DNA of 64,000 nt from Massospora cicadina (taxonomy: Eukaryota > Entomophthoromycota > Entomophthoromycetes > Entomophthorales > Entomophthoraceae), in assembly GCA_022478985.1 (NCBI GenBank), contig JAKSZP010012114.1, forward strand, positions 1-64,000, in the 5' to 3' direction. The position numbers and the translations under genes were made by a program. Below are positions 1 through 64,000 of this stretch, in pieces. Each line of letters starts with the position of its first letter. Position 1 is the first letter of the stretch. A model generated the notes under the pieces. It did not search any database and was not told the DNA's origin. It saw only the letters and a list, made by a program, of their open reading frames with translations.

Positions 1-2270
1 GGATTGGCTCTTGTGGGGTTACCGCCTCTTTGAAGAAGATGTGGATGAACATTATGAGTCTATTTTATAATCAAAGTGACCAAGAAGCCCGTTATGAACT
101 GTATATGTCTTACCTTGATTCTACCACAATGGGTTGTCTCACCGGCTCAGCTTCCGCTGAGCTTAGGAATACCTAGTTGTGTAAATTCAGCCTTTGATCC
201 GCAACTACTGCATTTGTTGCCTGACATAATTTTGAGATCAGTAATGTCATGCGTTTTGTCCAAGAACAACAGAATGGCACTTTCTTCTTACTTAACCGCT
301 CTAACCACTCTTTCTTGGAGATCCAGGGGGCGCTAGTGCATGTAGACAGTCGTGTCATGGACATCAACCATCGCCTGGACAAACAGCCCCATATTTGAAT
401 CATAAGTTACCTCGAGTAATAGGAGAATTGTTAGAATGGCGTGGGCTTTTTGGTGAGTGGATATGGGATGTCACGACGCGGGTAGTAAAACCAAGCACTT
501 TATTGTGGAAATGTCTGAATGGGTGGAAGGAATTGAAACAGCGGTGGCTCAGACTAGGGACTGGGTTACCCTGTTGGAGCGGTGGATGACTAATCACTCC
601 AACACCATGGCAATCAAATTCAATCAACTTTGAGCTGAGTGGAGTAACCAGCAGATGGGAAGCCATTTTGACCGGATCTTTCTCAGTGACCTTAGAATAA
701 AGCCAATTGATAGGTCAGATTAATAGGTTGGAGAGCGCCAGTCAGGTGTCTCAGGGCTGAGCCATTATTCTTCCATTCATTGAGACGGTGGAGTACAATG
801 ATATACGAGTGCACTTGGATAACCTTTGACAGTCCAATGAAGAGTTGTTGCAGGAATAAACCGCTTTAGTCAATCAAGTGGACAAAGCGAACTGACAAGT
901 GCACAACACTGGATGGCAGAACGTGAGAATTCAGGGCACCTTGGAGGATATCTTCTTATGGCTTCACGAAAAGTAGTGTAGACTGAACACAGAGCAAAAA
1001 TTCCACTGAAAATTACAGAATGAATTCAAAGAGCTTAGGCAGGGGGTGAGAGACAAACGGTGTTGATGCTATTTTGCAAAAGAGGAGCGGATAATAGACT
1101 AATCTTTTGTTGAACAGACTGGTGAGGGAGGTAAGGGTATAGTCAGCGGCAAGTCAGGTGAGGAATACTATGAATTGGCCAGCGAATATCCCCTGGGGGC
1201 CATGGCAGTACCACCGTACAAACTAACCTCTTTACAATCTACTACGGCGGATTTGCATCCATCTTTATGACCCTATTCTTGCCCACAAGGAAATTTTCCC
1301 CTTGGCCAATATGAACTTATTTCATCTGTTTCACGAGCCTGAAACATGGATATGGGTGATTTTGTACAGATTGAGAAGTTGCCGCCTTTCAGTTGTGATG
1401 GGAACATCCATGGTTTTAGCAAACAATTCTAATTCGCCATGAAGGATCATCTGATCGGCGGAAAGCTAAACTGTTGTTATCCGCTCTGGATGTCAAGAGT
1501 GATGATCAGGTCACATGTTACCTTAAGAGTAGTTCAGTAACGTATCAAGAGGTGAAGGGACTGTACTCCATCTGTTTGGAGGCAAGGCGAAGATTGTGCA
1601 GCGCAAGGCCAAATTCCTGACAATACAGTTTTAAAAGAATGAGTTTCAGATGGAGTCGCAGACTGGTTCACAGCTGAAGCTATTGTACTAGTGGGAGCAA
1701 AATTCTTAACCAATGAGGACGTGGGCATAGCAATGATGGCAGCGATTAAGCCACATCACAAACTATATAAAGCTAAGACCCACATACTTCAAGAAGATGC
1801 GGAGCTTTTACAAATCATTAGCTCTTTACGCCATCTCTCTGTCATCTTTAGTGCTCCTAATGTGGACTAGAAAGCCCCTACAATTGCTGCCACATCCTCA
1901 TCAGTAAATGGACCATAAAAACCCTGTTATAATCCGTTGGGAAATCCTCAGCCTCCCAATATGTCGGCGGGTCCTTTCTGCCCTCTTTATGCACAACTGG
2001 ATCATCCCTGACCTAGTTACAATTCTTCATCCAACTTCTAACCTGGACCTTTGGGCGTGATCTTCATATGGGAGCCATTTACAAATTCTTGTTTCTCGTG
2101 CAGCCAAAAAGCCCATTATGCGGCTAACTGCCTCTGTAACCAGCATGTTCATGTGGTGCCAACTGTTCTGAAAAGACATGGAAAAGCTCAAGTGGAGTAG
2201 AGATGGGATGCTCTACCTCCTATGATCCAAATTTATTTGTCCCTGACAATTCCCATGAGTCTTTTTGCAT
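1..2270 (+). pseudogene. gag remnant of element A
   Basis: Decayed Gag region. The first 1.1 kb reads as a broken polar, coiled-coil-like N-terminal part (for example NVMRFVQEQQNGTFFLLNRS near 260-310 and WVEGIETAVAQTRDWVTLLE near 515-580). A capsid-like segment at about 1340-1860 matches element E's Gag (VGAKFLTNEDVGIAMMAAIK against LLGANILTTEDVSIVMTAAV). A zinc knuckle CFSCSQKAHYAANC is at 2090-2131 (C-X2-C-X4-H-X4-C, all ligands present). Element E lacks most of the long N-terminal part, so it was either lost in E or is specific to A. Many in-frame stops rule out a functional product. Confidence 0.75.
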
Positions 2271-2599
2271 TGGTCCTGGTATCTGACCCAATGACTATTA
2301 TACCAATAACTTCCTCACAATATCTCAGCCTCAATGCAAGAGATCGACTATAACCCTTCAGGCTCTGAGTTCAATCAAGATATGAAAAAGACGTATGCCT
2401 GGCAAATCCTTGAACAAAACGGCACAAGTGAATTTGGACCCTCACCAGACGTTGCCTCCTTAGTGGGGGTAGATGTTGCAATTCCAGTAGAAAAGATTGC
2501 CTAGGAGTATTTAATATCAGTTCTGGCATTGTCACTTTTCTTGGTAACAAAAAGCCCTTGGATGTTCATGTAATAAATATCCATGGTTCTTATTCAGAG

Positions 2600-3420
2600 T
2601 GTACCTACTGTGATATCTTGTTCAGAACACAAAAATATGAGATATTATTAAAACTGGTGCACCACTCAATATAATCTCCAACAAATTTGAAGCTAAGTTT
2701 CCTCTGAAGCCTGATGAGGAACACAGAGTAGTGTTTGTGACTGCTGGGGCACAGAGCACTGTGTCAGTTGGAGCTTACAGTGCATTACCCCTGAGGTTTG
2801 GCTTGGTCAGGGTTTCTGCACCCACGGCGGCTCTGCCTAATAACAACTACAACATGTTGATTATAGCTGCATTTTTAGTACTAGTGGTGCCCAACCCAAA
2901 AGGGGGAGCCGCCACACATCTTTATTCGCAAATGGGCCAAACAAAGGGATTATAATAAATTAAAAAATTCCTAATGTAGCCCCTAGGTTATCAGCCTAGG
3001 AAGCCATATCAGATGGCAAGTAGGCTTTGGGGAAACTTTTGTCCGGCACCCACTTTAGCTGGCAGACCATGACGGACAGCATTGGGGTGGGAGCATAAGC
3101 GACATGGGGCATAAGGAGATATAGTTGGGGGTTTTCTTCGTTAATGAGGCTGGCGGTGTCCATCACCTCAAAGTATAGAGCAAGTTGATGCTCAGCGAAA
3201 ATGATGAGAGCTGGCACACAAGTAAATGACTTGATGCACCGGTTAATTGAAGCTGCATTCATGCGGCAATCTGGGGCATTGTTCAATATGGAGGAAGAAA
3301 CAATTGGTATTATGGTACAAAAGATACCCATTTACTTTACCTCCAGTGGATTACCAAAAGATAAAATCCGCTCCAGTCAGATCAATCTGGCGTACAGTGA
3401 TGAGGTGATTCCTGTTTAAT
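2600..3420 (+). pseudogene. aspartic protease of element A, split by a retroposon
   Basis: Retropepsin-like segment. The active-site stretch near 2643-2690 reads IIKTGAPLNIIS, so the catalytic DTG has become KTG. The downstream part resembles element E (STVSVGAYSALPLRFG against STVLEGAYSALTLQFG), then is interrupted at 2873 by the family X insertion and resumes at 3243 as LIEAAFMRQSGALFNMEEE. Without the catalytic Asp and with an insertion it cannot process a polyprotein. Confidence 0.75.
2874..3242 (-). mobile_element. family X retroposon, 5'-truncated copy (369 bp)
   Basis: Insertion inside A's protease, flanked by imperfect 17-bp target duplications (2857-2873 and 3243-3259, both ending AGCTGCATT). 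Read on the minus strand it ends GGGTTGGGCACCACTAGTACTAAAAA, the same 3' terminus as the other X insertions. It carries the last roughly 75 codons of an ORF (CVPALIIFAEHQLALYFEVM, ending near 2996 with FPKAYLPSDMAS and a stop), followed by a 3' UTR with AATAAAGAT. That C-terminus matches the longer X copy at 25544-27400. The protein family is not recognised. Confidence 0.8.
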
Positions 3421-4009
3421 ATTAGCAGATGAAGCGGAGGACCAGAGCCCTTCAAAACCAAATCTACAAGTACAACGCTATTCCGCTAAAGGCTGAAACC
3501 GCTTTAATCATACCTTCTGGTCATCAGATTATATTAGGGACGGAGCTTGAAATAGACATCTTAGAAGGTTATATGGGGAGATTATGGGGATCTACTTGAA
3601 ATCCTGGATTAAACCCCATGTGGCTCCTGGGTTACTGTTTTCAGGGCATGGGAAGTGAAAATAATAATAGAAAACCTACAAAAAGAGTCCATGACGGTCC
3701 AGAGGCACCAAGTGGTGGCTTATTTACATTTGGCCCCTATTGATGAGGTTCATTGTGTTCACAACTTTGGTTCTTGGGAACTTGGCCTAATGGTGAAATC
3801 ATCATTTGGCGTAATGACAGTGGTTCTGCAGGAAGCTCTTACTGGGATGTCAGAGGAATAGAATGATAGGGTGATGGCCCTGTTTGAAAAATACCGAGGA
3901 TTTTTGCATCCACTGACCATATTTTGGAATATGCGTAAGGGGTTGTGCATTGGGTGTACATGAGCGATCACCCCCATTCGTTTATGTCCTATTCAGCGCT
4001 CAAAAGCTG

Positions 4010-5260
4010 CAGAGGAAGATGTCAATGACGAGTTAGACCTATTAATTGAACAGGGGATGTTAGAGCCATCCAAGAGTCCATGGCACCGCCAGTGTTAATT
4101 GTTAAGAAAAAAGATGGCACTAACAGTGTGGTCATTAAATACCTTAAGCTTAACAGCATTATGATGAGGATTCCTACCCCCTCCTACGGATTGACAACGC
4201 TTTAGATTTGCTTTGAGGGGCTAATTATTTTTTGTTTTGGATCCAATATTGGGGTATTGGCAGATTGAGTTGCCAGCGGCGGAACAGGAGAAATGCGCTA
4301 TAATCACTTCAAAGGGTTATTCAAATCTACACATATGCCCCAAGGGTTATGTAATGCCCCAGCTACATTACAGTGGGCTATGGACACAATCTTGTTTGAT
4401 TTGAAGCTGTCCTGTGTTTTAGTTTACCTCAATGATATCAATGTATTCTCTCAGATGTTCATGGAACTTCTGGACCATTTGTAACAAGTTGTCGCCATCT
4501 TGCTGACGTTAACATCAAGATCAAGCCTCAGAAGTGTCATTTTTTCAAGGGACAATTAGATTACATTAGGTTCGTGGTAGACTCAAAAGGGCTTAAGCCT
4601 CAGCCGGCAAAAGGTGGAAGTTATAAGTGAGATAACTTGGCCAGTCAGTTTGAGAGATGTCCAAGTGCTTTTGGGGATGGTAGGTTACTACTGGCGGTTC
4701 ATTTCTAATTTTAGCTGTATTGGGGCATCTCTATTTGAGTTTGTTGAAGAAGAATGCCATTTTTGAATGAACTGAACAATCCCAAAACGCTTTTGATGTC
4801 TTGTAGACCGCGTTGGCTAGCGTGCCTGTTTTGCAATACCCTATTTTCGATAAGAAATTCATAGTGCAAATGGACGCATCCCTTTCCTCTGTGGGGCAGT
4901 ATTATCCCAAAAGGATGATGATGGTTTAGAGCACCCTGTCGCGTTTTGCAGCCAAATATTAAACTGCCATGAACGGAATTACACTGTGACCAAACAGGAG
5001 TACTTAGCGGTGATATATGCATATGATAAGTTCTGGGTATACATCCACGAGGTGAAATTCCAAGTGGTAATGGATCACGCATCCTTGCATTGGCTGCAGA
5101 ATCTCCGTGAACCTGAAAGCGGATCACAAGATGAGAATTGAAGCTCCAAGCGTATTACTTTGAGATAGTACACCAGCTGGAGGTGAAACATCAGAATGCA
5201 GAATGTCTCTCAGGGTTACCAACGGTTGCTTTTACAGAAGATTTGGCTGACATCATATAT
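4010..5260 (+). pseudogene. reverse transcriptase and RNase H of element A
   Basis: RT fingers are seen as LLIEQGMLEPSKSPW (about 4040) and VLIVKKKDGTN (4095); palm motifs are MPQGLCNAPATLQWAMDTI at 4334-4390 and VLVYLNDINVF near 4420. The catalytic YLDD is YLND, a loss of the first Asp of the pair. RNase H follows at about 4780-5250 (VQMDASLSSV, EQKAY-type repeat, DHASLHWLQ near 5075). Numerous frameshifts interrupt the frame. Confidence 0.8.
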
Positions 5261-5399
5261 GAGAAGATGGTTGTGAGAAAATACCATGATGATCCACCAT
5301 CAGTGATTAAAGTGCTAGATGAGCTTAGACAAGTTAACTTCTTGCACAATGGGAACTATATATAAGAAGATTAAAGAAGGAACTCTGAGTTTCTAAAAC

Positions 5400-6440
5400 C
5401 CTCCACAATGCCAGCAATTATCTTAGATGCACATAGGGCGGTAGGCATAGAGGGTTGCGAAAATCATTGGAGTTCTTGCAACCCCATATCTATTGGGAGA
5501 GCATGCTTTATGACATGCTGGAGACGGTTGGTTGTTTTCATTAGTGCCAAATAAATAAACCTTTCCACAAGAAGACCACCTACCAACTGGTTAAGTCCTG
5601 GTTCACATGGAATACTATTTCTCTTGACATGGTGGGCCTCTTCTGACTGGCACAAACTGATCTAAATATATAATAATAGCAATTTATCACTTGACAAGGT
5701 AGTGGAAGCAGTAGCAATCAATGATTTGGAGGCTGTCACCACTGCCAATTTTACTATGGAATGTGTCATTCAGCGACATGGATGTACGCAATTTATTTAT
5801 ATGGACAACGGAACCAATTTCACGTTGCATATCCTGCTCAAGTTGAACAAGCTGATGGCTATCCTCAGGGTCTTTACTACACCCTACCACCCTGAATCTA
5901 ACGGAATGGTGGAACAAGTCAACAGAACATTGGTAAACATTCTCTGCAAGCTTATAAAGTATCAGACCTCAGAATGGAAAGCCCTTTTATCCACCAACAT
6001 CTTTGCATATAATATCAGCTACCACTCGTCAACTGGCAAGAGTACTTTCCAATTGCTCTAGATAGACTATCATCTTTGCCCGCTCTGCTCTACTCCTGCG
6101 TGGAGAATACTGGAGGATTAGAACCGCAGTGTTATCTGACCAATTTAATGGAAATGCTGATAAAGCTATAAATGGAAGCTTATTTTACCAGCTTAGATAA
6201 GAAGATTTGTGATCAGGCAGCTGACCAAAGTAGATGTAGTGGACTCCCACAGTTCACTGTAGGAGATCATGTTTTGTTTCATGACCAACATGGATTTGGA
6301 AGGAAGAACAAGCTTGCTAACATATGGACTGGACATATAAGGTAATCAAGAGGACTGTATCAATGGATACACCATTAAGGAACCCGTGGGTGGTCAGATA
6401 AAACTTGAGTTCACGCGAAGTTTCTCCGTGCATACAAGTA
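5400..6440 (+). pseudogene. integrase of element A
   Basis: Integrase remnant. The zinc-binding N-terminus is eroded (about 5420-5560). The core includes YMDNGTNFTLHILLKLNKLM (second catalytic Asp in DNGTNF) and TTPYHPESNGMVEQVNRTLV (catalytic Glu) in the open stretch 5702-6061. The C-terminal domain near 6240-6440 reads FTVGDHVLFHDQHGFGRKNK and ends KFLRAYK before a stop. The CGT arginine codon at 6427-6429 corresponds to a TGA stop in element E. Confidence 0.8.
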
Positions 6441-6472
6441 ATAGGAGCTTATCATTCAGTCAAGGGAGAGTA

Positions 6473-6959
6473 TGTTTAGAAATTGATATGACTGGACAAT
6501 AAGCCATATATCCGGCAGATTGTATTTTATTAGTTGAGGTGAGCCTTTAGATTGAGCTGAAGATTGTATCAATGTGAAGAAAATCAATTGATGTACTAAT
6601 AGTTCAGAAAATTGAGGGAGTTCCACTGAAGCCTCAATAATGGAATGAAACCCCTAAAATTGTAGGGAATGAAGAGTTACTAAGCTGACAAATCAGAAGC
6701 AACTGATATGATTAAAGATTAATAGCTGAACAATAAAATGAAAGGGGAGGTTTTTAAAGTGAAATGAGGAAGAAAGTGGAAGATAATCTGAGTTTAATAT
6801 ATAAATAAAATAGTGTCAGTTGGGGCAATAGCCCCATATTTTATAATTATAATTATTTACTAAGGATCAGAAATCTTCATAATGTCAGTTCGTAGCTCAG
6901 TGGTGATTAATCTGTGCAACCAGCATAGTGGATCTAAGAAAATCAACCAAAAGTTAACA
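6473..6959 (+). repeat. 3' LTR of element A
   Basis: Starts TGTTTAGAAAT after a purine-rich tract (caagggagagta, 6461-6472) and ends GTTAACA. It shares with the LTRs of element E the early motif TATGACTGGACAATAAGCC, the internal GGGGCAATAGCCCC inverted repeat (6822-6835, just after ATATAAATAAAA) and the terminal region GCTCAGTGG...TTAACA. About 487 bp. Confidence 0.8.
6822..6835. promoter_or_regulatory. small GC hairpin in LTR A
   Basis: Perfect inverted repeat GGGG-CAATAG-CCCC in an AT-rich context next to an AATAAA-like signal. Equivalent hairpins sit in the LTRs of C, E, D/G and B, suggesting a conserved R-region, polyadenylation or dimerisation element. The role is inferred. Confidence 0.5.
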
Positions 6960-7977
6960 GTCTCCCTCTAGATCCTAATTCAAGGGGGAAAAAGGCTGAA
7001 AGAATTGACTGTATACACGTTTTACCACGGTACCCTGAACAATATACACAATTGAGTGTTCGTTGACCCACTTATAAATGACTTTGTAGGTCCCCAACCA
7101 GTTGGTGCCCAATTTGTTATCATGACCTCCCAGCCAATGGTGGTAGAAAAGGACTAGATCACTCAGTTGGAAGGTGTGCAGAGGGTCATGTTTGTCATTA
7201 AATCGACTTGTTTCATCTACTAGTGGTAGCAGATTAGTTCTTGGAAGCCAGGTCCTGAAGTCAGATAATTTCATTGGCAATATTTTGCATAGTGACTTTA
7301 GGGGCTTTGGGGGAGGAATTCTCGAGCATAGCCTGCACTTTAAAAGGCATCTGGGGATTTCATTCATATAATTCTTGGAAGGGCGACATCTTAAGCATTT
7401 GATTATAGCTGATTTTATAGGCCAGAATTGCACTAGGCAAATATTGGGGCCAATGAAAGATGTCAGACATAGAAATTTTCCGGAGGGCTGCAGTTAGAGT
7501 ACCATTTTCCCACTCTACCATTTCATTGGTTGCAGGATGGTAGGGGTTGAAAATACTTAAGTGGATCCCACCAGTTTGGCTTAATCTTCTACCAGTAATA
7601 ATTGGATCTTATGTCCATTATTAAAAATAACTATGTTAGGGCACCCAAGCTGGAGATTCTTTAATTATATAAAAACTGGCGGTAGCTTTTGCTAAAGCAA
7701 AGGGTAGTAATACAGACATCGATGAATCCCCCCCTTGGGTTGGGACCATCTAGTACTAAAAAAAAGGGTAGTAATACAGCTTTTATCCACTTAGTTAAAT
7801 GATCCACTGCTAGGAGGAGGAACAGATGACCATTAGAGGATCCATGGAGAGGTACCAAAGCATCTATGCTAATAGTATGGAAGGGTTCACAGGTTGGAAC
7901 CACTGGATGTTGAGATCAAGGATTAGGTCCATCTTGACTTTTACATACTAGGCAGGACTCCAATACATCTTGGATGG
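6960..7977 (-). pseudogene. element B integrase, C-terminal and core part
   Basis: Minus-strand integrase. From the right: HQDVLESCLVCKSQ (zinc-finger end, about 7970-7920), TISIDALVPLHGSSNGH and LLLAVDHLTKWIKAVLLPF (core start, about 7890-7780), then the C-terminal domain FQLSDLVLFYHHWLGGHDNK to the end YSQFFQPFSPLN and stop near 6975. A 47-bp X insertion at 7716-7762 interrupts the core. Element C is inserted at 7977; the rest of B resumes at 15397. Polypurine-like agagggagac precedes the junction with LTR A. Confidence 0.8.
7716..7762 (+). mobile_element. 47-bp family X insertion in element B integrase
   Basis: Flanked by perfect 17-bp direct repeats AAAGGGTAGTAATACAG (7699-7715 and 7763-7779). 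The insert ends GGGTTGGGACCATCTAGTACTAAAAA and begins with ACATCGATGAATCC, matching the last 3' UTR bases of the longer X copies. A 5'-truncated retroposition event by target-primed reverse transcription is the simplest reading. Confidence 0.9.
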
Positions 7978-8590
7978 TGTTGTAATTTCAGCGATTCCCT
8001 ATATATCTGCCAAAGGGTTTTTCTCACAGGGTTACGCCGACTGAACAATTTGAATGGATGTTATGATGATTGTCAGTTCCTTGGAACACTTATAAACAAC
8101 CAATTATAATAAAAAAGGGGCAAATTCCCCCAAAACACTTCTTTATTTTTAATATAATAAACTAGGCGGATTTCTTCTAGTCCACTTCCCTTTCTTTCTC
8201 TTCTGTCTTGTAAAAACCTCATTCTTCAAAATTCCCTCATTTTGCTGATATCCCAGAGAGCTCAATCAGTACCAATTATTTTGCTTAGTTTTTTTTTCGT
8301 TTTGCCATATTCTCATTGGTTTCAGCTTGTTGTTCTTCAATTATTTATTGCCCTAATTCGAGGCAGTTCAAATTATCTTGTCAAATGTCAAAATCGCCTT
8401 ATTGCTCTATTTTGAAATCAATTTGATATGGCCTGTTATAACCCATTATTGCCTCATCCTAAGGCAATTGATAATTATACCTAAGAAACATCCTCAGCAG
8501 ATTCTGCCCATTGAATCTTCTGCGGAAATTCTACCAATGATTCGTTGGTCATATTTGTGGCTTGTTGACCAGTCATATAGATTTGTGACA
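7978..8590 (-). repeat. 3' LTR of element C
   Basis: On the plus strand it runs from TGTTGTAATTTCAGCGATTCC to AGATTTGTGACA (613 bp). It aligns along its length with the 5' LTR at 14749-15396, for example GGGTTTTTCTCACAGGGTTAC and CAGCTTGTTGTTCTTCAATT in both. It contains the inverted repeat GGGGCAAATTCCCC at 8117-8130. Confidence 0.85.
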
Positions 8591-8602
8591 TTACCCCCCC
8601 TT
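8591..8602 (-). promoter_or_regulatory. polypurine tract of element C
   Basis: Minus-strand AAGGGGGGGTAA directly abuts the LTR start TGTCAC, the expected plus-strand priming site. The same purine run ending in GTAA precedes the 3' LTRs of E (AAGGAGGGGGTAA), F and D. Confidence 0.8.
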
Positions 8603-8643
8603 GACTGGACAATAAGCAGTATGTCTCTTAATCCTCCAATGCC

Positions 8644-9716
8644 ATGCTAACCATTGTGCGCCAACAGCCACATGTCCGTTATTTCAATTTCTTCTTTCAT
8701 ATGTGGCTTGGTACGGAGTTTCCTGACCCAGGCCACATCCCTCTTTCCCAGTTTCCTCTTCCCCCAGCTGATGAGGATGAGGCTGACATGGACCTTACGA
8801 CCATTCTAACCCAAGAAGAACTCCTTACCAAATTTGTCAGCCATTTGGATTCCTGGCGCGCCCCTTTTGGGACATAGTGGCCCAGCTACGCTGGGGAGGG
8901 GAGTGGAGCTGAGAACTTTTGTATAACAAAGCGGCCCAGCTCCTGGTAAATGGCTTTAGTCTCCTAGTGCTTCCATCTCCTGCAGAGCTTCATCCTGCAG
9001 CCCTGTATTTCCTCAGATGCTATGTTTTGTGCAGTGGGTGATAGCCAGCTGATCGGGGTCCTTTCCCCATGCTCCTAACCACTTCCAGTACCCGGGGTTA
9101 AATTTCCACAACATCCGGCTAGCTCCCCTTTGCTCAGGGTCACCACAGTGTTCAATGCCCTCAGCGCCAACAATCCATTGCAGTACCTTCCCATCATGAA
9201 GCTCTTAGGTAACCTAATTTTACATCCTGCAACTGCTTTAGGTTCAGGAATAGAGCTGCACTGGTCAGCACTTGAGTGGGCCTGACAAGAAGCATTCACT
9301 GCAACCGCTCCTTTTCCAATAGTATATCTGAGTATGGAGGACTTCATTGGTGATTGCCTGGCACTGGGCGCAGCCTTTTCCCCTTGAGCCGGAACTCACC
9401 TGCTAACTCTCCAGCCCTTATGACTTTGACCCCCTCTGCTGGCTTACTCGTTAATTTCTTGGGAACATCAGTGCATGTGGTTGCAAGCTTTGCTCATAGT
9501 GGGGCAAGAATGGTTTCAGCTCAATATACCAACTGAGCTCTCACCATGGCAGACTTCACCTCCACCACCAACCCCATAAGAGTCCATAGGCACCTTGGCA
9601 CCCTCAAAGCGGTGGAAGAAGAAACAAAGGTCCCATCGATCAAAACAAAAGGATCACCACAAGAAGCCAAAAAGAGACAGGAAGATGAAGCCATTGAAGC
9701 GAAAGACCTCAAGTAA
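8644..9716 (+). pseudogene. antisense ORF block carried by element C (unknown protein)
   Basis: Plus-strand coding-like region lying antisense to element C between its integrase end and its polypurine tract. It starts with a 77-codon open frame from ATG 8644 (acidic motif LPPADEDEADMD, then ILTQEELLTKFVSHLDSW). After a frameshift near 8870 it continues as IVAQLRWGGEWS, LYNKAAQLLVNGFSLLVL and ELHPAALYFLRCYVLCSG, then VFNALSANNPLQYLPIMKLL and LHPATALGSGIELHWSALEW, and MEDFIGDCLALGAAFSP at 9335. It ends in a charged tail from ATG 9546 (KAVEEETKVPSIK ... EAKDLK, stop 9714-9716) followed by AATAAA. GC content is higher than in flanking gag-pol. No counterpart is seen in A, E or F. I do not recognise the family; it may be a captured host or foreign gene. 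Confidence 0.5.
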
Positions 9717-9719
9717 CTA

Positions 9720-9820
9720 AGAAATAAACGTAGTTAAACTCACATATGATATTTTTCACAATCATTTTCATCATCATCATAATCATTTACATCTTATTTT
9801 CCCCCATTTTAGAGAGGCTC
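9720..9820. other. simple-sequence and purine-rich spacer in element C
   Basis: Contains a TCATCATCATCATAATCAT run and, on the minus strand, AAAATGGGGGAAAATAAG just after the integrase stop. The latter could be the ancestral polypurine tract from before the antisense block was acquired; this is inference. Confidence 0.4.
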
Positions 9821-10850
9821 TATTACTGCTTATATGGCCGAAGGAAATTTGCATGCACCTGATTTATAATATGACCGCTCGCTGGATCCTTGATAGTATA
9901 AGTGTCAAATCCTGCTTTTTCTATTATCTCAAACATCCTGATCCAAATATTTGCAAGCTTGTGCTTCTGCCCAAACCCAATAGATTGTGGAATAGCACCA
10001 TATCTCCATCTTTGAACTGTGCTAGGCCACTTCGCCATATCTGATTAGCAGTCTGGTTTTTGATTTTCTTGGCTAAGCTGAATGAGTATGCTTTGGGTTG
10101 TAACTTAATCAGCATATTTGCTAGGGTGGTTAAATAGCGTTGAAGATCCGTCCGCCGGTGTCCTCTACACAGTCATATAGAAGCGCAGGCAGATCAGTGT
10201 GCCGTCTATAAAGAAATTGGAAGGGGCTTTTCCCATGGCAGAATGGTAGCTAATATTGTAGTCGAACACCGCAGTAGAAAGAAGGGTACTCCAATTGGGG
10301 GGCCTATCTTTAACCAACTTCCGTAGTATTTTCACCAGAGTCCCATTAACCCATTCAGCCATTCTGTTGGACTCAGGGTGATAAGGGGATGTTAGGAACC
10401 CGCGGATGGCCACAAAATGTTGAGCTTGAGTAAAATGTGAGAGGTGAAGTTGGTCCCATTTTCAGTAAGGATAAATTGTGGGAAGCCGTGACACTGAATG
10501 ATGCATTCCATTACAAACTTAGCCACAGTAACTGCCCCTAGATCCCAAATGGCTCATGCCTCAACCCACCTGGTCAAGTGGTCACTTTCCACCAGGATAT
10601 ACTTAGACCGGTTAGCTCCAGTCAGCAGAGGTCCCATGACATTGATAGAGACTGTATGCCAAGCAAAGTGAGGTTTTACTAACTGGTATGAAGTCTTCTG
10701 GTGAAACGGCTTCCTCACCTGGCACTGATGGTAGCAAAACAGGGTCTCAAGCACGTCAAATTGCATGCTTTCCCAATAATACTGTGACTTCATCATTTCA
10801 AGAGTTTTGGACTCCAACATGGCCAACTGCTTGGTGTGCACTCATAATAA
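9821..10850 (-). pseudogene. integrase of element C
   Basis: Minus strand, N to C: zinc-finger end ETLFCYHQCQVRKPF (about 10775), core WHTVSINVMGPLLTGANRSK (the first catalytic Asp of the usual IDV is Asn), LTENGTNF near 10465 (second Asp replaced by Glu), SPYHPESNRMAEWVNGTLVK at about 10390 (catalytic Glu present). The C-terminal domain has IWIRMFEIIEKAGFDTYTIK and ends NFLRPYKQ at 9823. Two of three DDE residues are lost, so it is inactive. Confidence 0.8.
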
Positions 10851-10899
10851 TATTTGGGCATGTGGAAGGTCTTGGGATATTCACTGTAGTGTCCCCTAT

Positions 10900-12440
10900 A
10901 TGATTATACAGCACCCATTTTTGAAACGTATTGGTCCTGAGTCCGTCTAGTAACTTGATAGCTTGAGGCGGTTCATCATTATAATTTTTCGCTGCTCATT
11001 TTGTCAAACATTATTTCACTTAAATCCATCATAACTGCAATTGTTGGCAATCTTGATAGACAACCAGCGTTTTGGTGTTTTGCTCATGGAATAAAGAATT
11101 TCAAATACATAAGCTTGCAGCTTAAGAGCCCATCGAGATAGCTGCCCTTCAGGCTCTCTCAAATCTGCAAACAGCGCAATGATGCATGATCTGTTACAAC
11201 TTTAAACTTTACTTCATGCAAGTAGACTAGAAATTTTTATACGCATAAATCACCGCTAAGCACTCTTGCTCAGTTATGATGTAATTTCATTCGTGGCAAT
11301 TCAAACTATGGCTACAGTATGCCACGGGGTGCTCCTCCCCCTCATCGTCCTTCTGAGACAGGACTGCCTCAACAGAAAAAAGTGATGCATTCATCTGAAA
11401 TATAAATTCATTATCAAAATTAGAGAAGCGCAACATGGGCGCACTAATTGATGCCGTTTAAAGTGTATCAAAGGCGCATTGGCGTTGTTCTGTCCATTTG
11501 AACATGGCATCCTTCTTTAGTAGCTCAATCAGCGGACCTCCGATGCAACTGAAAATAGGTATGAATCATCAGTAATAACCCACCATCCCCAAAAACACCT
11601 GAGTGTCCCACTTACTAACTGGCTTAGTCATCCTCTGGATAGCCTCTACCTTGGCTGGTTGGGGTCTTAGCCCAGTCGCATTCACCATAAACCTGAGGTA
11701 ATCCAGCTGATCCTTGAAAAAGTGTTTTTATGAAGCTTGATTTTAATATTGGCATCAACCAGTCGGTGAAATACATCTTCCAAATGGATAAGGTGCTTGG
11801 TGAATGTGCGAGAGAAGATGTTATATTATTGAGGTACACAAGAACACATGGCATCTTCAGATCACCCAGAATGGTGTCCATTGTTCGTTGAAACGTTGCT
11901 GGGGCGTTGTATAGCCCTTGCGGCATATGAGTTGGTTAAAAAAGCCCTTTTAATGTGATTACAGTACATTTTTCCTGCTCCGCCATGGCAATTTTAATTT
12001 GCCAATAACTGGATATCAAATTAATTGCCAAGAAGTAGCAAGCTCCACCTAACCAATCCAGCACATCATCAATCCTCAGTAGAGGGTATTAGTCTTTCTT
12101 GGTTATGCTATTGAGCTTCCAGTAGTTTATTACTACTCATTAGTACCATCCTTCTTTTTAACAATTAAGACAGGCGAAGCCCATGGACTCTTTGACGGTT
12201 CAAGCATTTCTTGCTCAAGCAGCTTGTCAATCTCCTCAGTGATGACTTCTTCAGCTGCCCTGGATTGGCGGATTGACTGAGACCTGATGGGGGGATGATC
12301 CCCAGTGTCCAGCCGATGAACAACCCACCAAGCGCACCCCAAATCATGATCATCAATAGAAAATCTCTTTGTATTTTTGAAATAAAGCTTCCACCCAATC
12401 TTTCTGGTATTCTAATAAACCCATTAAATTCTCCCATATT
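10900..12440 (-). pseudogene. reverse transcriptase and RNase H of element C
   Basis: RT fingers KLLEQEMLEPSKSPWASPVL and IVKKKDGTNE lie at 12133-12240. The palm has MPQGLYNAPATFQRTMDTIL at 11926-11870 and CVLVYLNNI near 11830, so the catalytic YLDD has become YLNN. RNase H continues to about 10990 (DQSL-type and WAL-K-like remnants near 11160-11100). The upstream linker at 12353-12718 (VPSGSYGGIIGPYQQSRF) resembles element E 46320-46400. Several frameshifts. Confidence 0.75.
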
Positions 12441-12999
12441 ACAACCGATATTACACCAAGATGCAGATCATTGGGCAGACCAAAATTCATCCAGAGAACT
12501 GAACTTGTGAACCTGGGTGACCACCCCAACTGGGTCAAATGTATATATGCTATAATCTGATGCCGACGGATTTTAATTGGTATGTTCTGAAGCATTGCTA
12601 CCAATACCTTGATCTCCCCATGGACCAGAAGCATGATGCTTGGAGCCACGTGGGTCTCAAACCGCGATTGCTGATAAGGCCCAATAATCCCACCATAGGA
12701 CCCAGATGGCACTTTCACCTCTAACTCATTGTCTACTATTACTCGATGTCCAGAGGGAATGGATAGAGCTCCAGCTGCTCTAAGATGTAGCCCCTGATAT
12801 TCTTATATCTGGTGGGGAAGGGCCCAAGTTTTCCCTTTTAATTGATGATAACACACTGGAATCACCCCATTGCTTTAGGCAAGGTTGATCTGTCCCATAT
12901 GCACCGAGCCCTTTGGCACTCTGCTGGAGATGAAATAAATTGGGATCCGCTGGTCTAAAATGGCTAGGTTCTCTTCCATAATATCAACGACAGCCCCAC

Positions 13000-13310
13000 A
13001 GAGTCACATAAAGTCAGTCTTAATCAACAGATTGTAGTTGCTATTTGGTAATATTACCGCTGGAGCCACAACAACAATGAATTTAAACCTCAAGGGAATC
13101 ATGCTATATGCTCCCTCAGAGATGGTGGTTTCTGCTCCAGCAGCCCATACACCATCTGGTGGTCTATGTCAGGTTTTAAAGACAACTTTGCCACCAAATT
13201 AGTGGAGACAATGTTAACAGGTGTGCCCATATTGATGATTGCCCGTACCCAAGTTTTAGCTACCCTTAATGTCACATTAAGTGCATTCTGAGTAAGATAC
13301 ATCCCGGCTA
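13000..13310 (-). pseudogene. protease of element C
   Basis: Reads TWVRAIINMGTPVNIVSTNL near 13250-13200: the DTG active site is NMG. Followed by VAKLSLKPDIDHQMVYGLLE, closely matching the corresponding segment of element E. Loss of the catalytic Asp makes it inactive. Confidence 0.75.
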
Positions 13311-14709
13311 TTTACTTTGTGTACATTTGAGGATTCATGTTTTTCCAGGAAACTTATAATACCTGCCCCAATTTTAGGGTACCATGTTACAATAGCGTCC
13401 ACTGGAAGGGCGACCTCTAATCCTATCAGAGACAAAGCATCTGCGAACAGTTCTAACTGGTCTGACGGACTTTGGTCAAACATCTGACAAGCGTAAGACT
13501 TCAGTCACTCTGGAGACCCTCTGTCCTCCATATCGTTGGCTTGTGCTTGGGTCAGCACAATTATTCCCCCCACCAGCTGTTGGTAGAGGAATGTATCGTC
13601 ATACTGGGAGGCTTCTGCTGCAAATAATACAGTAGATTCAGGTGGGACGTTTGAATTCGAGATAGTGGAAGTAGAGAGTCCCATCTCAACTCCGCTCTGG
13701 CTTTTCCCTAATAACCTTGATCCTGTTGTTCGTAAGGGTTCCATCAATTGGGGCACCATAATCCCATGTGTCTAGAGTGGCTGCAATTAAAACAATGTAC
13801 CCCATAGGACCTGCTTCTGTGCTTAATATAAGTTGGACCACTTGGAAGTTTGTTCTGAAGAGGATCTGCATAACCAGATTCACCTCAGTAGAAAGCCTGC
13901 TGCTGATCAGAATATTTAGGACTGAAGTGGTAGTTGGCCAGTTGTTGATTGGCAGTTATGGAATGGACGTTGGACTGCGGTGAGTAACCTGGCAGAACCC
14001 ACACCTACCAGTTGATTCCCCCCACCTGAATAGGTTTGACAACAGCAGCTGTGTGACTCTGTTCGATATTAGGTGGAGGGAAAGTTACAGCTAAGTGACG
14101 TACAAAATGAAAAAGTTAAGAAGAGGTACATCATCCTCCAACAATGGGGCCAAGACATTGTAAATCTTGGGGTATGGCTTCACCGCCAAGGCTTGCAATG
14201 CATACATAAACTTCAGATAAAATTCCTGCCCCAATCAGCATGTGAGGTTCCTTTGTAAATCACTCAGCGAATGCAGTGAGGGTCTCATTTTACTGAAACC
14301 CAATGGTCAAGAACTCAGCTTTCCATTATGACAGCTTTGCAGTTTTACTAAACAACCGTAGCACCAAATCCTTGACTTCTTGGTATGTAACGGAACTACC
14401 TAAAAGATAACAAACGACTTGATAAGCACTTTCAACATCTAAGGAGGAGATCAATAGTTTCGCCCTCCGCCAATCTGAAGTTCCTACAGTTGCAAACTCA
14501 AATCGTCAAAAGAACCCATGAATATTTCCTTTGTGATCAAATGATGGCAGCTTATCACTGTAAACCTCCTGAGGCAGCTCGTTTTGTCTCTTGAGCACAG
14601 TATCCAATGCAAGTTTCAGCTCCTCATATGCAACAGGCCCAGCGTGTTGTGCAGATTCCTTATCAAAGCAACCTGGATGCAACATAGCCAGCGACTTAGT
14701 TTTTATCAT
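13311..14709 (-). pseudogene. gag of element C
   Basis: Begins at ATG 14709-14707 (MIKTKSLAMLHPGCFDKESA), 25 bases inside the primer-binding site, and continues open to about 14506. Capsid-like wording (RRAKLLISSLDVESAYQVVC, VTYQEVKDLVLRLFSKTAK) is interrupted by stops. A zinc knuckle CFNCSHSRHMGLWC lies near 13805-13755 with all CCHC ligands. Downstream acidic and hydrophobic segments (13277-13483) link to the protease. Confidence 0.7.
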
Positions 14710-14734
14710 GGTGTAATTGAACAATGGGCCCCCA

Positions 14735-14747
14735 GTAGTGAGCACCA
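14735..14747 (-). promoter_or_regulatory. primer-binding site of element C
   Basis: Minus-strand TGGTGCTCACTAC begins one base after the 5' LTR. Element E has the identical 13-mer one base after its 5' LTR, and G and D have degraded versions. It would pair with a tRNA 3' end GTAGTGAGCACCA; I cannot assign the tRNA. Confidence 0.75.
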
Positions 14748-14748
14748 C

Positions 14749-15396
14749 TTTTGTAATTTTGGAGATTCCATATATATCCACTGAAGGGTTTTTCGCACAG
14801 GGTTACTTCCACTGAACAATTGGAATGGATGATATGACAATCGTCAGTTCCTAGGAACACATGTAAACAACTGATTATAATAATAATAAGGGGAAATTTT
14901 CCCCCAAACACTTCTTTATTTTTTTTTTTTTTTTTAGTACTAGATGGTCCAACACTTCTTTATTTTAATATAATAAACTTGGTAGATTTATTCTAGTCCG
15001 CTTCTCTTTTTTTCTCCTTTTTACTTCTAAAAACCTCTTTCTTCCTATTCCCTCATTTTGCTTATATCCCAGCGACCTCATTCAGTACTGATTCTTTTGC
15101 TTAGTTTATTTGTTTCTCCATATTCTCATTGGTTTCAGCTTGTTGTTCTTCAATTCTTTATTAAACTAATTCCAGGCAATTCAAATTTATTATTGAATGT
15201 CAACATCTCCTTATCACCCTATTTTGAAGGCGATTTGATACAACCTGTTATAACGCATTATTGCCTCATTCTAAGGCGATTGATATAACTCTGAAATATC
15301 CTCAGCGGATACTGCCCATTGATCTTCTGCGGAATTCTATCAATGATTCGTTGGTCATAATTGTGGCTTGTCATCATGTCATATAGATTCATGACA
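14749..15396 (-). repeat. 5' LTR of element C
   Basis: 648 bp including a 28-bp X insertion (14923-14950) plus its target duplication. Plus-strand ends are TTTTGTAATTTTGG (the inner TG is mutated) and TTCATGACA. Contains GGGGAAATTTTCCCC at 14890-14904. TSD gatgg follows at 15397-15401. Confidence 0.85.
14923..14950 (-). mobile_element. 28-bp family X insertion in LTR of C
   Basis: Flanked by 16-bp duplications AACACTTCTTTATTTT (14907-14922, 14951-14966). On the minus strand the insert is GGACCATCTAGTACTA followed by a pure A run. The other LTR of C at about 8137 lacks it, which gives the empty site and proves insertion. Confidence 0.93.
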
Positions 15397-15872
15397 GATG
15401 GCAACAAGCATTCCTTACCAGTAGCATTGAGTCTTGAATTACTGGAAAGTTTTTAAAATCCCCTGTGGCTGACTTGCCAGTGTTCTTCTAATATGATGTC
15501 AATTTGAGTTGAAGTTCATATATAGGGCAATCATTTTTGATATACAAGTTTGTAAAGTTTACTGTTTTACCTTGGAGGTTCACCTATTTTTGTTAATTCT
15601 TTTTGAAGGGTTGGGGATTCATCTTTTTCATAAATTTAGTTGAGTTAAGAGGTTGTAGAGTCGATCCTCATCAGGGTTAGTTAAAGATAATATGGGGAGC
15701 CTGGATAAGCAATCAGCATTTTGGTAAATGGGCCTTAGTCAATTAATAATGGAAAATTGTAATTTTGAAGTCTTAATGCCTATAGGGATAACCTCCCATA
15801 AGGTTCCTTCAATTGCTGTAGCCATTGCAAAGAAGCATGATTTGTAATTTCCAAAAATGATTTATATAAGTA
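15397..15872 (-). pseudogene. element B pol, integrase/RNase H junction
   Basis: Continuation of B after element C. Minus-strand translation near 15860-15830 gives NHASLQWLQQLK, the end of RNase H, and the region toward 15397 is the poorly preserved linker and zinc-binding domain of integrase. The LINE-1 insertion interrupts B at 15872; B resumes at 21126. Confidence 0.65.
15857..15872. repeat. target duplication of LINE-1, left copy
   Basis: ATGATTTATATAAGTA, repeated perfectly at 21110-21125. It defines the exact ends of LINE-1. Confidence 0.93.
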
Positions 15873-15953
15873 ACACTTTGCTTTCAATTACCATTACTTT
15901 TAGTAAATGATTTAATTAAAACAGTACAAATTTAATAATCAATAACAGGTGAG

Positions 15954-17097
15954 ATGATCATGATTAATAAATTAAATAATTGGGCAAACATGGAAAATGG
16001 GAGTGGACCTGGATCTGCACTGCCCAAAGGTACCAAGCACACAGGAACAAACGAAAATACCAGTAAAAACAAAAAACCAGAGGTGGCGCACCCCTTGGGT
16101 TTTGAGAATTTATTAGTGAAATACTGCAGTTACATGGAAGTATCCCACTCGCAACCACTGTTATTGGTGGAACATGGGATATGTGTATCCTTGAGCATAG
16201 AGGCATCAACAATATGGGTTAAGTTTAGCAGTGCCCAACTTTAATTATTCCCACACAAAGTTTACTTAACAACCCATACTATCTGCAAAGTCTGGGTAGA
16301 TTTTGGGTTCAAAACAGTGGAAGAAGCAAATGAAGCGGCGAGGTTTATGGTAGTGCTCAAGCTTCACAATGATCAGCATTTGGTATCGACCAAATGCACA
16401 CATTGGAAAGAATCCAAAGAATTTTTTATACTTTTGACTATCTTCTGACTATACTGGCGAGCACAGTAGTCAAACAACATCTCTGGGAAGGCTTGGAAGC
16501 AATAGAGAAATTAAACAATTCAAGATGCAAAGTTTCCAGCTGATGCTAACCCTTAGCACTGGAGGAAATTGCAATCATTTCCCTGAACAATGAGGTAGTG
16601 GAGGATATCACAAAAATCCCCCACATGAGATCCTTCATTATTGAAGGGAAAAAATCTCAACTATTTCACGCAACAGTGGAGAAAGCATCTCCCAAATACA
16701 ACCAGTGCCAGAAATTTGGGCACAAGATACATGCTTGTCCCATAAAAGAAGGACTAAGAGAAATGGAATTATGTGAGGAAGAAATGGGCAAAGACTACTC
16801 AGAGTAAGCCAAAATTTCAGATACTACGCAAGCTTTACCTGGGAGAACATGTACAATATAAAATAATTGACTCAAACTTTAATGAAAGAACAAAAAATGG
16901 CCAAACAAGCTCACAAGTTGGCCATGACCAAAGTAAAGACCTTGGCGGAATCATCCATCTCGCTGGAACAGATCCAGGAAGACATGGATGAGTTTGAAAC
17001 AATGAGACAATCAAATCCCGCAGAAAACCAAACAACCAATCCAAACAGAATGGATTTGGAAGAACCTTATTTGGAAGCAAATGCAGCAAAATAGGGT
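15954..17097 (+). pseudogene. LINE-1 ORF1 (RNA-binding, zinc knuckle)
   Basis: Counterpart of ORF1 in LINE-2 and LINE-3: HSQPLLLVEHGICVSLSIEA, VWVDFGFKTVEEANEAARFM, CTHWKESKEFF, IPHMRSFIIEGKKSQLFHAT. The knuckle near 16696-16740 reads NQCQKFGHKIHACP; the first zinc-ligand Cys (CTHC in LINE-3) is lost. A Lys/Glu-rich C-terminal part (MAKQAHKLAMTKVKTLAESS, 16905-16965) follows. Likely an RNP-forming chaperone in the active ancestor. Confidence 0.7.
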
Positions 17098-17169
17098 TTC
17101 AGCACCCCCCTAAATTGTAGAGCACAGCCCAATTGGGAGCAAAAATCAACAATGGAATACGCAAAATAA

Positions 17170-20100
17170 TATGGCCCAAAAGAGAACACAAGTGCACCGC
17201 AATGATAAATTGAAAACCGAAAAAGGCAAGAGAGGAGCAAAAGCAGCAGTAATGAAAGGAGCAGAATACACCCCAACTCCCACTAATAGTTATACTCCCC
17301 GCAATAAAGATGCAATGGAGAGATATGAGGGTGAGGGAGTAGGGATGGGGGGCCCTGCTAACTGCTCCCAAGGCGCATTGGGCGTCTCAGTAGAGATAGG
17401 GATGCTAAACATAGCGGGACTCGAGGCCTTAACATCCCAGGCCAAGAATTTGAGTCTTCTGAAAAACTGACCTGTGGATATCCTGGTGGCGCAGGAAACC
17501 CACTGTCCAAAGGGAAAGGAGGAGGCATGGGAAAACATGCTCCTCCAAACAATATTGTTTTGCTACAACACTGTGGGGTAATAGTATGTGCAAACCAAAA
17601 CTTTAAACTTACTAATAAAAATTTATTCCTTGATGGCCGCATACTCACTGTACCCTTCTCATGGCACACCAAAGTAAACAATAGCCAGTGTGTACACCCC
17701 AAACGGTGCACATGACCAAAGAGAATTTCTTACAGCTCTAACACAGCTCCATCTTTTATCAAACATTTTTGTCATGGGAGACATGAACTGCTGGATTAAC
17801 TCAGATACTGACCGATGGAAACACACAATGGAGCTATCACAAGAGCAAGTGGAACTTTGTGTGCTAAAGGCAACCCTGGGACTATATGATCCACTACTAA
17901 ATGGTCACCCCTCCTAAAGAACATGAAACGCCCACATGTGCACAAAGGTGTACTTATCTATATGTCAAGAAAAACCTAATACTAGCACCATTAATTTTTT
18001 GACACCAAATTTTATAAATTTAAGACTACAAAAATTGAATTCTCCGACCATCAGCTAGTTTTTGTGTCCTACACACTAGAGGAAACAATTACACAAGCAC
18101 TCAGGTGGTGCAGAATACGCCCAGAAAATTTAGCCAACACAGAATTTCAATACTGGATGGAGGAATTATCCTCAACATGGGATTTTCAAACACCTTTATG
18201 TTTGAACCCATCAACCCACTGGGAAAATTCAAAGAATCAACAACACAACGTATTGAACACATAGCATCAAGAAGATATAGAGCAGCTTCAGCCATTATCA
18301 AACACACCTTGGCAGAAATCAATCACAGGAAAATAATGTCCCACACACAGGTATAGACCTGGATTAGGATGCAAATGGTCAGAAGTTTCTTCTTGGCTAA
18401 ACACCAAGATACATAAACACCAACACTGAGGTGATGTTCAATATATAGCAAAAAACTTAAAAGACATAGAAACTTGCTCAAGCTATTTTTTCCGTCAATT
18501 TAAACCCAAAAAATATGATAGCTGCAACCACGGCTGATGACCGGATAAATCTATAGCAGAAACTAAAGAAGTTGTGACCAAAGTACACAGGTTTATACAA
18601 ATTTATATAAATCTTAACCGGTCAAACCAGCAAAAATCAAAAATTCCTTGCAAACGCATCTATTGACACCGTAACTTAAAACAACAAGTTAATTAACCTA
18701 ATATCATGTGAGGAATTGTGGGGAGTAAGATGCAGTGCACCAAGATGGAAATGCCCAGGACATGATGAGATTCCCTATGAATTTTATATTAAATATTGTA
18801 CTAACATATCTAATATTCTTTTAGCTTTCATTAATAAGTGAATTATGGAAACATGCCTTCCATATGGAGGCAAAGAAGCATACACTGCCACTCTATTCAG
18901 AAAAGAGATAGGCTAAACCTATCCAATTGGCGCCCAATCTCCCTAACCAATACTGACACAAAAATATTTACAAAAATTATGGACGAAAGACTAGGGGAAA
19001 TTGCAACTGATGTGATATCCCCATCACAATATGGATTTGTTCTAATAAGATTCATATGGGACAACATCCACATGTTGCAAATGTCTACCAGTTTAAAACC
19101 TCTGGAGCACTTGTCTTCTTGGACCAACAGAAGGCATATGACAGGGTGAACTGGACCTATCTCAGGGCCTGCCTTCAAAAATTTAAACTCCCAAATAGGT
19201 TCAAAAACTGGGTGATGTTGCTCATAGAGTCAGCCACCATGGATGTGCGTGGAGCAAGTTTCTATACTACATTAGTTTTCCACAGAGAGGACTTAAACAA
19301 GGGGACCCTCTAAGCCCTCTACTATACAATTTTAGTCTGGATCCCCTAATCCAGAATTAAAACGCACTTTTCAATGGAATGAATGTCTATGGTTAACCAC
19401 CAGTCAAAATGATGGCTTTTGCTGATGACTGCGTGGTGTTATACCCAACAACCTGAATGCTCACAGAATTGAGAAGATAATGGAAGAATATACATCCATA
19501 AGCAATGTATCGCTTAACACTGATGAACAAGAATCATACTCCTGGGGTAATACTAGACCCATTGGACGCCTTCTACCCTGGGTCAACAAACCAGTACAAC
19601 ATCAAGGCTCCTCACCATACATAGGAGGCGAAGATCAGCAATTATCCCACTTCTTTCCCTTCAAAGCCATGCCAGCAGCTGGACCTGTCTGTCACTTGGG
19701 GGTATGGTTGGAGGCAGGAGGTTACACCAACATCATGATGGAAATGAACTTCTAGATAAAATAACAAAACACATTGCCTCCTTACATGGACATCAAACAG
19801 GTCTAACAGAAAGGGTCACGATAGCCAACTTCATGAAACTATTAATCATATGGTTTATGGCCCATGCAATTGCTTTCTCACCATAGTTTTTTTAATACAA
19901 TTTACGCCTTAATACAGGGATGGCTTTGGTCCACCACAAACACCCTGTACGCCTTGAAACCCTATTTGGCCCTAGGAGGAATGGAGGTATGGGGCTAACT
20001 AAATATGTAGAGCAAGCGGCCCATATACTAGGATTCAGGATAGCTCAGGTGACTAGTCCAGATCTTCCAGATATACATTGGGCCAAAACATCAAGATATA

Positions 20101-20950
20101 ATTTTACATGAGCACTCATATTAAGAAACCCAGATCACCCAAACACATTATTAAAGTATCTGACGTTTCATCCTACAGCTGCAGGACCACTGGCACTCCT
20201 GCGCACTTCAAACGAATACTTCTAGCCATGAGAAGAGCAGAGTGGAAGATTCACATATGTGGCCAGATCAGTCACTGAGGTCACCCAAAGCTAACTCACA
20301 GACAGGAAATTAATGGCCAAATAGTCACAGATAACATAATCTGTAGAAATCTGAGTATCATAGCGAGGATTGATTACCTGGATCATATGGATATACCATA
20401 CAACCTGGATTCCAAAGAAGAGCATGGAGATATACACATCACTAACTACTTCAACCTAGGACATGATCACATGTGTGGAGATGCATGAGGAGAGTATATT
20501 GCACAGAAGAACGATCAAAAGCTGCCCACTCCTCATGCACAATATGTGGTCAATATGGAAGCCTAATACACCATTTAGAACAATGTCATCATCAGTAGCT
20601 ATCTGGAAAGAGGTCATGCGCCTATTCCGCCAAGACAGTGGAAAATCCTTTAGTCTGTCTAGGAACATGTTTGCTCTCAACATGGAGTCACCTATCCATC
20701 AGTCCCTAAGGCGTTAATAGTAGCAATAGCTTATGGACAATCCATATTATAGTACTGGAGTCATTTACAGAAGCAACGCATACACTCCAAGAAGCCATCA
20801 ATCGTTTTTACTACAATATATTGGAGCATTTCCAAGCATGGTTGTTTGAAAACATGATCCCACGTAACATAAGGACAATCAATACATGGTTCCACATATG
20901 GTTCCCAAAGATTGATTCTTTACTTCACTTATACTGCATTCAAGAATAAG
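17170..20950 (+). pseudogene. LINE-1 ORF2 (endonuclease, RT, zinc finger)
   Basis: Endonuclease: IGMLNIAGLEALTSQAKNLS (17398), VDILVAQETHCPKG (17475, catalytic Glu in QETH), FVMGDMNCW (17770). RT: NLSNWRPISLTNTDTKIFTK (18922), FLDQQKAYDRVNWTYLRACL (19115), GDPLSPLLYNFSLDPL after frameshift (19300) and AFADDCVV (19417, FADD motif intact). C-terminal zinc finger near 20530-20590: CTICGQYGSLIHHLEQC. Ends about 20950. Many frameshifts and stops. Confidence 0.8.
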
Positions 20951-21125
20951 TCAGCATAAAAACCCTACAGTCCTAAACTTGGTGGCCCTGGAGACAACAA
21001 GAGGGACTTTGAACCCTCTGGGGTGTCTTTAATGTTTCACAGTTAGTTATTATTTTATCCTCACTATATATTAAGTGTATGTCTCCTGTTTGACCTTCCC
21101 CAATTAAATATGATTTATATAAGTA

Positions 21126-22900
21126 GGGTCAAATGCTTAATAGCCAGTAGGACTGCCAAGCATTTGTATTCCATAATGCTATAGTTGCGCTTACTATGGT
21201 TAAAGTCTTTATATAGTAGGTGATGGGATGGTCCACTAAGTTTTCATCATGCTGAGCTAATTAGCTTTAATAGCTATTTTATTAGCATCAGTAAAAAGTA
21301 GAAAAAGATTATTGAGGTTGGGATGTTTAAGTACTATTGAATGGGAAAGAGCTGTGCATAATAAGTCAAAGGCCTGCCGTTGCTTTTCTTTCCATTGGAA
21401 GGGTATAACCTTTTTCATTAAATATACTAAAGGCTTAGAGTTTTCAGCACAGGGGAAAAACTGGCTATAATAATTCTACCATCCCCTAAAAACCTGTACG
21501 TCTTGCAGAAATTTAGGGAGAAATTTCAGAAAATGGCCATAACCTTATCGTCCATTGAGATTATTTCAGCTTGACCTACTTTATGGACCAAAAAAATCCA
21601 TTTTGCTTTGAAAGAGGAGCATTTTGATGGCTTTAGTTTTAACTAGGCTTGCCATAACTACTGGAAATCTTGCCAAAGATCTATGTGCTCAGTAAAAATT
21701 GGCAAAAAACGGTAATATTGGCGAGATAAATTAGCACACATGAAATTTTCAAATCGCCTATAAGTCCGTCCATGGCGCGTTAGAAGGTAGCTTTGGCATT
21801 ACATAACCCCTATACCATTTGAGTGGGCTTAAATAGTCCTTCACTTGAAATAAGGGCACATTTTTCATGATCCTACAGAAGCAAACCAATTTTACAGTAC
21901 CCAATGGCGAGATCCATAGCCAAAAATAGTGATAGCCTGACATCAAGCATAAGGAATCATCTATACTGGCAATGGATAGCTATCTTTTCTTGTGATTGAA
22001 TTGAGGTAGCAATTTTCCATGAAAACACAGTGGCCACCATCCTTCTTACGGATTAATAGGAGAGAAGCTCATGGGATTTAGAAGGCACAAGTAACCTGGC
22101 CTCCAACAGTTGCTAAAACTCTAAGGCCACTTGAGCTCACCTTTATATTTCCTGTATGGCCAAGCTTTAAATGGAGGGTGATCCTTGGTCTCAATTTGGT
22201 GGATAACCCCCAACATTTTTTCCATAGTCACTTAGTCCCAAGGAAAAATAGCGCTATACTCCTTGAGGATGTCTTTGACATTCTAGCATTCCTTAGAGGT
22301 GAGATTTTCACCAATTCTACTGTCAACCAAAGTTATGGTGGATAGAGGGTCAAACCCTAAATCTTGTAAAGAGTTAAAACAACTCATGTCAGCGATATTC
22401 TCAATGAGACATAATTTTATGTAAGCAATAGGAGCATGCTAAGGGACTTGGAGGGTTTGATTTGTTAAAGCACCTAATAAATCAGAGATAGATTCATATA
22501 GCCAGGATCTAAAATCCTCGGGCAGGTCAACACTTCTTAGATTGAAGGGTTTGGGTGTTTATTTAGTTCAAATAATTGATTAGGAGGGATTTGAATCATG
22601 ATCCCCATATTCACAATCACTTGTGAGCCAGAGGGTATTGTAAAAAGTATGGGGGCATACAGAGGGATCCCATCTACGGCATCCACAGCCTCAAGGGGTA
22701 ACTAGTTTTGCCTCCTAAGGCTTGAACTTTGACTTTACAAATGGAGGACGAATATTTGAGCATGCTTGTTCGTTTTTTTGGAGCTCCTTCACTTTTGATT
22801 GGGAGGCCAAATATTAACAGAATCTAATACCCTATCAGGGAAAGGTACTTTTCTTTATGGTTGATGATGTAACTAAACTCCTTCGTCAATTGACTCCAAT
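21126..22900 (-). pseudogene. element B reverse transcriptase and RNase H part
   Basis: Minus-strand RT: LFKPTQMV-GLCNAKATF near 21835-21785 and LIYLANITVF near 21710 (catalytic YLDD now YLAN). RNase H lies at 21126-21480, continuing into 15397-15872 across LINE-1. The fingers and linker run to about 22300, then the polyprotein linker to protease. Heavily interrupted. Confidence 0.7.
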
Positions 22901-23160
22901 AAGCTCTAGTAGTTATTATTTTCTAATGCAATAGCGTGACAGTAATTAGAAGCTTTCCAAATCAAAGAGGTAGAGTAGTATATGGCCCAATTGCTTTAGT
23001 CGGCCAATTACCAGCCATCCCATATTCAGCTTCAGGAATTAAGTCTGGAGCCATTTTTATTTTCTGTATAAGTCAGGAGGATATAACGTTAACCAGTGAG
23101 CTGGTATCAATTATTGCCAAGATTTTAACCTTATGAACGACTACCTATACTTGAACCACC
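22900..23160 (-). pseudogene. element B protease
   Basis: Minus-strand AIIDTSSLVNVIS near 23130-23085; the DTG(S/A) active site is DTSS. The catalytic Asp remains but the Gly is replaced. Confidence 0.65.
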
Positions 23161-24549
23161 AAAGAGCCTATCTGAGGATTAATGGCTAGTAAACTTTTGT
23201 GGGGGATTTGAAGTGAAGCAAGCCGAAGAGTTTGCTGCGGCCAATCTCAGGGCTACTCAATGCTTTAAGGTTTTTTATTCTAGCGCTTGGCTTTCCATAG
23301 AGGAGCTGACCTCCAAGATTTGTTTAGTTAGCTGCCCAATATAAAAGTAAGAAAGCTGAAGTTCTTTATTTTCTTGGATAGGTAGGGGTACTTTGACTTC
23401 AGCAGAAAAGCTAACACATAGCATCCTCAGGTGCTAGGCATAAAATTAGAGCTAGTAAAAGAGCCATGAGGCACTTGATTGTCGTCATCATAAGGAGCCT
23501 CCTGCCCTATAATAACTTATCTTTTGCTAACCTACGTAGGAAGATGCGACGAGTATCCACAGTATGGTTGTTTCTCTTGCAAAAAGTGCAGTAGAATTTG
23601 GGGGTAGGCGACTTGGGAAGTAACCGCTAGCACTTGGGGCTGAGGCTTATTGTTAAAAGAGTGAGGGGTCCAGTGCTTTTGAGTAGATTGGCTGGAATCT
23701 CCAAAATGGCTTCTTTGATATGGAGATGAGACGCCCAGTTATATTTTTTACAGCTTTAAGATAAAGTGGAATATTAGGCATAATTTTAAATGCCGAGAAT
23801 GAGGCAGTGATAGCATCATCTAAAGTAAGACATTTTCTGGTGAACAACGTTTAAGCCTCAAGGTAAAAACACTGAGTAAACAAAGTGATGGTTTCTCCCC
23901 AATTAAATCTTATGCCCATAAAAGTTTGCTTTTGGTTGAATAAAGTTAGATCACTCCTGAATTTTGAAGCAAGGCAGCCTTAGCATCATCCCAAGTTTAT
24001 TAATGCTTGAGATGAGATACCATAATATCTTGAGCTACATGACTAAGACAGTTGGTTAGGTGCTTGAGTTAATGGGGTCAAGGGCTTCTTCCATAGAACA
24101 TCTGTAACAAAATAGGAAAAAGAAGATACTCCCTTTTCCTGGGACTTATTTCTCTTTGAGAGACGGTTTGAATGTGCCACTAGGGGAGGGGTTAATGGTC
24201 AAATTATGTGAATGGACACTGGGGTGCATTTTCACCTTGAAGAGGAGCTGCTATTGCTAGGAAATACGTGAGGGTTGAGAGCGTCCATCTGACTTTTTAA
24301 GTCGTTGATATTTTCAATTGTTGAATCTACCCGCTCATGGGCAGCATGAAGGGCCAATTTAATGGCAACAAGCGGGGTTAACTAAAAAATTTCTCTACTT
24401 AGCTCATTAGTTGCATCAAGAAATTTTGTGTTGATGTTGAATGGCAAGAAATATTTTATAAACTCACATATCACAGAGGGGAATTTTTCCACAAACTTAA
24501 GACGTTCCTGATCCAGAGAGGGATCTAATGCTAGATTGTTATTGCTCAT
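23161..24549 (-). pseudogene. element B gag
   Basis: Start ATG 24549-24547 gives MSNNNLALDPSLDQERLKFV, open to about 24382. The capsid-like middle covers 23653-24300. A zinc knuckle near 23595-23550 reads CTFCKRNNHTVDTR, where the last Cys ligand is Arg. Low GC and many stops. Confidence 0.65.
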
Positions 24550-24609
24550 TGTATAATAGTTACACCGTGAACTCAAAGTAAACCTGGCAGGGAGTCCAGT
24601 TTTTGTTGG

Positions 24610-25543
24610 GACTAAGTGGTTTAGACCATTTGCCCCTTTATTTTTGAGGCCAGGGAACTTAAAGTTCCTGGGGTGCTGTATTATAAGGTTTTATTTTCCT
24701 TGGTCAGAAAGTCTTCACTCAGTATAAGTTTCTTGAGTGATGAATCCTAATTATTATTTCATCCCTATATAATCTAGAGGTAGGACAATTTTGCTTAAAA
24801 ATGGCAAAAGAGAGAGTAATCTTTATTTGCTTAGAATACAAAATCATAAGGGAGTTCAGGGAGGCTTTTTGGTAAATCTTCAAGTGGTCCAAGCTAAGAT
24901 CTATAATTGTTATGAATTTGGGATTCTGTGGCAGGCTAATCATCTTGGTCAAATAGGATTCACTTGCCGCATAGATTGGGTTTAATCCTCAAGATTAGGA
25001 GGTTTTAAGCGATCATTATTTGACCAAATTAGGCGGGGTTGTCCCCAATATCAATTGGGCTTGAAATTAGTTGGGGATCATCCCTGATAATTAGAGGGCT
25101 TGAAATTCATTGGGGATTATCCCCCATACTGGTTTCAGCTAGTAAAAAGGATCAGGTTAGATTCCTATCATCTGACTCATGCAATTCTTTGACTCAGGAA
25201 GGAGTCCAACAAACATATGAATACATTCAGCAGAATCTGGTAAACTCATTTCATTTAAATTCCAAAATTCATGGAAAGAATGGAGATTTATATTGGAATC
25301 ATCTGGGAAAATGCAACTAATTGATTTCAATCAGCGTTTACCTAGATTGTCTAATAGGTTACAAATTTCTCCATTATCAGAAATAGAATCCTAAGAGCTA
25401 CCCACATATAAATCTCTATCTTCATACCAGAACCTAAATCTTGACATATAATTGCTCAGGGATTTTCAACGTCAGTCCAATATTGACCACTTTCTGCATA
25501 TCAGGCAGTATGGTCAAGTCCTTTTTTACTTGTATTGAAGTCC
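24610..25543 (-). repeat. probable 5' LTR of element B
   Basis: Non-coding block just upstream (minus sense) of B gag. It contains repeated GGGGAT-ATCCCC-type inverted repeats (25047-25126, including TTGGGGATTATCCCCCAT), the feature found in the other LTRs here. Its 3' LTR partner would lie left of the window, so the ends are not proved. Confidence 0.45.
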
Positions 25544-27400
25544 TTTTTTAGTAAAGTGGTTCCCAACTCAAGAGGGGGTCCTCGATGAATCTTTATTTAC
25601 AGGTGCTAAACAAAGGGATAGTTGGATAAAAGGTTTCTAGAATGGTATCGCGGTGTTAGCTTAAGCATCCATCATAGAAGTGGAATAGGGTTTGAGGTGA
25701 TTTTCATATGGCGCTATCTTCAGGTGGCGAGAAAAGGCAGAAAAAAGGTGTTGTAGCGTCAGCTACATGAGGAAGAAAGAGAAAGAGGTAAGAGTTCTCC
25801 TTATCAATGATGACAGTGGTATGCATTAACTTGCCATATTGAGCAATTTGAAATTCAGCAAAGTTTATAAGATCAGGCACACAAATTAAGAATTTGATGC
25901 GTTTGCATGTTTTGAGGTAGTTGGGGTCATAAAGCAAAAATCTTGCTGTGTCAATGCACACATGGCCAGCTGCAAAAGCTAGCTCTTTGATATTGAATAT
26001 GGCATTTTTGGAGAAATCTGTAGGTAAGTTAGGTAAAGGAAGGCCCTCACAAAGTGGCTCACCCGCCTTATGGAGGGCTTAGTGGAGGATGGAGTTGGTG
26101 AGGCAGTGGCTGCATCAACAGCCTTTTAATAATTTTGTTTTGTAAGCATGGAAACCTCTACAAAGATGGAAATAGCAGCGGAAATTTGAATTTGGGGGTC
26201 AAGTAAAAAAATTTCAACCAGGCAAAGTAAGGATTAATTCTACAAGTAATTTCATTATTATCAAACCATTCAAGGGCATCAAATGGATTTGAAATGGGAA
26301 TCTCTGGGCCAGCGATAGTAATTAGTGGGGGTGCAGGAGCTGATAATTATGCATAGTGGACCACAGCAATTTAGCCAGAGCATATGTAGCTATCAGCTCA
26401 GGAATGGTTGAGGCTATCAACACTTGGTGGGGCGGAGCAGTGGGAGCAGCACTTGCAGTAGTTAATGCTTGAGAGGAAATTTAATCCTCATGTGGAAAAA
26501 CAAGTAAAAATTGAGTCGGGGCTTATGCCAGAGGGAGGAGCAGTGGAAACAACTTTGGCGGAAAGAGCTGGGCACTTGCACTTTAAGTGGTCAATAGTGA
26601 AGAACATGGGGAAACGGCGCAGCCGTTTTTGATGCATGCCAAAAGGGATGATCTGAGGCGGATCTGATCAAATTCCAGGGGTATTTCAGGTGGGTGTTGT
26701 GACAGAAAGGGCAGATCGTCACAAACATGTGAGGCCCAGCAAGATTATTGGGGCCACTTGGCACCACGAACTGCAGCATGGAGTCAGCACCATAGGCAGC
26801 CAAGCCCTCTGTTAGCTCTAGGCAGAGGCGTTTGGGGGAGAGGTGGGAAGGCAAGCTTGCGAACTGAAGCACCAGTATGGCCTCATCCAGAAAGTGAGTT
26901 CTGATAGTTGGTATCAGTGTATTTTTATAAATCATTAGAAGCTGTGCTGCCATCATGGCGCGGGCTTCACTAAGAGAAGCCATCATTTAAGTACCCCTTG
27001 AATGGGTAGAAATTTAAAATCTGGCAGGTTTGTAAATTGCCGTGGCCATCTTGATGATGGAAGCTTTCACATAGAGGAAGAGTTTCCCTTACTTGACCCA
27101 AAGGGCAAAACTTAGGTTGCTCCAAGGGGGCATCAAAAGGCTTCTGAGAACCACCTGAAAGCATTCAAGGTTTTGGTCTAGGTCCTGAGGTGGAACGCAG
27201 CGAATGGTATTATTTGTGGGGCCAGCTGGGCCAGCCTAGGGGTGTTTCAGTGGTGGATAATAAATACCAGGAGGTGACACACTGCCACCCCACGTGGGGG
27301 CAGCAGGCATTGCTTTAGTTGACATAGGCTAGGTTTTGCAAGGGAAAGAGCCAGTTGAGTGTAAATAACACTTAAAATTCAAATTTGATCAAGTAAGAGA
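25544..27400 (-). mobile_element. family X retroposon, full-size copy
   Basis: Minus-strand unit with a 5' leader (about 27400-27326), one long coding region, a 3' UTR with AATAAAGAT and a terminus GAGTTGGGAACCACTTTACTAAAAAA at 25544. The last 300 bases of coding sequence and 3' UTR match the truncated copy at 2874-3242. No introns are evident and it looks like a reverse-transcribed mRNA-like unit. I could not find a convincing target duplication; the 5' boundary is approximate. Confidence 0.6.
25700..27325 (-). pseudogene. ORF of family X (unknown protein, about 540 residues)
   Basis: Presumed start ATG 27325-27323 (MSTKAMPAAPTWGGSVSPPG, proline-rich). An open part at 26986-26591 includes MMASLSEARAMMAAQLLMIY and ICPFCHNTHLKYPWNL, a Cys-X2-Cys-X3-His cluster. 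Further fragments are FDALEWFDNNEITCRINPYF (about 26290) and VCIDTARFLLYDPNYLKTCK (25955), then CVPDLINFAEFQIAQYGKLM. The frame is broken by stops and shifts. I do not recognise the family. Size, single ORF and proline-rich N-terminus could also fit an integrated dsRNA-virus capsid gene (partitivirus-like), but that is a weak guess. Confidence 0.5.
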
Positions 27401-29617
27401 TCAAAACAAAAGATATCTTAGATCAAAATTCCTCAGATTTGCTCATACATTTCAGTAGCGGCTGGATCACTTTTTAACTAGTATATAACTAACTGAAATG
27501 ATCATCTTTATACATCACTTCTTATCGATTATTTTCCTGTTGAGGAGATAATCCCCTTTTGATGATAATTAATGGCAGCTTATGGACCAAAATCATCAAA
27601 GTATTCTCCTTAAAGTTGCACTTTACTCCTACTTTTGCATGAAGACATTGCTGATAAGAATACATTAATTTTTATTAGGTAGGATGATAGCAAGTTCAGA
27701 CATAACTAGAGTTGCAAAATTAATGAGTAAGGCACTATAAGACCAACAGGAAGTAGTGGGGTTAGGATCAGCTGTACCATACTGCTTTGATGTGCTATAA
27801 ATAATGAAATAAGACGTTTTACCAATATGGTAGAAATGATGTTGATTGGAGCGCCACTATCAACAATGGCCCTTACTTTTACTTAGTTAACTAAAATGTC
27901 AGAATAAGTATTATCAAAGTATTATGAAATTTTTTTTATTAAATCAGAGCAGCATCATTAGCCAAATCCAGAGTGTGAATAATTTTAGCGGACCATCTAG
28001 TACTAAAAAATAATTTTAGCGGATATATCAGGAATTATTCTTTGATAGCAGCAATGGAAATTAAAAAGCTAACATCTCTTAAATTTAGATTTTAGAAGTT
28101 CATCTTTATCATCAGCATTTTAGGCTTTTTCTGATAATTAGTGAGTGTAGGGTCGAGTAACCTCTGATATAATTTTGTAATTAATAGCCATTGCTTTAAC
28201 TTGAGTCATCACATTGATATTTGGGCCCATGCTCTGCTGAGAAGAAGTGTAAACAGGTTCATCAGCAAATAGGTTAGAGTGTCTATAGTTGGAGCCCATC
28301 TGGTGAAATTGGGCAACCTGCAGATCTAGAATGTTCTTCATTTAGACTGAAGGGCCTTTTCCTGACTCTTCATAGGCATCTTTTTTCATGACAAAGTTCA
28401 CCTAAATCCTTTGGTTTCTTGATCAAGCACTGAGCAGCATATTGTCCAAAATTTTCGCATCTGTTACAAGTGATATGCAACATATCACTAGGCCATTTTG
28501 GTCCATCAGGTTTTTTTTCCATTTTTTTTGGCAAATTTATTTATGGTTCAGGGTTCTTTCCAAGTTTTGAATTGAAATGCATTTGTTTAAAACTTCAATT
28601 TTGGTGCATCAAAAATTGAGGCCAACACTTTAAGGAGCACCACTATCTGATAGGTGGTAGAGTTGTTGAAAATGCTGATGCCATAGAGCAGTGTAGATCC
28701 TGATAAGTTTAGAGCATTGCCTTCATTTCAAAATGAGCGTCAAAATCACTCATGCTATTAGCTCCCATCAAAAATGGCACCTCTTCATAGAAATAATCGG
28801 CAAATTCCCCATGATTTCATCTTTAGAATTTTATTCCCATAAACCCTTGTTTTTGGTTAGCCATTCATTCAGAGCTACCGAATTCCTTCATAATTGCATT
28901 TTTCGCCTCATTATATGGCCAATTTTTCCCCTTCAAATAAGGCAATACCAAAGTCAGACAAGTGATATTTTAACAATTGATAATATTAACAGTTTTTTTG
29001 GTGATCACTGCAACCAAACATGGTCATTTCAAAGAGTCTGAAGAAGCCAGGGCATTATCCAAATAAAATGTTAGCAATTTCTGGTGGCCCAAAATACATT
29101 ATTATATACAGGCTCTTTTGCAGGACGAGAAGCATGGCTAGCCATTCTGGAGCCAGTAGTGTGTTGTTGAAGATCATTGCTAAAATAGTGGCATAAGCAC
29201 TTGGGATATTTTTGTTGGGCTGAATTCTCTCCATACTACTATCATCTTCAATTAGGTCCTGATCCCCAATTTTGGTTTTTGCATGAAAACAAGTATATTG
29301 ATGTTTTCCATCTCTTATACCTGTTTTTGAGCTGCCCATGGTTCTCTTAGAATACCTAATCGTTCCAAATTCTGTTTATAATGTAACTTTGGACATGAGT
29401 AGATCCTTCTCAACTTTAGTAGTTTGTTGTTCTTATTTAGAAAATTTCCCAAATAATTCATTGTTAACTTCTTTAACAAGGTTGGCTTCTTCTTTCACCT
29501 TGGTAATGAGATCCTCAATTTTGATATATAAGCCTGAGCTGCCAACATCAGGGTAGTCTGGTTCACGCTCTCCAGATCCTTCCACAGCTGATGGATCTCA
29601 CCCTGAACGGAGGACAT
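27400..29617 (-). pseudogene. element G gag and protease (Gypsy 5' half)
   Basis: Gag starts at ATG 29617-29615 (MSSVQGEIHQLWKDLESVNQ); an open part lies at 29055-29339. The zinc knuckle CNRCENFGQYAAQC at about 28468-28427 has Tyr at the His position. The protease near 27890-27850 reads VRAIVDSGAPINIIS with a usable DSG active site, unusual among the copies here. A 16-bp X insertion is at 27993-28008. RT and integrase of this copy are not present next to it: the sequence ends at the X retroposon near 27400. Confidence 0.7.
27993..28008 (+). mobile_element. 16-bp family X insertion in element G
   Basis: Insert CCATCTAGTACTAAAA between perfect 15-bp duplications AATAATTTTAGCGGA (27978-27992 and 28009-28023). 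It is the shortest X event in the window. Confidence 0.9.
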
Positions 29618-29651
29618 GGTGTTATTCTTCAACAAGACTCAACTACCCCTA

Positions 29652-29662
29652 TAATGAGCACC
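29652..29662 (-). promoter_or_regulatory. primer-binding site of element G
   Basis: Minus-strand TGGTGCTCATT matches the TGGTGCTCACTAC site of C and E with a late difference, 35 bases before the gag start and next to the LTR-like block. Confidence 0.6.
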
Positions 29663-29663
29663 A

Positions 29664-30726
29664 AGTATAAACTTTTTGGTAGTTTACGGCACAGGTTGGG
29701 TGTAAAATTATAAGGACACTAGTTGTATGGCGGCAACTAGTTAATGTTTTCTTCAGTGTAAGTAGCTTAAGCCCCACTATGGTAAATTATAACTTTAGAA
29801 AAGCAACTATGGAACTTTATTTCCTTCAAACTTCAGTTTAGAAGTAAATATTAGATATACAACAGTTGAATCCCGGTTATATTAGAAAATACTAGGAGTT
29901 TTTTTTAGACAAAGGCGCACGACTTTTAAGCTGACTTACAAAAAATCAAATGATTGCACTCCTAAAACTTTTGACCCTTAGGATTAACTTCCAAATAGTG
30001 ACGGGTTACATTGCCTTTGTAAATCCTCATTAAAGTAGCCTTTATGGATTGGCAGCCATCTCTTTGTGTCAGGAACTGTACACAGATGTTATAGTGTCTG
30101 CGTTGACTGGTAGTGACTACTAATTACTATCAGAACAAGCATTAAAAAGCTTCATTAGCTTCATAAAACAGCCCTAGTTTTCAGCGCCTCTTCTTGACTG
30201 ATCTGCCAAGGCAATCTAACTATTAGCTATCAAGCCTTCATAGAAATACCTATTTGATATCGTTGGGGTTAATCCCCAACAAAACATAATTAAAACCAAT
30301 CATTGGATAAATCCTTTGGTTATTTAAGATTAATAATTTAGTCTTAACCATCAACAAACATTAGATTGTTTATTAAAAATCATTGAAATGCTTAATATGT
30401 AAGCGAGATGGATAAATGGTCAACCATAAAAACCAAAAACGGTTTATAAATTCTCTTTATCTTATGTCTGCTGCCATCTAACAAAGCACTGTTCTCATGG
30501 CTGCATGATTTACCAGAAATATTTTGTCAAACTTTCCGTTAGCAAACTCATGTATGCCTGTTTCCCCCAGGTCAGGGATCTCATTATTTCCCAAGTATGG
30601 ATCTTTGATTTCTCCTCTTTCAGGACTCATAATAATGCCAACAGACCTGGTTTAATGAGAATGGGTCCTGAAAAATGTCCATACTCACTTAATTCTTGTT
30701 ACTATCTTCACTACCATACCAGTCCA
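29664..30726 (-). repeat. LTR-like region between G and D
   Basis: About 1.06 kb without coding potential, bounded on one side by G's primer-binding site and on the other by D's polypurine tract (minus strand GAGGAGGGGTAA, 30727-30738). It contains the perfect inverted repeat GTTGGGGTTAATCCCCAAC (30262-30280), as in other LTRs here. One LTR may serve as 3' LTR of D and 5' LTR of G, the structure left by LTR-LTR recombination; two abutting truncated LTRs are the alternative. Confidence 0.5.
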
Positions 30727-31970
30727 TTACCCCTCCTCTAGAGTCATCATGTATGGGCACATGCCCCAAAACACAAGGTCACAGCAGAATTAAAGATGAT
30801 ATTTTGAATATACTATTCTATCTTCTTAATTCTACTGGATAAATTATATATAATTTCCATATATAGTACTCTTCCTTATATTTTTCTGTGTTTTTTATAT
30901 TTATATTATTTTTTTATTTTGTCTTCTTCTTAGATCCAATACTTTAAGTTTTTACTATGGATCCTATTCACAATATTACCATTTGAGATGTTCTTTATTT
31001 CATAGGCGTCTAACACTGACATAAAAAGAACTTCAAATAGGAGTAACAATATGGCGTCCAATTTGTTAATTCAACTATTTTCATGGGTATCACAATAGCT
31101 ACCCTATCACGGACATTATATTTCATGACGCTGTTTGGTTATGATCATCTTGTCATTTGCTCTATTTTTTCTTCAGCGTTGTATCAAAGGCTTGAGATTA
31201 CAATTAGATCATAATCTTGCCAGTCAGGGTAGAATTGCTCAGGACTTATCCTTAAGGTTGGTTCTATTACTTAATATAAAAATGGCGGCAATGCAGCTTT
31301 TTATAATATTTTAAGATTTCAAAAGGTGTTTTTCCTGTTGCTGCACGATGACTGGAATTTTATGCAAAGGTTACTGAGCTTAAGCATGATCCCCAGATGG
31401 ATGTTTACCCCACTTCCAATTTATTAGCGTCACAGCTAGAGTAAAATTACTTTTTCAAGCATTTCATTTGTTTCTGGTCAGTATGTAATGGATACCAGTC
31501 CTCTGATCCACATTAGTTCGTTTAGTTTTGGTATCTTGTGGGAGGTAAAAATGATTTTGTAATCACTAAGAAACACTTGCAGACATCCATGCTGATATAT
31601 TACTTGGTCTAGGATGAATTTAACGAAGCTTGTTGCATCTACCCAACTCAAGGCTTTATTTAAAGCTATCTAGTCAGATGGTCAATTGTAACAATTGTGT
31701 ATATCACTCCCTCAGTATTAACACTAAGTGGTCCCATCACATCAATCAATACCATGTGCCATGTGATCCCAGGGCGCAATAGCCAAAATCCCATTAAATT
31801 CTTGTGGGACTTTTGAAGTTGACTTTCGCAAAATAGGTTAAATAGTCCACCATGTCACAATTTAGCAATTCCCAGTAATAATACTGTCAAAGTTGACCAG
31901 CATTTTCCTCAAACTACCATCCCTACAATCTTGTGCACTGCTTGTAATTGAAGAACATTCTAATAGTTTA
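30727..31970 (-). pseudogene. element D integrase
   Basis: Minus-strand core near 31780-31690: WHMVLIDVMGPLSVNTEGVI then YTIVTIDHLTR, with the first catalytic Asp kept. Decayed core continues to about 31330 (SSHRAATGKTPFEIL) and a poorly legible C-terminal domain runs to the polypurine tract at 30727. The zinc-binding N-terminus is at 31800-31970, broken at 31970 by LINE-2; D resumes at 42628. Confidence 0.75.
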
Positions 31971-31988
31971 GGAATAAATAGTTCTTTT
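31971..31988. repeat. target-site copy 1 (left of LINE-2)
   Basis: GGAATAAATAGTTCTTTT, a slightly diverged version of GGAATAAATATCTCTTT found at 37272, 37311 and 42612. It is the outer left duplication of the stacked insertions. Confidence 0.75.
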
Positions 31989-32117
31989 TGAATTTATTGC
32001 GGGGAAGGCTGACCATGGGATGGACACTTCCGAATATGACTCAGGAAAGATAAACTTAGTACCAGGGGGGCACCCCAGAGAAGCGATGCTATCTCTTGTT
32101 GCCAGCGGGAACGCCAC

Positions 32118-35100
32118 TTATGGGGAGGGGTAGGGAACGTGTGAAGGGGCCGTAGCCACTATTGAGCACGTGTGGAGGAAGGGGTCTGATTTGATGAACC
32201 AGACTGGGAACCAGGAGGAGACCAGCTGCCGGCGACGCGGTGGGAGATATCCAAACATCCATGCTTGAAAGTGGTCCACCAAATGGGACTGGAATCTGTG
32301 GACAGCTTCTGGGAGGGTGGGGATGGAGCCAGTGATGGCATCCAAGACAATCGTGTGGATAGTCCACATGGCGATTGCAACCACCAGAGCACGGAGGGAG
32401 GGTGGAAGGGGAGAGGCCATTGATGAAGCAGACATATCTCTTGACAGACTGAAGGGATGCGTTTGATCCTGACCTAGCAGACGTTGGACTTCGCGCCATA
32501 TCACTTTAGAGGTGGGGCACTTCTCCAGGCGGTGGAACAGCGTTCCATACTGGCCACACACGACACAGGATGAGTGTAAAGCATTAATGCGCTCAGCTGT
32601 ACGATACACCTGCCTCAGGCAGCGCCACACATGGGAGCGGACTTGAGGCTGCAACAGAGGATGATGTGCATTTTTCAGTTAGTCTTTTGGGTCTCAGTGG
32701 AATAAGGGATGTCCATCATGTCCAGGTAGTCCACCCTGGATAGGACTTGGGGTCGAATGGGGATCACGCCATCATGGATGGGTAGCCCCTGTACCTCTTG
32801 TGTGAACTGAGGAGAGGGGCGGCCTCTTCGGGTTGTATGTCCACTAATACAAATTCTCCACTCTGCGCTTCGCATGGAGAGTAGGATTCGTTTGTAGTGG
32901 GTTTTAGTCCCATGAGGATCTGTGGCCGATGTGTGTGATGCGAGGTATTTTATCAGGGAGTGGGGGTTTGATGGATTGTTGAGGCCCAAGGCTCGGGAGA
33001 AGTTAGAGTGGGCCGTGCGGGACCAGTGTTGGGATGGGAGTGTAGGAGCAGTGACGGCCGCGATCCAGGTGCCCAGGATCTTGGCAGCATGGGCTTTGAA
33101 GTCAAGCAGGCCCATGCCACCTTGATGATGAGGGCCAAACATTACCTCTAGTCATACTGGTGGAGGGCGGCCTGACCAAAGCCATCCTTGTAGCAAAGCA
33201 TACAGGGATTTGAAGAAGCTTGGGGAGAAGGGGATGGCATGGGCTCCGAACCAGACTTTGGATAGGAGCATAGAGTTGGCAAGAACAACCCTTCCAGTGA
33301 GGGTAGTAGGGTGGGCTCTGAGAGAATCGGTTTGCTTCGTCACGTTGTCCAGTATATGGCACTCCATTACTTCTGACACATATCCACCTGCCTCCATCCA
33401 CACGCCCAGATGGCGCACCGGTCCTATGGTAGGACGTGGCACAAAGGGGAGCACCAGTGGAGCGGTGTGTTTTGAGTTAGTAAGGCGTGGATGTGGGAAA
33501 GCAGATGGGCCGGGTTGAGAACTACTTTCTGGGGCCCAGCAGTTCTGAAACCGACCAAGGAGGATGATTTCGGTTTTGGAGGCGTTTAGTGCCGTGTTGC
33601 TTACCCGGGAATATTCCTGGATGAGGGCTTCAAGCGCACGTGCATCTTTGTTATTAGACACCCCCACCACGCAATCATCTGCAAATGCCATCATCTTGAC
33701 TGGGGTTTGGCCTGGCACATGGACCCCAATGAGGTGGGCATTCACATCTCGCAGTAGTGGGTCAAGGCTGAAGTTTTATAAAAGTGGGCTGAGGGGGTCC
33801 CCTTGTCGCAGGCCCCTTTGAGGGCGGACTACTTCTGTTAGAAAGCCTGGACCATGCACTGCCATTGTTGCAGATTCTGTGAGCAGCATCACCCAGTTTA
33901 TGAAGCGGGGGGTAGGCGGAATTGATGGAGGCAGGCCCTAAGGTATTCCCAGTTTACTCTATCATAGGCCTTTTGTTGGTCCAAGAATACAAGTGCCCCA
34001 GAGGCTATGGACTGACACACATTAGCCACAGAGTGCACGTTATCCCAAATCGACCTTCTGGGGATGAAACTGAATTGTTCTGGGGAGATGGTGGCAGATG
34101 CTATAGTCCCTAACGGTTAGCCATGATTTTTTTAAAATTTTGGTGTCTGTGTTTGTTAGAGAAATGAGGCGCCAGTTGGCTAAGTCAAGCTTATCCCCTT
34201 TCTTGAAGAGTGTGACAGCAAAGGCCTCATGTCCTCCTGGTAGGAGGCGCGTTTCCAACATGCTTTGGTTAAGTGAGGCTAGTAGCAATAGGGATATATA
34301 TTTAAAATATTTTTTTGTAGAACTCATATGGAATGCCATCTGAGCCTGGGCATTTTCAGTTTGGCGCACCGCGAATGGCTGCCCATAATTCATTTGGAGT
34401 AATTAAATTCATTATTTCTGGGTATCAGAAAATGGTGCAGATATGAGCTCGGTCAAGAAATTCTGCCATTTCAGCTGGATGAATTGGTTTGGCTCAGTAT
34501 AACTCAGAGTAATATTTTTGCATTTCGATTGCCACTTTGGCCGGTATGTCCATGATAGAATTATCCAATCTTCACACCTGTGTGCAGGCCACACTCTGGC
34601 ATGGTGCAAAAATTTTTTTTAAAGAAGTATGCGGTGCACTTGTCACCTTTAGTGATGCGTGTGGCCCTGTTTTGGACACAAACCTGATGTTTATGTTGCC
34701 TTTTGAGTGCGTTGAGGTGGGTGGCTGCCTCCACCCACTTCTGGCCCCATGCAGGGCTTTATCCTGTGGCTGGAATGTTGGACTTAAAGTGGGCCAATTC
34801 CACCAGCGCATGCAAGATAACTGTTGATGTGGCTTGTGAGCATCTGGAGGAGAGATGGCGATAGTGGCAGATGGTGTCCTCTTTGAAAGTTGCCCATGTG
34901 GAAATGGGGTCCGCGCAAAACAGTGCAACAAACGATTTCGCCAAAGTTGCCTCTTCCACCCACGTGGAAAATCCTGGTGACGCGAGCTCGGGTGGGCATA
35001 TTTTGCACCAATGTGGGGCCTTTGCAACTAAGACGGGTAAGTGGTATGTTATCGAGACCAGTCAGTGGTCAGAGAATTATATTTTTGTTGTTTTGAAGTG

Positions 35101-35743
35101 GGAGATGTGGGGTTGTAATTTTGCCAGCGTTAGAATAAGGTTGATGCGGGTCATGGACCTTAATTGGCCGTTGTGGAAGTGGGTATGTATCATGTTTTCG
35201 AGCAGTGGGGCATGTCAGGCAGCGCATCCATTAACCCAAGGGTGGCTTTTAGAATGCATAGTTCTACATGACCCTGTGGGGCATGGGGTGAGGGCGGCCA
35301 CCGATCCATTGGTGAGGTTAGCCAACAGTTCATGTCGCCAACTAGGAAAGAATTGGGTGTAGCGGGAGGGATTTGACTGATGAGAAAAATTCCTGATGCT
35401 CATGTGCACCATTTGGGGCGTAGATGTTGATGATTGTGTGCACAACATCAGCCCACGAGAAGGTGACAATGAGCACTCGGCCATTTAGGATTGTTTCTGA
35501 GGATGTGAATTTGAAAAAATTATTTTTCTGAATTAGCACCCCACAGTGCTACGACCAAAAGGATAGGGACGTGATGAGCATTGTTTTCCAAGCTTCCCCA
35601 GAACCTCGTGGACAGTGAGACTCCTGGATGGCCAGGATATCCATGGGTAAATTGTTTTGTAAAAAACTCAGTTTCCTAGCCTGGGATGGGGAGGCCTTGA
35701 GTCTGGCGATATTCAGCATCCCTAGAGTGAAGGTTTCCCCCAT
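32118..35743 (-). pseudogene. LINE-2 ORF2 (endonuclease, RT, zinc finger)
   Basis: Starts at ATG 35743 (MGETFTLGMLNIARLKASPS). Endonuclease motif MDILAIQESHCPRG (about 35650). RT: WRLISLTNTDTKI near 34170, AYDRVNW near 33950, MMAFADDCVVGVSNNKDARA at 33690, ASKTEIILL. C-terminal zinc finger SSCVVCGQYGTLFHRLEKCP near 32570 and ending YPSP at 32118. Catalytic FADD is kept, but frameshifts and stops (for example around 33150, 33800, 34400) split the frame. Confidence 0.82.
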
Positions 35744-36047
35744 CGCACCTTAGGTGTGAGGGGGTGGGCCCCTGGGCCCACCAGCCTCTTCCAGGTCCCC
35801 ACGGGCTTTCACAGCAGTGCGGGTGTTAGCAGCAATGCTATCAGGGTTTTTGTTAAATTTTTGCAGAAAGAGTCACGTTGGCTTTGGCCTTCGCTTTTTG
35901 TTTTCCCAACATTGGACAAATTTTTTGCGGTGCAGATAAGTTAGTGCACCATTGAGCGGGGCAAAACTTTTTTTTCAGTTGGATAGGTCCCAAGTCAGTT
36001 TTGACCGGAGCTTGGGTGCAGTAAATTGGGTGAGATCAAATCTCCCA

Positions 36048-37162
36048 TCAGATCCTTGGATTGAGGGCCCACTCGGCATGGGCCTCCCAATCTGATTGGG
36101 TGATAGATTCCTGAGTCACTTCTGCTGCAAAGGTCTCCATGTCCTCCTGGCGTTGTGAGTGTGGGATGGTGGTGGTGGCCTTGGCCGCTTCCTTGGCCGC
36201 GGCCCTACAGGCCTGCTTGGCCTTCTTCCACTCCTGCGGGGAGATGGGCTTTACCAATAGGTAGCAGCCTTGTGCTCCCCACGGGAAAGCCTCCTTGGTG
36301 CTTGCAGTTGGTTCGTAGTGCGCCTCTCCGCTGGCCATGGCCGCTGAGGGGTGCTCTAGGAATGTGACGCCCTCCTTGATGGGGCATGCATGCACCTTAT
36401 GGCTGAATGTGTCACAGTGGGTGCAAATGGGGGCGCGCTGTCCACGGTTACCCAGAATGGGTGGGTGGTGTGCCCTGCGATGTCAATAAAGGTGGAGTGC
36501 GGGATCTGGGTTAGGTCCTTCGTGATCTCCTCAGTTGGGGTCAGAACTGCGATGGCTTTGCCAGTGCACAGGTGTGGCATCAGTGTGAAACGTTACATTT
36601 CAAAAGATTGTATTTTGCCATATATGGCGAGACCATCTTTCAGGTGTTGCTCCAAAATGTCACGTTTTACCGTAGTAGGCAAAAAGTCACATGTGAGGAA
36701 AATTTGGTTTGATTTTGTCCATCTGGTGCATTTGGTTTCAATGACCCGTTGCCCTTCAGAGAGGTCGACCACTATGCGCACCACTGCAGCCTCATCTGCT
36801 GCTATTTTACTTTCAAAACCTAAGTCAAGCCAACTGCGTGACATGGAGTGAGGTACAATGTATACTGCGGTCAGGAAAATTTTGTGTACATCTTCACAAA
36901 ATTTTTCCCATAAGGCCATTTTTTGGATGTCCAGATACACACAGACTCCAAATTCCACCGACGAAAGTGGCTGGGAGTGTGGCGTGTTGATGCACTGGTT
37001 GCATCATGCTTGCCATGTGAGTATCTCCAGGGAAATTGTGACCGCCAGTTTTTTGAGATTTTTTTCTATTCCGCCAGATTCTCCGGGGCGTTTTCAAACA
37101 TTAGAGGCCGTGGGTCTTCCGCCTGCTCCTCTTGCCTTGCTTGCCCAACTGCTCCCAGACAT
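36048..37162 (-). pseudogene. LINE-2 ORF1 (zinc-knuckle RNA-binding protein)
   Basis: Start ATG 37162-37160 (MSGSSWASKARGAGG). Open segment FGVCVYLDIQKMALWEKFCE from 36958 to 36593; then frameshifted PHLCTGKAIAVLTPTEEITK and the C-terminal half with ...HACPIKEGVTFLEHPSAAMA and a Lys/Ala-rich stretch (EWKKAKQACRAAAKEAAKAT). The knuckle is CTHCDAFGHKAHAC in LINE-3; here the first part is changed (TVTHSAIRCMHAC). Confidence 0.75.
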
Positions 37163-37271
37163 GAGCGCAGACTAATCTCCTCTGTGAGATTATCAAACTA
37201 GATTTATTCTTGAATTGAATAGGTTGCAAAAGTGTTTGCAACGAGAAAAGAAAAGCTTTTTAGAGCCCGTT

Positions 37272-37288
37272 GGAATAAATATCTCTTT
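37272..37288. repeat. target-site copy 2
   Basis: GGAATAAATATCTCTTT, between the 5' end of LINE-2 and the 22-bp X insertion. Confidence 0.85.
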
Positions 37289-37310
37289 TTTTTAATACTA
37301 GATGGTCCCA
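37289..37310 (-). mobile_element. 22-bp family X insertion between LINE-2 and LINE-3
   Basis: Minus-strand TGGGACCATCTAGTATTAAAAA, flanked by perfect GGAATAAATATCTCTTT copies at 37272-37288 and 37311-37327. One internal base differs (AGTATTA instead of AGTACTA). Confidence 0.9.
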
Positions 37311-37327
37311 GGAATAAATATCTCTTT
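37311..37327. repeat. target-site copy 3
   Basis: GGAATAAATATCTCTTT, shared as right duplication of the X insertion and left duplication of LINE-3. Confidence 0.85.
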
Positions 37328-37472
37328 ATTTAAATTTAAATTTAAATTTATTGCGGGAAGGCCGACCATGGGACGGACACTTCCAATTATGACTCAGACG
37401 AGACAAAACTCAGTACCAGGTGAGGCACCTCAGAGAAGCGATGCTATCTCTTGTTGCCAGCGGGAACGCCAC

Positions 37473-40400
37473 TTATGGGAAGGGGGAGAGAACGTGTGTA
37501 GGGGGCGTATCCACTATTGAGCATGTGTGGAGGAAGGGGTCCGATTTGATGAACCAGACTGGGAACCACGAGGAGACCAGCTGCCGGCGACGTGGTGGGA
37601 GATATTCAAACATCCACGCTTGAAAGAGATCCACCAAATGAGACCGGAATCTGTGGACAGCTTCAGGGATGGTGGGGATGGATCCGGCGATGGCATCCAA
37701 GACAATTGTGTGGATAGTCCACATGGCGATTGCAACCACCAGAGCACGAAGGGAGGGTGGGAGGGGGAGGCCATTGATGAAGCAAACATATCCCTTGACA
37801 GACTGAAGGGATGTGTTTGATCCTGGCCAAGCAGACGTTGAACTTCGCGCCATATTACTTTAGAGGTGGGGCACTTCTCCAGGCGGTGAAACAGCATTCC
37901 ATACTGGCCACACACGACACAGGATGAGTGTAAAGCATTAGAGCGCTCAGCTGTACGATACACCCGCCTCAGGCAGCGCCACACATGGGAACAGACTTGA
38001 GGCTGCAACAGAGGATGGTGTGCGTATTTCCAGATAGTCTTTTGGGTCTCAGTGGAATAAGAGATGTCCATCATGTCCAGGTAGTCCACCCTGGATAGGA
38101 CATGGGGTCGAATGGGGATCACGCCATCATGGATGGGTAGCCCCTGTACCTCTTGTGTGAACTGAGGAGAAGGGCGGCCTCTTCAGGTTGTATGTCCACT
38201 AATACGAATTCTCCACTCTGCGCTTCGCATGGAGAGTAGGACTCGTTTGTAGTGGGTTTTGGTCCCGTGAGGACCTGTGGCCGATGTGTGTGATGCGAGG
38301 TATTTCATCAGGGAGTGGGGGTTTGATGGATTGTTGAGGCCCAAGGCCCGGGAGAATTTGGAGCAGGTCGCGCGGGACCAGTGTTGGGATGGGAGTGTGG
38401 GAGCAGTGACGGCCGCAATCCAGGTGCCTAGGATCTTGGCGGCATGGGCTTTGAAGTCAAGTAGGCCCATGCCACCATGATGATGAGGGCCAAACATGAC
38501 CTCTAGCCGTACTGGTGGAGGGCGGCCTGACCAAAGCCATCCTTGTAGCAAAGCATACAGGGATTTGAAGAAGCTTGGGGAGAAGGGGATGGCGTGGGCT
38601 CCAAACCAGACTTGGATAGGAGCATAGAGTTGGCAAGAACAACCCTGCCAGTGAGGGTAGTAGGGTGGGCTCTGGAGAGAGGCGATTCGCTTTGTCACGT
38701 TGTCCAGTATATGGCCCTCCATTACTGCTGACGCGTATCCTCCTGCCTCCAACCACACGCCCAGATGGCGTACCGGTCCTATGGTAGGTCGCGGCACAAA
38801 GGGGAGCATCAGTGGAGCGTTGTGTTTTGAGTTATTAAGGTGTGGACTTGGGCGAGCAGCTGGGCTGGGTTGGGAACTACTTGCTGGGGCCCAGCAGTTC
38901 TGAAACCGACTAAGGAGGATGATTTCAGTTTTGGAGGCGTTCAGTGCCGCGTTGCTAACCCGGGAATATTCCTGGATGAGGGCTTCAAGCGCGCGTGCAT
39001 CTTTATTATTAGACATCCCCACCACGCAATCATCTGCAAATGCCATCATCTTGACTGGGGTTTGGCCTGGCACATGGACCCCAGTGAGTTGGACATTCAC
39101 ATTTCGCAGTAGTGGGTCAAGGCTGAAGTTGTATAAGAGTGGGCTCAGGGGGTCCCCTTGTCGCAGGCCCCTTTGAGGATGGACTACTTCCGTTAGGAAA
39201 CCTGGGCCGCGCACAGCCATTGTTGCAGATTCCGTGAGCAGCATCACCCAGTTAATGAAGCGGGGAGGTAGGCGGAATTGTTGTAGGCAGGCCCTAAGGT
39301 ATTCCCAGTTTACTCTATCATAGGCCTTTTGTTGGTCCAAGAATACAAGTGCCCCAGAGGCTGTGGACTGACACACATTAGCCACAGAGTGCACGTTATC
39401 CCAAATCGACCTTCTGGGGATGAAACTGAATTGTTCTGGAGAGATGGTGGCAGATGCTACAGTCCCTAAACGGTTAGCCATGATTTTTGTTAAAATTTTG
39501 GTGTCTGTGTTTGTTAGAGAAATGGGGCGCCAGTTAGCTAAGTCTAGCCTATCCCTTTCTTGAAGAGTATGACTGTAAAAGCCTCATGTCCTTCTGGTAG
39601 GAGGCACGTTTCCAACAGGCTTTGGTTGAGTGAGGCTAGCAGCAATGGGGATATGTATTTAAAATATTTTTTGTAGAACTCATATGGAATGCCATCTGGG
39701 CCTGGGCATTTTCGGTTTGGCGCACCGCGAATGGTAGTTCATAATTTGTTTGGAGTAATTACTTTCATTATTTCCGGGTATCAGAAAATGGTGCGGATAT
39801 GAGCTCTGTTGAGAAATTCCGCCATTTCGGCTGGCTGAATTGGTTCGGCTCGGTATAACTTGGAGTAATATCTTTGCGTTTCAATTGCCACTTCAGCCGG
39901 TGTATCCACGATAGAATTATCCAATCTTCGCACCTGTGTGCAGGCCACGCTCTGGCGTGGTGCAAAATTTTTTTGAAGAAGTATGCAGTGCACTTGTCGC
40001 CTTTAGTGATGCGTGTGGCCCTGTATTAGACACAAACTCGATGTTTGTGTTGCCTTTCAAGTGCATTGAGGTGGGCTGCTGCCTCCGCCCACTTCTGGCC
40101 CCATGCAGGGCTATATCCTGAGGCTGGAATGTTGAACTCCAAGTGGGCCAATTCCACCAGTGCACGCGATATAACTGCCGATGTGGCTCGTGAGCATCTG
40201 GATGAGAGATGGCGATAGTGGTGGATGGTGTCTTTTTTGAAAGTTGCCCATGTGGAAATGGGGTCCACACAAAATGGTGCAACAAACGATTTTGCCAAAG
40301 TTGCCTCTTCCACCCACATGGAAAATCCTGGCGACGCAAGCTCTGGGGGGTGGATTTTGCACCAATGTGGGGCCTTTGCAACTGTGACAGGTAAGTGGTA

Positions 40401-41097
40401 TGTTATCGAGACCAGTCAGTGGTCAGAGAATTCCATTTTCGTTGTTTTGAAGTGGGAGATGTGGGGTTGGAATTTCGCCGGTGCTAGAATAAGGTCAATG
40501 CGGGTCATGGACCTTAATTGGCCATTGTGGATGTGGGGATGTGTCATGTTTTTGAGCAGTGGGGCATGTCATGGCAGCGCATCCATTAACCTAAGGGTGG
40601 CTTTTAGAATGCGTAGTTCTATGTGACCCTGTGGGGCATGGGGTGAGGGCAGCCACCGGTCCATTGGTGAGGTTAGCCAACAGTTCATGTCACCAATTAG
40701 GAAAGAATTGGGGGTAGCAGGAGGGATTTGACCGACGAGAAAAATTCCTGATGCTCTTGTGCACCGTTTGGGGTGTAAATGTTGACGATTGTGTGTGCAA
40801 CATCAGCCCATGAGAAGGTGACAACGAGCACTCAGTCATTTAGGAATGTTTCTGAAGATGTAAATTTGAAAAAATTGTTTTTCAAATTAGCACCCCACAG
40901 TGCTTTGACCAAAAGGATAGGTATGGTAGGAGCATTGTTTTCCAAGCATCCTCAGAACCTCATGGGCAGTGGGTTTCCTGGATGGCCAGGATATCCATGG
41001 GTAAATTATTTTGTAAAAAACTCAGTTTCCTAGCCCGGGACGGGGAGGCCTTGAGTCCGGCGATATTCAGCATCCCTAGAGTGAAGGTTTCCCCCAT
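37473..41097 (-). pseudogene. LINE-3 ORF2 (endonuclease, RT, zinc finger)
   Basis: Starts at ATG 41097 (MGETFTLGMLNIAGLKASPS). Endonuclease MDILAIQETHCP near 40985 with QETH. Open RT frame 39481-38183 has FSFIPRRSIWDNVHSVANVC, FLDQQKAYDRVNWEYLRACL, GLRQGDPLSPLLYNFSLDPL and KMMAFADDCVVGMSNN (FADD intact). A short shift follows, then the zinc finger CVVCGQYGMLFHRLEKC near 37925-37870 and C-terminus to 37473. Frameshifts in the endonuclease (40100-40900) and around 39500-39760 disable it. No RNase H domain is apparent. Confidence 0.85.
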
Positions 41098-41224
41098 TGC
41101 ACCTTAGGTGCGAGGGGTGGGCCCCCTGGCCCACCAGCCTCTTCCAGGTCCCCATGGGCTTTCACAGCAGCATGGGTATTAGCAGCAACGCTATCAGGGT
41201 TTTTGTTAATTTTTGTGGAAAGTG

Positions 41225-42517
41225 TCACGTTGGCTTTGGCCTTCGCTTTTTGTTTTCCTGACGTCGGACAAATTTTTGTGGTGCGGAAAGTTTGGTGCAC
41301 CGTCGAGTGGGGCAAAAAAAAATTTTTTTGGTTGGGATAGGTCCCAAGTCAGTTTCAACCGGGGCTTGGGTACAGCGATTGGGTGAGATTGAATCTCCCA
41401 TCAGATCCTCAGATTGAGTGGCCCATTTGGCTTGAGCCTCCCAATCTGATTGGGTGATGGATTCCCAAGTTGCTTCCGCCACGAAGGTCTCCATGTCCTC
41501 CTGGCGTTGTGAGTGTAGGATGGTGGTGGTGACTTTGGCCACTTCCTTGGCCGCGGTCCTACGGGCCTGCTTGGCCTTCTTCCACTCCTGTGGGGAGATG
41601 GGCTTTACCAATAGGTAGCAGCCTTGTGCTCCCCACGGGAAAGCCTCTTTGGTGCTTGCGGTTGGTTCATAGTGCGCCTCTCCGCTGGCCATGGCCGCCG
41701 AGGGGTGCTCTTGGAATGTAACGCCCTATTTAATGGGGCACGCGTGTGCCTTATGGCCGAACGCATCACAGTGGGTGCAAATGGGGGGCGCGCTGTCCAC
41801 GGTTACCCAGAATGGGTGGGTGGTGTGCCCTGCAATGTCAATAAAGGTGGAGTGCGGGATCTGGGTTAGGTCCTTCGTGATCTCCTCAGTTGGGGTCAGA
41901 ACTGCAATGGCTTTGCCGGTGCACAGGTGTGGCATCAGCATGAAATGTTGCATTTCGAAAGATTGTATCTCGCCATATATGGTGAGACCATCTTTCAGGT
42001 GTTGCTCCAAAATGTCACGTTTTACCATAGTAGGCAAAAAGTCAAACGTGAGGAAAATTTGGTTTGATTTTGTCCATCTGGTGCATTTAGTTTCAATGAC
42101 CCATTGCCCTTTGGGGAGGTTGACCACTATGCGCACCGCTGCAGCCTCATCTGCTGCTATTTTGCTTTCAAAACCTAGGTCCAGCCAACCGCGTGCCATG
42201 GAGTGAGGTGCAACGTACACCGCGGTCAGGAAAATTTTGTGTACATCTTCACAAAATTTTTCCCATAGGGCCGTTTTTTGGATGTCCAGATACACACAGA
42301 CTCCAAATCCCACCGACAAAAGTGGCTGGGAATGTGGCGTATTGATGTACTGGTTGCATCGTGCTTGTCACACGAGTATCTCCAGGGAAATTGTGACTGC
42401 CAGTTTTTTTAGATTTTTTTCTATTCCACCGGATTCTCCGGGGCGTTTTTGAACGTTAGAGGCCGCGGGCCTTCCGCCTGCTCCTCTTGCCTTGCTTGCC
42501 CAACTGCTCCCAGACAT
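41225..42517 (-). pseudogene. LINE-3 ORF1 (zinc-knuckle RNA-binding protein)
   Basis: Start ATG 42517-42515. An in-frame stop replaces the Trp codon of LINE-2 near 42369; the main open stretch 42319-41726 reads VGFGVCVYLDIQKTALWEKF ... to the intact knuckle ICTHCDAFGHKAHACPIK, then a TAG replaces the Glu codon of LINE-2 (PIKEGV). The C-terminal half 41692-41225 is open (MASGEAHYEPTASTKEAF, basic tail KFVRRQENKKRRPKP). One nonsense change at the knuckle separates two otherwise intact halves. Confidence 0.8.
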
Positions 42518-42611
42518 GGGCGCAGACTAATCCCCTCTATGAGATTATCAAACTAGATTTAGTCTTGAATTGAATGGGTTGCAAAAGTGTTTGCAACGAG
42601 AAAGAAAAGTA

Positions 42612-42627
42612 GGAATAAATATCTCTT
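42612..42627. repeat. target-site copy 4 (right of LINE-3)
   Basis: GGAATAAATATCTCTT; element D sequence continues from 42628. Confidence 0.85.
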
Positions 42628-43533
42628 CCATCTACAAATTTGTAAAGTTGTCCATTCTTGATTTCCATGTATTTCATAGCAATTATAGAGTGTTTTGAAT
42701 CTCTTGGGAGTAATCCTTAATAATTCTAATTAATAATTCATTAAAATTGTTCATTCACTTGCTGTTACATGACATTAATGACAGGCATTCTTGATAATCC
42801 ATTAGCGTTCTGATGGGCTGCATCTGGCATGTGAGCAACATAAAATCATAGTCCTGTCTAATCCCATTTTGCCAAGCTCCCCTCTGGTTTTTATTATGCA
42901 ACGAGAATAGGAATAATTGGTTAGTCATGACCTTGAAATGTATCACATGAATATAATTTACTGTATATATGCATATATCACCGTAAAGCATTCACACTCC
43001 ATCATTGTGTAGTTTCTTTTATCCAGCGTTAACGTCTGATTCACATAAGCCACTGGATGCTCATCACTGGCATCATAACTTGGCTTAAAATGACACCAAT
43101 CACCATTAGTGGGTAATATGACTGAATCATAAAAATTCTAATTAAAATTCAGATATTTTTAAAATGAAACTATACATCAATGATTTTTGTAACTCATTTA
43201 ATGAATCTTAAGCCTCTACATTCCATAGGAATCCTTCTTTGGATCTTTCAATACTGGAATACCAGTTCAGTGATTCTTTTATTATCTTTGATGAACTAGC
43301 AATAATAGCCAACCATCACTAAGTAGACTTTTTATCCCAGAAACTCTTCTGGATTGATAACAATTTGATAGCCAACATTTTCTGCTTTTGTGATTGCAAT
43401 ACATAAAATTTATCAAAAACCCCAGATATTCAAGCATTTTTTAAAAATGTATTTTCTCACTTGAACTTCAAATAGGCTACCATTAGGCATTTATACACTT
43501 ACTCCAAATGTTCAAGATGACCAGTAAAAATCC
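42628..43533 (-). pseudogene. element D RNase H to RT part
   Basis: Minus strand next to the insertion reads QLYKFVDGRDIYS, the linker between RNase H and the zinc-binding domain of integrase (compare ELYKQIGD in E). Further right is RNase H (MMECECFTVIYAYIYSKLYS near 43000, and HPVAYVNQTLTLDKRNYTMM near 43050-43010). RT follows toward 43528 and is interrupted by element E, resuming at 49714. Confidence 0.7.
43529..43533. repeat. target duplication of element E
   Basis: aatcc directly before the 5' LTR; the same five bases follow the 3' LTR at 49709-49713. Confidence 0.85.
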
Positions 43534-44001
43534 TGTCGCGATTCCAATATGACTGGATGATAAGCCCTAAGTTGATATGGCGGAATGTATGGAATCTGCT
43601 GGAATCAAACTGGTACTGGTAATTTAAGTGCATTGAAATGAAGCATTTGGCGAATTGAGAGGATTTATGCTGAGATTTGATACAAATAAGAGAAAGTCAA
43701 AAAGGAAAGCAGTATAGAAGAGTACCAAGCGGAGGAAGCATCTGGCTGAGGAACTGAGGTATAAAGAGTCTGATGGAAGATACAAGGAAGGAGGTTTTCA
43801 CAAGAATAGGAGCGCGCAGATAAGTCTGCAATTTATAGTAAAATAAAAGTCGTAATAAGGGGCAATAGCTCCATACTTATTTTATTAAAAGTTTTATTAA
43901 AAGTTGGTGATCCTCATATCATCAAATTTGGTTGCTCAGTGGCTCATACCTTGTGCAAGACCAATTTAGCAGAATCGAGTCACAAACGCCAATGATTAAC
44001 A
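43534..44001 (+). repeat. 5' LTR of element E
   Basis: 468 bp, TGTCGCGATTCC to GATTAACA. TATAAAG at 43760-43766 is a candidate promoter; AATAAA near 43846 and the GGGGCAATAGCTCC hairpin at 43859-43872 mark a likely R/polyadenylation region. Confidence 0.92.
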
Positions 44002-44002
44002 G

Positions 44003-44015
44003 TGGTGCTCACTAC
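44003..44015 (+). promoter_or_regulatory. primer-binding site of element E
   Basis: TGGTGCTCACTAC, one base after the LTR, identical to the site in element C. It ends in the complement of a tRNA CCA tail. Confidence 0.8.
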
Positions 44016-44059
44016 AGGGGACCCACTAAGCAACTACAGTTGAAAATAACCAGAAAGCT

Positions 44060-45320
44060 TATTACTCTACAATGAGGAGTCCTCCTCCATTTTGAAAGCA
44101 ACCCTGCTCACAGTATATAATTAAAGAAGTTCTTTCACAAATACAAGCTGTGGAAAAGCAACTGAACAAAGAAAAGGGGAGTCCGCCAGAAATTGCAACA
44201 ACAATATGAAACGCTGCAACAGTTGATCAGTGAACAATTCAATGACATACTGGAGCTGGGGGGAATGGGGTAGTTAGTGGAAACTCGGGGGAAGAATGTT
44301 ATGGATTAACAAATGAATATCCATTGGGTGGTATGATGAACCCCCATGTGACAACACCTCTCCTGATTCCTTTTTGCTGAGTTCAAGTCCATCCAGCCAG
44401 CTGTGTGATAACGTATTAAGGAATGGTTCCCATAGTTGCTCTGACTAGAGTTTGCCTGCCCTTTGCAGCAGGAATCCAGAGCAAAGCGAATTTGTTCATA
44501 TTGAGAAATTACCTCCTTTCAGTCATGACGGGAACCTACATAGTTACTTTAAGCGGTTCAAATTCTCTGTGGAAGGAGCTTCAGATTGACGAAAAGTTAA
44601 ATTGTTGCTGTCTGCTTTGGATGTGGAAAGCGCTGATCAGGTGACCTGCTATCTTCCCAACAGCTCGGTATTTTATGCACAAGTAAAAGCAATTATCATC
44701 TGACTGTTTGGGCATGCTAACAAGATGTGTCAACGAAAAGCTGACTTAATGACTATACAGTTTGACCAAAATGAAACTCTGTCAGAATTTGCTTTGTAGT
44801 TTTTGGCGGAAGCACACGTTCTTCTTGGGGCCAATATCTTAACCACTGAAGATGTAAGTATAGTGATGACGGCGGCTGTCAAACCATATTGGGAACTATA
44901 TAACGCTATGTCTCATGTGTTGGATGGAGATACCAGACTTATTCAGATTGTAAATGCCTTACGGTGGCTCTCCACCACAAATAGCACCCCCAGTGTAGCC
45001 TGAGAAATTGCTGTTGCTCCCGCTCCAACCCTTACAGGATATAGGTCGCAGCGACTGGGCTATCAGCCGCTGGAATGTATTCATCCCTCACATGAGTCAA
45101 TATACCCTTTCCAGCCCAGGTATGCTTCCCCAGTTCATCCGTGACCTTGGAACCTTACCGGCAATTATTGGCCTAGGTCTTCCACCCCAAACTATAGACG
45201 CGCACCTTTTATGAACACTTGCTTCCAGTGTGGACAAAGAGGGCATTATGCAGCCAATTGCCCTAGTCAACCATATGTGTATGCAATGCCAACTAGGATA
45301 ATTGAGAAGAGAAAAGCTTG
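44060..45320 (+). pseudogene. gag of element E
   Basis: The capsid-like part is best seen at 44480-45003 (EKLPPFSHDGNLHSYFKRF-like wording near 44500 and LLGANILTTEDVSIVMTAAV). Zinc knuckle CFQCGQRGHYAANC at about 45217-45258 with all ligands. The region before 44400 is short and stop-rich compared with the 1.1-kb N-terminal part of A. Stops and shifts prevent translation. Confidence 0.75.
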
Positions 45321-46150
45321 AGTGGAGTAGAGATGGGATGCTCTAACTTTGCTAAGTCCATATCACTTGTCCCCAACAATCCCCAAGCATTTTTTTGGGT
45401 TGAAATTAACCCTCAATTGGATGATGTATTATACCAACAGCTTTCATTGGATACCCCTGCTTCCGCTTCCATGAGTAAAGGCTCACCCCATCAGGTCAAG
45501 TTTCGCCAGGATGTGCAGAAGCCATATTTGAGGAAGATTCTGGAACAGACTGGCATTAGCAAACCTGATCCTTCACTGAACATCACTCCTTTAGTAGGGG
45601 TTTTCATAGACATTCCGGTGGAGAAAATTGCTAGTGAGTGTCCTTAAGTCAGCAAGGGCAATTCTTCTTTTTTGAGTAGCACAAAGCCCTTGAATGTATA
45701 AGTAATACACACCAATGATTTTTCTTACTCAGAATGTACTTATTGCGACATATTCGTTCAAAACACAAAAATCCGCGCTATCATAGACATAAGAGCATTT
45801 GTGAACATAGTATCCACTCAGTTGGTGGCTGAACTTATGTTGAAACTGGATGTGGACCATCGCGTAGTATATGGGACAGTGGGAACGCACAGCACCGTGT
45901 TGGAAGGAGCATATAGCGCATTGACTCTACAATTTGGGTCAGTCCAGGTGTCTGCTCCAGCGGTAGTTTTGCCAAGTAACCACTATAATATGTTAATTGG
46001 CGCGGCTTTCATGAGGAAATTTGGCGTTGTGATAGATATGGTGGAAGAAACCCTTACCATATTTGGTCAAAAATTCCAGCATATTTTTCCTCTATTGGAA
46101 TCCCATTGGATCCAGTCCACTCCGGTCAGATCAATCTAGCGTACAGTGAT
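45321..46150 (+). pseudogene. protease region of element E
   Basis: An upstream linker (VKFRQDVQKPYLRKILEQTG, 45498-45557; GVFIDIPVEKIASE) leads to the protease. The active site near 45778-45815 reads AIIDIRAFVNIVS, so DTGA is now DIRA. Then VYGTVGTHSTVLEGAYSALT and NHYNMLIGAAFMRKFGVVID, ending near 46139. Confidence 0.78.
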
Positions 46151-47502
46151 GGAGTAATCCCTGTTTGCTACCAGCAACTGAGTCGGTGGACCAAGATCCT
46201 CCCCAACCAGATATATGAGTATAAGGGAATCCTGCTTCAAGAAACGCGCCTTTATAAGCTTACCATCTGGACACCAGGGCATAATAGGGACTGGGCTCAA
46301 AATTGAAGTCCCTAAGGGGCTTTATGGAGAAATCCTGGCGCCTCATCAGCACTTGCAGCTAAAACCACACGTAGCTCCAGGGTTATTGTTTCCTGGAAAT
46401 GAGGAGGTAAAGGTGCTGCTCGCGAACCTACAGAAGGAGACAATAACAATCAGGCGGCACCAAGTGGTGGCTTACCTACGCTTCACCACTATTGGGGAAG
46501 TTAATCATATTCATGACTTTGGCTCATGGGAAGATCTCAAACTACCAGCTCACTCCTCATTCAGTGTACTGACCGTGGTTCCATGGGAAGCCCTCACAGG
46601 ATTATTGGCGGAACAACAAGATAAGGCTATGGCCTTAATTGAAAAATATTGGGATATTTTTGCTAATGATGATCATGACCTGGGGTGCGCTCAAGGGGTG
46701 GTACATTGGATAGATGTGGGGGATCACCCTCCCATTCATTCATGACCTATTAGACATTTAAAAGCAGCAGAAGAGGTTGTCTCCAATGAAGTAGATAAAC
46801 TTTGAGCAAAGTATGCTAGAGCTGTCAAACAGTCCATGGGCGTCGCCTGTACTCATTATCAAAAAGAAGGATGGCACGAACTGAGTGGTTATTGATTATC
46901 ATAAACTCAATAACATAACAAAGAAGGATTCTTACAATCTTCCACGGATTGATGATGCATTAGACTGATTGGGTGGGGTGAACTATTTTTCTGACATGGA
47001 TCTGATCTCGGGGTATTGGCAGATCGAATTGCCATTAATGGAACAGGAGAAATGTGCAATCAGCACCTTGAGAGGATTGTTCCAGCTGACGCACATGCCG
47101 CAAGGGTTGTGTAAAGCTCCAGCTACATTCCAGCATGCCCTGGATACGATTTTAGGTGATTTAAAGCTGTTCTGCATCTTAGTTTACCTTTACAACATCA
47201 ATGTGTTTTTGTGGACATCTACAGAGCATCTAGACCACTTGGAGCAATTGTTTCAGTGCCTCGCCGTCACTAATATAAAAAATAAGCCAAAAAAGTTCCA
47301 TTTCTTTAAGGAGCAATTAGAATATCTCAGGTTTGTCATGGATTCAAATGGGCTTAAACTGCAGCCAGCTAAAGTGGAAGCAATAAGCAAGATGACTCGC
47401 CCAGTGAATAAGCGGGACATTCAAGTGTTTCTGGGAATGGTTGGGTATTACCAACGGTTCATTCCCAATTTCAGCGTATTGGGGCCCCATTTTTTGAGTT
47501 AA
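46106..47502 (+). pseudogene. reverse transcriptase of element E
   Basis: Linker 46215-46745 (GLYGEILAPHQHLQLKPHVA; HQVVAYLRFTTIGEVNHIHD) is followed by RT. TGA stops at 46743, 46882 and 46966 lie at positions where the motif expects other residues (S-R-P, N-x-V). The open core 46969-47502 holds YFSDMDLISGYWQIELPLME, MPQGLCKAPATFQHALDTIL and LVYLYNINVF: YLDD is YLYN. Ends FLGMVGYYQRFIPNFSVLGP. Confidence 0.82.
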
Positions 47503-47511
47503 TAAAGAAAA

Positions 47512-48000
47512 ATGCTTCTTTCAAATTGGTTAGAACAATGCCAGAACACTCTCAATGTATTGCGTACCGCGTTAGAAAGTGCACCCATTTTGCAATACCC
47601 CAACTTTGATAAGCCATTTATAGTGCAAATGGATGCCTCACTCTCCGCTATAGGGGCATTATTATCTCAGAAGGATGATGATGGCGTGGAGCATCCTGGT
47701 TCCTTCTGTAGTCAAAGTTTGAACTGTCACAAATGGAAACACACTGTTTCTAAGCGAGAATGTTTAGCGGTAAATCATGTGAATAAGCAGTTTTGAGTAT
47801 ATCTGCATGGTATGAGATTTCAAGTAGTGATAGATCACGCTTCCTTGAGCTGGCTACAGAATCTTCATGAACTGTTGGGACAGCTCGTACATTGGGCGTT
47901 AAAGCTGCAAGCATATGATTTCAAAATTTTGCATTAACTGAGAGAAAAACACCAAAATGCAGATTGTCTCTCTAGGCTGCTGACAGTCGCAATCAAAGCG
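47512..48000 (+). pseudogene. RNase H of element E
   Basis: FIVQMDASLSAIGALLSQKD (first catalytic Asp in MDAS), KRECLAVNHVNKQF, stop TGA 47794, then YLHGMRFQVVIDHASLSWLQ and, after a TAA at 47935 (His-Gln in A), REKHQNADCLSRL. Catalytic DAS and DHAS are kept, but two stops break it. Confidence 0.8.
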
Positions 48001-48149
48001 GATCTAGCCAACATAATGTGTGAGAAGATGGTGGTAAATAAATACCAGGATGAGCTGCCGCATGTGATCAAGGTACTAGATGGACTTAGGGCAGATACCA
48101 TTCTATGTGAAGGAGAACTATATAAGCAGATTGGCGACTAGATATTGAG

Positions 48150-49196
48150 TTTGCCTAAGACTTCAGCCTGACCTGCAATAATTATGGATGCTCATCAGGC
48201 TGTAGGCCACGGAGGGTTGCAGAAAACACTGGAGATGTTGCGATCCTGATACTACTGGGAGAGCATGCATTACGACATATTGGAAACAATTAGTTGTTGT
48301 CATCAGTGTCAAGTAAAAAACCTTTCCGCAAGAAAACCACCTTCCAACTAGTGAAAACCCAGTTCGCTTGGCACACCGTTTCCATTGATGTAGTGGGACC
48401 TCTGCTAAATAGTGCCAATCGATCCAAGTATATAATTGTCACTATTGATCACTTGACCCAATGGGTGGAAGCCAGGGCTATTAGAGACTTGGGTGCAGTC
48501 ACCACTGCCAAGTTCATTATGGAATGCATTATACAGTGGCATGGCTGCATGCAGTTCATTCTGATGGACAAAAAAACCAACTTCACTTTGCATATTCTGC
48601 TGAAGTTAAACAGGTTGATGGCGATTTGCATGGTTTTGACCACCTCCTATCATCCAGAATCCAATGAGATGGTGGAGTGAGTCAATGGAACCCTAGTGAA
48701 CATACTCCACAAATTTATAATGGATCAGCCCTCAGAATGGAGTGCCCTTCTACCTACTGATGTTTTCGCTTACAATATCAACTATCTTTTGGCCACTGGT
48801 AAGAGCCCATTTCACCTGCTGTATGGTCGGCATCCAGCTCTGCCTGCCTTATTATATTTGTGTTTAGAGGACACTGGTGGGGTGAATCCTCAGCAATATT
48901 TGAATCAACTCACAGATACTTTGATAAAGTTGAAAATGGAATCCTACTCCATCAGTCTAGTGAAGAAAATCTGCGATCAGGTGGCTTACTAGAAGTGACA
49001 GAGTGGTCTTCCATTGTTTGCTGTAGGGGATTACATTTTATTCCATGATCAGCATGGATTTGGACGAAAAAATAAGCTCTCTGACATTTGGGTCAGCCTG
49101 TTTGAGATTATTGAGAAGATTGGCACAGATGTCTACACAATTAAGGAACCTGCTGGGGGTCTGGTTATCAACCAGATCCACGCGAAGTTCCTTTGA
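48150..49196 (+). pseudogene. integrase of element E
   Basis: Zinc-binding part HQAVGHGGLQKTLEML ... CCHQCQV (48190-48310). Core 48294-48680: FAWHTVSIDVVGPLLNSANR, VTIDHLTQWVEARAI, ILMDKKTNFTLHILLKLNRL (DNGTNF is DKKTNF, Asp kept), TSYHPESNEMVE then TGA. C-terminal domain 49014-49196: VGDYILFHDQHGFGRKNKLS and KFL, with TGA at 49194 where A has Arg, then AYKQ. Confidence 0.82.
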
Positions 49197-49228
49197 GCAT
49201 ACAAACAGTAGGAACCTATCATCCAGTT

Positions 49229-49241
49229 AAGGAGGGGGTAA
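49229..49241 (+). promoter_or_regulatory. polypurine tract of element E
   Basis: AAGGAGGGGGTAA immediately before the 3' LTR (TGTTGCG). Confidence 0.85.
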
Positions 49242-49708
49242 TGTTGCGATTCCAATATGACTGGACAATAAGCCCTAAGTTGATATGGCGGAATGTATGG
49301 AATCCGCTGGAATCGAACTGGTACTGAAAATTTAAGCGCATCAAAATGAGGCATTAGGAAAATCAAGAGGATTTATGCCAAGATTTGATACAAATAAGAG
49401 TAAGTTTAAAAGGAAAGCAGTATAGAAGAGTACCAAGCTGAGGATGAGTCCAGCTGAGGAACCAAGGTATAAAGAGTCTGATGGAAGATACAAGGAAGGA
49501 GGTTTTTACAAGAATAGGAGCGCGCAGATAAATCTGAAATTAATGTAAAATAAAAGTTGTAATAAGGGGCAATAGCTCCATACTTATTTTAGTAAAAGTT
49601 TTATTAAAAATCAGAAACCCTTATATCATCTAATTTGGTTGCTCAGTGGCTCATACCCTGTGCAAGATCAACTTGGTGGAATTGAGCCACAAATGCTGAG
49701 AATTAACA
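49242..49708 (+). repeat. 3' LTR of element E
   Basis: 467 bp, aligned throughout with 43534-44001. TATAAAG at 49468-49474; hairpin GGGGCAATAGCTCC at 49566-49579; ends GAATTAACA followed by aatcc. Confidence 0.92.
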
Positions 49709-49713
49709 AATCC

Positions 49714-50800
49714 TATTAAAAATTTTGATAAAGTCTCGATATAAAAAAACGCAGGTCAACTTCAAATCACATAAGATGGACTTTGTTGTTCTTTAAAAGG
49801 TAGCCGGCATGTTACATAGTCCTTGTGGCATTCTAGTCAGCTGGTATAACCCTTGCACAGTGATAATTGCACGCTTCTCCTGAAATTCTTTTGGAGAGTC
49901 TATCTGCCAATACATTGGAACGTTTTCATGGCCAGAAAAATTCGCTTCACCTATATGACTAACCGCCTTGTCTATCCTTGGTAAGAGAAATAAATCCTCC
50001 TTAATGATTTTATTTAGTTTATATTAATTTATCACCACTAAATTGGACCTATCCTTTTTTTACTATTAGTATTAGAGTAGCCTAAGGCTTTATAAAGGCA
50101 TGAGAAGCCATGTTCAATTGACTTGTTTATTTCCTCAGTAACTACTGCTTCAGCAGCTTTGGATATTCAGCTCATCACTTTTGTGCTGGCGAGATTCTAC
50201 AGTATTGACCTTATGGGTCACATTTTTTGTATTTCCTAGGTATTAGTTTTCCTGAAAACATAGCATTCAATATTTTATGAACAATTGTACTTCTTCCTGC
50301 TATAGTGATAACCCACCAAGTTGCTCTCTATCCACAAGTGCAAGAATATTTATTGGCAATGTCCTCTGGTAGTCCCAAAATAGATAACGTCCCAAAGTAG
50401 TGAATTTTCCTGATTTTATTAGTGGGATTAAATGAGGTAATTCAATGATTTTAATTTTTTATTACTTTCATCAGATTTTCACTAAGATTGGACAGTAAGA
50501 CTTTTTTCTTCATTTCTGGAAGCAAGTCCTCAGAGCTACCCAAGTTTTTAACCTTGACTTCCTATTATGGGGCTATGGTTTCTCCACACAATTGTTCCAG
50601 ATTTTCTTTAGGTACCTCAAATTAACTTATTTTGTTCCTGGAAGAATGATATTAGAATTTTTTGCCCTCAGCGGTATTATATGGTTCTTGAGGATCTGCA
50701 TTGTCATCTTTAAATTTTCATCCTAAATAACTGTATTGGATTGTGATTGTGCTGTCATTTTAAATTAAATCTATAAAGATGTTCTTATTCATCAATGGAG
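49714..50800 (-). pseudogene. element D reverse transcriptase, N-terminal part
   Basis: Continues D after element E. Minus-strand YWQIDSPKEFQEKRAIITV and GLYQLTRMPQGLCN near 49910-49800; the fingers are around 49980-50150 (INKIIKEDLFLLPRIDKAV, then a stop-rich KKDRSNLV). The linker toward protease covers 50200-50800. Confidence 0.72.
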
Positions 50801-50879
50801 TTACTTCTTATGGTAGAAAACCAAAGGCAACTTTTGTCCCAAAATTATAAGTTGTTCTACTTAGAATCACATTTGATAC

Positions 50880-51170
50880 CATACTTTTTCAGTTCTTTAG
50901 TTATGATGAGGATGCCATAATTTTATTCACCAAAACTATAACTGGCACTGATACCACCAGTGATCCAAACTGACAAAACATTGCACTATATACACCACAG
51001 ATTGCTGTATTATTCAGCCCTCCTGTCCCATATCTTTCCCTGTGCTCCAAATCTGGAGAGATCTTTATCTGTTTTACCAGTTTGGTTGAAATAATGATGA
51101 TAGATGCTTCACTTAACAATCATAGCTATTACTTTTACCCACTGATATAAAATAGCCAGATGGGTACACT
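50880..51170 (-). pseudogene. element D protease
   Basis: Open stretch 51119-50901: MLSEASIIIISTKLVKQIKI, then DLEHRERYGTGG and GVYSAMFCQFGSLVVSVPVI, clearly homologous to E 45790-45990. The active-site codons just upstream (IVK then stop) no longer encode DTG. Confidence 0.7.
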
Positions 51171-52870
51171 CAGAGTACTGTAATGAAGTGTTTACTGAGT
51201 GAATAGCGACATCAGAAGCTGAGTCTAAAGTATGAATTAGTTATGTAGACAGTTTAGGTTATTTTTTGATAGCACTAATGGGATTATAATTTTAACATCA
51301 ACAAGCTTTTTTTAGAAATAATTCACTATGCTAGCGTTTCTAACCTTTTCTATTAGCTGATGAGCTTAGGGTCAAGCGACCTTTTTTCACTATTGTAGGG
51401 TCAATACTTCTTGCCTTTACTCTAGTAATCTCATAAAATCCAAGTATACAACCTGATAGAGCAGAGCAAGTGTATCTTCATCTACAAACAAACCTGAAAA
51501 ATCCAAAATATTAATAAGATCGTCAGGTGGAACAAGATTGGTTGCAGTTCTTGATTGTTCCTTATCTAGACGGCTAATTTTTTGAATCCTAACCAGTTTC
51601 TTTTTCTTGAGATTGAACAAGATCCCCTTGCTCTTTAAGCTTCTTGCCCCAACATCAAGCATTATGTTATTCAGCTACTCCATATTTATGATAGAAGTTC
51701 TGGGATTTGTCCATCCATTGTGGCCCTTCAGGTTTTATCCCATTAGTATATGATTTTAAATCCTTATTTTGCTCATTAAATATCTCATATTTTGGTTATT
51801 ATTGGCGGAAACAGTTTTAAAGTTTTTATTGGGCCTTCAAGTTGTGCCTAAATTCTTGAGATACTCCACCATTTGCAAAGTGAAAGTTTTGGTAATTATC
51901 ACAGAAACCATGACTACGTGAAGGTCTTTAAAGTGCCTAAGGCCGTCTGCAAGCAAAAAAGAAATTGAAGTTAGACTGAACTTTTGCCTCTGCCAGGATT
52001 TTCACTTCCTGATACCTATAAACGCAAAATGTGGATAAGGTCTCATCTATCATAAAATGGATACTGATAATCTCCTGTTTTTAGCTAACCAATCATTAAA
52101 AGCTGAATTGGTTCATGATCATTCTTTGCATATCTCATATCCCTTTATCTAAATTTTGGCGGGCAATGCTAGATGCTGACAATTAATGTTAATCAGTTTA
52201 TGACGGTCACCTCTTTCTGATGGTAAGCATATATAATATTATCATATTAACTCAGAATAAGGCTGGGCGTTGTCCCAGTAAAAAAGTTAGTTTTAAAGTA
52301 TTATGAAATTCTTCAGTCAATACTACCATGGGAGGTAAATGACCAATAGCCCTACTGACTAATGAGTATACTCAAGAGTCATCTTTAAAAGTGCTGCAAA
52401 AGCCTCAGGCATTTCCTTTGGTGCATCAATTTCCCTAAAGAGCTTTCTTCATCTAAATCTTTGTCAGCTACATCTGCTTTATCTTGTAAAAGTATGACGC
52501 ATTGGTTTCAAGGTCTTGTAACTGCTTTAGGCAGCATTAAATCACTCTTTAGCATATGTAATCATTCCTTATTTGCTTCGCAAGCAGCTTTCTGAAACAT
52601 TGATTCCTTAACTACTTAAGGCTTCTTCCTCTTCAATGAGGTGACCTTTTTCATGCAAAGTCTTTTATTAATCTTCGTGACCTTCTCTATTATCTTTCTT
52701 AGCTTTTGATACTCGTTCTTATATGGTAGTTAGATCAGATTGTGAAACAGATTCAAAAATATTTTTGCTCACCATCTCCAGTTTGACCCACAGCTTTTGG
52801 TAACCATTCTTATATGACTTGGTATTGATAACTCCAATGTGATAAGTGGTCAGAAAAATTCAATTAACTC
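51171..52870 (-). pseudogene. element D gag
   Basis: Includes the open piece 51662-51417 (LVRIQKISRLDKEQSRTATN; PPDDLINILDFSGLFVDEDT), equivalent to the linker between zinc knuckle and protease in E. A knuckle remnant is near 51730-51690 (SQNFYHKYGVAE; Cys ligands gone). The N-terminal part near 52790 reads YQKLWVKLEMVSKNIFESVS, similar to G (HQLWKDLESVNQ), ending at the primer-binding site. Confidence 0.6.
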
Positions 52871-53980
52871 TTAGTGAGCACAAAATTTAAACCTTTTGTG
52901 TTTACTACACAGGGTTTTGTGATTGGCTTCTAAAAGATATGGTTGTTTGATAGTTGTATAAAGACAATTTTCTTTTGTTTTTTTCCCCTTAAAGTGGTTT
53001 TATTCTCGTTAAGTATTCACCAACAGACAGGTACTGATGATCTTCCTTCCAATAATTTGAGGAAAATTCAGATAAAGGAAAATTTCCGGTAACTCTTACA
53101 CAAAAGAACTTGAAAACAATAATAGATAAAGGAAACTATCTCTTTAAATCTTACATTCAAAAATCATATCAGATTATATTGTTATCTAACTAATTGTCTG
53201 CAATTGTCTTCCAAAATGGTCTATTTTATTTAATAGAATAAGAGGTTTAGATAAGGAAGTTTTTATCAACTTTTTAGTTGGCACCTCAACGAAAGCGGCA
53301 TTCCTCGCCAATGAAATAACCTAAAGAGTCGCACCAAAATGATTATCATTTCATCCACCTAGTTAATACCCACCATTGACTAGATTAAGACCCTTCATGG
53401 GTTAGATTCTAAAACAGCATGTCCTAAAGCCCTTATCCAACCTCAGCATATTTACTATTAATTGCAAGTAGTTTGCTTAATTAACAGGACAATTTACCCA
53501 TCTACAGCAGGCCACTTTACTCAGGCTAACCTGCAAGCTACTGCAACGAAAAGCATTGTCATTGATTCAGTAACTCCAATTTTTTATTTATAAGTAGACA
53601 AATCTTGATTGATCCACGTAAGAAAGTCAATTTCTAATATTAAACTAACATTTGAAATCATTAAAAAATTTTCAGAGATGGTCATCAATGAGCCTAAACG
53701 TCATACTTGAAATAAAATTCAAAATAGTCTAAACTAATTTTTCATATGAGAACATCTCCTAACAGTAGATATTGAACATCATTAACACCAATACCCCTAA
53801 GTTTGATAAATAGTAAGTGAACCAAAGCGAGATAAGAAAGAAATTTATTCATAATCTGTCACAGTTGGATATTTTGAGCAATTTAAACCTTAATACATAC
53901 CATTTTGATCAAAGACTTACTGCTGTTCCAAGAGTAAGGAAGAAGTCGTTTTAAAAGAGCTACAGCAGCTTATAAATCCG
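52871..53980 (-). repeat. probable 5' LTR of element D
   Basis: Begins after a degraded primer-binding site (minus strand TTGTGCTCACTAA, 52871-52883). The start resembles the LTR-like block at 29664 (AAACTTTTTGGTAGTTTAC... against AAACCTTTTGTGTTTAC). No long ORF, AT-rich; the outer end is not located. Confidence 0.4.
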
Positions 53981-53989
53981 GCTTTGTAA

Positions 53990-54900
53990 TGTCCCTCCAT
54001 GAGTCCTTGGGCGTCGCCCCTTATTATAGTGTGAAAGAATGATAAGAATAATTACAAAAGAGAATGATTGGTGATGATCTAATGAACCAACAAGATTTTT
54101 ATCTCCTACTGCGCATTTATGTTGACTTAAAATGAATAAGAGGGTCGCTCTACTTCTCAAAAATGAACCTAGCAAGTGTATGCTGGCAAATGGAGCTGTC
54201 ACCAAAAATTTAGGAGAAGTCTATGCTGCTCCAGCCAAGGAATATACAAACCAACATGTATGCCACAGGTCTTGTGAAATTTTCCAGCTACCTTATAACA
54301 AGTGCTAGCTCATTTTTTGGTGATATGAAGATGTCAAGTATGCTCAAATACATGGACGATGATGATATTCATCAAGATGTTCTAGTATCAATTACTTGAA
54401 GAATGTTATTATTCATTTAAGAGATAAAATCAAGCTTAAGTGAAGCAAGTGCTTTTTTCTGAATTGCCAGTTAGAATTTCTCATCCATTAAATGAGCCAA
54501 AGAGAAATTGGGCCTTAGAAAGGGAAAGTTGAAGCTTTTGCCAAGATGAGTCACCCAAGAGCATGAGAGATGTCTAGGTGTCTTTAACATGGTGGGATAC
54601 TATCATCAATTCATGATTAACTTTGCATACATTGCTAAGCCACTCACGCACCTGCTGAACAAAGGAGTAAATTGCATTTTGGAACAAGAGCAAGAAGTTG
54701 CCTTCACCAGCTCAAGCATAAGCTAATAAAAGCCCAATATTGATATAAAAAGATTTGCAAGACCTTTTACACTACACTGATGCCAGCAACGTGGGTATGA
54801 GCACCATTTTCATGAAGTTGGGTGAAGAAGATTAGATCATCATATAGAGTTCTACTCAAAGACTTTTGGAACATCTAGAATCTATTGGCCAGTTTCTTTG
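53990..54900 (+). pseudogene. Gypsy fragment J, RT and RNase H remnant
   Basis: Plus-strand RT wording: SPWASPLIIV near 54005, FSKMNLASVCWQMELSPKI near 54150-54215, then palm remnants (MYATGLVKFSSYL, GDMKMSSMLKYMDDDDI near 54320-54370) and WALERES...MSHPRA. RNase H start LHYTDASNVGMSTIFMKLGE near 54770-54830. Badly decayed; no LTR recognised. Confidence 0.65.
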
Positions 54901-55289
54901 TATTATAACCTATTATTAGTCATAATACCATCCTATGGCTTCCTTGGACTAATTTGTTATTAGAGAAAATACTTTGGAAACAATTTAGACCAGACTAGAT
55001 AAAGTAAAACGTTTTATTTACTTAAATGAGGGGATGTGATAGTCTATTAAAGAGCGCGCATTTTTTTTGAGGATATTGGTCACTAATATTTACAAGACCT
55101 TCCATAGTCCTTGAGGGAGCCTTGATTTTAGGTTGTAGAAGGATGGCCCTTTGCGACTTACAAGGGTTTTATATTTTTTCTGACCCTTTTTATTTTGGAG
55201 ACAATGGTTCAATCGAAGGATTTGTAGGCAGTAGTAAAATTTTGATCAATAGCAAACTCATCTGAGGGTTGATTCATGTATGAAATAAA

Positions 55290-56130
55290 TTAAAGTTTGT
55301 CTTTTCTGAAAATATTCCCCTCAAGATCTTGCCAAGGGGGCATGTACTCTGGAGACTTTTTTATGGACTCAATCAATGACATTCCCTGTCTTGAAGAAAG
55401 TGATGAGATACCATCTAGTACTAAAAAAAGAAAGTGATGAGATATTTGCGCCATGTCAGTATATACTTTATAGGGGCCAGACCACAACATATCAAGCTTA
55501 TGGACTCTTTCTCCAGGTTGGTAAAGGTTGGATAATGCTAAGTCTCCTAATTATAATCAGGCATGAGGGGTTTCATTTTATTATCTTGTTCAGTTTCTCT
55601 TATAATTGTTCCTAGGTTTTTTTGACGCCAAAGCCTGAAGCCTAAAAATCACCTCTTCTAGTTTTCTTATGGCTATATTAGTGTGTCAAGAGGAGAGGTT
55701 TCCAAGATGGGTTGGACATTAGAGGGTAACATGGGGTCCCACCTGTATAGAGCCTTGAACAGGGGCACCCTATTAATATGGTTCTAGCTTAACCAATAGG
55801 CTATCAGAGCTCCAGGGAGATACTTGTTCCATCATGTCAGATCAGTTTGTGTCATTTTGCGAATATTAAAGGTGGGTATACTATTAGATCAGTCTATGGC
55901 CTCATTAGTGGAGGGATGATAGGGGGCTGTAGAGGCTTAAAATGCACCCAAAAGTAGATTTATTTAGTTACAACATATGATAGAAGTTTTTGTTCCATTA
56001 TCAGACAGGAGGAATATTTGGCTGCCATGTAGGTTAAAGACTTGTTTAAGTAAAAATGAAGCAATGGCCTTAGCGGTGGTGAACACTACTGATGTGGCTC
56101 TTTTGCAAGTGGTTTGACCTACCATCAATT
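55290..56130 (-). pseudogene. Gypsy fragment H, integrase core and C-terminus
   Basis: Minus strand: LLSDNGTKTS near 56010 (catalytic Asp), TAPYHPSTNEAID near 55920, and C-terminal DLALSNLYQPGERVHKLDML then WSGPYKVYTDMAQIS at 55560-55450, ending PPWQDLEGNIFRKDKL at 55290. Interrupted by a 17-bp X insertion. Confidence 0.7.
55411..55427 (+). mobile_element. 17-bp family X insertion in fragment H
   Basis: CCATCTAGTACTAAAAA between perfect 17-bp duplications AAGAAAGTGATGAGATA (55394-55410 and 55428-55444). Confidence 0.92.
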
Positions 56131-57360
56131 AATGCAATATTCATTTAAGAATTATATATTTAGTTAATAAATATATATAAAATATGATAGCTTAAAAAGT
56201 CTCAAAAACGTGGTCCTCAAACTCATAGGGGTGGCCAAAGTTGTATTTAATTGTTTTTGGCGCTTTTGACTTAATGCTGTAGATTTTTAAATATGGCAGA
56301 TTTAATCCCATACACCGCTAGTGCAAATTCTACTACCTTAACATAATAATCACTTGAGCTCCTCACCTAAGAAATTATATTCATTTTATTTTATCTATAT
56401 CTTTAACCTCTAATTTTGTCCCCTGCACTGTCATAAAATATTCAGTATAAGATTTATCTTTTTTAATGAAGCATTACCAGAACCTCATATGAAATCAGTT
56501 GATTGTGACTATAACGAGATATGCCATGCCTTGATGATTTGCTCCCTTATCCTAATTAGATTAATATTTCGCTAGTATACCACATTTGAGTGCTGCTTAC
56601 CAAACATAAAATGCATCAATAGGAACGCTAGTGGAATATGCATATTTGGATAAATTTCAATTCTAAGTGGATCCTTTTCCTATGTTGTAAAGGAAACCTA
56701 GCTGAATAAGGACAGCATAGTGAGCCGGTGAGCCTTTGGAAGTATCTGATACTGCATTATTCTCTTCTCCATTCTATAAATGAAAAATACTCTTGCCAAA
56801 AAGTGTCTTTTTGCAAGTATTTCTAAGGTCACTGTCTTCTAATAGTCCCTTATAGTTTAGAGAATAGTACCCTATGCAATCAGAATCTGATACTAAGTGT
56901 CAATTTCAACACCCTCAGCCTATTTTGAGAAATACTTTAGGCAAAGATAATGTGGTGATGCCCATACATGGCAGTAGGCACTGGCCCAGATAAATTAATT
57001 TTAAAGAGTGAAGGGTAAGGTTGCTCCAACGACTTGGTGCTTATAAATTGGATTGGAAGGACCTTGGTTCATCAAAGAGGCAGGAATCAATAACACCATG
57101 GACAAAGTCAAACATTACTTCCCAGTTTTATCGATCTCTATGTCACTGGGAGGTTTTTGTAAGGCGCCATGCCTCACAATGGTATGTGCCTCCATAATGG
57201 TTGAGGTTCAGCTGAGAGGCATAAGAAAGCAACCACGTATCCCCGCGCATTTATAGAGTAGTATTTCCTTGATAAGGGTTAGGTATTTCATTTTTCATAA
57301 TCATTATTGAATCTCAGGAGTCTTTCAAACCAATTCTTGGGTCAAACTATCAGCTTGTAA
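56131..57360. other. unassigned decayed sequence
   Basis: AT-rich, no convincing frame. Minus-strand stretches such as EYFMTVQGTKLEVKDID near 56420 and LARVFFIYRMEK near 56780 look formerly coding, but I recognise no family. It lies between the integrase and RNase H parts of minus-strand Gypsy fragment(s) H and could be an old insertion. Confidence 0.4.
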
Positions 57361-57965
57361 ACTCTATCTTCTTCTGAAGCTTATAGAGTTAGTATTGGTA
57401 AACAGAATACCCCTTCATTATTCTGATGGATAGCATACGCTCTGTGCACATAGGAGAGATTTTATTTTGTAACTTAAAGCCCAATTGAAAAAGTCGCCCA
57501 TCAGGATTTTTCCTCTGTTACAAACGCCTCAACAACGCATGATTTATTATAACCATAAAGATATTTTCATATAGGTATGGGCAAAAATGCTTTATGGCCA
57601 AAAGCACAGCCATGCAATACCATTCTGTAACACTTCTGTTTTCCAACTTGGTCAGAGTTTTACTGAATTAAACATTAGGATGGTCAAATTGATTATTATC
57701 AAGTTGTGCCAATAAAACTCTGATTTTGACATCACTGGCTTCTGTAAACAAGAATAATGTCTTTTTAAATTCATGGTATGTTACTATAGGAGTGGTCATC
57801 AAAGCATCTCTCAGGAAGTCAAAAGCTAGACATTTAGATTTTTCCAGTGGATTGGGACTCTAAATGAAGTAAATATACCAAGGGTTTGACCAATTCAGCA
57901 AAATGAGGAACAAATTGGTAAAGCAACTGGTCATTTCTAAACAGACCTGAACATTGCATAGGCTT
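57360..57965 (-). pseudogene. Gypsy RNase H and RT remnant
   Basis: Minus strand: FRNDQLLYQFVPHFAELVKP near 57930 (end of RT), LDNNQFDHPNV near 57690, WYCMAVLLAIKHFCPYLYEN near 57640-57580, then the DHASLKWL-equivalent region degraded, DGRLFQLGFKLQNK near 57500. Closely parallels F 61169-60800. Possibly the upstream part of H. Confidence 0.65.
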
Positions 57966-58838
57966 ATCAGTTAGGATATCTTCTGAATGACACAACTTTG
58001 TCAGGTAATGGAGACGTCAGGAGAGTGTCTATAGCTCTCCGATTCCCACCGTGGTGGTGCACGGTTCACAGGATCAATTCAAGGTACTAATCGTCAGTAT
58101 ATAATGATTTAATAGCTCCGCAGATGGTAATTGAGCTAAATTAACATAAGGCGGTGTGTTCAGAGTAGAGTAGAGTAATAGAATCATACAAACAGAAATA
58201 CTAAAATAGATCCCAAAGAGGATTCCATATCCAAGCGGCGTTCTTTGTAGGAGAATATTGGAATTTTGTGAGAAATTGCAATATTCAGGCGTTATGAAGG
58301 CTATAAAATCATTAGTTTTGTGGCTCTAGTGAAGGTGAAAACAAGGCAAAGAAGTTATTAGTCTCGTTGCAATTATAAATACAATGGGAATGCTGAGCTT
58401 TGTTATGAATTGACAAAAATAGAGTTATGCGAAAAAAATAAGTGGTACTTTATTAGTTAACAATGTGGGATATTAAAGGAGTAGATTTGGTAGTTCTTTG
58501 TGGGGATCTTTGTGCTTCAACTGAGGTAAGATTTTTTCTAATAGAGTACTGCTATTGCTGATTATTAGTATACTTGTGATGGTCAGGTCTGATAAAGTTC
58601 TTATTAGATGGGATCAACCTTCTTGTGGAGGACTTAGCCTCTTTGGATTGCCTAGACTCTTCAGATTGCTTAGCCTCATCTGTCAGAGGAGGCCAATAAC
58701 TCCAAATGATTGATTGTCAGTCTAACCACGAATTGGATATCTCTGATGGGGTTTTTAAGATCATATTAGACCAAGACACTGAACCTTGATCTTGGTTAGA
58801 ATTGGTCATTGCAGTTGAATCTCCAGCAATGCTCCCTC
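57966..58838. other. unassigned sequence
   Basis: No ORF or repeat identified. Contains a GC-richer patch at 58005-58080 with a CACCGTGGTGGTGCAC inverted repeat. Could be LTR or leader of a lost element. Confidence 0.35.
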
Positions 58839-59165
58839 AAGATCTTTCCTAGGGGGCACGTACTTATGAAAAAACCTATTTTTTCTATTTATAACAGTCC
58901 CAGTATCAATAGCCAAAATGGAGTATTCAATACCATAAAGATAATTAATATGGTAAGGACCAGCCCATAATGTATCAAGTTTATGAATCCGTCCTCCATG
59001 TCTATAAATGATTGAATATTACAAGATCCTGATTTGATATTAAGGTAAAGTAGGTCAAATAGCATTGGTTCTAGTTCCCTCTTTTTATGGTTGTAGCAGC
59101 AAGAGAACTCTGTTGGACTTTTGGAGATTTTTAGCTCGCTGGTGCTTATAAGCCTAAAAATGCAA
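58839..59165 (-). pseudogene. Gypsy integrase C-terminal remnant
   Basis: Minus strand near 59020-58930: HKLDTLWAGPYHINYLYGIE-like reading with stops (RIHKL, GWSLPY, LWYEI), then PP-K-LEG at 58850 where the plus strand carries CAAGATCTTTCCTAGGGGGCACGT. Homologous to 55290-55560. Confidence 0.55.
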
Positions 59166-59422
59166 CAACTGGGGGAGAAAACCACTTTAAAATAATAGGG
59201 TTAAATAAATAATAAAACTTAGAATTTCTGGGCTTTTTTGTGTATTTATTGATAGCTGCGGGATTTAAGAAAGGATCTTTATTCTTCAGTCAATAATTCA
59301 TATTTAACATAATAGTGTTCGAGGTTTGGATTGCTTAGTGCATTCCAAATTAGGAAATATGTGAGTGGACCTATTGGGTCATTTTAAACTCGCATCACTT
59401 CAGGGAGCCGCGGACTTGAATA
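59166..59422. other. unassigned spacer before element F
   Basis: About 250 bp of AT-rich sequence with no frame or motif that I can assign. Confidence 0.4.
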
Positions 59423-59500
59423 TGTCTGAAATTTCCCCGTTTCTCCCACGATTGCCCCTCAACATTCTTTGTCAGGCCCCTGGGAGGCAAATTTCAGACA
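59423..59500 (-). repeat. candidate very short 3' LTR of element F
   Basis: TGTCTGAAATTTCCCC ... GGGAGGCAAATTTCAGACA: a 78-bp unit with TG/CA ends and 12-bp terminal inverted repeats, directly next to the polypurine tract of F. The other LTR is outside the window, so true length cannot be checked. Confidence 0.4.
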
Positions 59501-59513
59501 TTACCCCCTCAAG
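59501..59513 (-). promoter_or_regulatory. polypurine tract of element F
   Basis: Minus-strand CTTGAGGGGGTAA abutting TGTCTGAAAT; same GGGGGTAA-TG junction as in E and C. Confidence 0.75.
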
Positions 59514-59514
59514 A

Positions 59515-60748
59515 ATGTTGGGGGAGAATAGGGCTGAAGGAAGCGCCCATGAACTCGGTTGATGGTGATCCTGGAAACAAGGGATTTGATAGAATACTCA
59601 TCCCCTCACTTGTATGTGACTGAGAAGGGCCCTTCCCAGATAGAGCCAAACATCTCACTTCTTGGAGTGATTCAGTTGTGGTAATAGAGGACCAAGTCAG
59701 ATACCTGAAATGAGGAAAGAGGGGCCCTGAGCTCATTCGCGGCTTGGCCTTCTTTGGTGACAGTCTTTGCTAAGTTAGTCATAGCCTCAGACTGTAGTTT
59801 TATGATGTGCTGGGCCAACTTTCTCATGGCTTGTTCAGGATTGGTCCTATCAGAGAAGACATCTTTGGCTAATAGCGCTGGTACCCCAGGTTCTCGCCCA
59901 TATAACACTTGGAAAAAGGACATTTTAAGTATATGATGATAGCTAATGCGATAAGCCATGAGCGCACTGGGCAAATAGAGATCCCAGTGAAGAGGGTCTG
60001 AACTGGCCATCTTCCGCAATATAGAGACCAGGATCCCATTAGCTCTTTCTACAGACCCATTAGTGGATGGATTATAGGAAGCGGAGAAAAGTTGTTGCAT
60101 CCCCATGGAAGTGACAAGAAGCTTTACCACTCTGTAAGTGAAGTTTTTTCTGTTATCACAAAGGAGAACCTGAGGACAACCATGCCGCGTGAAGATGTAT
60201 TTATGTAAAAAGTTAGTCGTGGCTTTGGAAGTCTGAGCGGGGAGAGCCACAGCTTCAACCCATTTGGTAAAATGATCTATACCAACCAAGATATAACGAT
60301 TACCCCCTGTAGTCTGAGGGAGAGGACCTACCACATCCAAACTAATGGTGTGGAAAGGTTGATGGGGCGTCGTAGGTTGGTACTGATAACGAGATTTGAA
60401 GCAGGATTGTTATTTGCAGGTCAGGCAGGCATCCAAGACTTCCACTATGGTTTCCATGATGCCCTCCCAATAATACCGCTCTTTAACCCACTCATAGGTT
60501 TTCCTGACTCCGCCATGGCCCATGAGAGTGTAAGACTCCATAATCGCAGGTATGCGCTCAGATGGCCGGAGATAGGGCAACCATTTGGCCCCTACTTGCT
60601 TGTACAACTTCCCGCTCTCCACCTTGGTATTGTGGGAGTGCCAGGCTAACATCTTTTGTATGGGCTCATCTTCATCAGCCCACACCACGGGAGTCATTAG
60701 GAGGTCATGCAACCTCTCAGATTCACTATTATTTAAGGTGAAGAACAA
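59515..60748 (-). pseudogene. integrase of element F
   Basis: N to C on the minus strand: zinc-binding domain MGHGGVRKTYEWVKERYYWE and DACLTCK (60600-60410), core MDVVGPLPQTTGGNRYILVG (60340), IDHFTKWVEAVALP, VLLCDNRKNFTYRVV (second Asp), FSASYNPSTNGSVERANGIL (catalytic Glu). All three DDE residues are present. A frameshift near 59672 breaks the C-terminal domain (SDLVLYYHN then FGSIWEGPFSVTYK in another frame), which ends RFLQPYSPPTFL near 59515. A break also separates the zinc-binding and core parts at 60340-60410. Confidence 0.85.
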
Positions 60749-61169
60749 GCAAACGCATCAACCCATCAACAATCATACGGCATGTTCTGGCGCGATGCTC
60801 AATAGTCATATCATAATGCTGGAGCTTAAGAGCCCAGCGAGCCAACCGCCCAGTGGGATCCTTCATATTCTGCAACCACTTTAGAGAGGCGTGGTCGGTG
60901 AATACTTTGAAGGAAGTTCCATAAAGGAAAGGGCGGTATTGCTTAACAGCAAGCAAGACAGCTAAGCACTTTTTCTCAGTGACGCTGTAATTGCGCTCAG
61001 CTTTTGAAAGCATTTTACTAAAATATGACATGGGACGATCAACCCCATTTTCGTCCAATTGAGCTAAGATAGCTCCACCGGCGTAATCAAAAGCATCCGT
61101 GAATAACATGAAGGGCTTGCCATAGTCAGGGTGACGGAGTATTGACCTTTTTTGTAATAGCGCCTTCAT
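60729..61169 (-). pseudogene. RNase H of element F
   Basis: Open 146-codon stretch: FMLFTDAFDYAGGAILAQLD (catalytic Asp), YSVTEKKCLAVLLAVKQYRP (catalytic Glu), FKVFTDHASLKWLQNMKDPT (Asp), WALKLQHYDMTIEHRA. Catalytic residues all present. It follows RT in a different frame at 61169. Confidence 0.85.
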
Positions 61170-61860
61170 GATCTCAAACGCGGCTTTTTGTTCAGCACCC
61201 CAATGGAAAGGGGTGTTCTTAGCCAGGAGACGGACAAGAGCTCGCTGAGTTGGGAGAATTTAGGGATGAATTGATGGTAGTACCCAATCATGCCCAAGAA
61301 GGCTTGTATGTCTTGAAGAGTTTTAGGAGGAAGTCCAGCTTCTTCTGGAAGAAAGTACACTTGGAGGGCTTTAGTTTGAGGTTGGATGCCCGCAAGCGTT
61401 GAAACACCTCTTTTAGGTGCGCGAGATGCTCATTGAAAGTCTTTGAGAAGACTGTGATGTTATCTAAGTAAACAATGACACAGCTCAGCTTGATGTCCTG
61501 GAGGATGTGATCCATGGCCCGCTGAAAAGTGGCGGGTGCATTGCACAAACCTTGAGGTTGCCGAGTGGGATGAAATAAGCCCTCGCTGCAGATAAGGGCG
61601 CACTTCTCCTGATCCTGTGGAGAAAGGTCCTTCTGCCAGTACCCGCTAGCCAAGTCCATGGCGGAGAAGAATTTAGACCCAGAGAGTTGGGCTAGCGCAT
61701 CATCAATGTGGGGGATAGGATAGCTGTTCTTCTTAGTGAGGTTGTTCAGCTTATGGTAGTCCATAACCACCTGATGACCCCCTTTTTCTTTATCAACAGG
61801 AGCGGAGAAGACCAAGGGCTTTGGGATGGCATAGTCATTATCAGAGGTGGAGAAAATGTC
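61166..61860 (-). pseudogene. reverse transcriptase of element F
   Basis: Open 61815-61288: VFSAPVDKEKGGHQVVMDYH, KLNNLTKKNSYPIPHIDDAL, FFSAMDLASGYWQKDLSPQD, GLFHPTRQPQGLCNAPATFQ, LSCVIVYLDNITVFSKTFNE. The catalytic YLDD is YLDN, a single Asp-to-Asn (GAT to AAT class) change. A shift near 61290 moves into the 61360-61166 frame (IQAFLGMIGYYHQFIPKFSQ). Otherwise nearly complete. Confidence 0.85.
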
Positions 61861-61863
61861 ACT

Positions 61864-62954
61864 TTAGGCCTTCAGCAGGGTGTGTACCTTCTCCAGCTCA
61901 GCTGGGGTTAGCTCATCGGAGATATTAACGGAAGGTAGGGTACATATTGACTGGTCAGCAGGTAAGCCCATATCTGCCATAGACCCAATGCAGTGGACTT
62001 GGCTTATTTCCTCAAGGGGAATCAGAAAGCCTCTTCCGATCTCCTGGTGCTTTTTTACGACCATATCCTTTGAGGTGAGATTTCCAAGCAGAAGGTTGAT
62101 AGGCCGTTGATACGCTGGGTCTAGTATGCCCAGCAGAACTCTAGGCTCCAAGGGGCTAACTCCATCAATGCTTGTTAGGTGTAATAAGAAGTTGCGGGGG
62201 ATTTGCATAGTAACCTTGGTGTCTAGCACCTTCTGTTCACCCGCTTTAATTACTACCTCTTCTGTAGCATAGAAAGGGATACCCTCGAGGGCGTCCACTG
62301 ATGGAGGCAACATCTTGGTGTTGCGTCCTGCCGTTGTGTAGTGTAGGGATAAGGCAGAAGAGGGAAACTCAACAGTACAGGTGAAATCTTTTTTATTGAG
62401 CTCTTCATTGGCTAAAATCAGAGGAACCTCATAGTTAAGCAGGGAGAGATAGCCCTGTTTCAGATTGATGATCCCCTCATACTCGAGTATGAACTGGGTA
62501 CCAATGAGCATGTCATATGTATTGTTGGTTAAGGCTACCGCTGGGGCTGAGAGGAGAAGTTTCCCAAATCGGATAGGTAAAGATGAGTAAGCCCCAATGG
62601 CGCGGGTATTGGTTGGGTTCACAGGAGACCCAGTGTCAAGAATAGCCTTACCCGCGCTCCTTTAACAACAACTTCTACTTTAGTTAAAGTTCCACCCAGC
62701 TTGAGGGGAAGAGCAAGAACCTCCTTGAGATCAAGCGTAGAGACAAGGCGGTTGGCAGTCTCAGGGTATTTCTCCTGGATAGTTTGCAACGTATACACAC
62801 TCTGAGGGAGCCAAAGCATTGAGGCAACAAGCTGATCCGCGTCACTGGTGGTATCAATAACCTCCAGGCCTCTCAACACCTGATAAAGATAGGTGCGGCT
62901 GGGCACTTTATCCCAATCCACTCGATCTGGTTTTAAGTGATTGGGTACCTCCAC
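61864..62954 (-). pseudogene. protease and flanking linker of element F
   Basis: Open 62954-62619: VPNHLKPDRVDWDKVPSRTY ... VEVVVKGARVR, then a one-base shift at about 62655 restores AILDTGSPVNPT (DTGS intact, 62640-62600). The second frame 62622-61864 has AIGAYSSLPIRFGKLLLSAP, AVALTNNTYDMLIGTQFILE and a long linker (MQIPRNFLLHLTSIDGVSPL; HQEIGRGFLIPLEEISQVHC). The only intact DTG protease site in the window, separated from its upstream frame by one indel. Confidence 0.82.
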
Positions 62955-64000
62955 TTCCCCCTGAGGCTCCTAAGACATAGTGACCGTTATCTTCACAACC
63001 CCCTCAGTATCGTCATCAGAGGGATTCTCAATACAGGTTAGAGAGTCCATAGGGGGTGTGGGATTGGCAACAGCTTTAACTTGAGCCTTAGGAGGGATAG
63101 ATTCGGGTTGCCTCATGGTTATAGGTTTAGTGCGAGGTACAACTAGAGGAAAGGCCGGTGGGGATAAAGGTAGCGCCTTATGAGAACGTGACGTTCAGGC
63201 ACTTTGGAAAACTGCTCTTCTGAAGGAGGGAGCCAGGCAAAGTGATAGCTAGCTGTGTCAGCTGCACTTTTGAACCAGATGATGAAGGGGGCAGCGCCGT
63301 GGAATTCAATGCTTCAACTTCAACAGCATTAGGCCGAGCAGTGGCTGGGTGCTTTGGTGCACCAGGTGGTTTAGCTTTCGTGACCTGGCCATTTGACCCG
63401 TTGTTAATGGGGGCAGTTGGTACCCGAGGAAGGGGTTTAGGCTTAGACTAAGGCTTTGAAGATAAAGATGAGCCAGCAAAAGGGGCATCTACTTTCACCG
63501 ACGAAGTTTGTTGAGCTGGAGCCAACGAAGAGCACTGCCCCGTCACAGCTATAACCATCTGCTTATTGTTATGGGAAGTAGAAGCAGTTTGTGCTGGCAA
63601 CTTTGCAGAGTCAGGTTTTCAAATGGAGACAGCCATAGTAGATGCAACATTGGGTGGCGTAGAAGCTTTGCTCATCGCTCCTTGTGTAGGATCAAGCTCA
63701 TATATATCCGCCACCTCTAACAAGGCCTCCTTGATATCGTTTACATTTTTGAAAGTGCGCTTTATGGAAGCGAGATGCATGGCTAATGCAGGATAGGCCA
63801 CCAGGCCAGCCAAGATAGTTGCAATAGCATCGTATAGGGGTAGCATTTTAACAAGCAATAGGGGTTGCGCTTTCATGTAAAAGCGTTTAGCAAAGGAGGC
63901 GATTGATTCACCCTGTGATAGGCTAAGGCACATAAAAGCCTGTTTCTGCCTATTCAAACTTCGTAATGAGCCGGATTCTTCAGTTATGGCTTGCTTCACA
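62955..64000 (-). pseudogene. gag of element F (runs off window)
   Basis: Minus strand from the window edge: open 63999-63619 (MKQAITEESGSLRSLNRQKQ; AFMCLSLSQGESIASFAKRF; DIYELDPTQGAMSKAS), a capsid-like retrotransposon Gag domain. Then a Pro/Ser/Thr/Lys-rich linker (about 63600-62970: KAKPPGAPKHPATARPNAVE, VKAVANPTPPMDSLTCIENP). I see no CCHC zinc knuckle in this part, unlike the A, C, E and LINE Gags. An in-frame stop separates the linker from the protease frame near 62972. Confidence 0.7.

What the first reader, a model, noticed from the sequence alone, without database searches (positions are those of the whole stretch)
7716..55427. Family X leaves ultra-short retroposition scars (16-47 bp) with full target duplications
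Five loci (7716-7762, 14923-14950, 27993-28008, 37289-37310, 55411-55427) hold inserts that all end CCATCTAGTACTAAAA (one base differs at 37289) and each is bracketed by a perfect 15-17-bp direct repeat. Sequence shows directly that only the last 16-47 bases of one 3' terminus were inserted, in both orientations. Long target duplications with an A-rich 3' tail are established hallmarks of target-primed reverse transcription. Inserts this short, recurring five times in 64 kb with nearly the same 5' stopping point, are unusual: either the reverse transcriptase falls off at a fixed structure or a small RNA with this tail is the template.
Basis: partly seen in the sequence, partly recalled or inferred. 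Interest (0 to 1): 0.9.

Follow-up and report, generated by a model that had tools for sequence, protein, structure and literature searches.

The report
Thousands of ultra-short LINE insertion scars
In this genome one family of jumping genes usually stops copying itself after only 15 to 54 letters, at two fixed points around a small RNA hairpin at its tail, and still seals the tiny piece into the chromosome, so its insertions are either tiny scraps or, in most other cases, thousands of letters long.

Summary
All five inserts and their perfect 15-17 bp target duplications are as described. The 16-base tail occurs exactly 32,266 times in the 1.47 Gb genome; the reversed control 0 times. It is the 3' end of a LINE (X) with ORF1-like, endonuclease and reverse transcriptase frames, up to about 6.5 kb. 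Of 104 copies picked only by the tail, 73 are 15-35 nt inserts, 21 are 44-54 nt, none falls at 55-500 nt, 1 is about 515 nt and 9 are at least 3 kb. The first stop lies in the 3' arm of a predicted terminal hairpin. The second lies mostly 5-6 nt upstream of its 5' base. Microhomology at the joins is at chance, so the template sets the ends. A sister tail with a similar predicted hairpin leaves no such scars (0 of 20 stop in it), so hairpin stability alone is not enough. Best reading: target-primed reverse transcription that usually aborts on the LINE's own 3' hairpin. A short 3' RNA fragment remains a live rival for the second class.

The parts
7699..7779 (+). Scar 1 (second-stop class): 47-nt insert 7716-7762 starting ACATCGATG, with 17-bp target duplications 7699-7715 and 7763-7779
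14907..14966 (-). Scar 2 (hairpin class): 28-nt insert 14923-14950, element on the minus strand, 16-bp target duplications 14907-14922 and 14951-14966
27978..28023 (+). Scar 3 (hairpin class): 16-nt insert 27993-28008 (three more element bases GGA shared with the duplication), 15-bp target duplications 27978-27992 and 28009-28023
37272..37327 (-). Scar 4 (hairpin class, one base changed in the tail): 22-nt insert 37289-37310, minus strand, 17-bp target duplications 37272-37288 and 37311-37327; lies just beyond the 3' end of a LINE Y copy
55394..55444 (+). Scar 5 (hairpin class): 17-nt insert 55411-55427, 17-bp target duplications 55394-55410 and 55428-55444
2872..2925 (-). 3' end of a related family (Z) with a hairpin of the same predicted shape and the same last eight bases TAGTACTA before the A tail; a comparison family, not a scar (coordinates approximate at the 5' side)

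Best explanation
The scars are target-primed reverse transcription products of one LINE family (X), an APE-endonuclease LINE that looks L1-like. Shown by sequence: insertion at AA-type targets, a short A tail next to TAGTACTA, and only the LINE's own 3' end copied. In about 70% of the sampled exact-tail copies (73 of 104) the copy ends in the 3' arm (or, in a few, the C run) of a predicted terminal hairpin (GAUG-AA-UCCC...GGGA-C-CAUC), in about 20% (21) just beyond its 5' base, and in about 10% (10) it runs on, mostly for kilobases. Shown: even 15-nt inserts can have 15-19 bp target duplications, so second-strand cutting and sealing do not need a long cDNA. Inferred: the hairpin is the handle by which the X protein holds its RNA; the polymerase must pull through a stem its own protein grips, usually fails at one of the two borders of that grip, and is processive once free. 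The aborted cDNA is then joined to the upstream DNA end without needing microhomology.
For: 104 exact-tail copies split 73 / 21 / 10 into 15-35 nt, 44-54 nt and long; target duplication of at least 12 bp in 59 of 73 and 18 of 21, against 1 of 300 random places. Of the 10 long, 9 are at least 3 kb and 1 is about 515 nt. Genome-wide counts fall 13% over three bases from TCTAG.. (37,178) to CCATCTAG.. (32,266), then 62% over the next eight to GGTTGGGACC.. (12,143). Hairpin-class 5' ends peak 1-3 nt upstream of CCATC (19, 10 and 10 of 73), the first bases of the G:C stem. Of 60 copies past the hairpin, 33 stop 1-7 nt upstream of its 5' base (21 at ACATC, 8 at AACATC) and 27 run on; genome-wide 729 of 2,350 keep the exact upstream sequence. 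Microhomology is at chance in both classes. A-run lengths are alike in all three classes (medians 7-8). The source LINE has Exo_endo_phos, RVT_1 and a sub-threshold zf-RVT match.
Against: Family Z shares the predicted hairpin shape, with lower computed energy (-17.0 against -11.4 kcal/mol), yet 0 of 20 sampled Z copies stop in it and 1 of 20 is short. The X hairpin is not more stable than dinucleotide shuffles (z -0.65, 114 of 500 as stable). The second stop is sharper than a stalled polymerase would suggest and lies 5-6 nt beyond the stem, where no barrier is predicted. Protein binding to the hairpin is inferred from other LINEs, not tested here. Collapse of long repeats in the assembly could undercount long copies. 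The 100 genome places sampled are the first listed (contigs C1-C7), not random.
Confidence: 0.58

Rival explanations
1. The 44-54 nt class is copied from a short 3' fragment of the LINE RNA. A 5'-to-3' exonuclease, or another nuclease, trims the RNA to 5-6 nt before the hairpin and leaves a stub of about 41 nt plus the A tail that still carries the whole predicted hairpin; the X enzyme copies it to its end. The 15-35 nt class is still a polymerase stop.
For: The 5' end of this class is almost fixed: of 33 stopped copies 21 begin at ACATC and 8 at AACATC, 5-6 nt upstream of the stem, which is what a run-off end looks like. Microhomology is at chance, as PMC2912911 reports for full-length L1 ends (passages).
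Against: Microhomology is also at chance in the hairpin class, so it does not separate the two. No RNA data are available here. A-run lengths are like those of long copies.
Confidence: 0.3
2. A separate small non-coding RNA or short SINE with the X tail is the template for all scars.
For: The inserts are short and numerous, and LINEs of several clades share tails with SINEs (PMC3747384, passages).
Against: The 73 hairpin-class 5' ends are spread over 14 positions, not one. The inserts hold only LINE 3' UTR bases plus, in some, a few extra bases, and the hairpin class lacks half of the predicted hairpin. No SINE body was seen among the 104 copies; all 10 long ones carry LINE X sequence.
Confidence: 0.06
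3. Ordinary 5' truncation with a smooth distribution of lengths.
For: 5' truncation is the rule for LINEs; PMC3747384 states that defective members range from 100 to 1,000 bp (passages). One copy of about 515 nt fits.
Against: 0 of 104 copies fall at 55-500 nt, while 94 are short and 9 are at least 3 kb. LINE Y in the same DNA has 9 distinct copies with 1.4-5 kb in view (several cut by the ends of the fetched stretches) and no tail-only insert among 53 repeat-flanked inserts.
Confidence: 0.03
4. The target sets the ends: the cDNA anneals by microhomology to the upstream DNA end, or is trimmed back by host repair.
For: 17 of 41 hairpin-class joins without extra bases show at least 1 bp of microhomology.
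Against: A simulated null gives the same rate (0.41 and 0.41); the second class is 0.45 against 0.50. Trimming would not be expected to stop at fixed template positions.
Confidence: 0.03

Closest known systems
5'-truncated L1 insertions of mammals
   Same: Target-primed reverse transcription at TT/AA-type sites, A tail, target duplications of about 15 bp, loss of the 5' part.
   Different: Human L1 insertions have medians of 394 bp (somatic) and 1,240 bp (germline) in PMC12016303 (passages). X scars are 15-54 nt with two template-set stops. Nearly 80% of truncated L1 ends show microhomology (PMC2912911, passages); X scars do so only at chance.
Stringent-type LINEs with a 3' stem-loop (ZfL2, UnaL2, SART1, some plant and algal L1-clade LINEs)
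   Same: Special sequence or a stem-loop at the 3' end next to a short repeat or A tail. In ZfL2 the stem-loop is bound by the LINE protein and is essential (PMC4176376, passages); plant and green-algal L1-clade cases are reviewed in PMC3747384 (passages).
   Different: The passages I read do not describe most insertions ending at that stem-loop. Need for the hairpin in X is not tested.
R2 and R1 5' truncations of Drosophila
   Same: 5' truncated and full-length copies with extra non-templated bases at some joins (PMC2718515, passages); 18 of 59 X hairpin-class joins and 9 of 42 second-stop joins have extra bases.
   Different: R2 is site-specific and most of its truncated joins show microhomology; X stops are at fixed template points.
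Human L1 ORF2p on structured template RNA
   Same: ORF2p recognises the A tract and engages an RNA hairpin stem while starting cDNA (PMC10830416, abstract and passages), a precedent for a polymerase holding a stem.
   Different: Different element; arrest at the held stem was not described in the passages I read.

Membership tests
Non-LTR retrotransposon (LINE), APE-endonuclease type | Endonuclease and reverse transcriptase domains in the source element | tested here: met
   L010: Exo_endo_phos 3.1e-10, RVT_1 8.8e-34, zf-RVT 9.6e-06 just under its cut-off
Non-LTR retrotransposon (LINE), APE-endonuclease type | Insertions with target duplications and an A-rich 3' tail | tested here: met
   77 of 94 short copies with a duplication of at least 12 bp; A runs median 7-8
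L1 clade | Position of the reverse transcriptase in a tree | not tested
   Only a similarity search: the best hit is a plant record named 'Line-1 retrotransposable element orf2 protein' at 40% identity; no tree was built
L1 clade | TT/AA-type target preference | tested here: met
   Duplication starts A 0.90, A 0.84, preceded by non-A 0.94 in 77 copies
Stringent-type LINE | Stem-loop at the extreme 3' end | tested here: inconclusive
   One predicted hairpin in three tail variants and a similar predicted hairpin in family Z with changed pairs, but not more stable than shuffles; an alignment-based count of pair changes was not made because the sequence alignment put the arms out of register
[quoted passage not shown]
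   Needs an assay
SINE | Own RNA body with a polymerase III promoter | tested here: not met
   Inserts are 15-54 nt of LINE 3' UTR sequence, some with a few extra bases; no tRNA gene in the window
Ordinary 5'-truncated LINE copies | Broad, smooth length distribution | tested here: not met
   0 of 104 at 55-500 nt

The most novel reading that the evidence does not exclude
LINE X carries a built-in gate at its 3' end: its own recognition hairpin blocks its polymerase at two fixed points, so about nine insertions in ten abort after 15-54 nt yet are sealed as proper insertions, while those that pass run on, mostly for kilobases. The genome then holds tens of thousands of micro-retroposons that record polymerase stops in living cells at close to single-nucleotide resolution.
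Probability: 0.45. Interest if true: 0.86.

Novelty: new variant of a known kind. Interest (0 to 1): 0.74.

Why it matters
Why LINEs are truncated is an old open question: RNA decay, polymerase fall-off and early second-strand synthesis are all proposed (PMC2718515, passages). Here one genome holds some 32,000 exact-tail copies, of which about 90% of a sample are scars with two template-set stops and almost all-or-nothing lengths, with families Y and Z as built-in comparisons that lack them. It shows that full target duplications can form with a 15-nt insert, and it makes the question directly testable with one short RNA and one enzyme. It also suggests that repeat annotation, which is not built for inserts this short, may miss most of a family's insertions.

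Tried and rejected
Chance: reversed control 0 against 32,266, and 1 of 300 random places with a repeat of at least 12 bp. Ordinary truncation: rejected by the gap in lengths. Microhomology: a first within-class shuffle suggested an excess in the hairpin class, but that null ignored half of the ways a match can arise; a simulated null removed the excess, so I report chance. Unusual hairpin stability: not supported. 'Any such hairpin makes scars': contradicted by family Z. Covariation count on an alignment: abandoned because the sequence alignment put the hairpin arms out of register. Rfam found nothing in the window at its gathering thresholds. Host identity: not determined; two protein searches gave no clear host name. 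Literature: searches returned no paper; searches (25 of 40 papers listed; 2; 2; 1; 6; 15 of 39 listed) listed papers, and none of the listed titles or abstract starts describes such ultra-short, fixed-stop LINE insertions. The library holds open-licence PMC papers only, and I read passages of eight of them, none in full. Genome counts wanted but did not complete: the GGTTGGGCACC.. pattern for Z and the ACATCGATG.. pattern for X.

The hairpin-class counts were recounted on the 104 copies alone.
Full report
Check of the observation. A scan of the window for any perfect repeat of at least 13 bp around a 4-90 nt insert (low-complexity repeats left out) found six, and five are these.

Genome-wide scale. 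The window belongs to a 1.47 Gb assembly of 16,968 contigs. The exact 16-mer CCATCTAGTACTAAAA occurs 32,266 times, the reversed control 0 times. The host was not identified.

Sample. The tool lists the first 100 places, all on contigs C1-C7; I fetched the surroundings of all 100 and added the 4 exact copies of the window: 104 distinct copies, chosen only by the 3' tail and so without bias on 5' length. Classes: 73 begin in the zone TTGGGTTGGGA or the C run just upstream of CCATC; 21 begin at or near ACATCGATG; 10 are long. A duplication of at least 12 bp was found in 59 of 73 in the first class (9 more with 9-11 bp, 5 with less) and in 18 of 21 in the second (2 with 9-11, 1 with less). In those 59 and 18 the inserts are 15-35 and 44-54 nt; for the other 17 the length rests on where the match to the LINE tail ends. 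A search of the same kind at 300 random places gave 1 repeat of at least 12 bp.

The long copies. L010 and L021 are about 6.45 kb, L012 about 6.1 kb, L022 about 6.1 kb (about 240 nt short of the 5' end), L014 about 515 nt. For the other five, small pieces upstream matched LINE X about 3 kb upstream in all five and at the 5' end in three (L062, L069, L088); the 5' pieces of L083 and L104 did not match. So 9 of 10 are at least 3 kb and 6 of 10 reach the 5' end. None of the 104 falls at 55-500 nt.

What LINE X is. L010 holds an ORF1-like frame, an Exo_endo_phos domain, RVT_1 and a zf-RVT match just below cut-off. The best hit in the protein search is a plant record named LINE-1 ORF2 at 40% identity. 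Target duplications begin AA (0.90 and 0.84 of 77) after a non-A base, as expected for an L1-type endonuclease. I did not build a tree, so L1-clade membership is not claimed.

The two stops. The 3' tail folds into one predicted hairpin, GAUG-AA-UCCC(CCC...GGG)UU-GGGA-C-CAUC; the two lower stems stay the same in three tail variants. In the first class the ends lie 0-16 nt upstream of CCATC with a peak at 1 nt (19 of 73) and then 2 and 3 nt (10 each): read on the structure, the polymerase has opened the weak lower stem, passed the bulged C, and ends at the first bases of the G:C stem. The bait holds CCATC, so ends inside it would be missed; but genome-wide counts agree: 37,178 for TCTAGTACTAAAA (control 169), 32,266 three bases further, 12,143 eight bases further still. 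The tool calls its counts lower bounds, and mutation adds to the losses, but 13% over three bases and 62% over the next eight are not one smooth decay. For the second stop I took 60 consecutive listed copies that match GATGAATCCCCCCTTGGGTTGGG (2,350 genome-wide, 100 listed): 33 begin 1-7 nt upstream of GATG, 21 of them at ACATC and 8 at AACATC by match to the LINE (where the duplication ends in A the last base could be either's); 27 run on, all with LINE X sequence 50-150 nt upstream; 30 of the 33 have a duplication of at least 9 bp. Exact AATAAACATC upstream is kept in 729 of 2,350.

What sets the ends. If the cDNA ends were chosen by annealing to the target, microhomology would exceed chance, as PMC2912911 reports for 5'-truncated human L1 (passages). 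With a simulated null that counts both sides of the join, microhomology of at least 1 bp is 0.41 observed and 0.41 expected in 41 hairpin-class joins, and 0.45 and 0.50 in 33 second-class joins; 18 and 9 joins with extra bases were set aside. The earlier shuffle had an unfair null. The ends thus look set on the template side.

Comparisons in the same genome. LINE Y (window 32052-37050 and 37406-42405, minus strand) ends in CAATAAATT without this hairpin. In the window and the 10-kb stretches (264 kb, about 258 kb distinct) 9 distinct Y copies at 84% identity or more show 1.4-5 kb each, several cut by the stretch end, and none of the 53 repeat-flanked inserts there carries a Y tail, against 18 with the X tail; those stretches were chosen around X copies. 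Family Z (window about 2872-2925, minus) ends in the same TAGTACTA and has a hairpin of the same predicted shape, GUGG:CCAC in place of GAUG:CAUC, at -17.0 kcal/mol against -11.4 (the Z stretch folded was longer). Its tail occurs 1,491 times. Of 20 sampled, 0 stop in the hairpin, 1 is short (L199, 51 nt, weak 10-bp repeat, starting about 4-5 nt upstream of the stem), 1 is 159 nt (L191), and 18 run on at least 95 nt upstream. Against X (67 of 98 at the equivalent bait) the difference has P about 4e-9. This is the strongest result against the simplest form of my reading: a hairpin alone does not make scars; something in X, most likely how its protein holds or opens the stem, does.

Mechanism. 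Shown: target-primed insertion, source LINE, two template-side stops, nearly all-or-nothing lengths, 15-19 bp duplications even at 15 nt. Inferred: that the hairpin is the handle of the X protein, by analogy with ZfL2, where the protein binds the stem-loop and needs it (PMC4176376, passages), and with human ORF2p engaging a hairpin stem (PMC10830416, abstract and passages). Also inferred: that abort happens at the two borders of that grip. The second border could instead be the 5' end of a trimmed RNA; exonucleases that stop a few bases before a structure are recalled from general knowledge, not from a call. The site also abuts the AATAAA signal, so a bound 3'-end factor is another possible block.

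Novelty. The pieces are known: LINEs, 5' truncation, 3' stem-loops. A family in which about 90% of sampled exact-tail copies are 15-54 nt scars with two sharp stops is not described in the passages I read; the searches used are named in Tried and rejected. I rate it a new variant of a known kind.

Noticed in passing
window 32052-37050 and 37406-42405 (-): Two copies of another LINE (Y), 91% identical, head to tail on the minus strand; tail CAATAAATT followed, in one, by TTTAAA-like repeats.
   Followed up: partly
window 43534-43986 and 49242-49693: Direct repeat pair of about 453 bp, 88.5% identical, flanking Gypsy-like frames on the plus strand: probably the two LTRs of one element.
   Followed up: partly
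window 46182-46745 (+): Frame inside the Gypsy-like element with a weak dUTPase match (E 6e-4, below the curated cut-off).
   Followed up: no
L010 about 1593-2345, also L021 and L022: LINE X copies carry a 376-bp tandem duplication in the ORF1 region, about 94-96% alike.
   Followed up: no
L022 about 2566 (-): A 6.1-kb LINE X copy lacks about 117 bp of its 3' part, including an upstream GGCTC-TTAG-GAGCC hairpin, yet has a 17-bp target duplication.
   Followed up: no
LINE X tail: The second stop coincides with the last A of AATAAA, and both CATCGATG and TAGTACTA in the tail are perfect palindromes.
   Followed up: partly
L199 (family Z): The one short Z copy of 20 begins about 4-5 nt upstream of its hairpin, close to the relative place of the second stop of X.
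   Followed up: no
L118: A second-stop scar with an 18-bp duplication that seems to sit inside another LINE X copy, since LINE X sequence matches 50-150 nt upstream of it.
   Followed up: no
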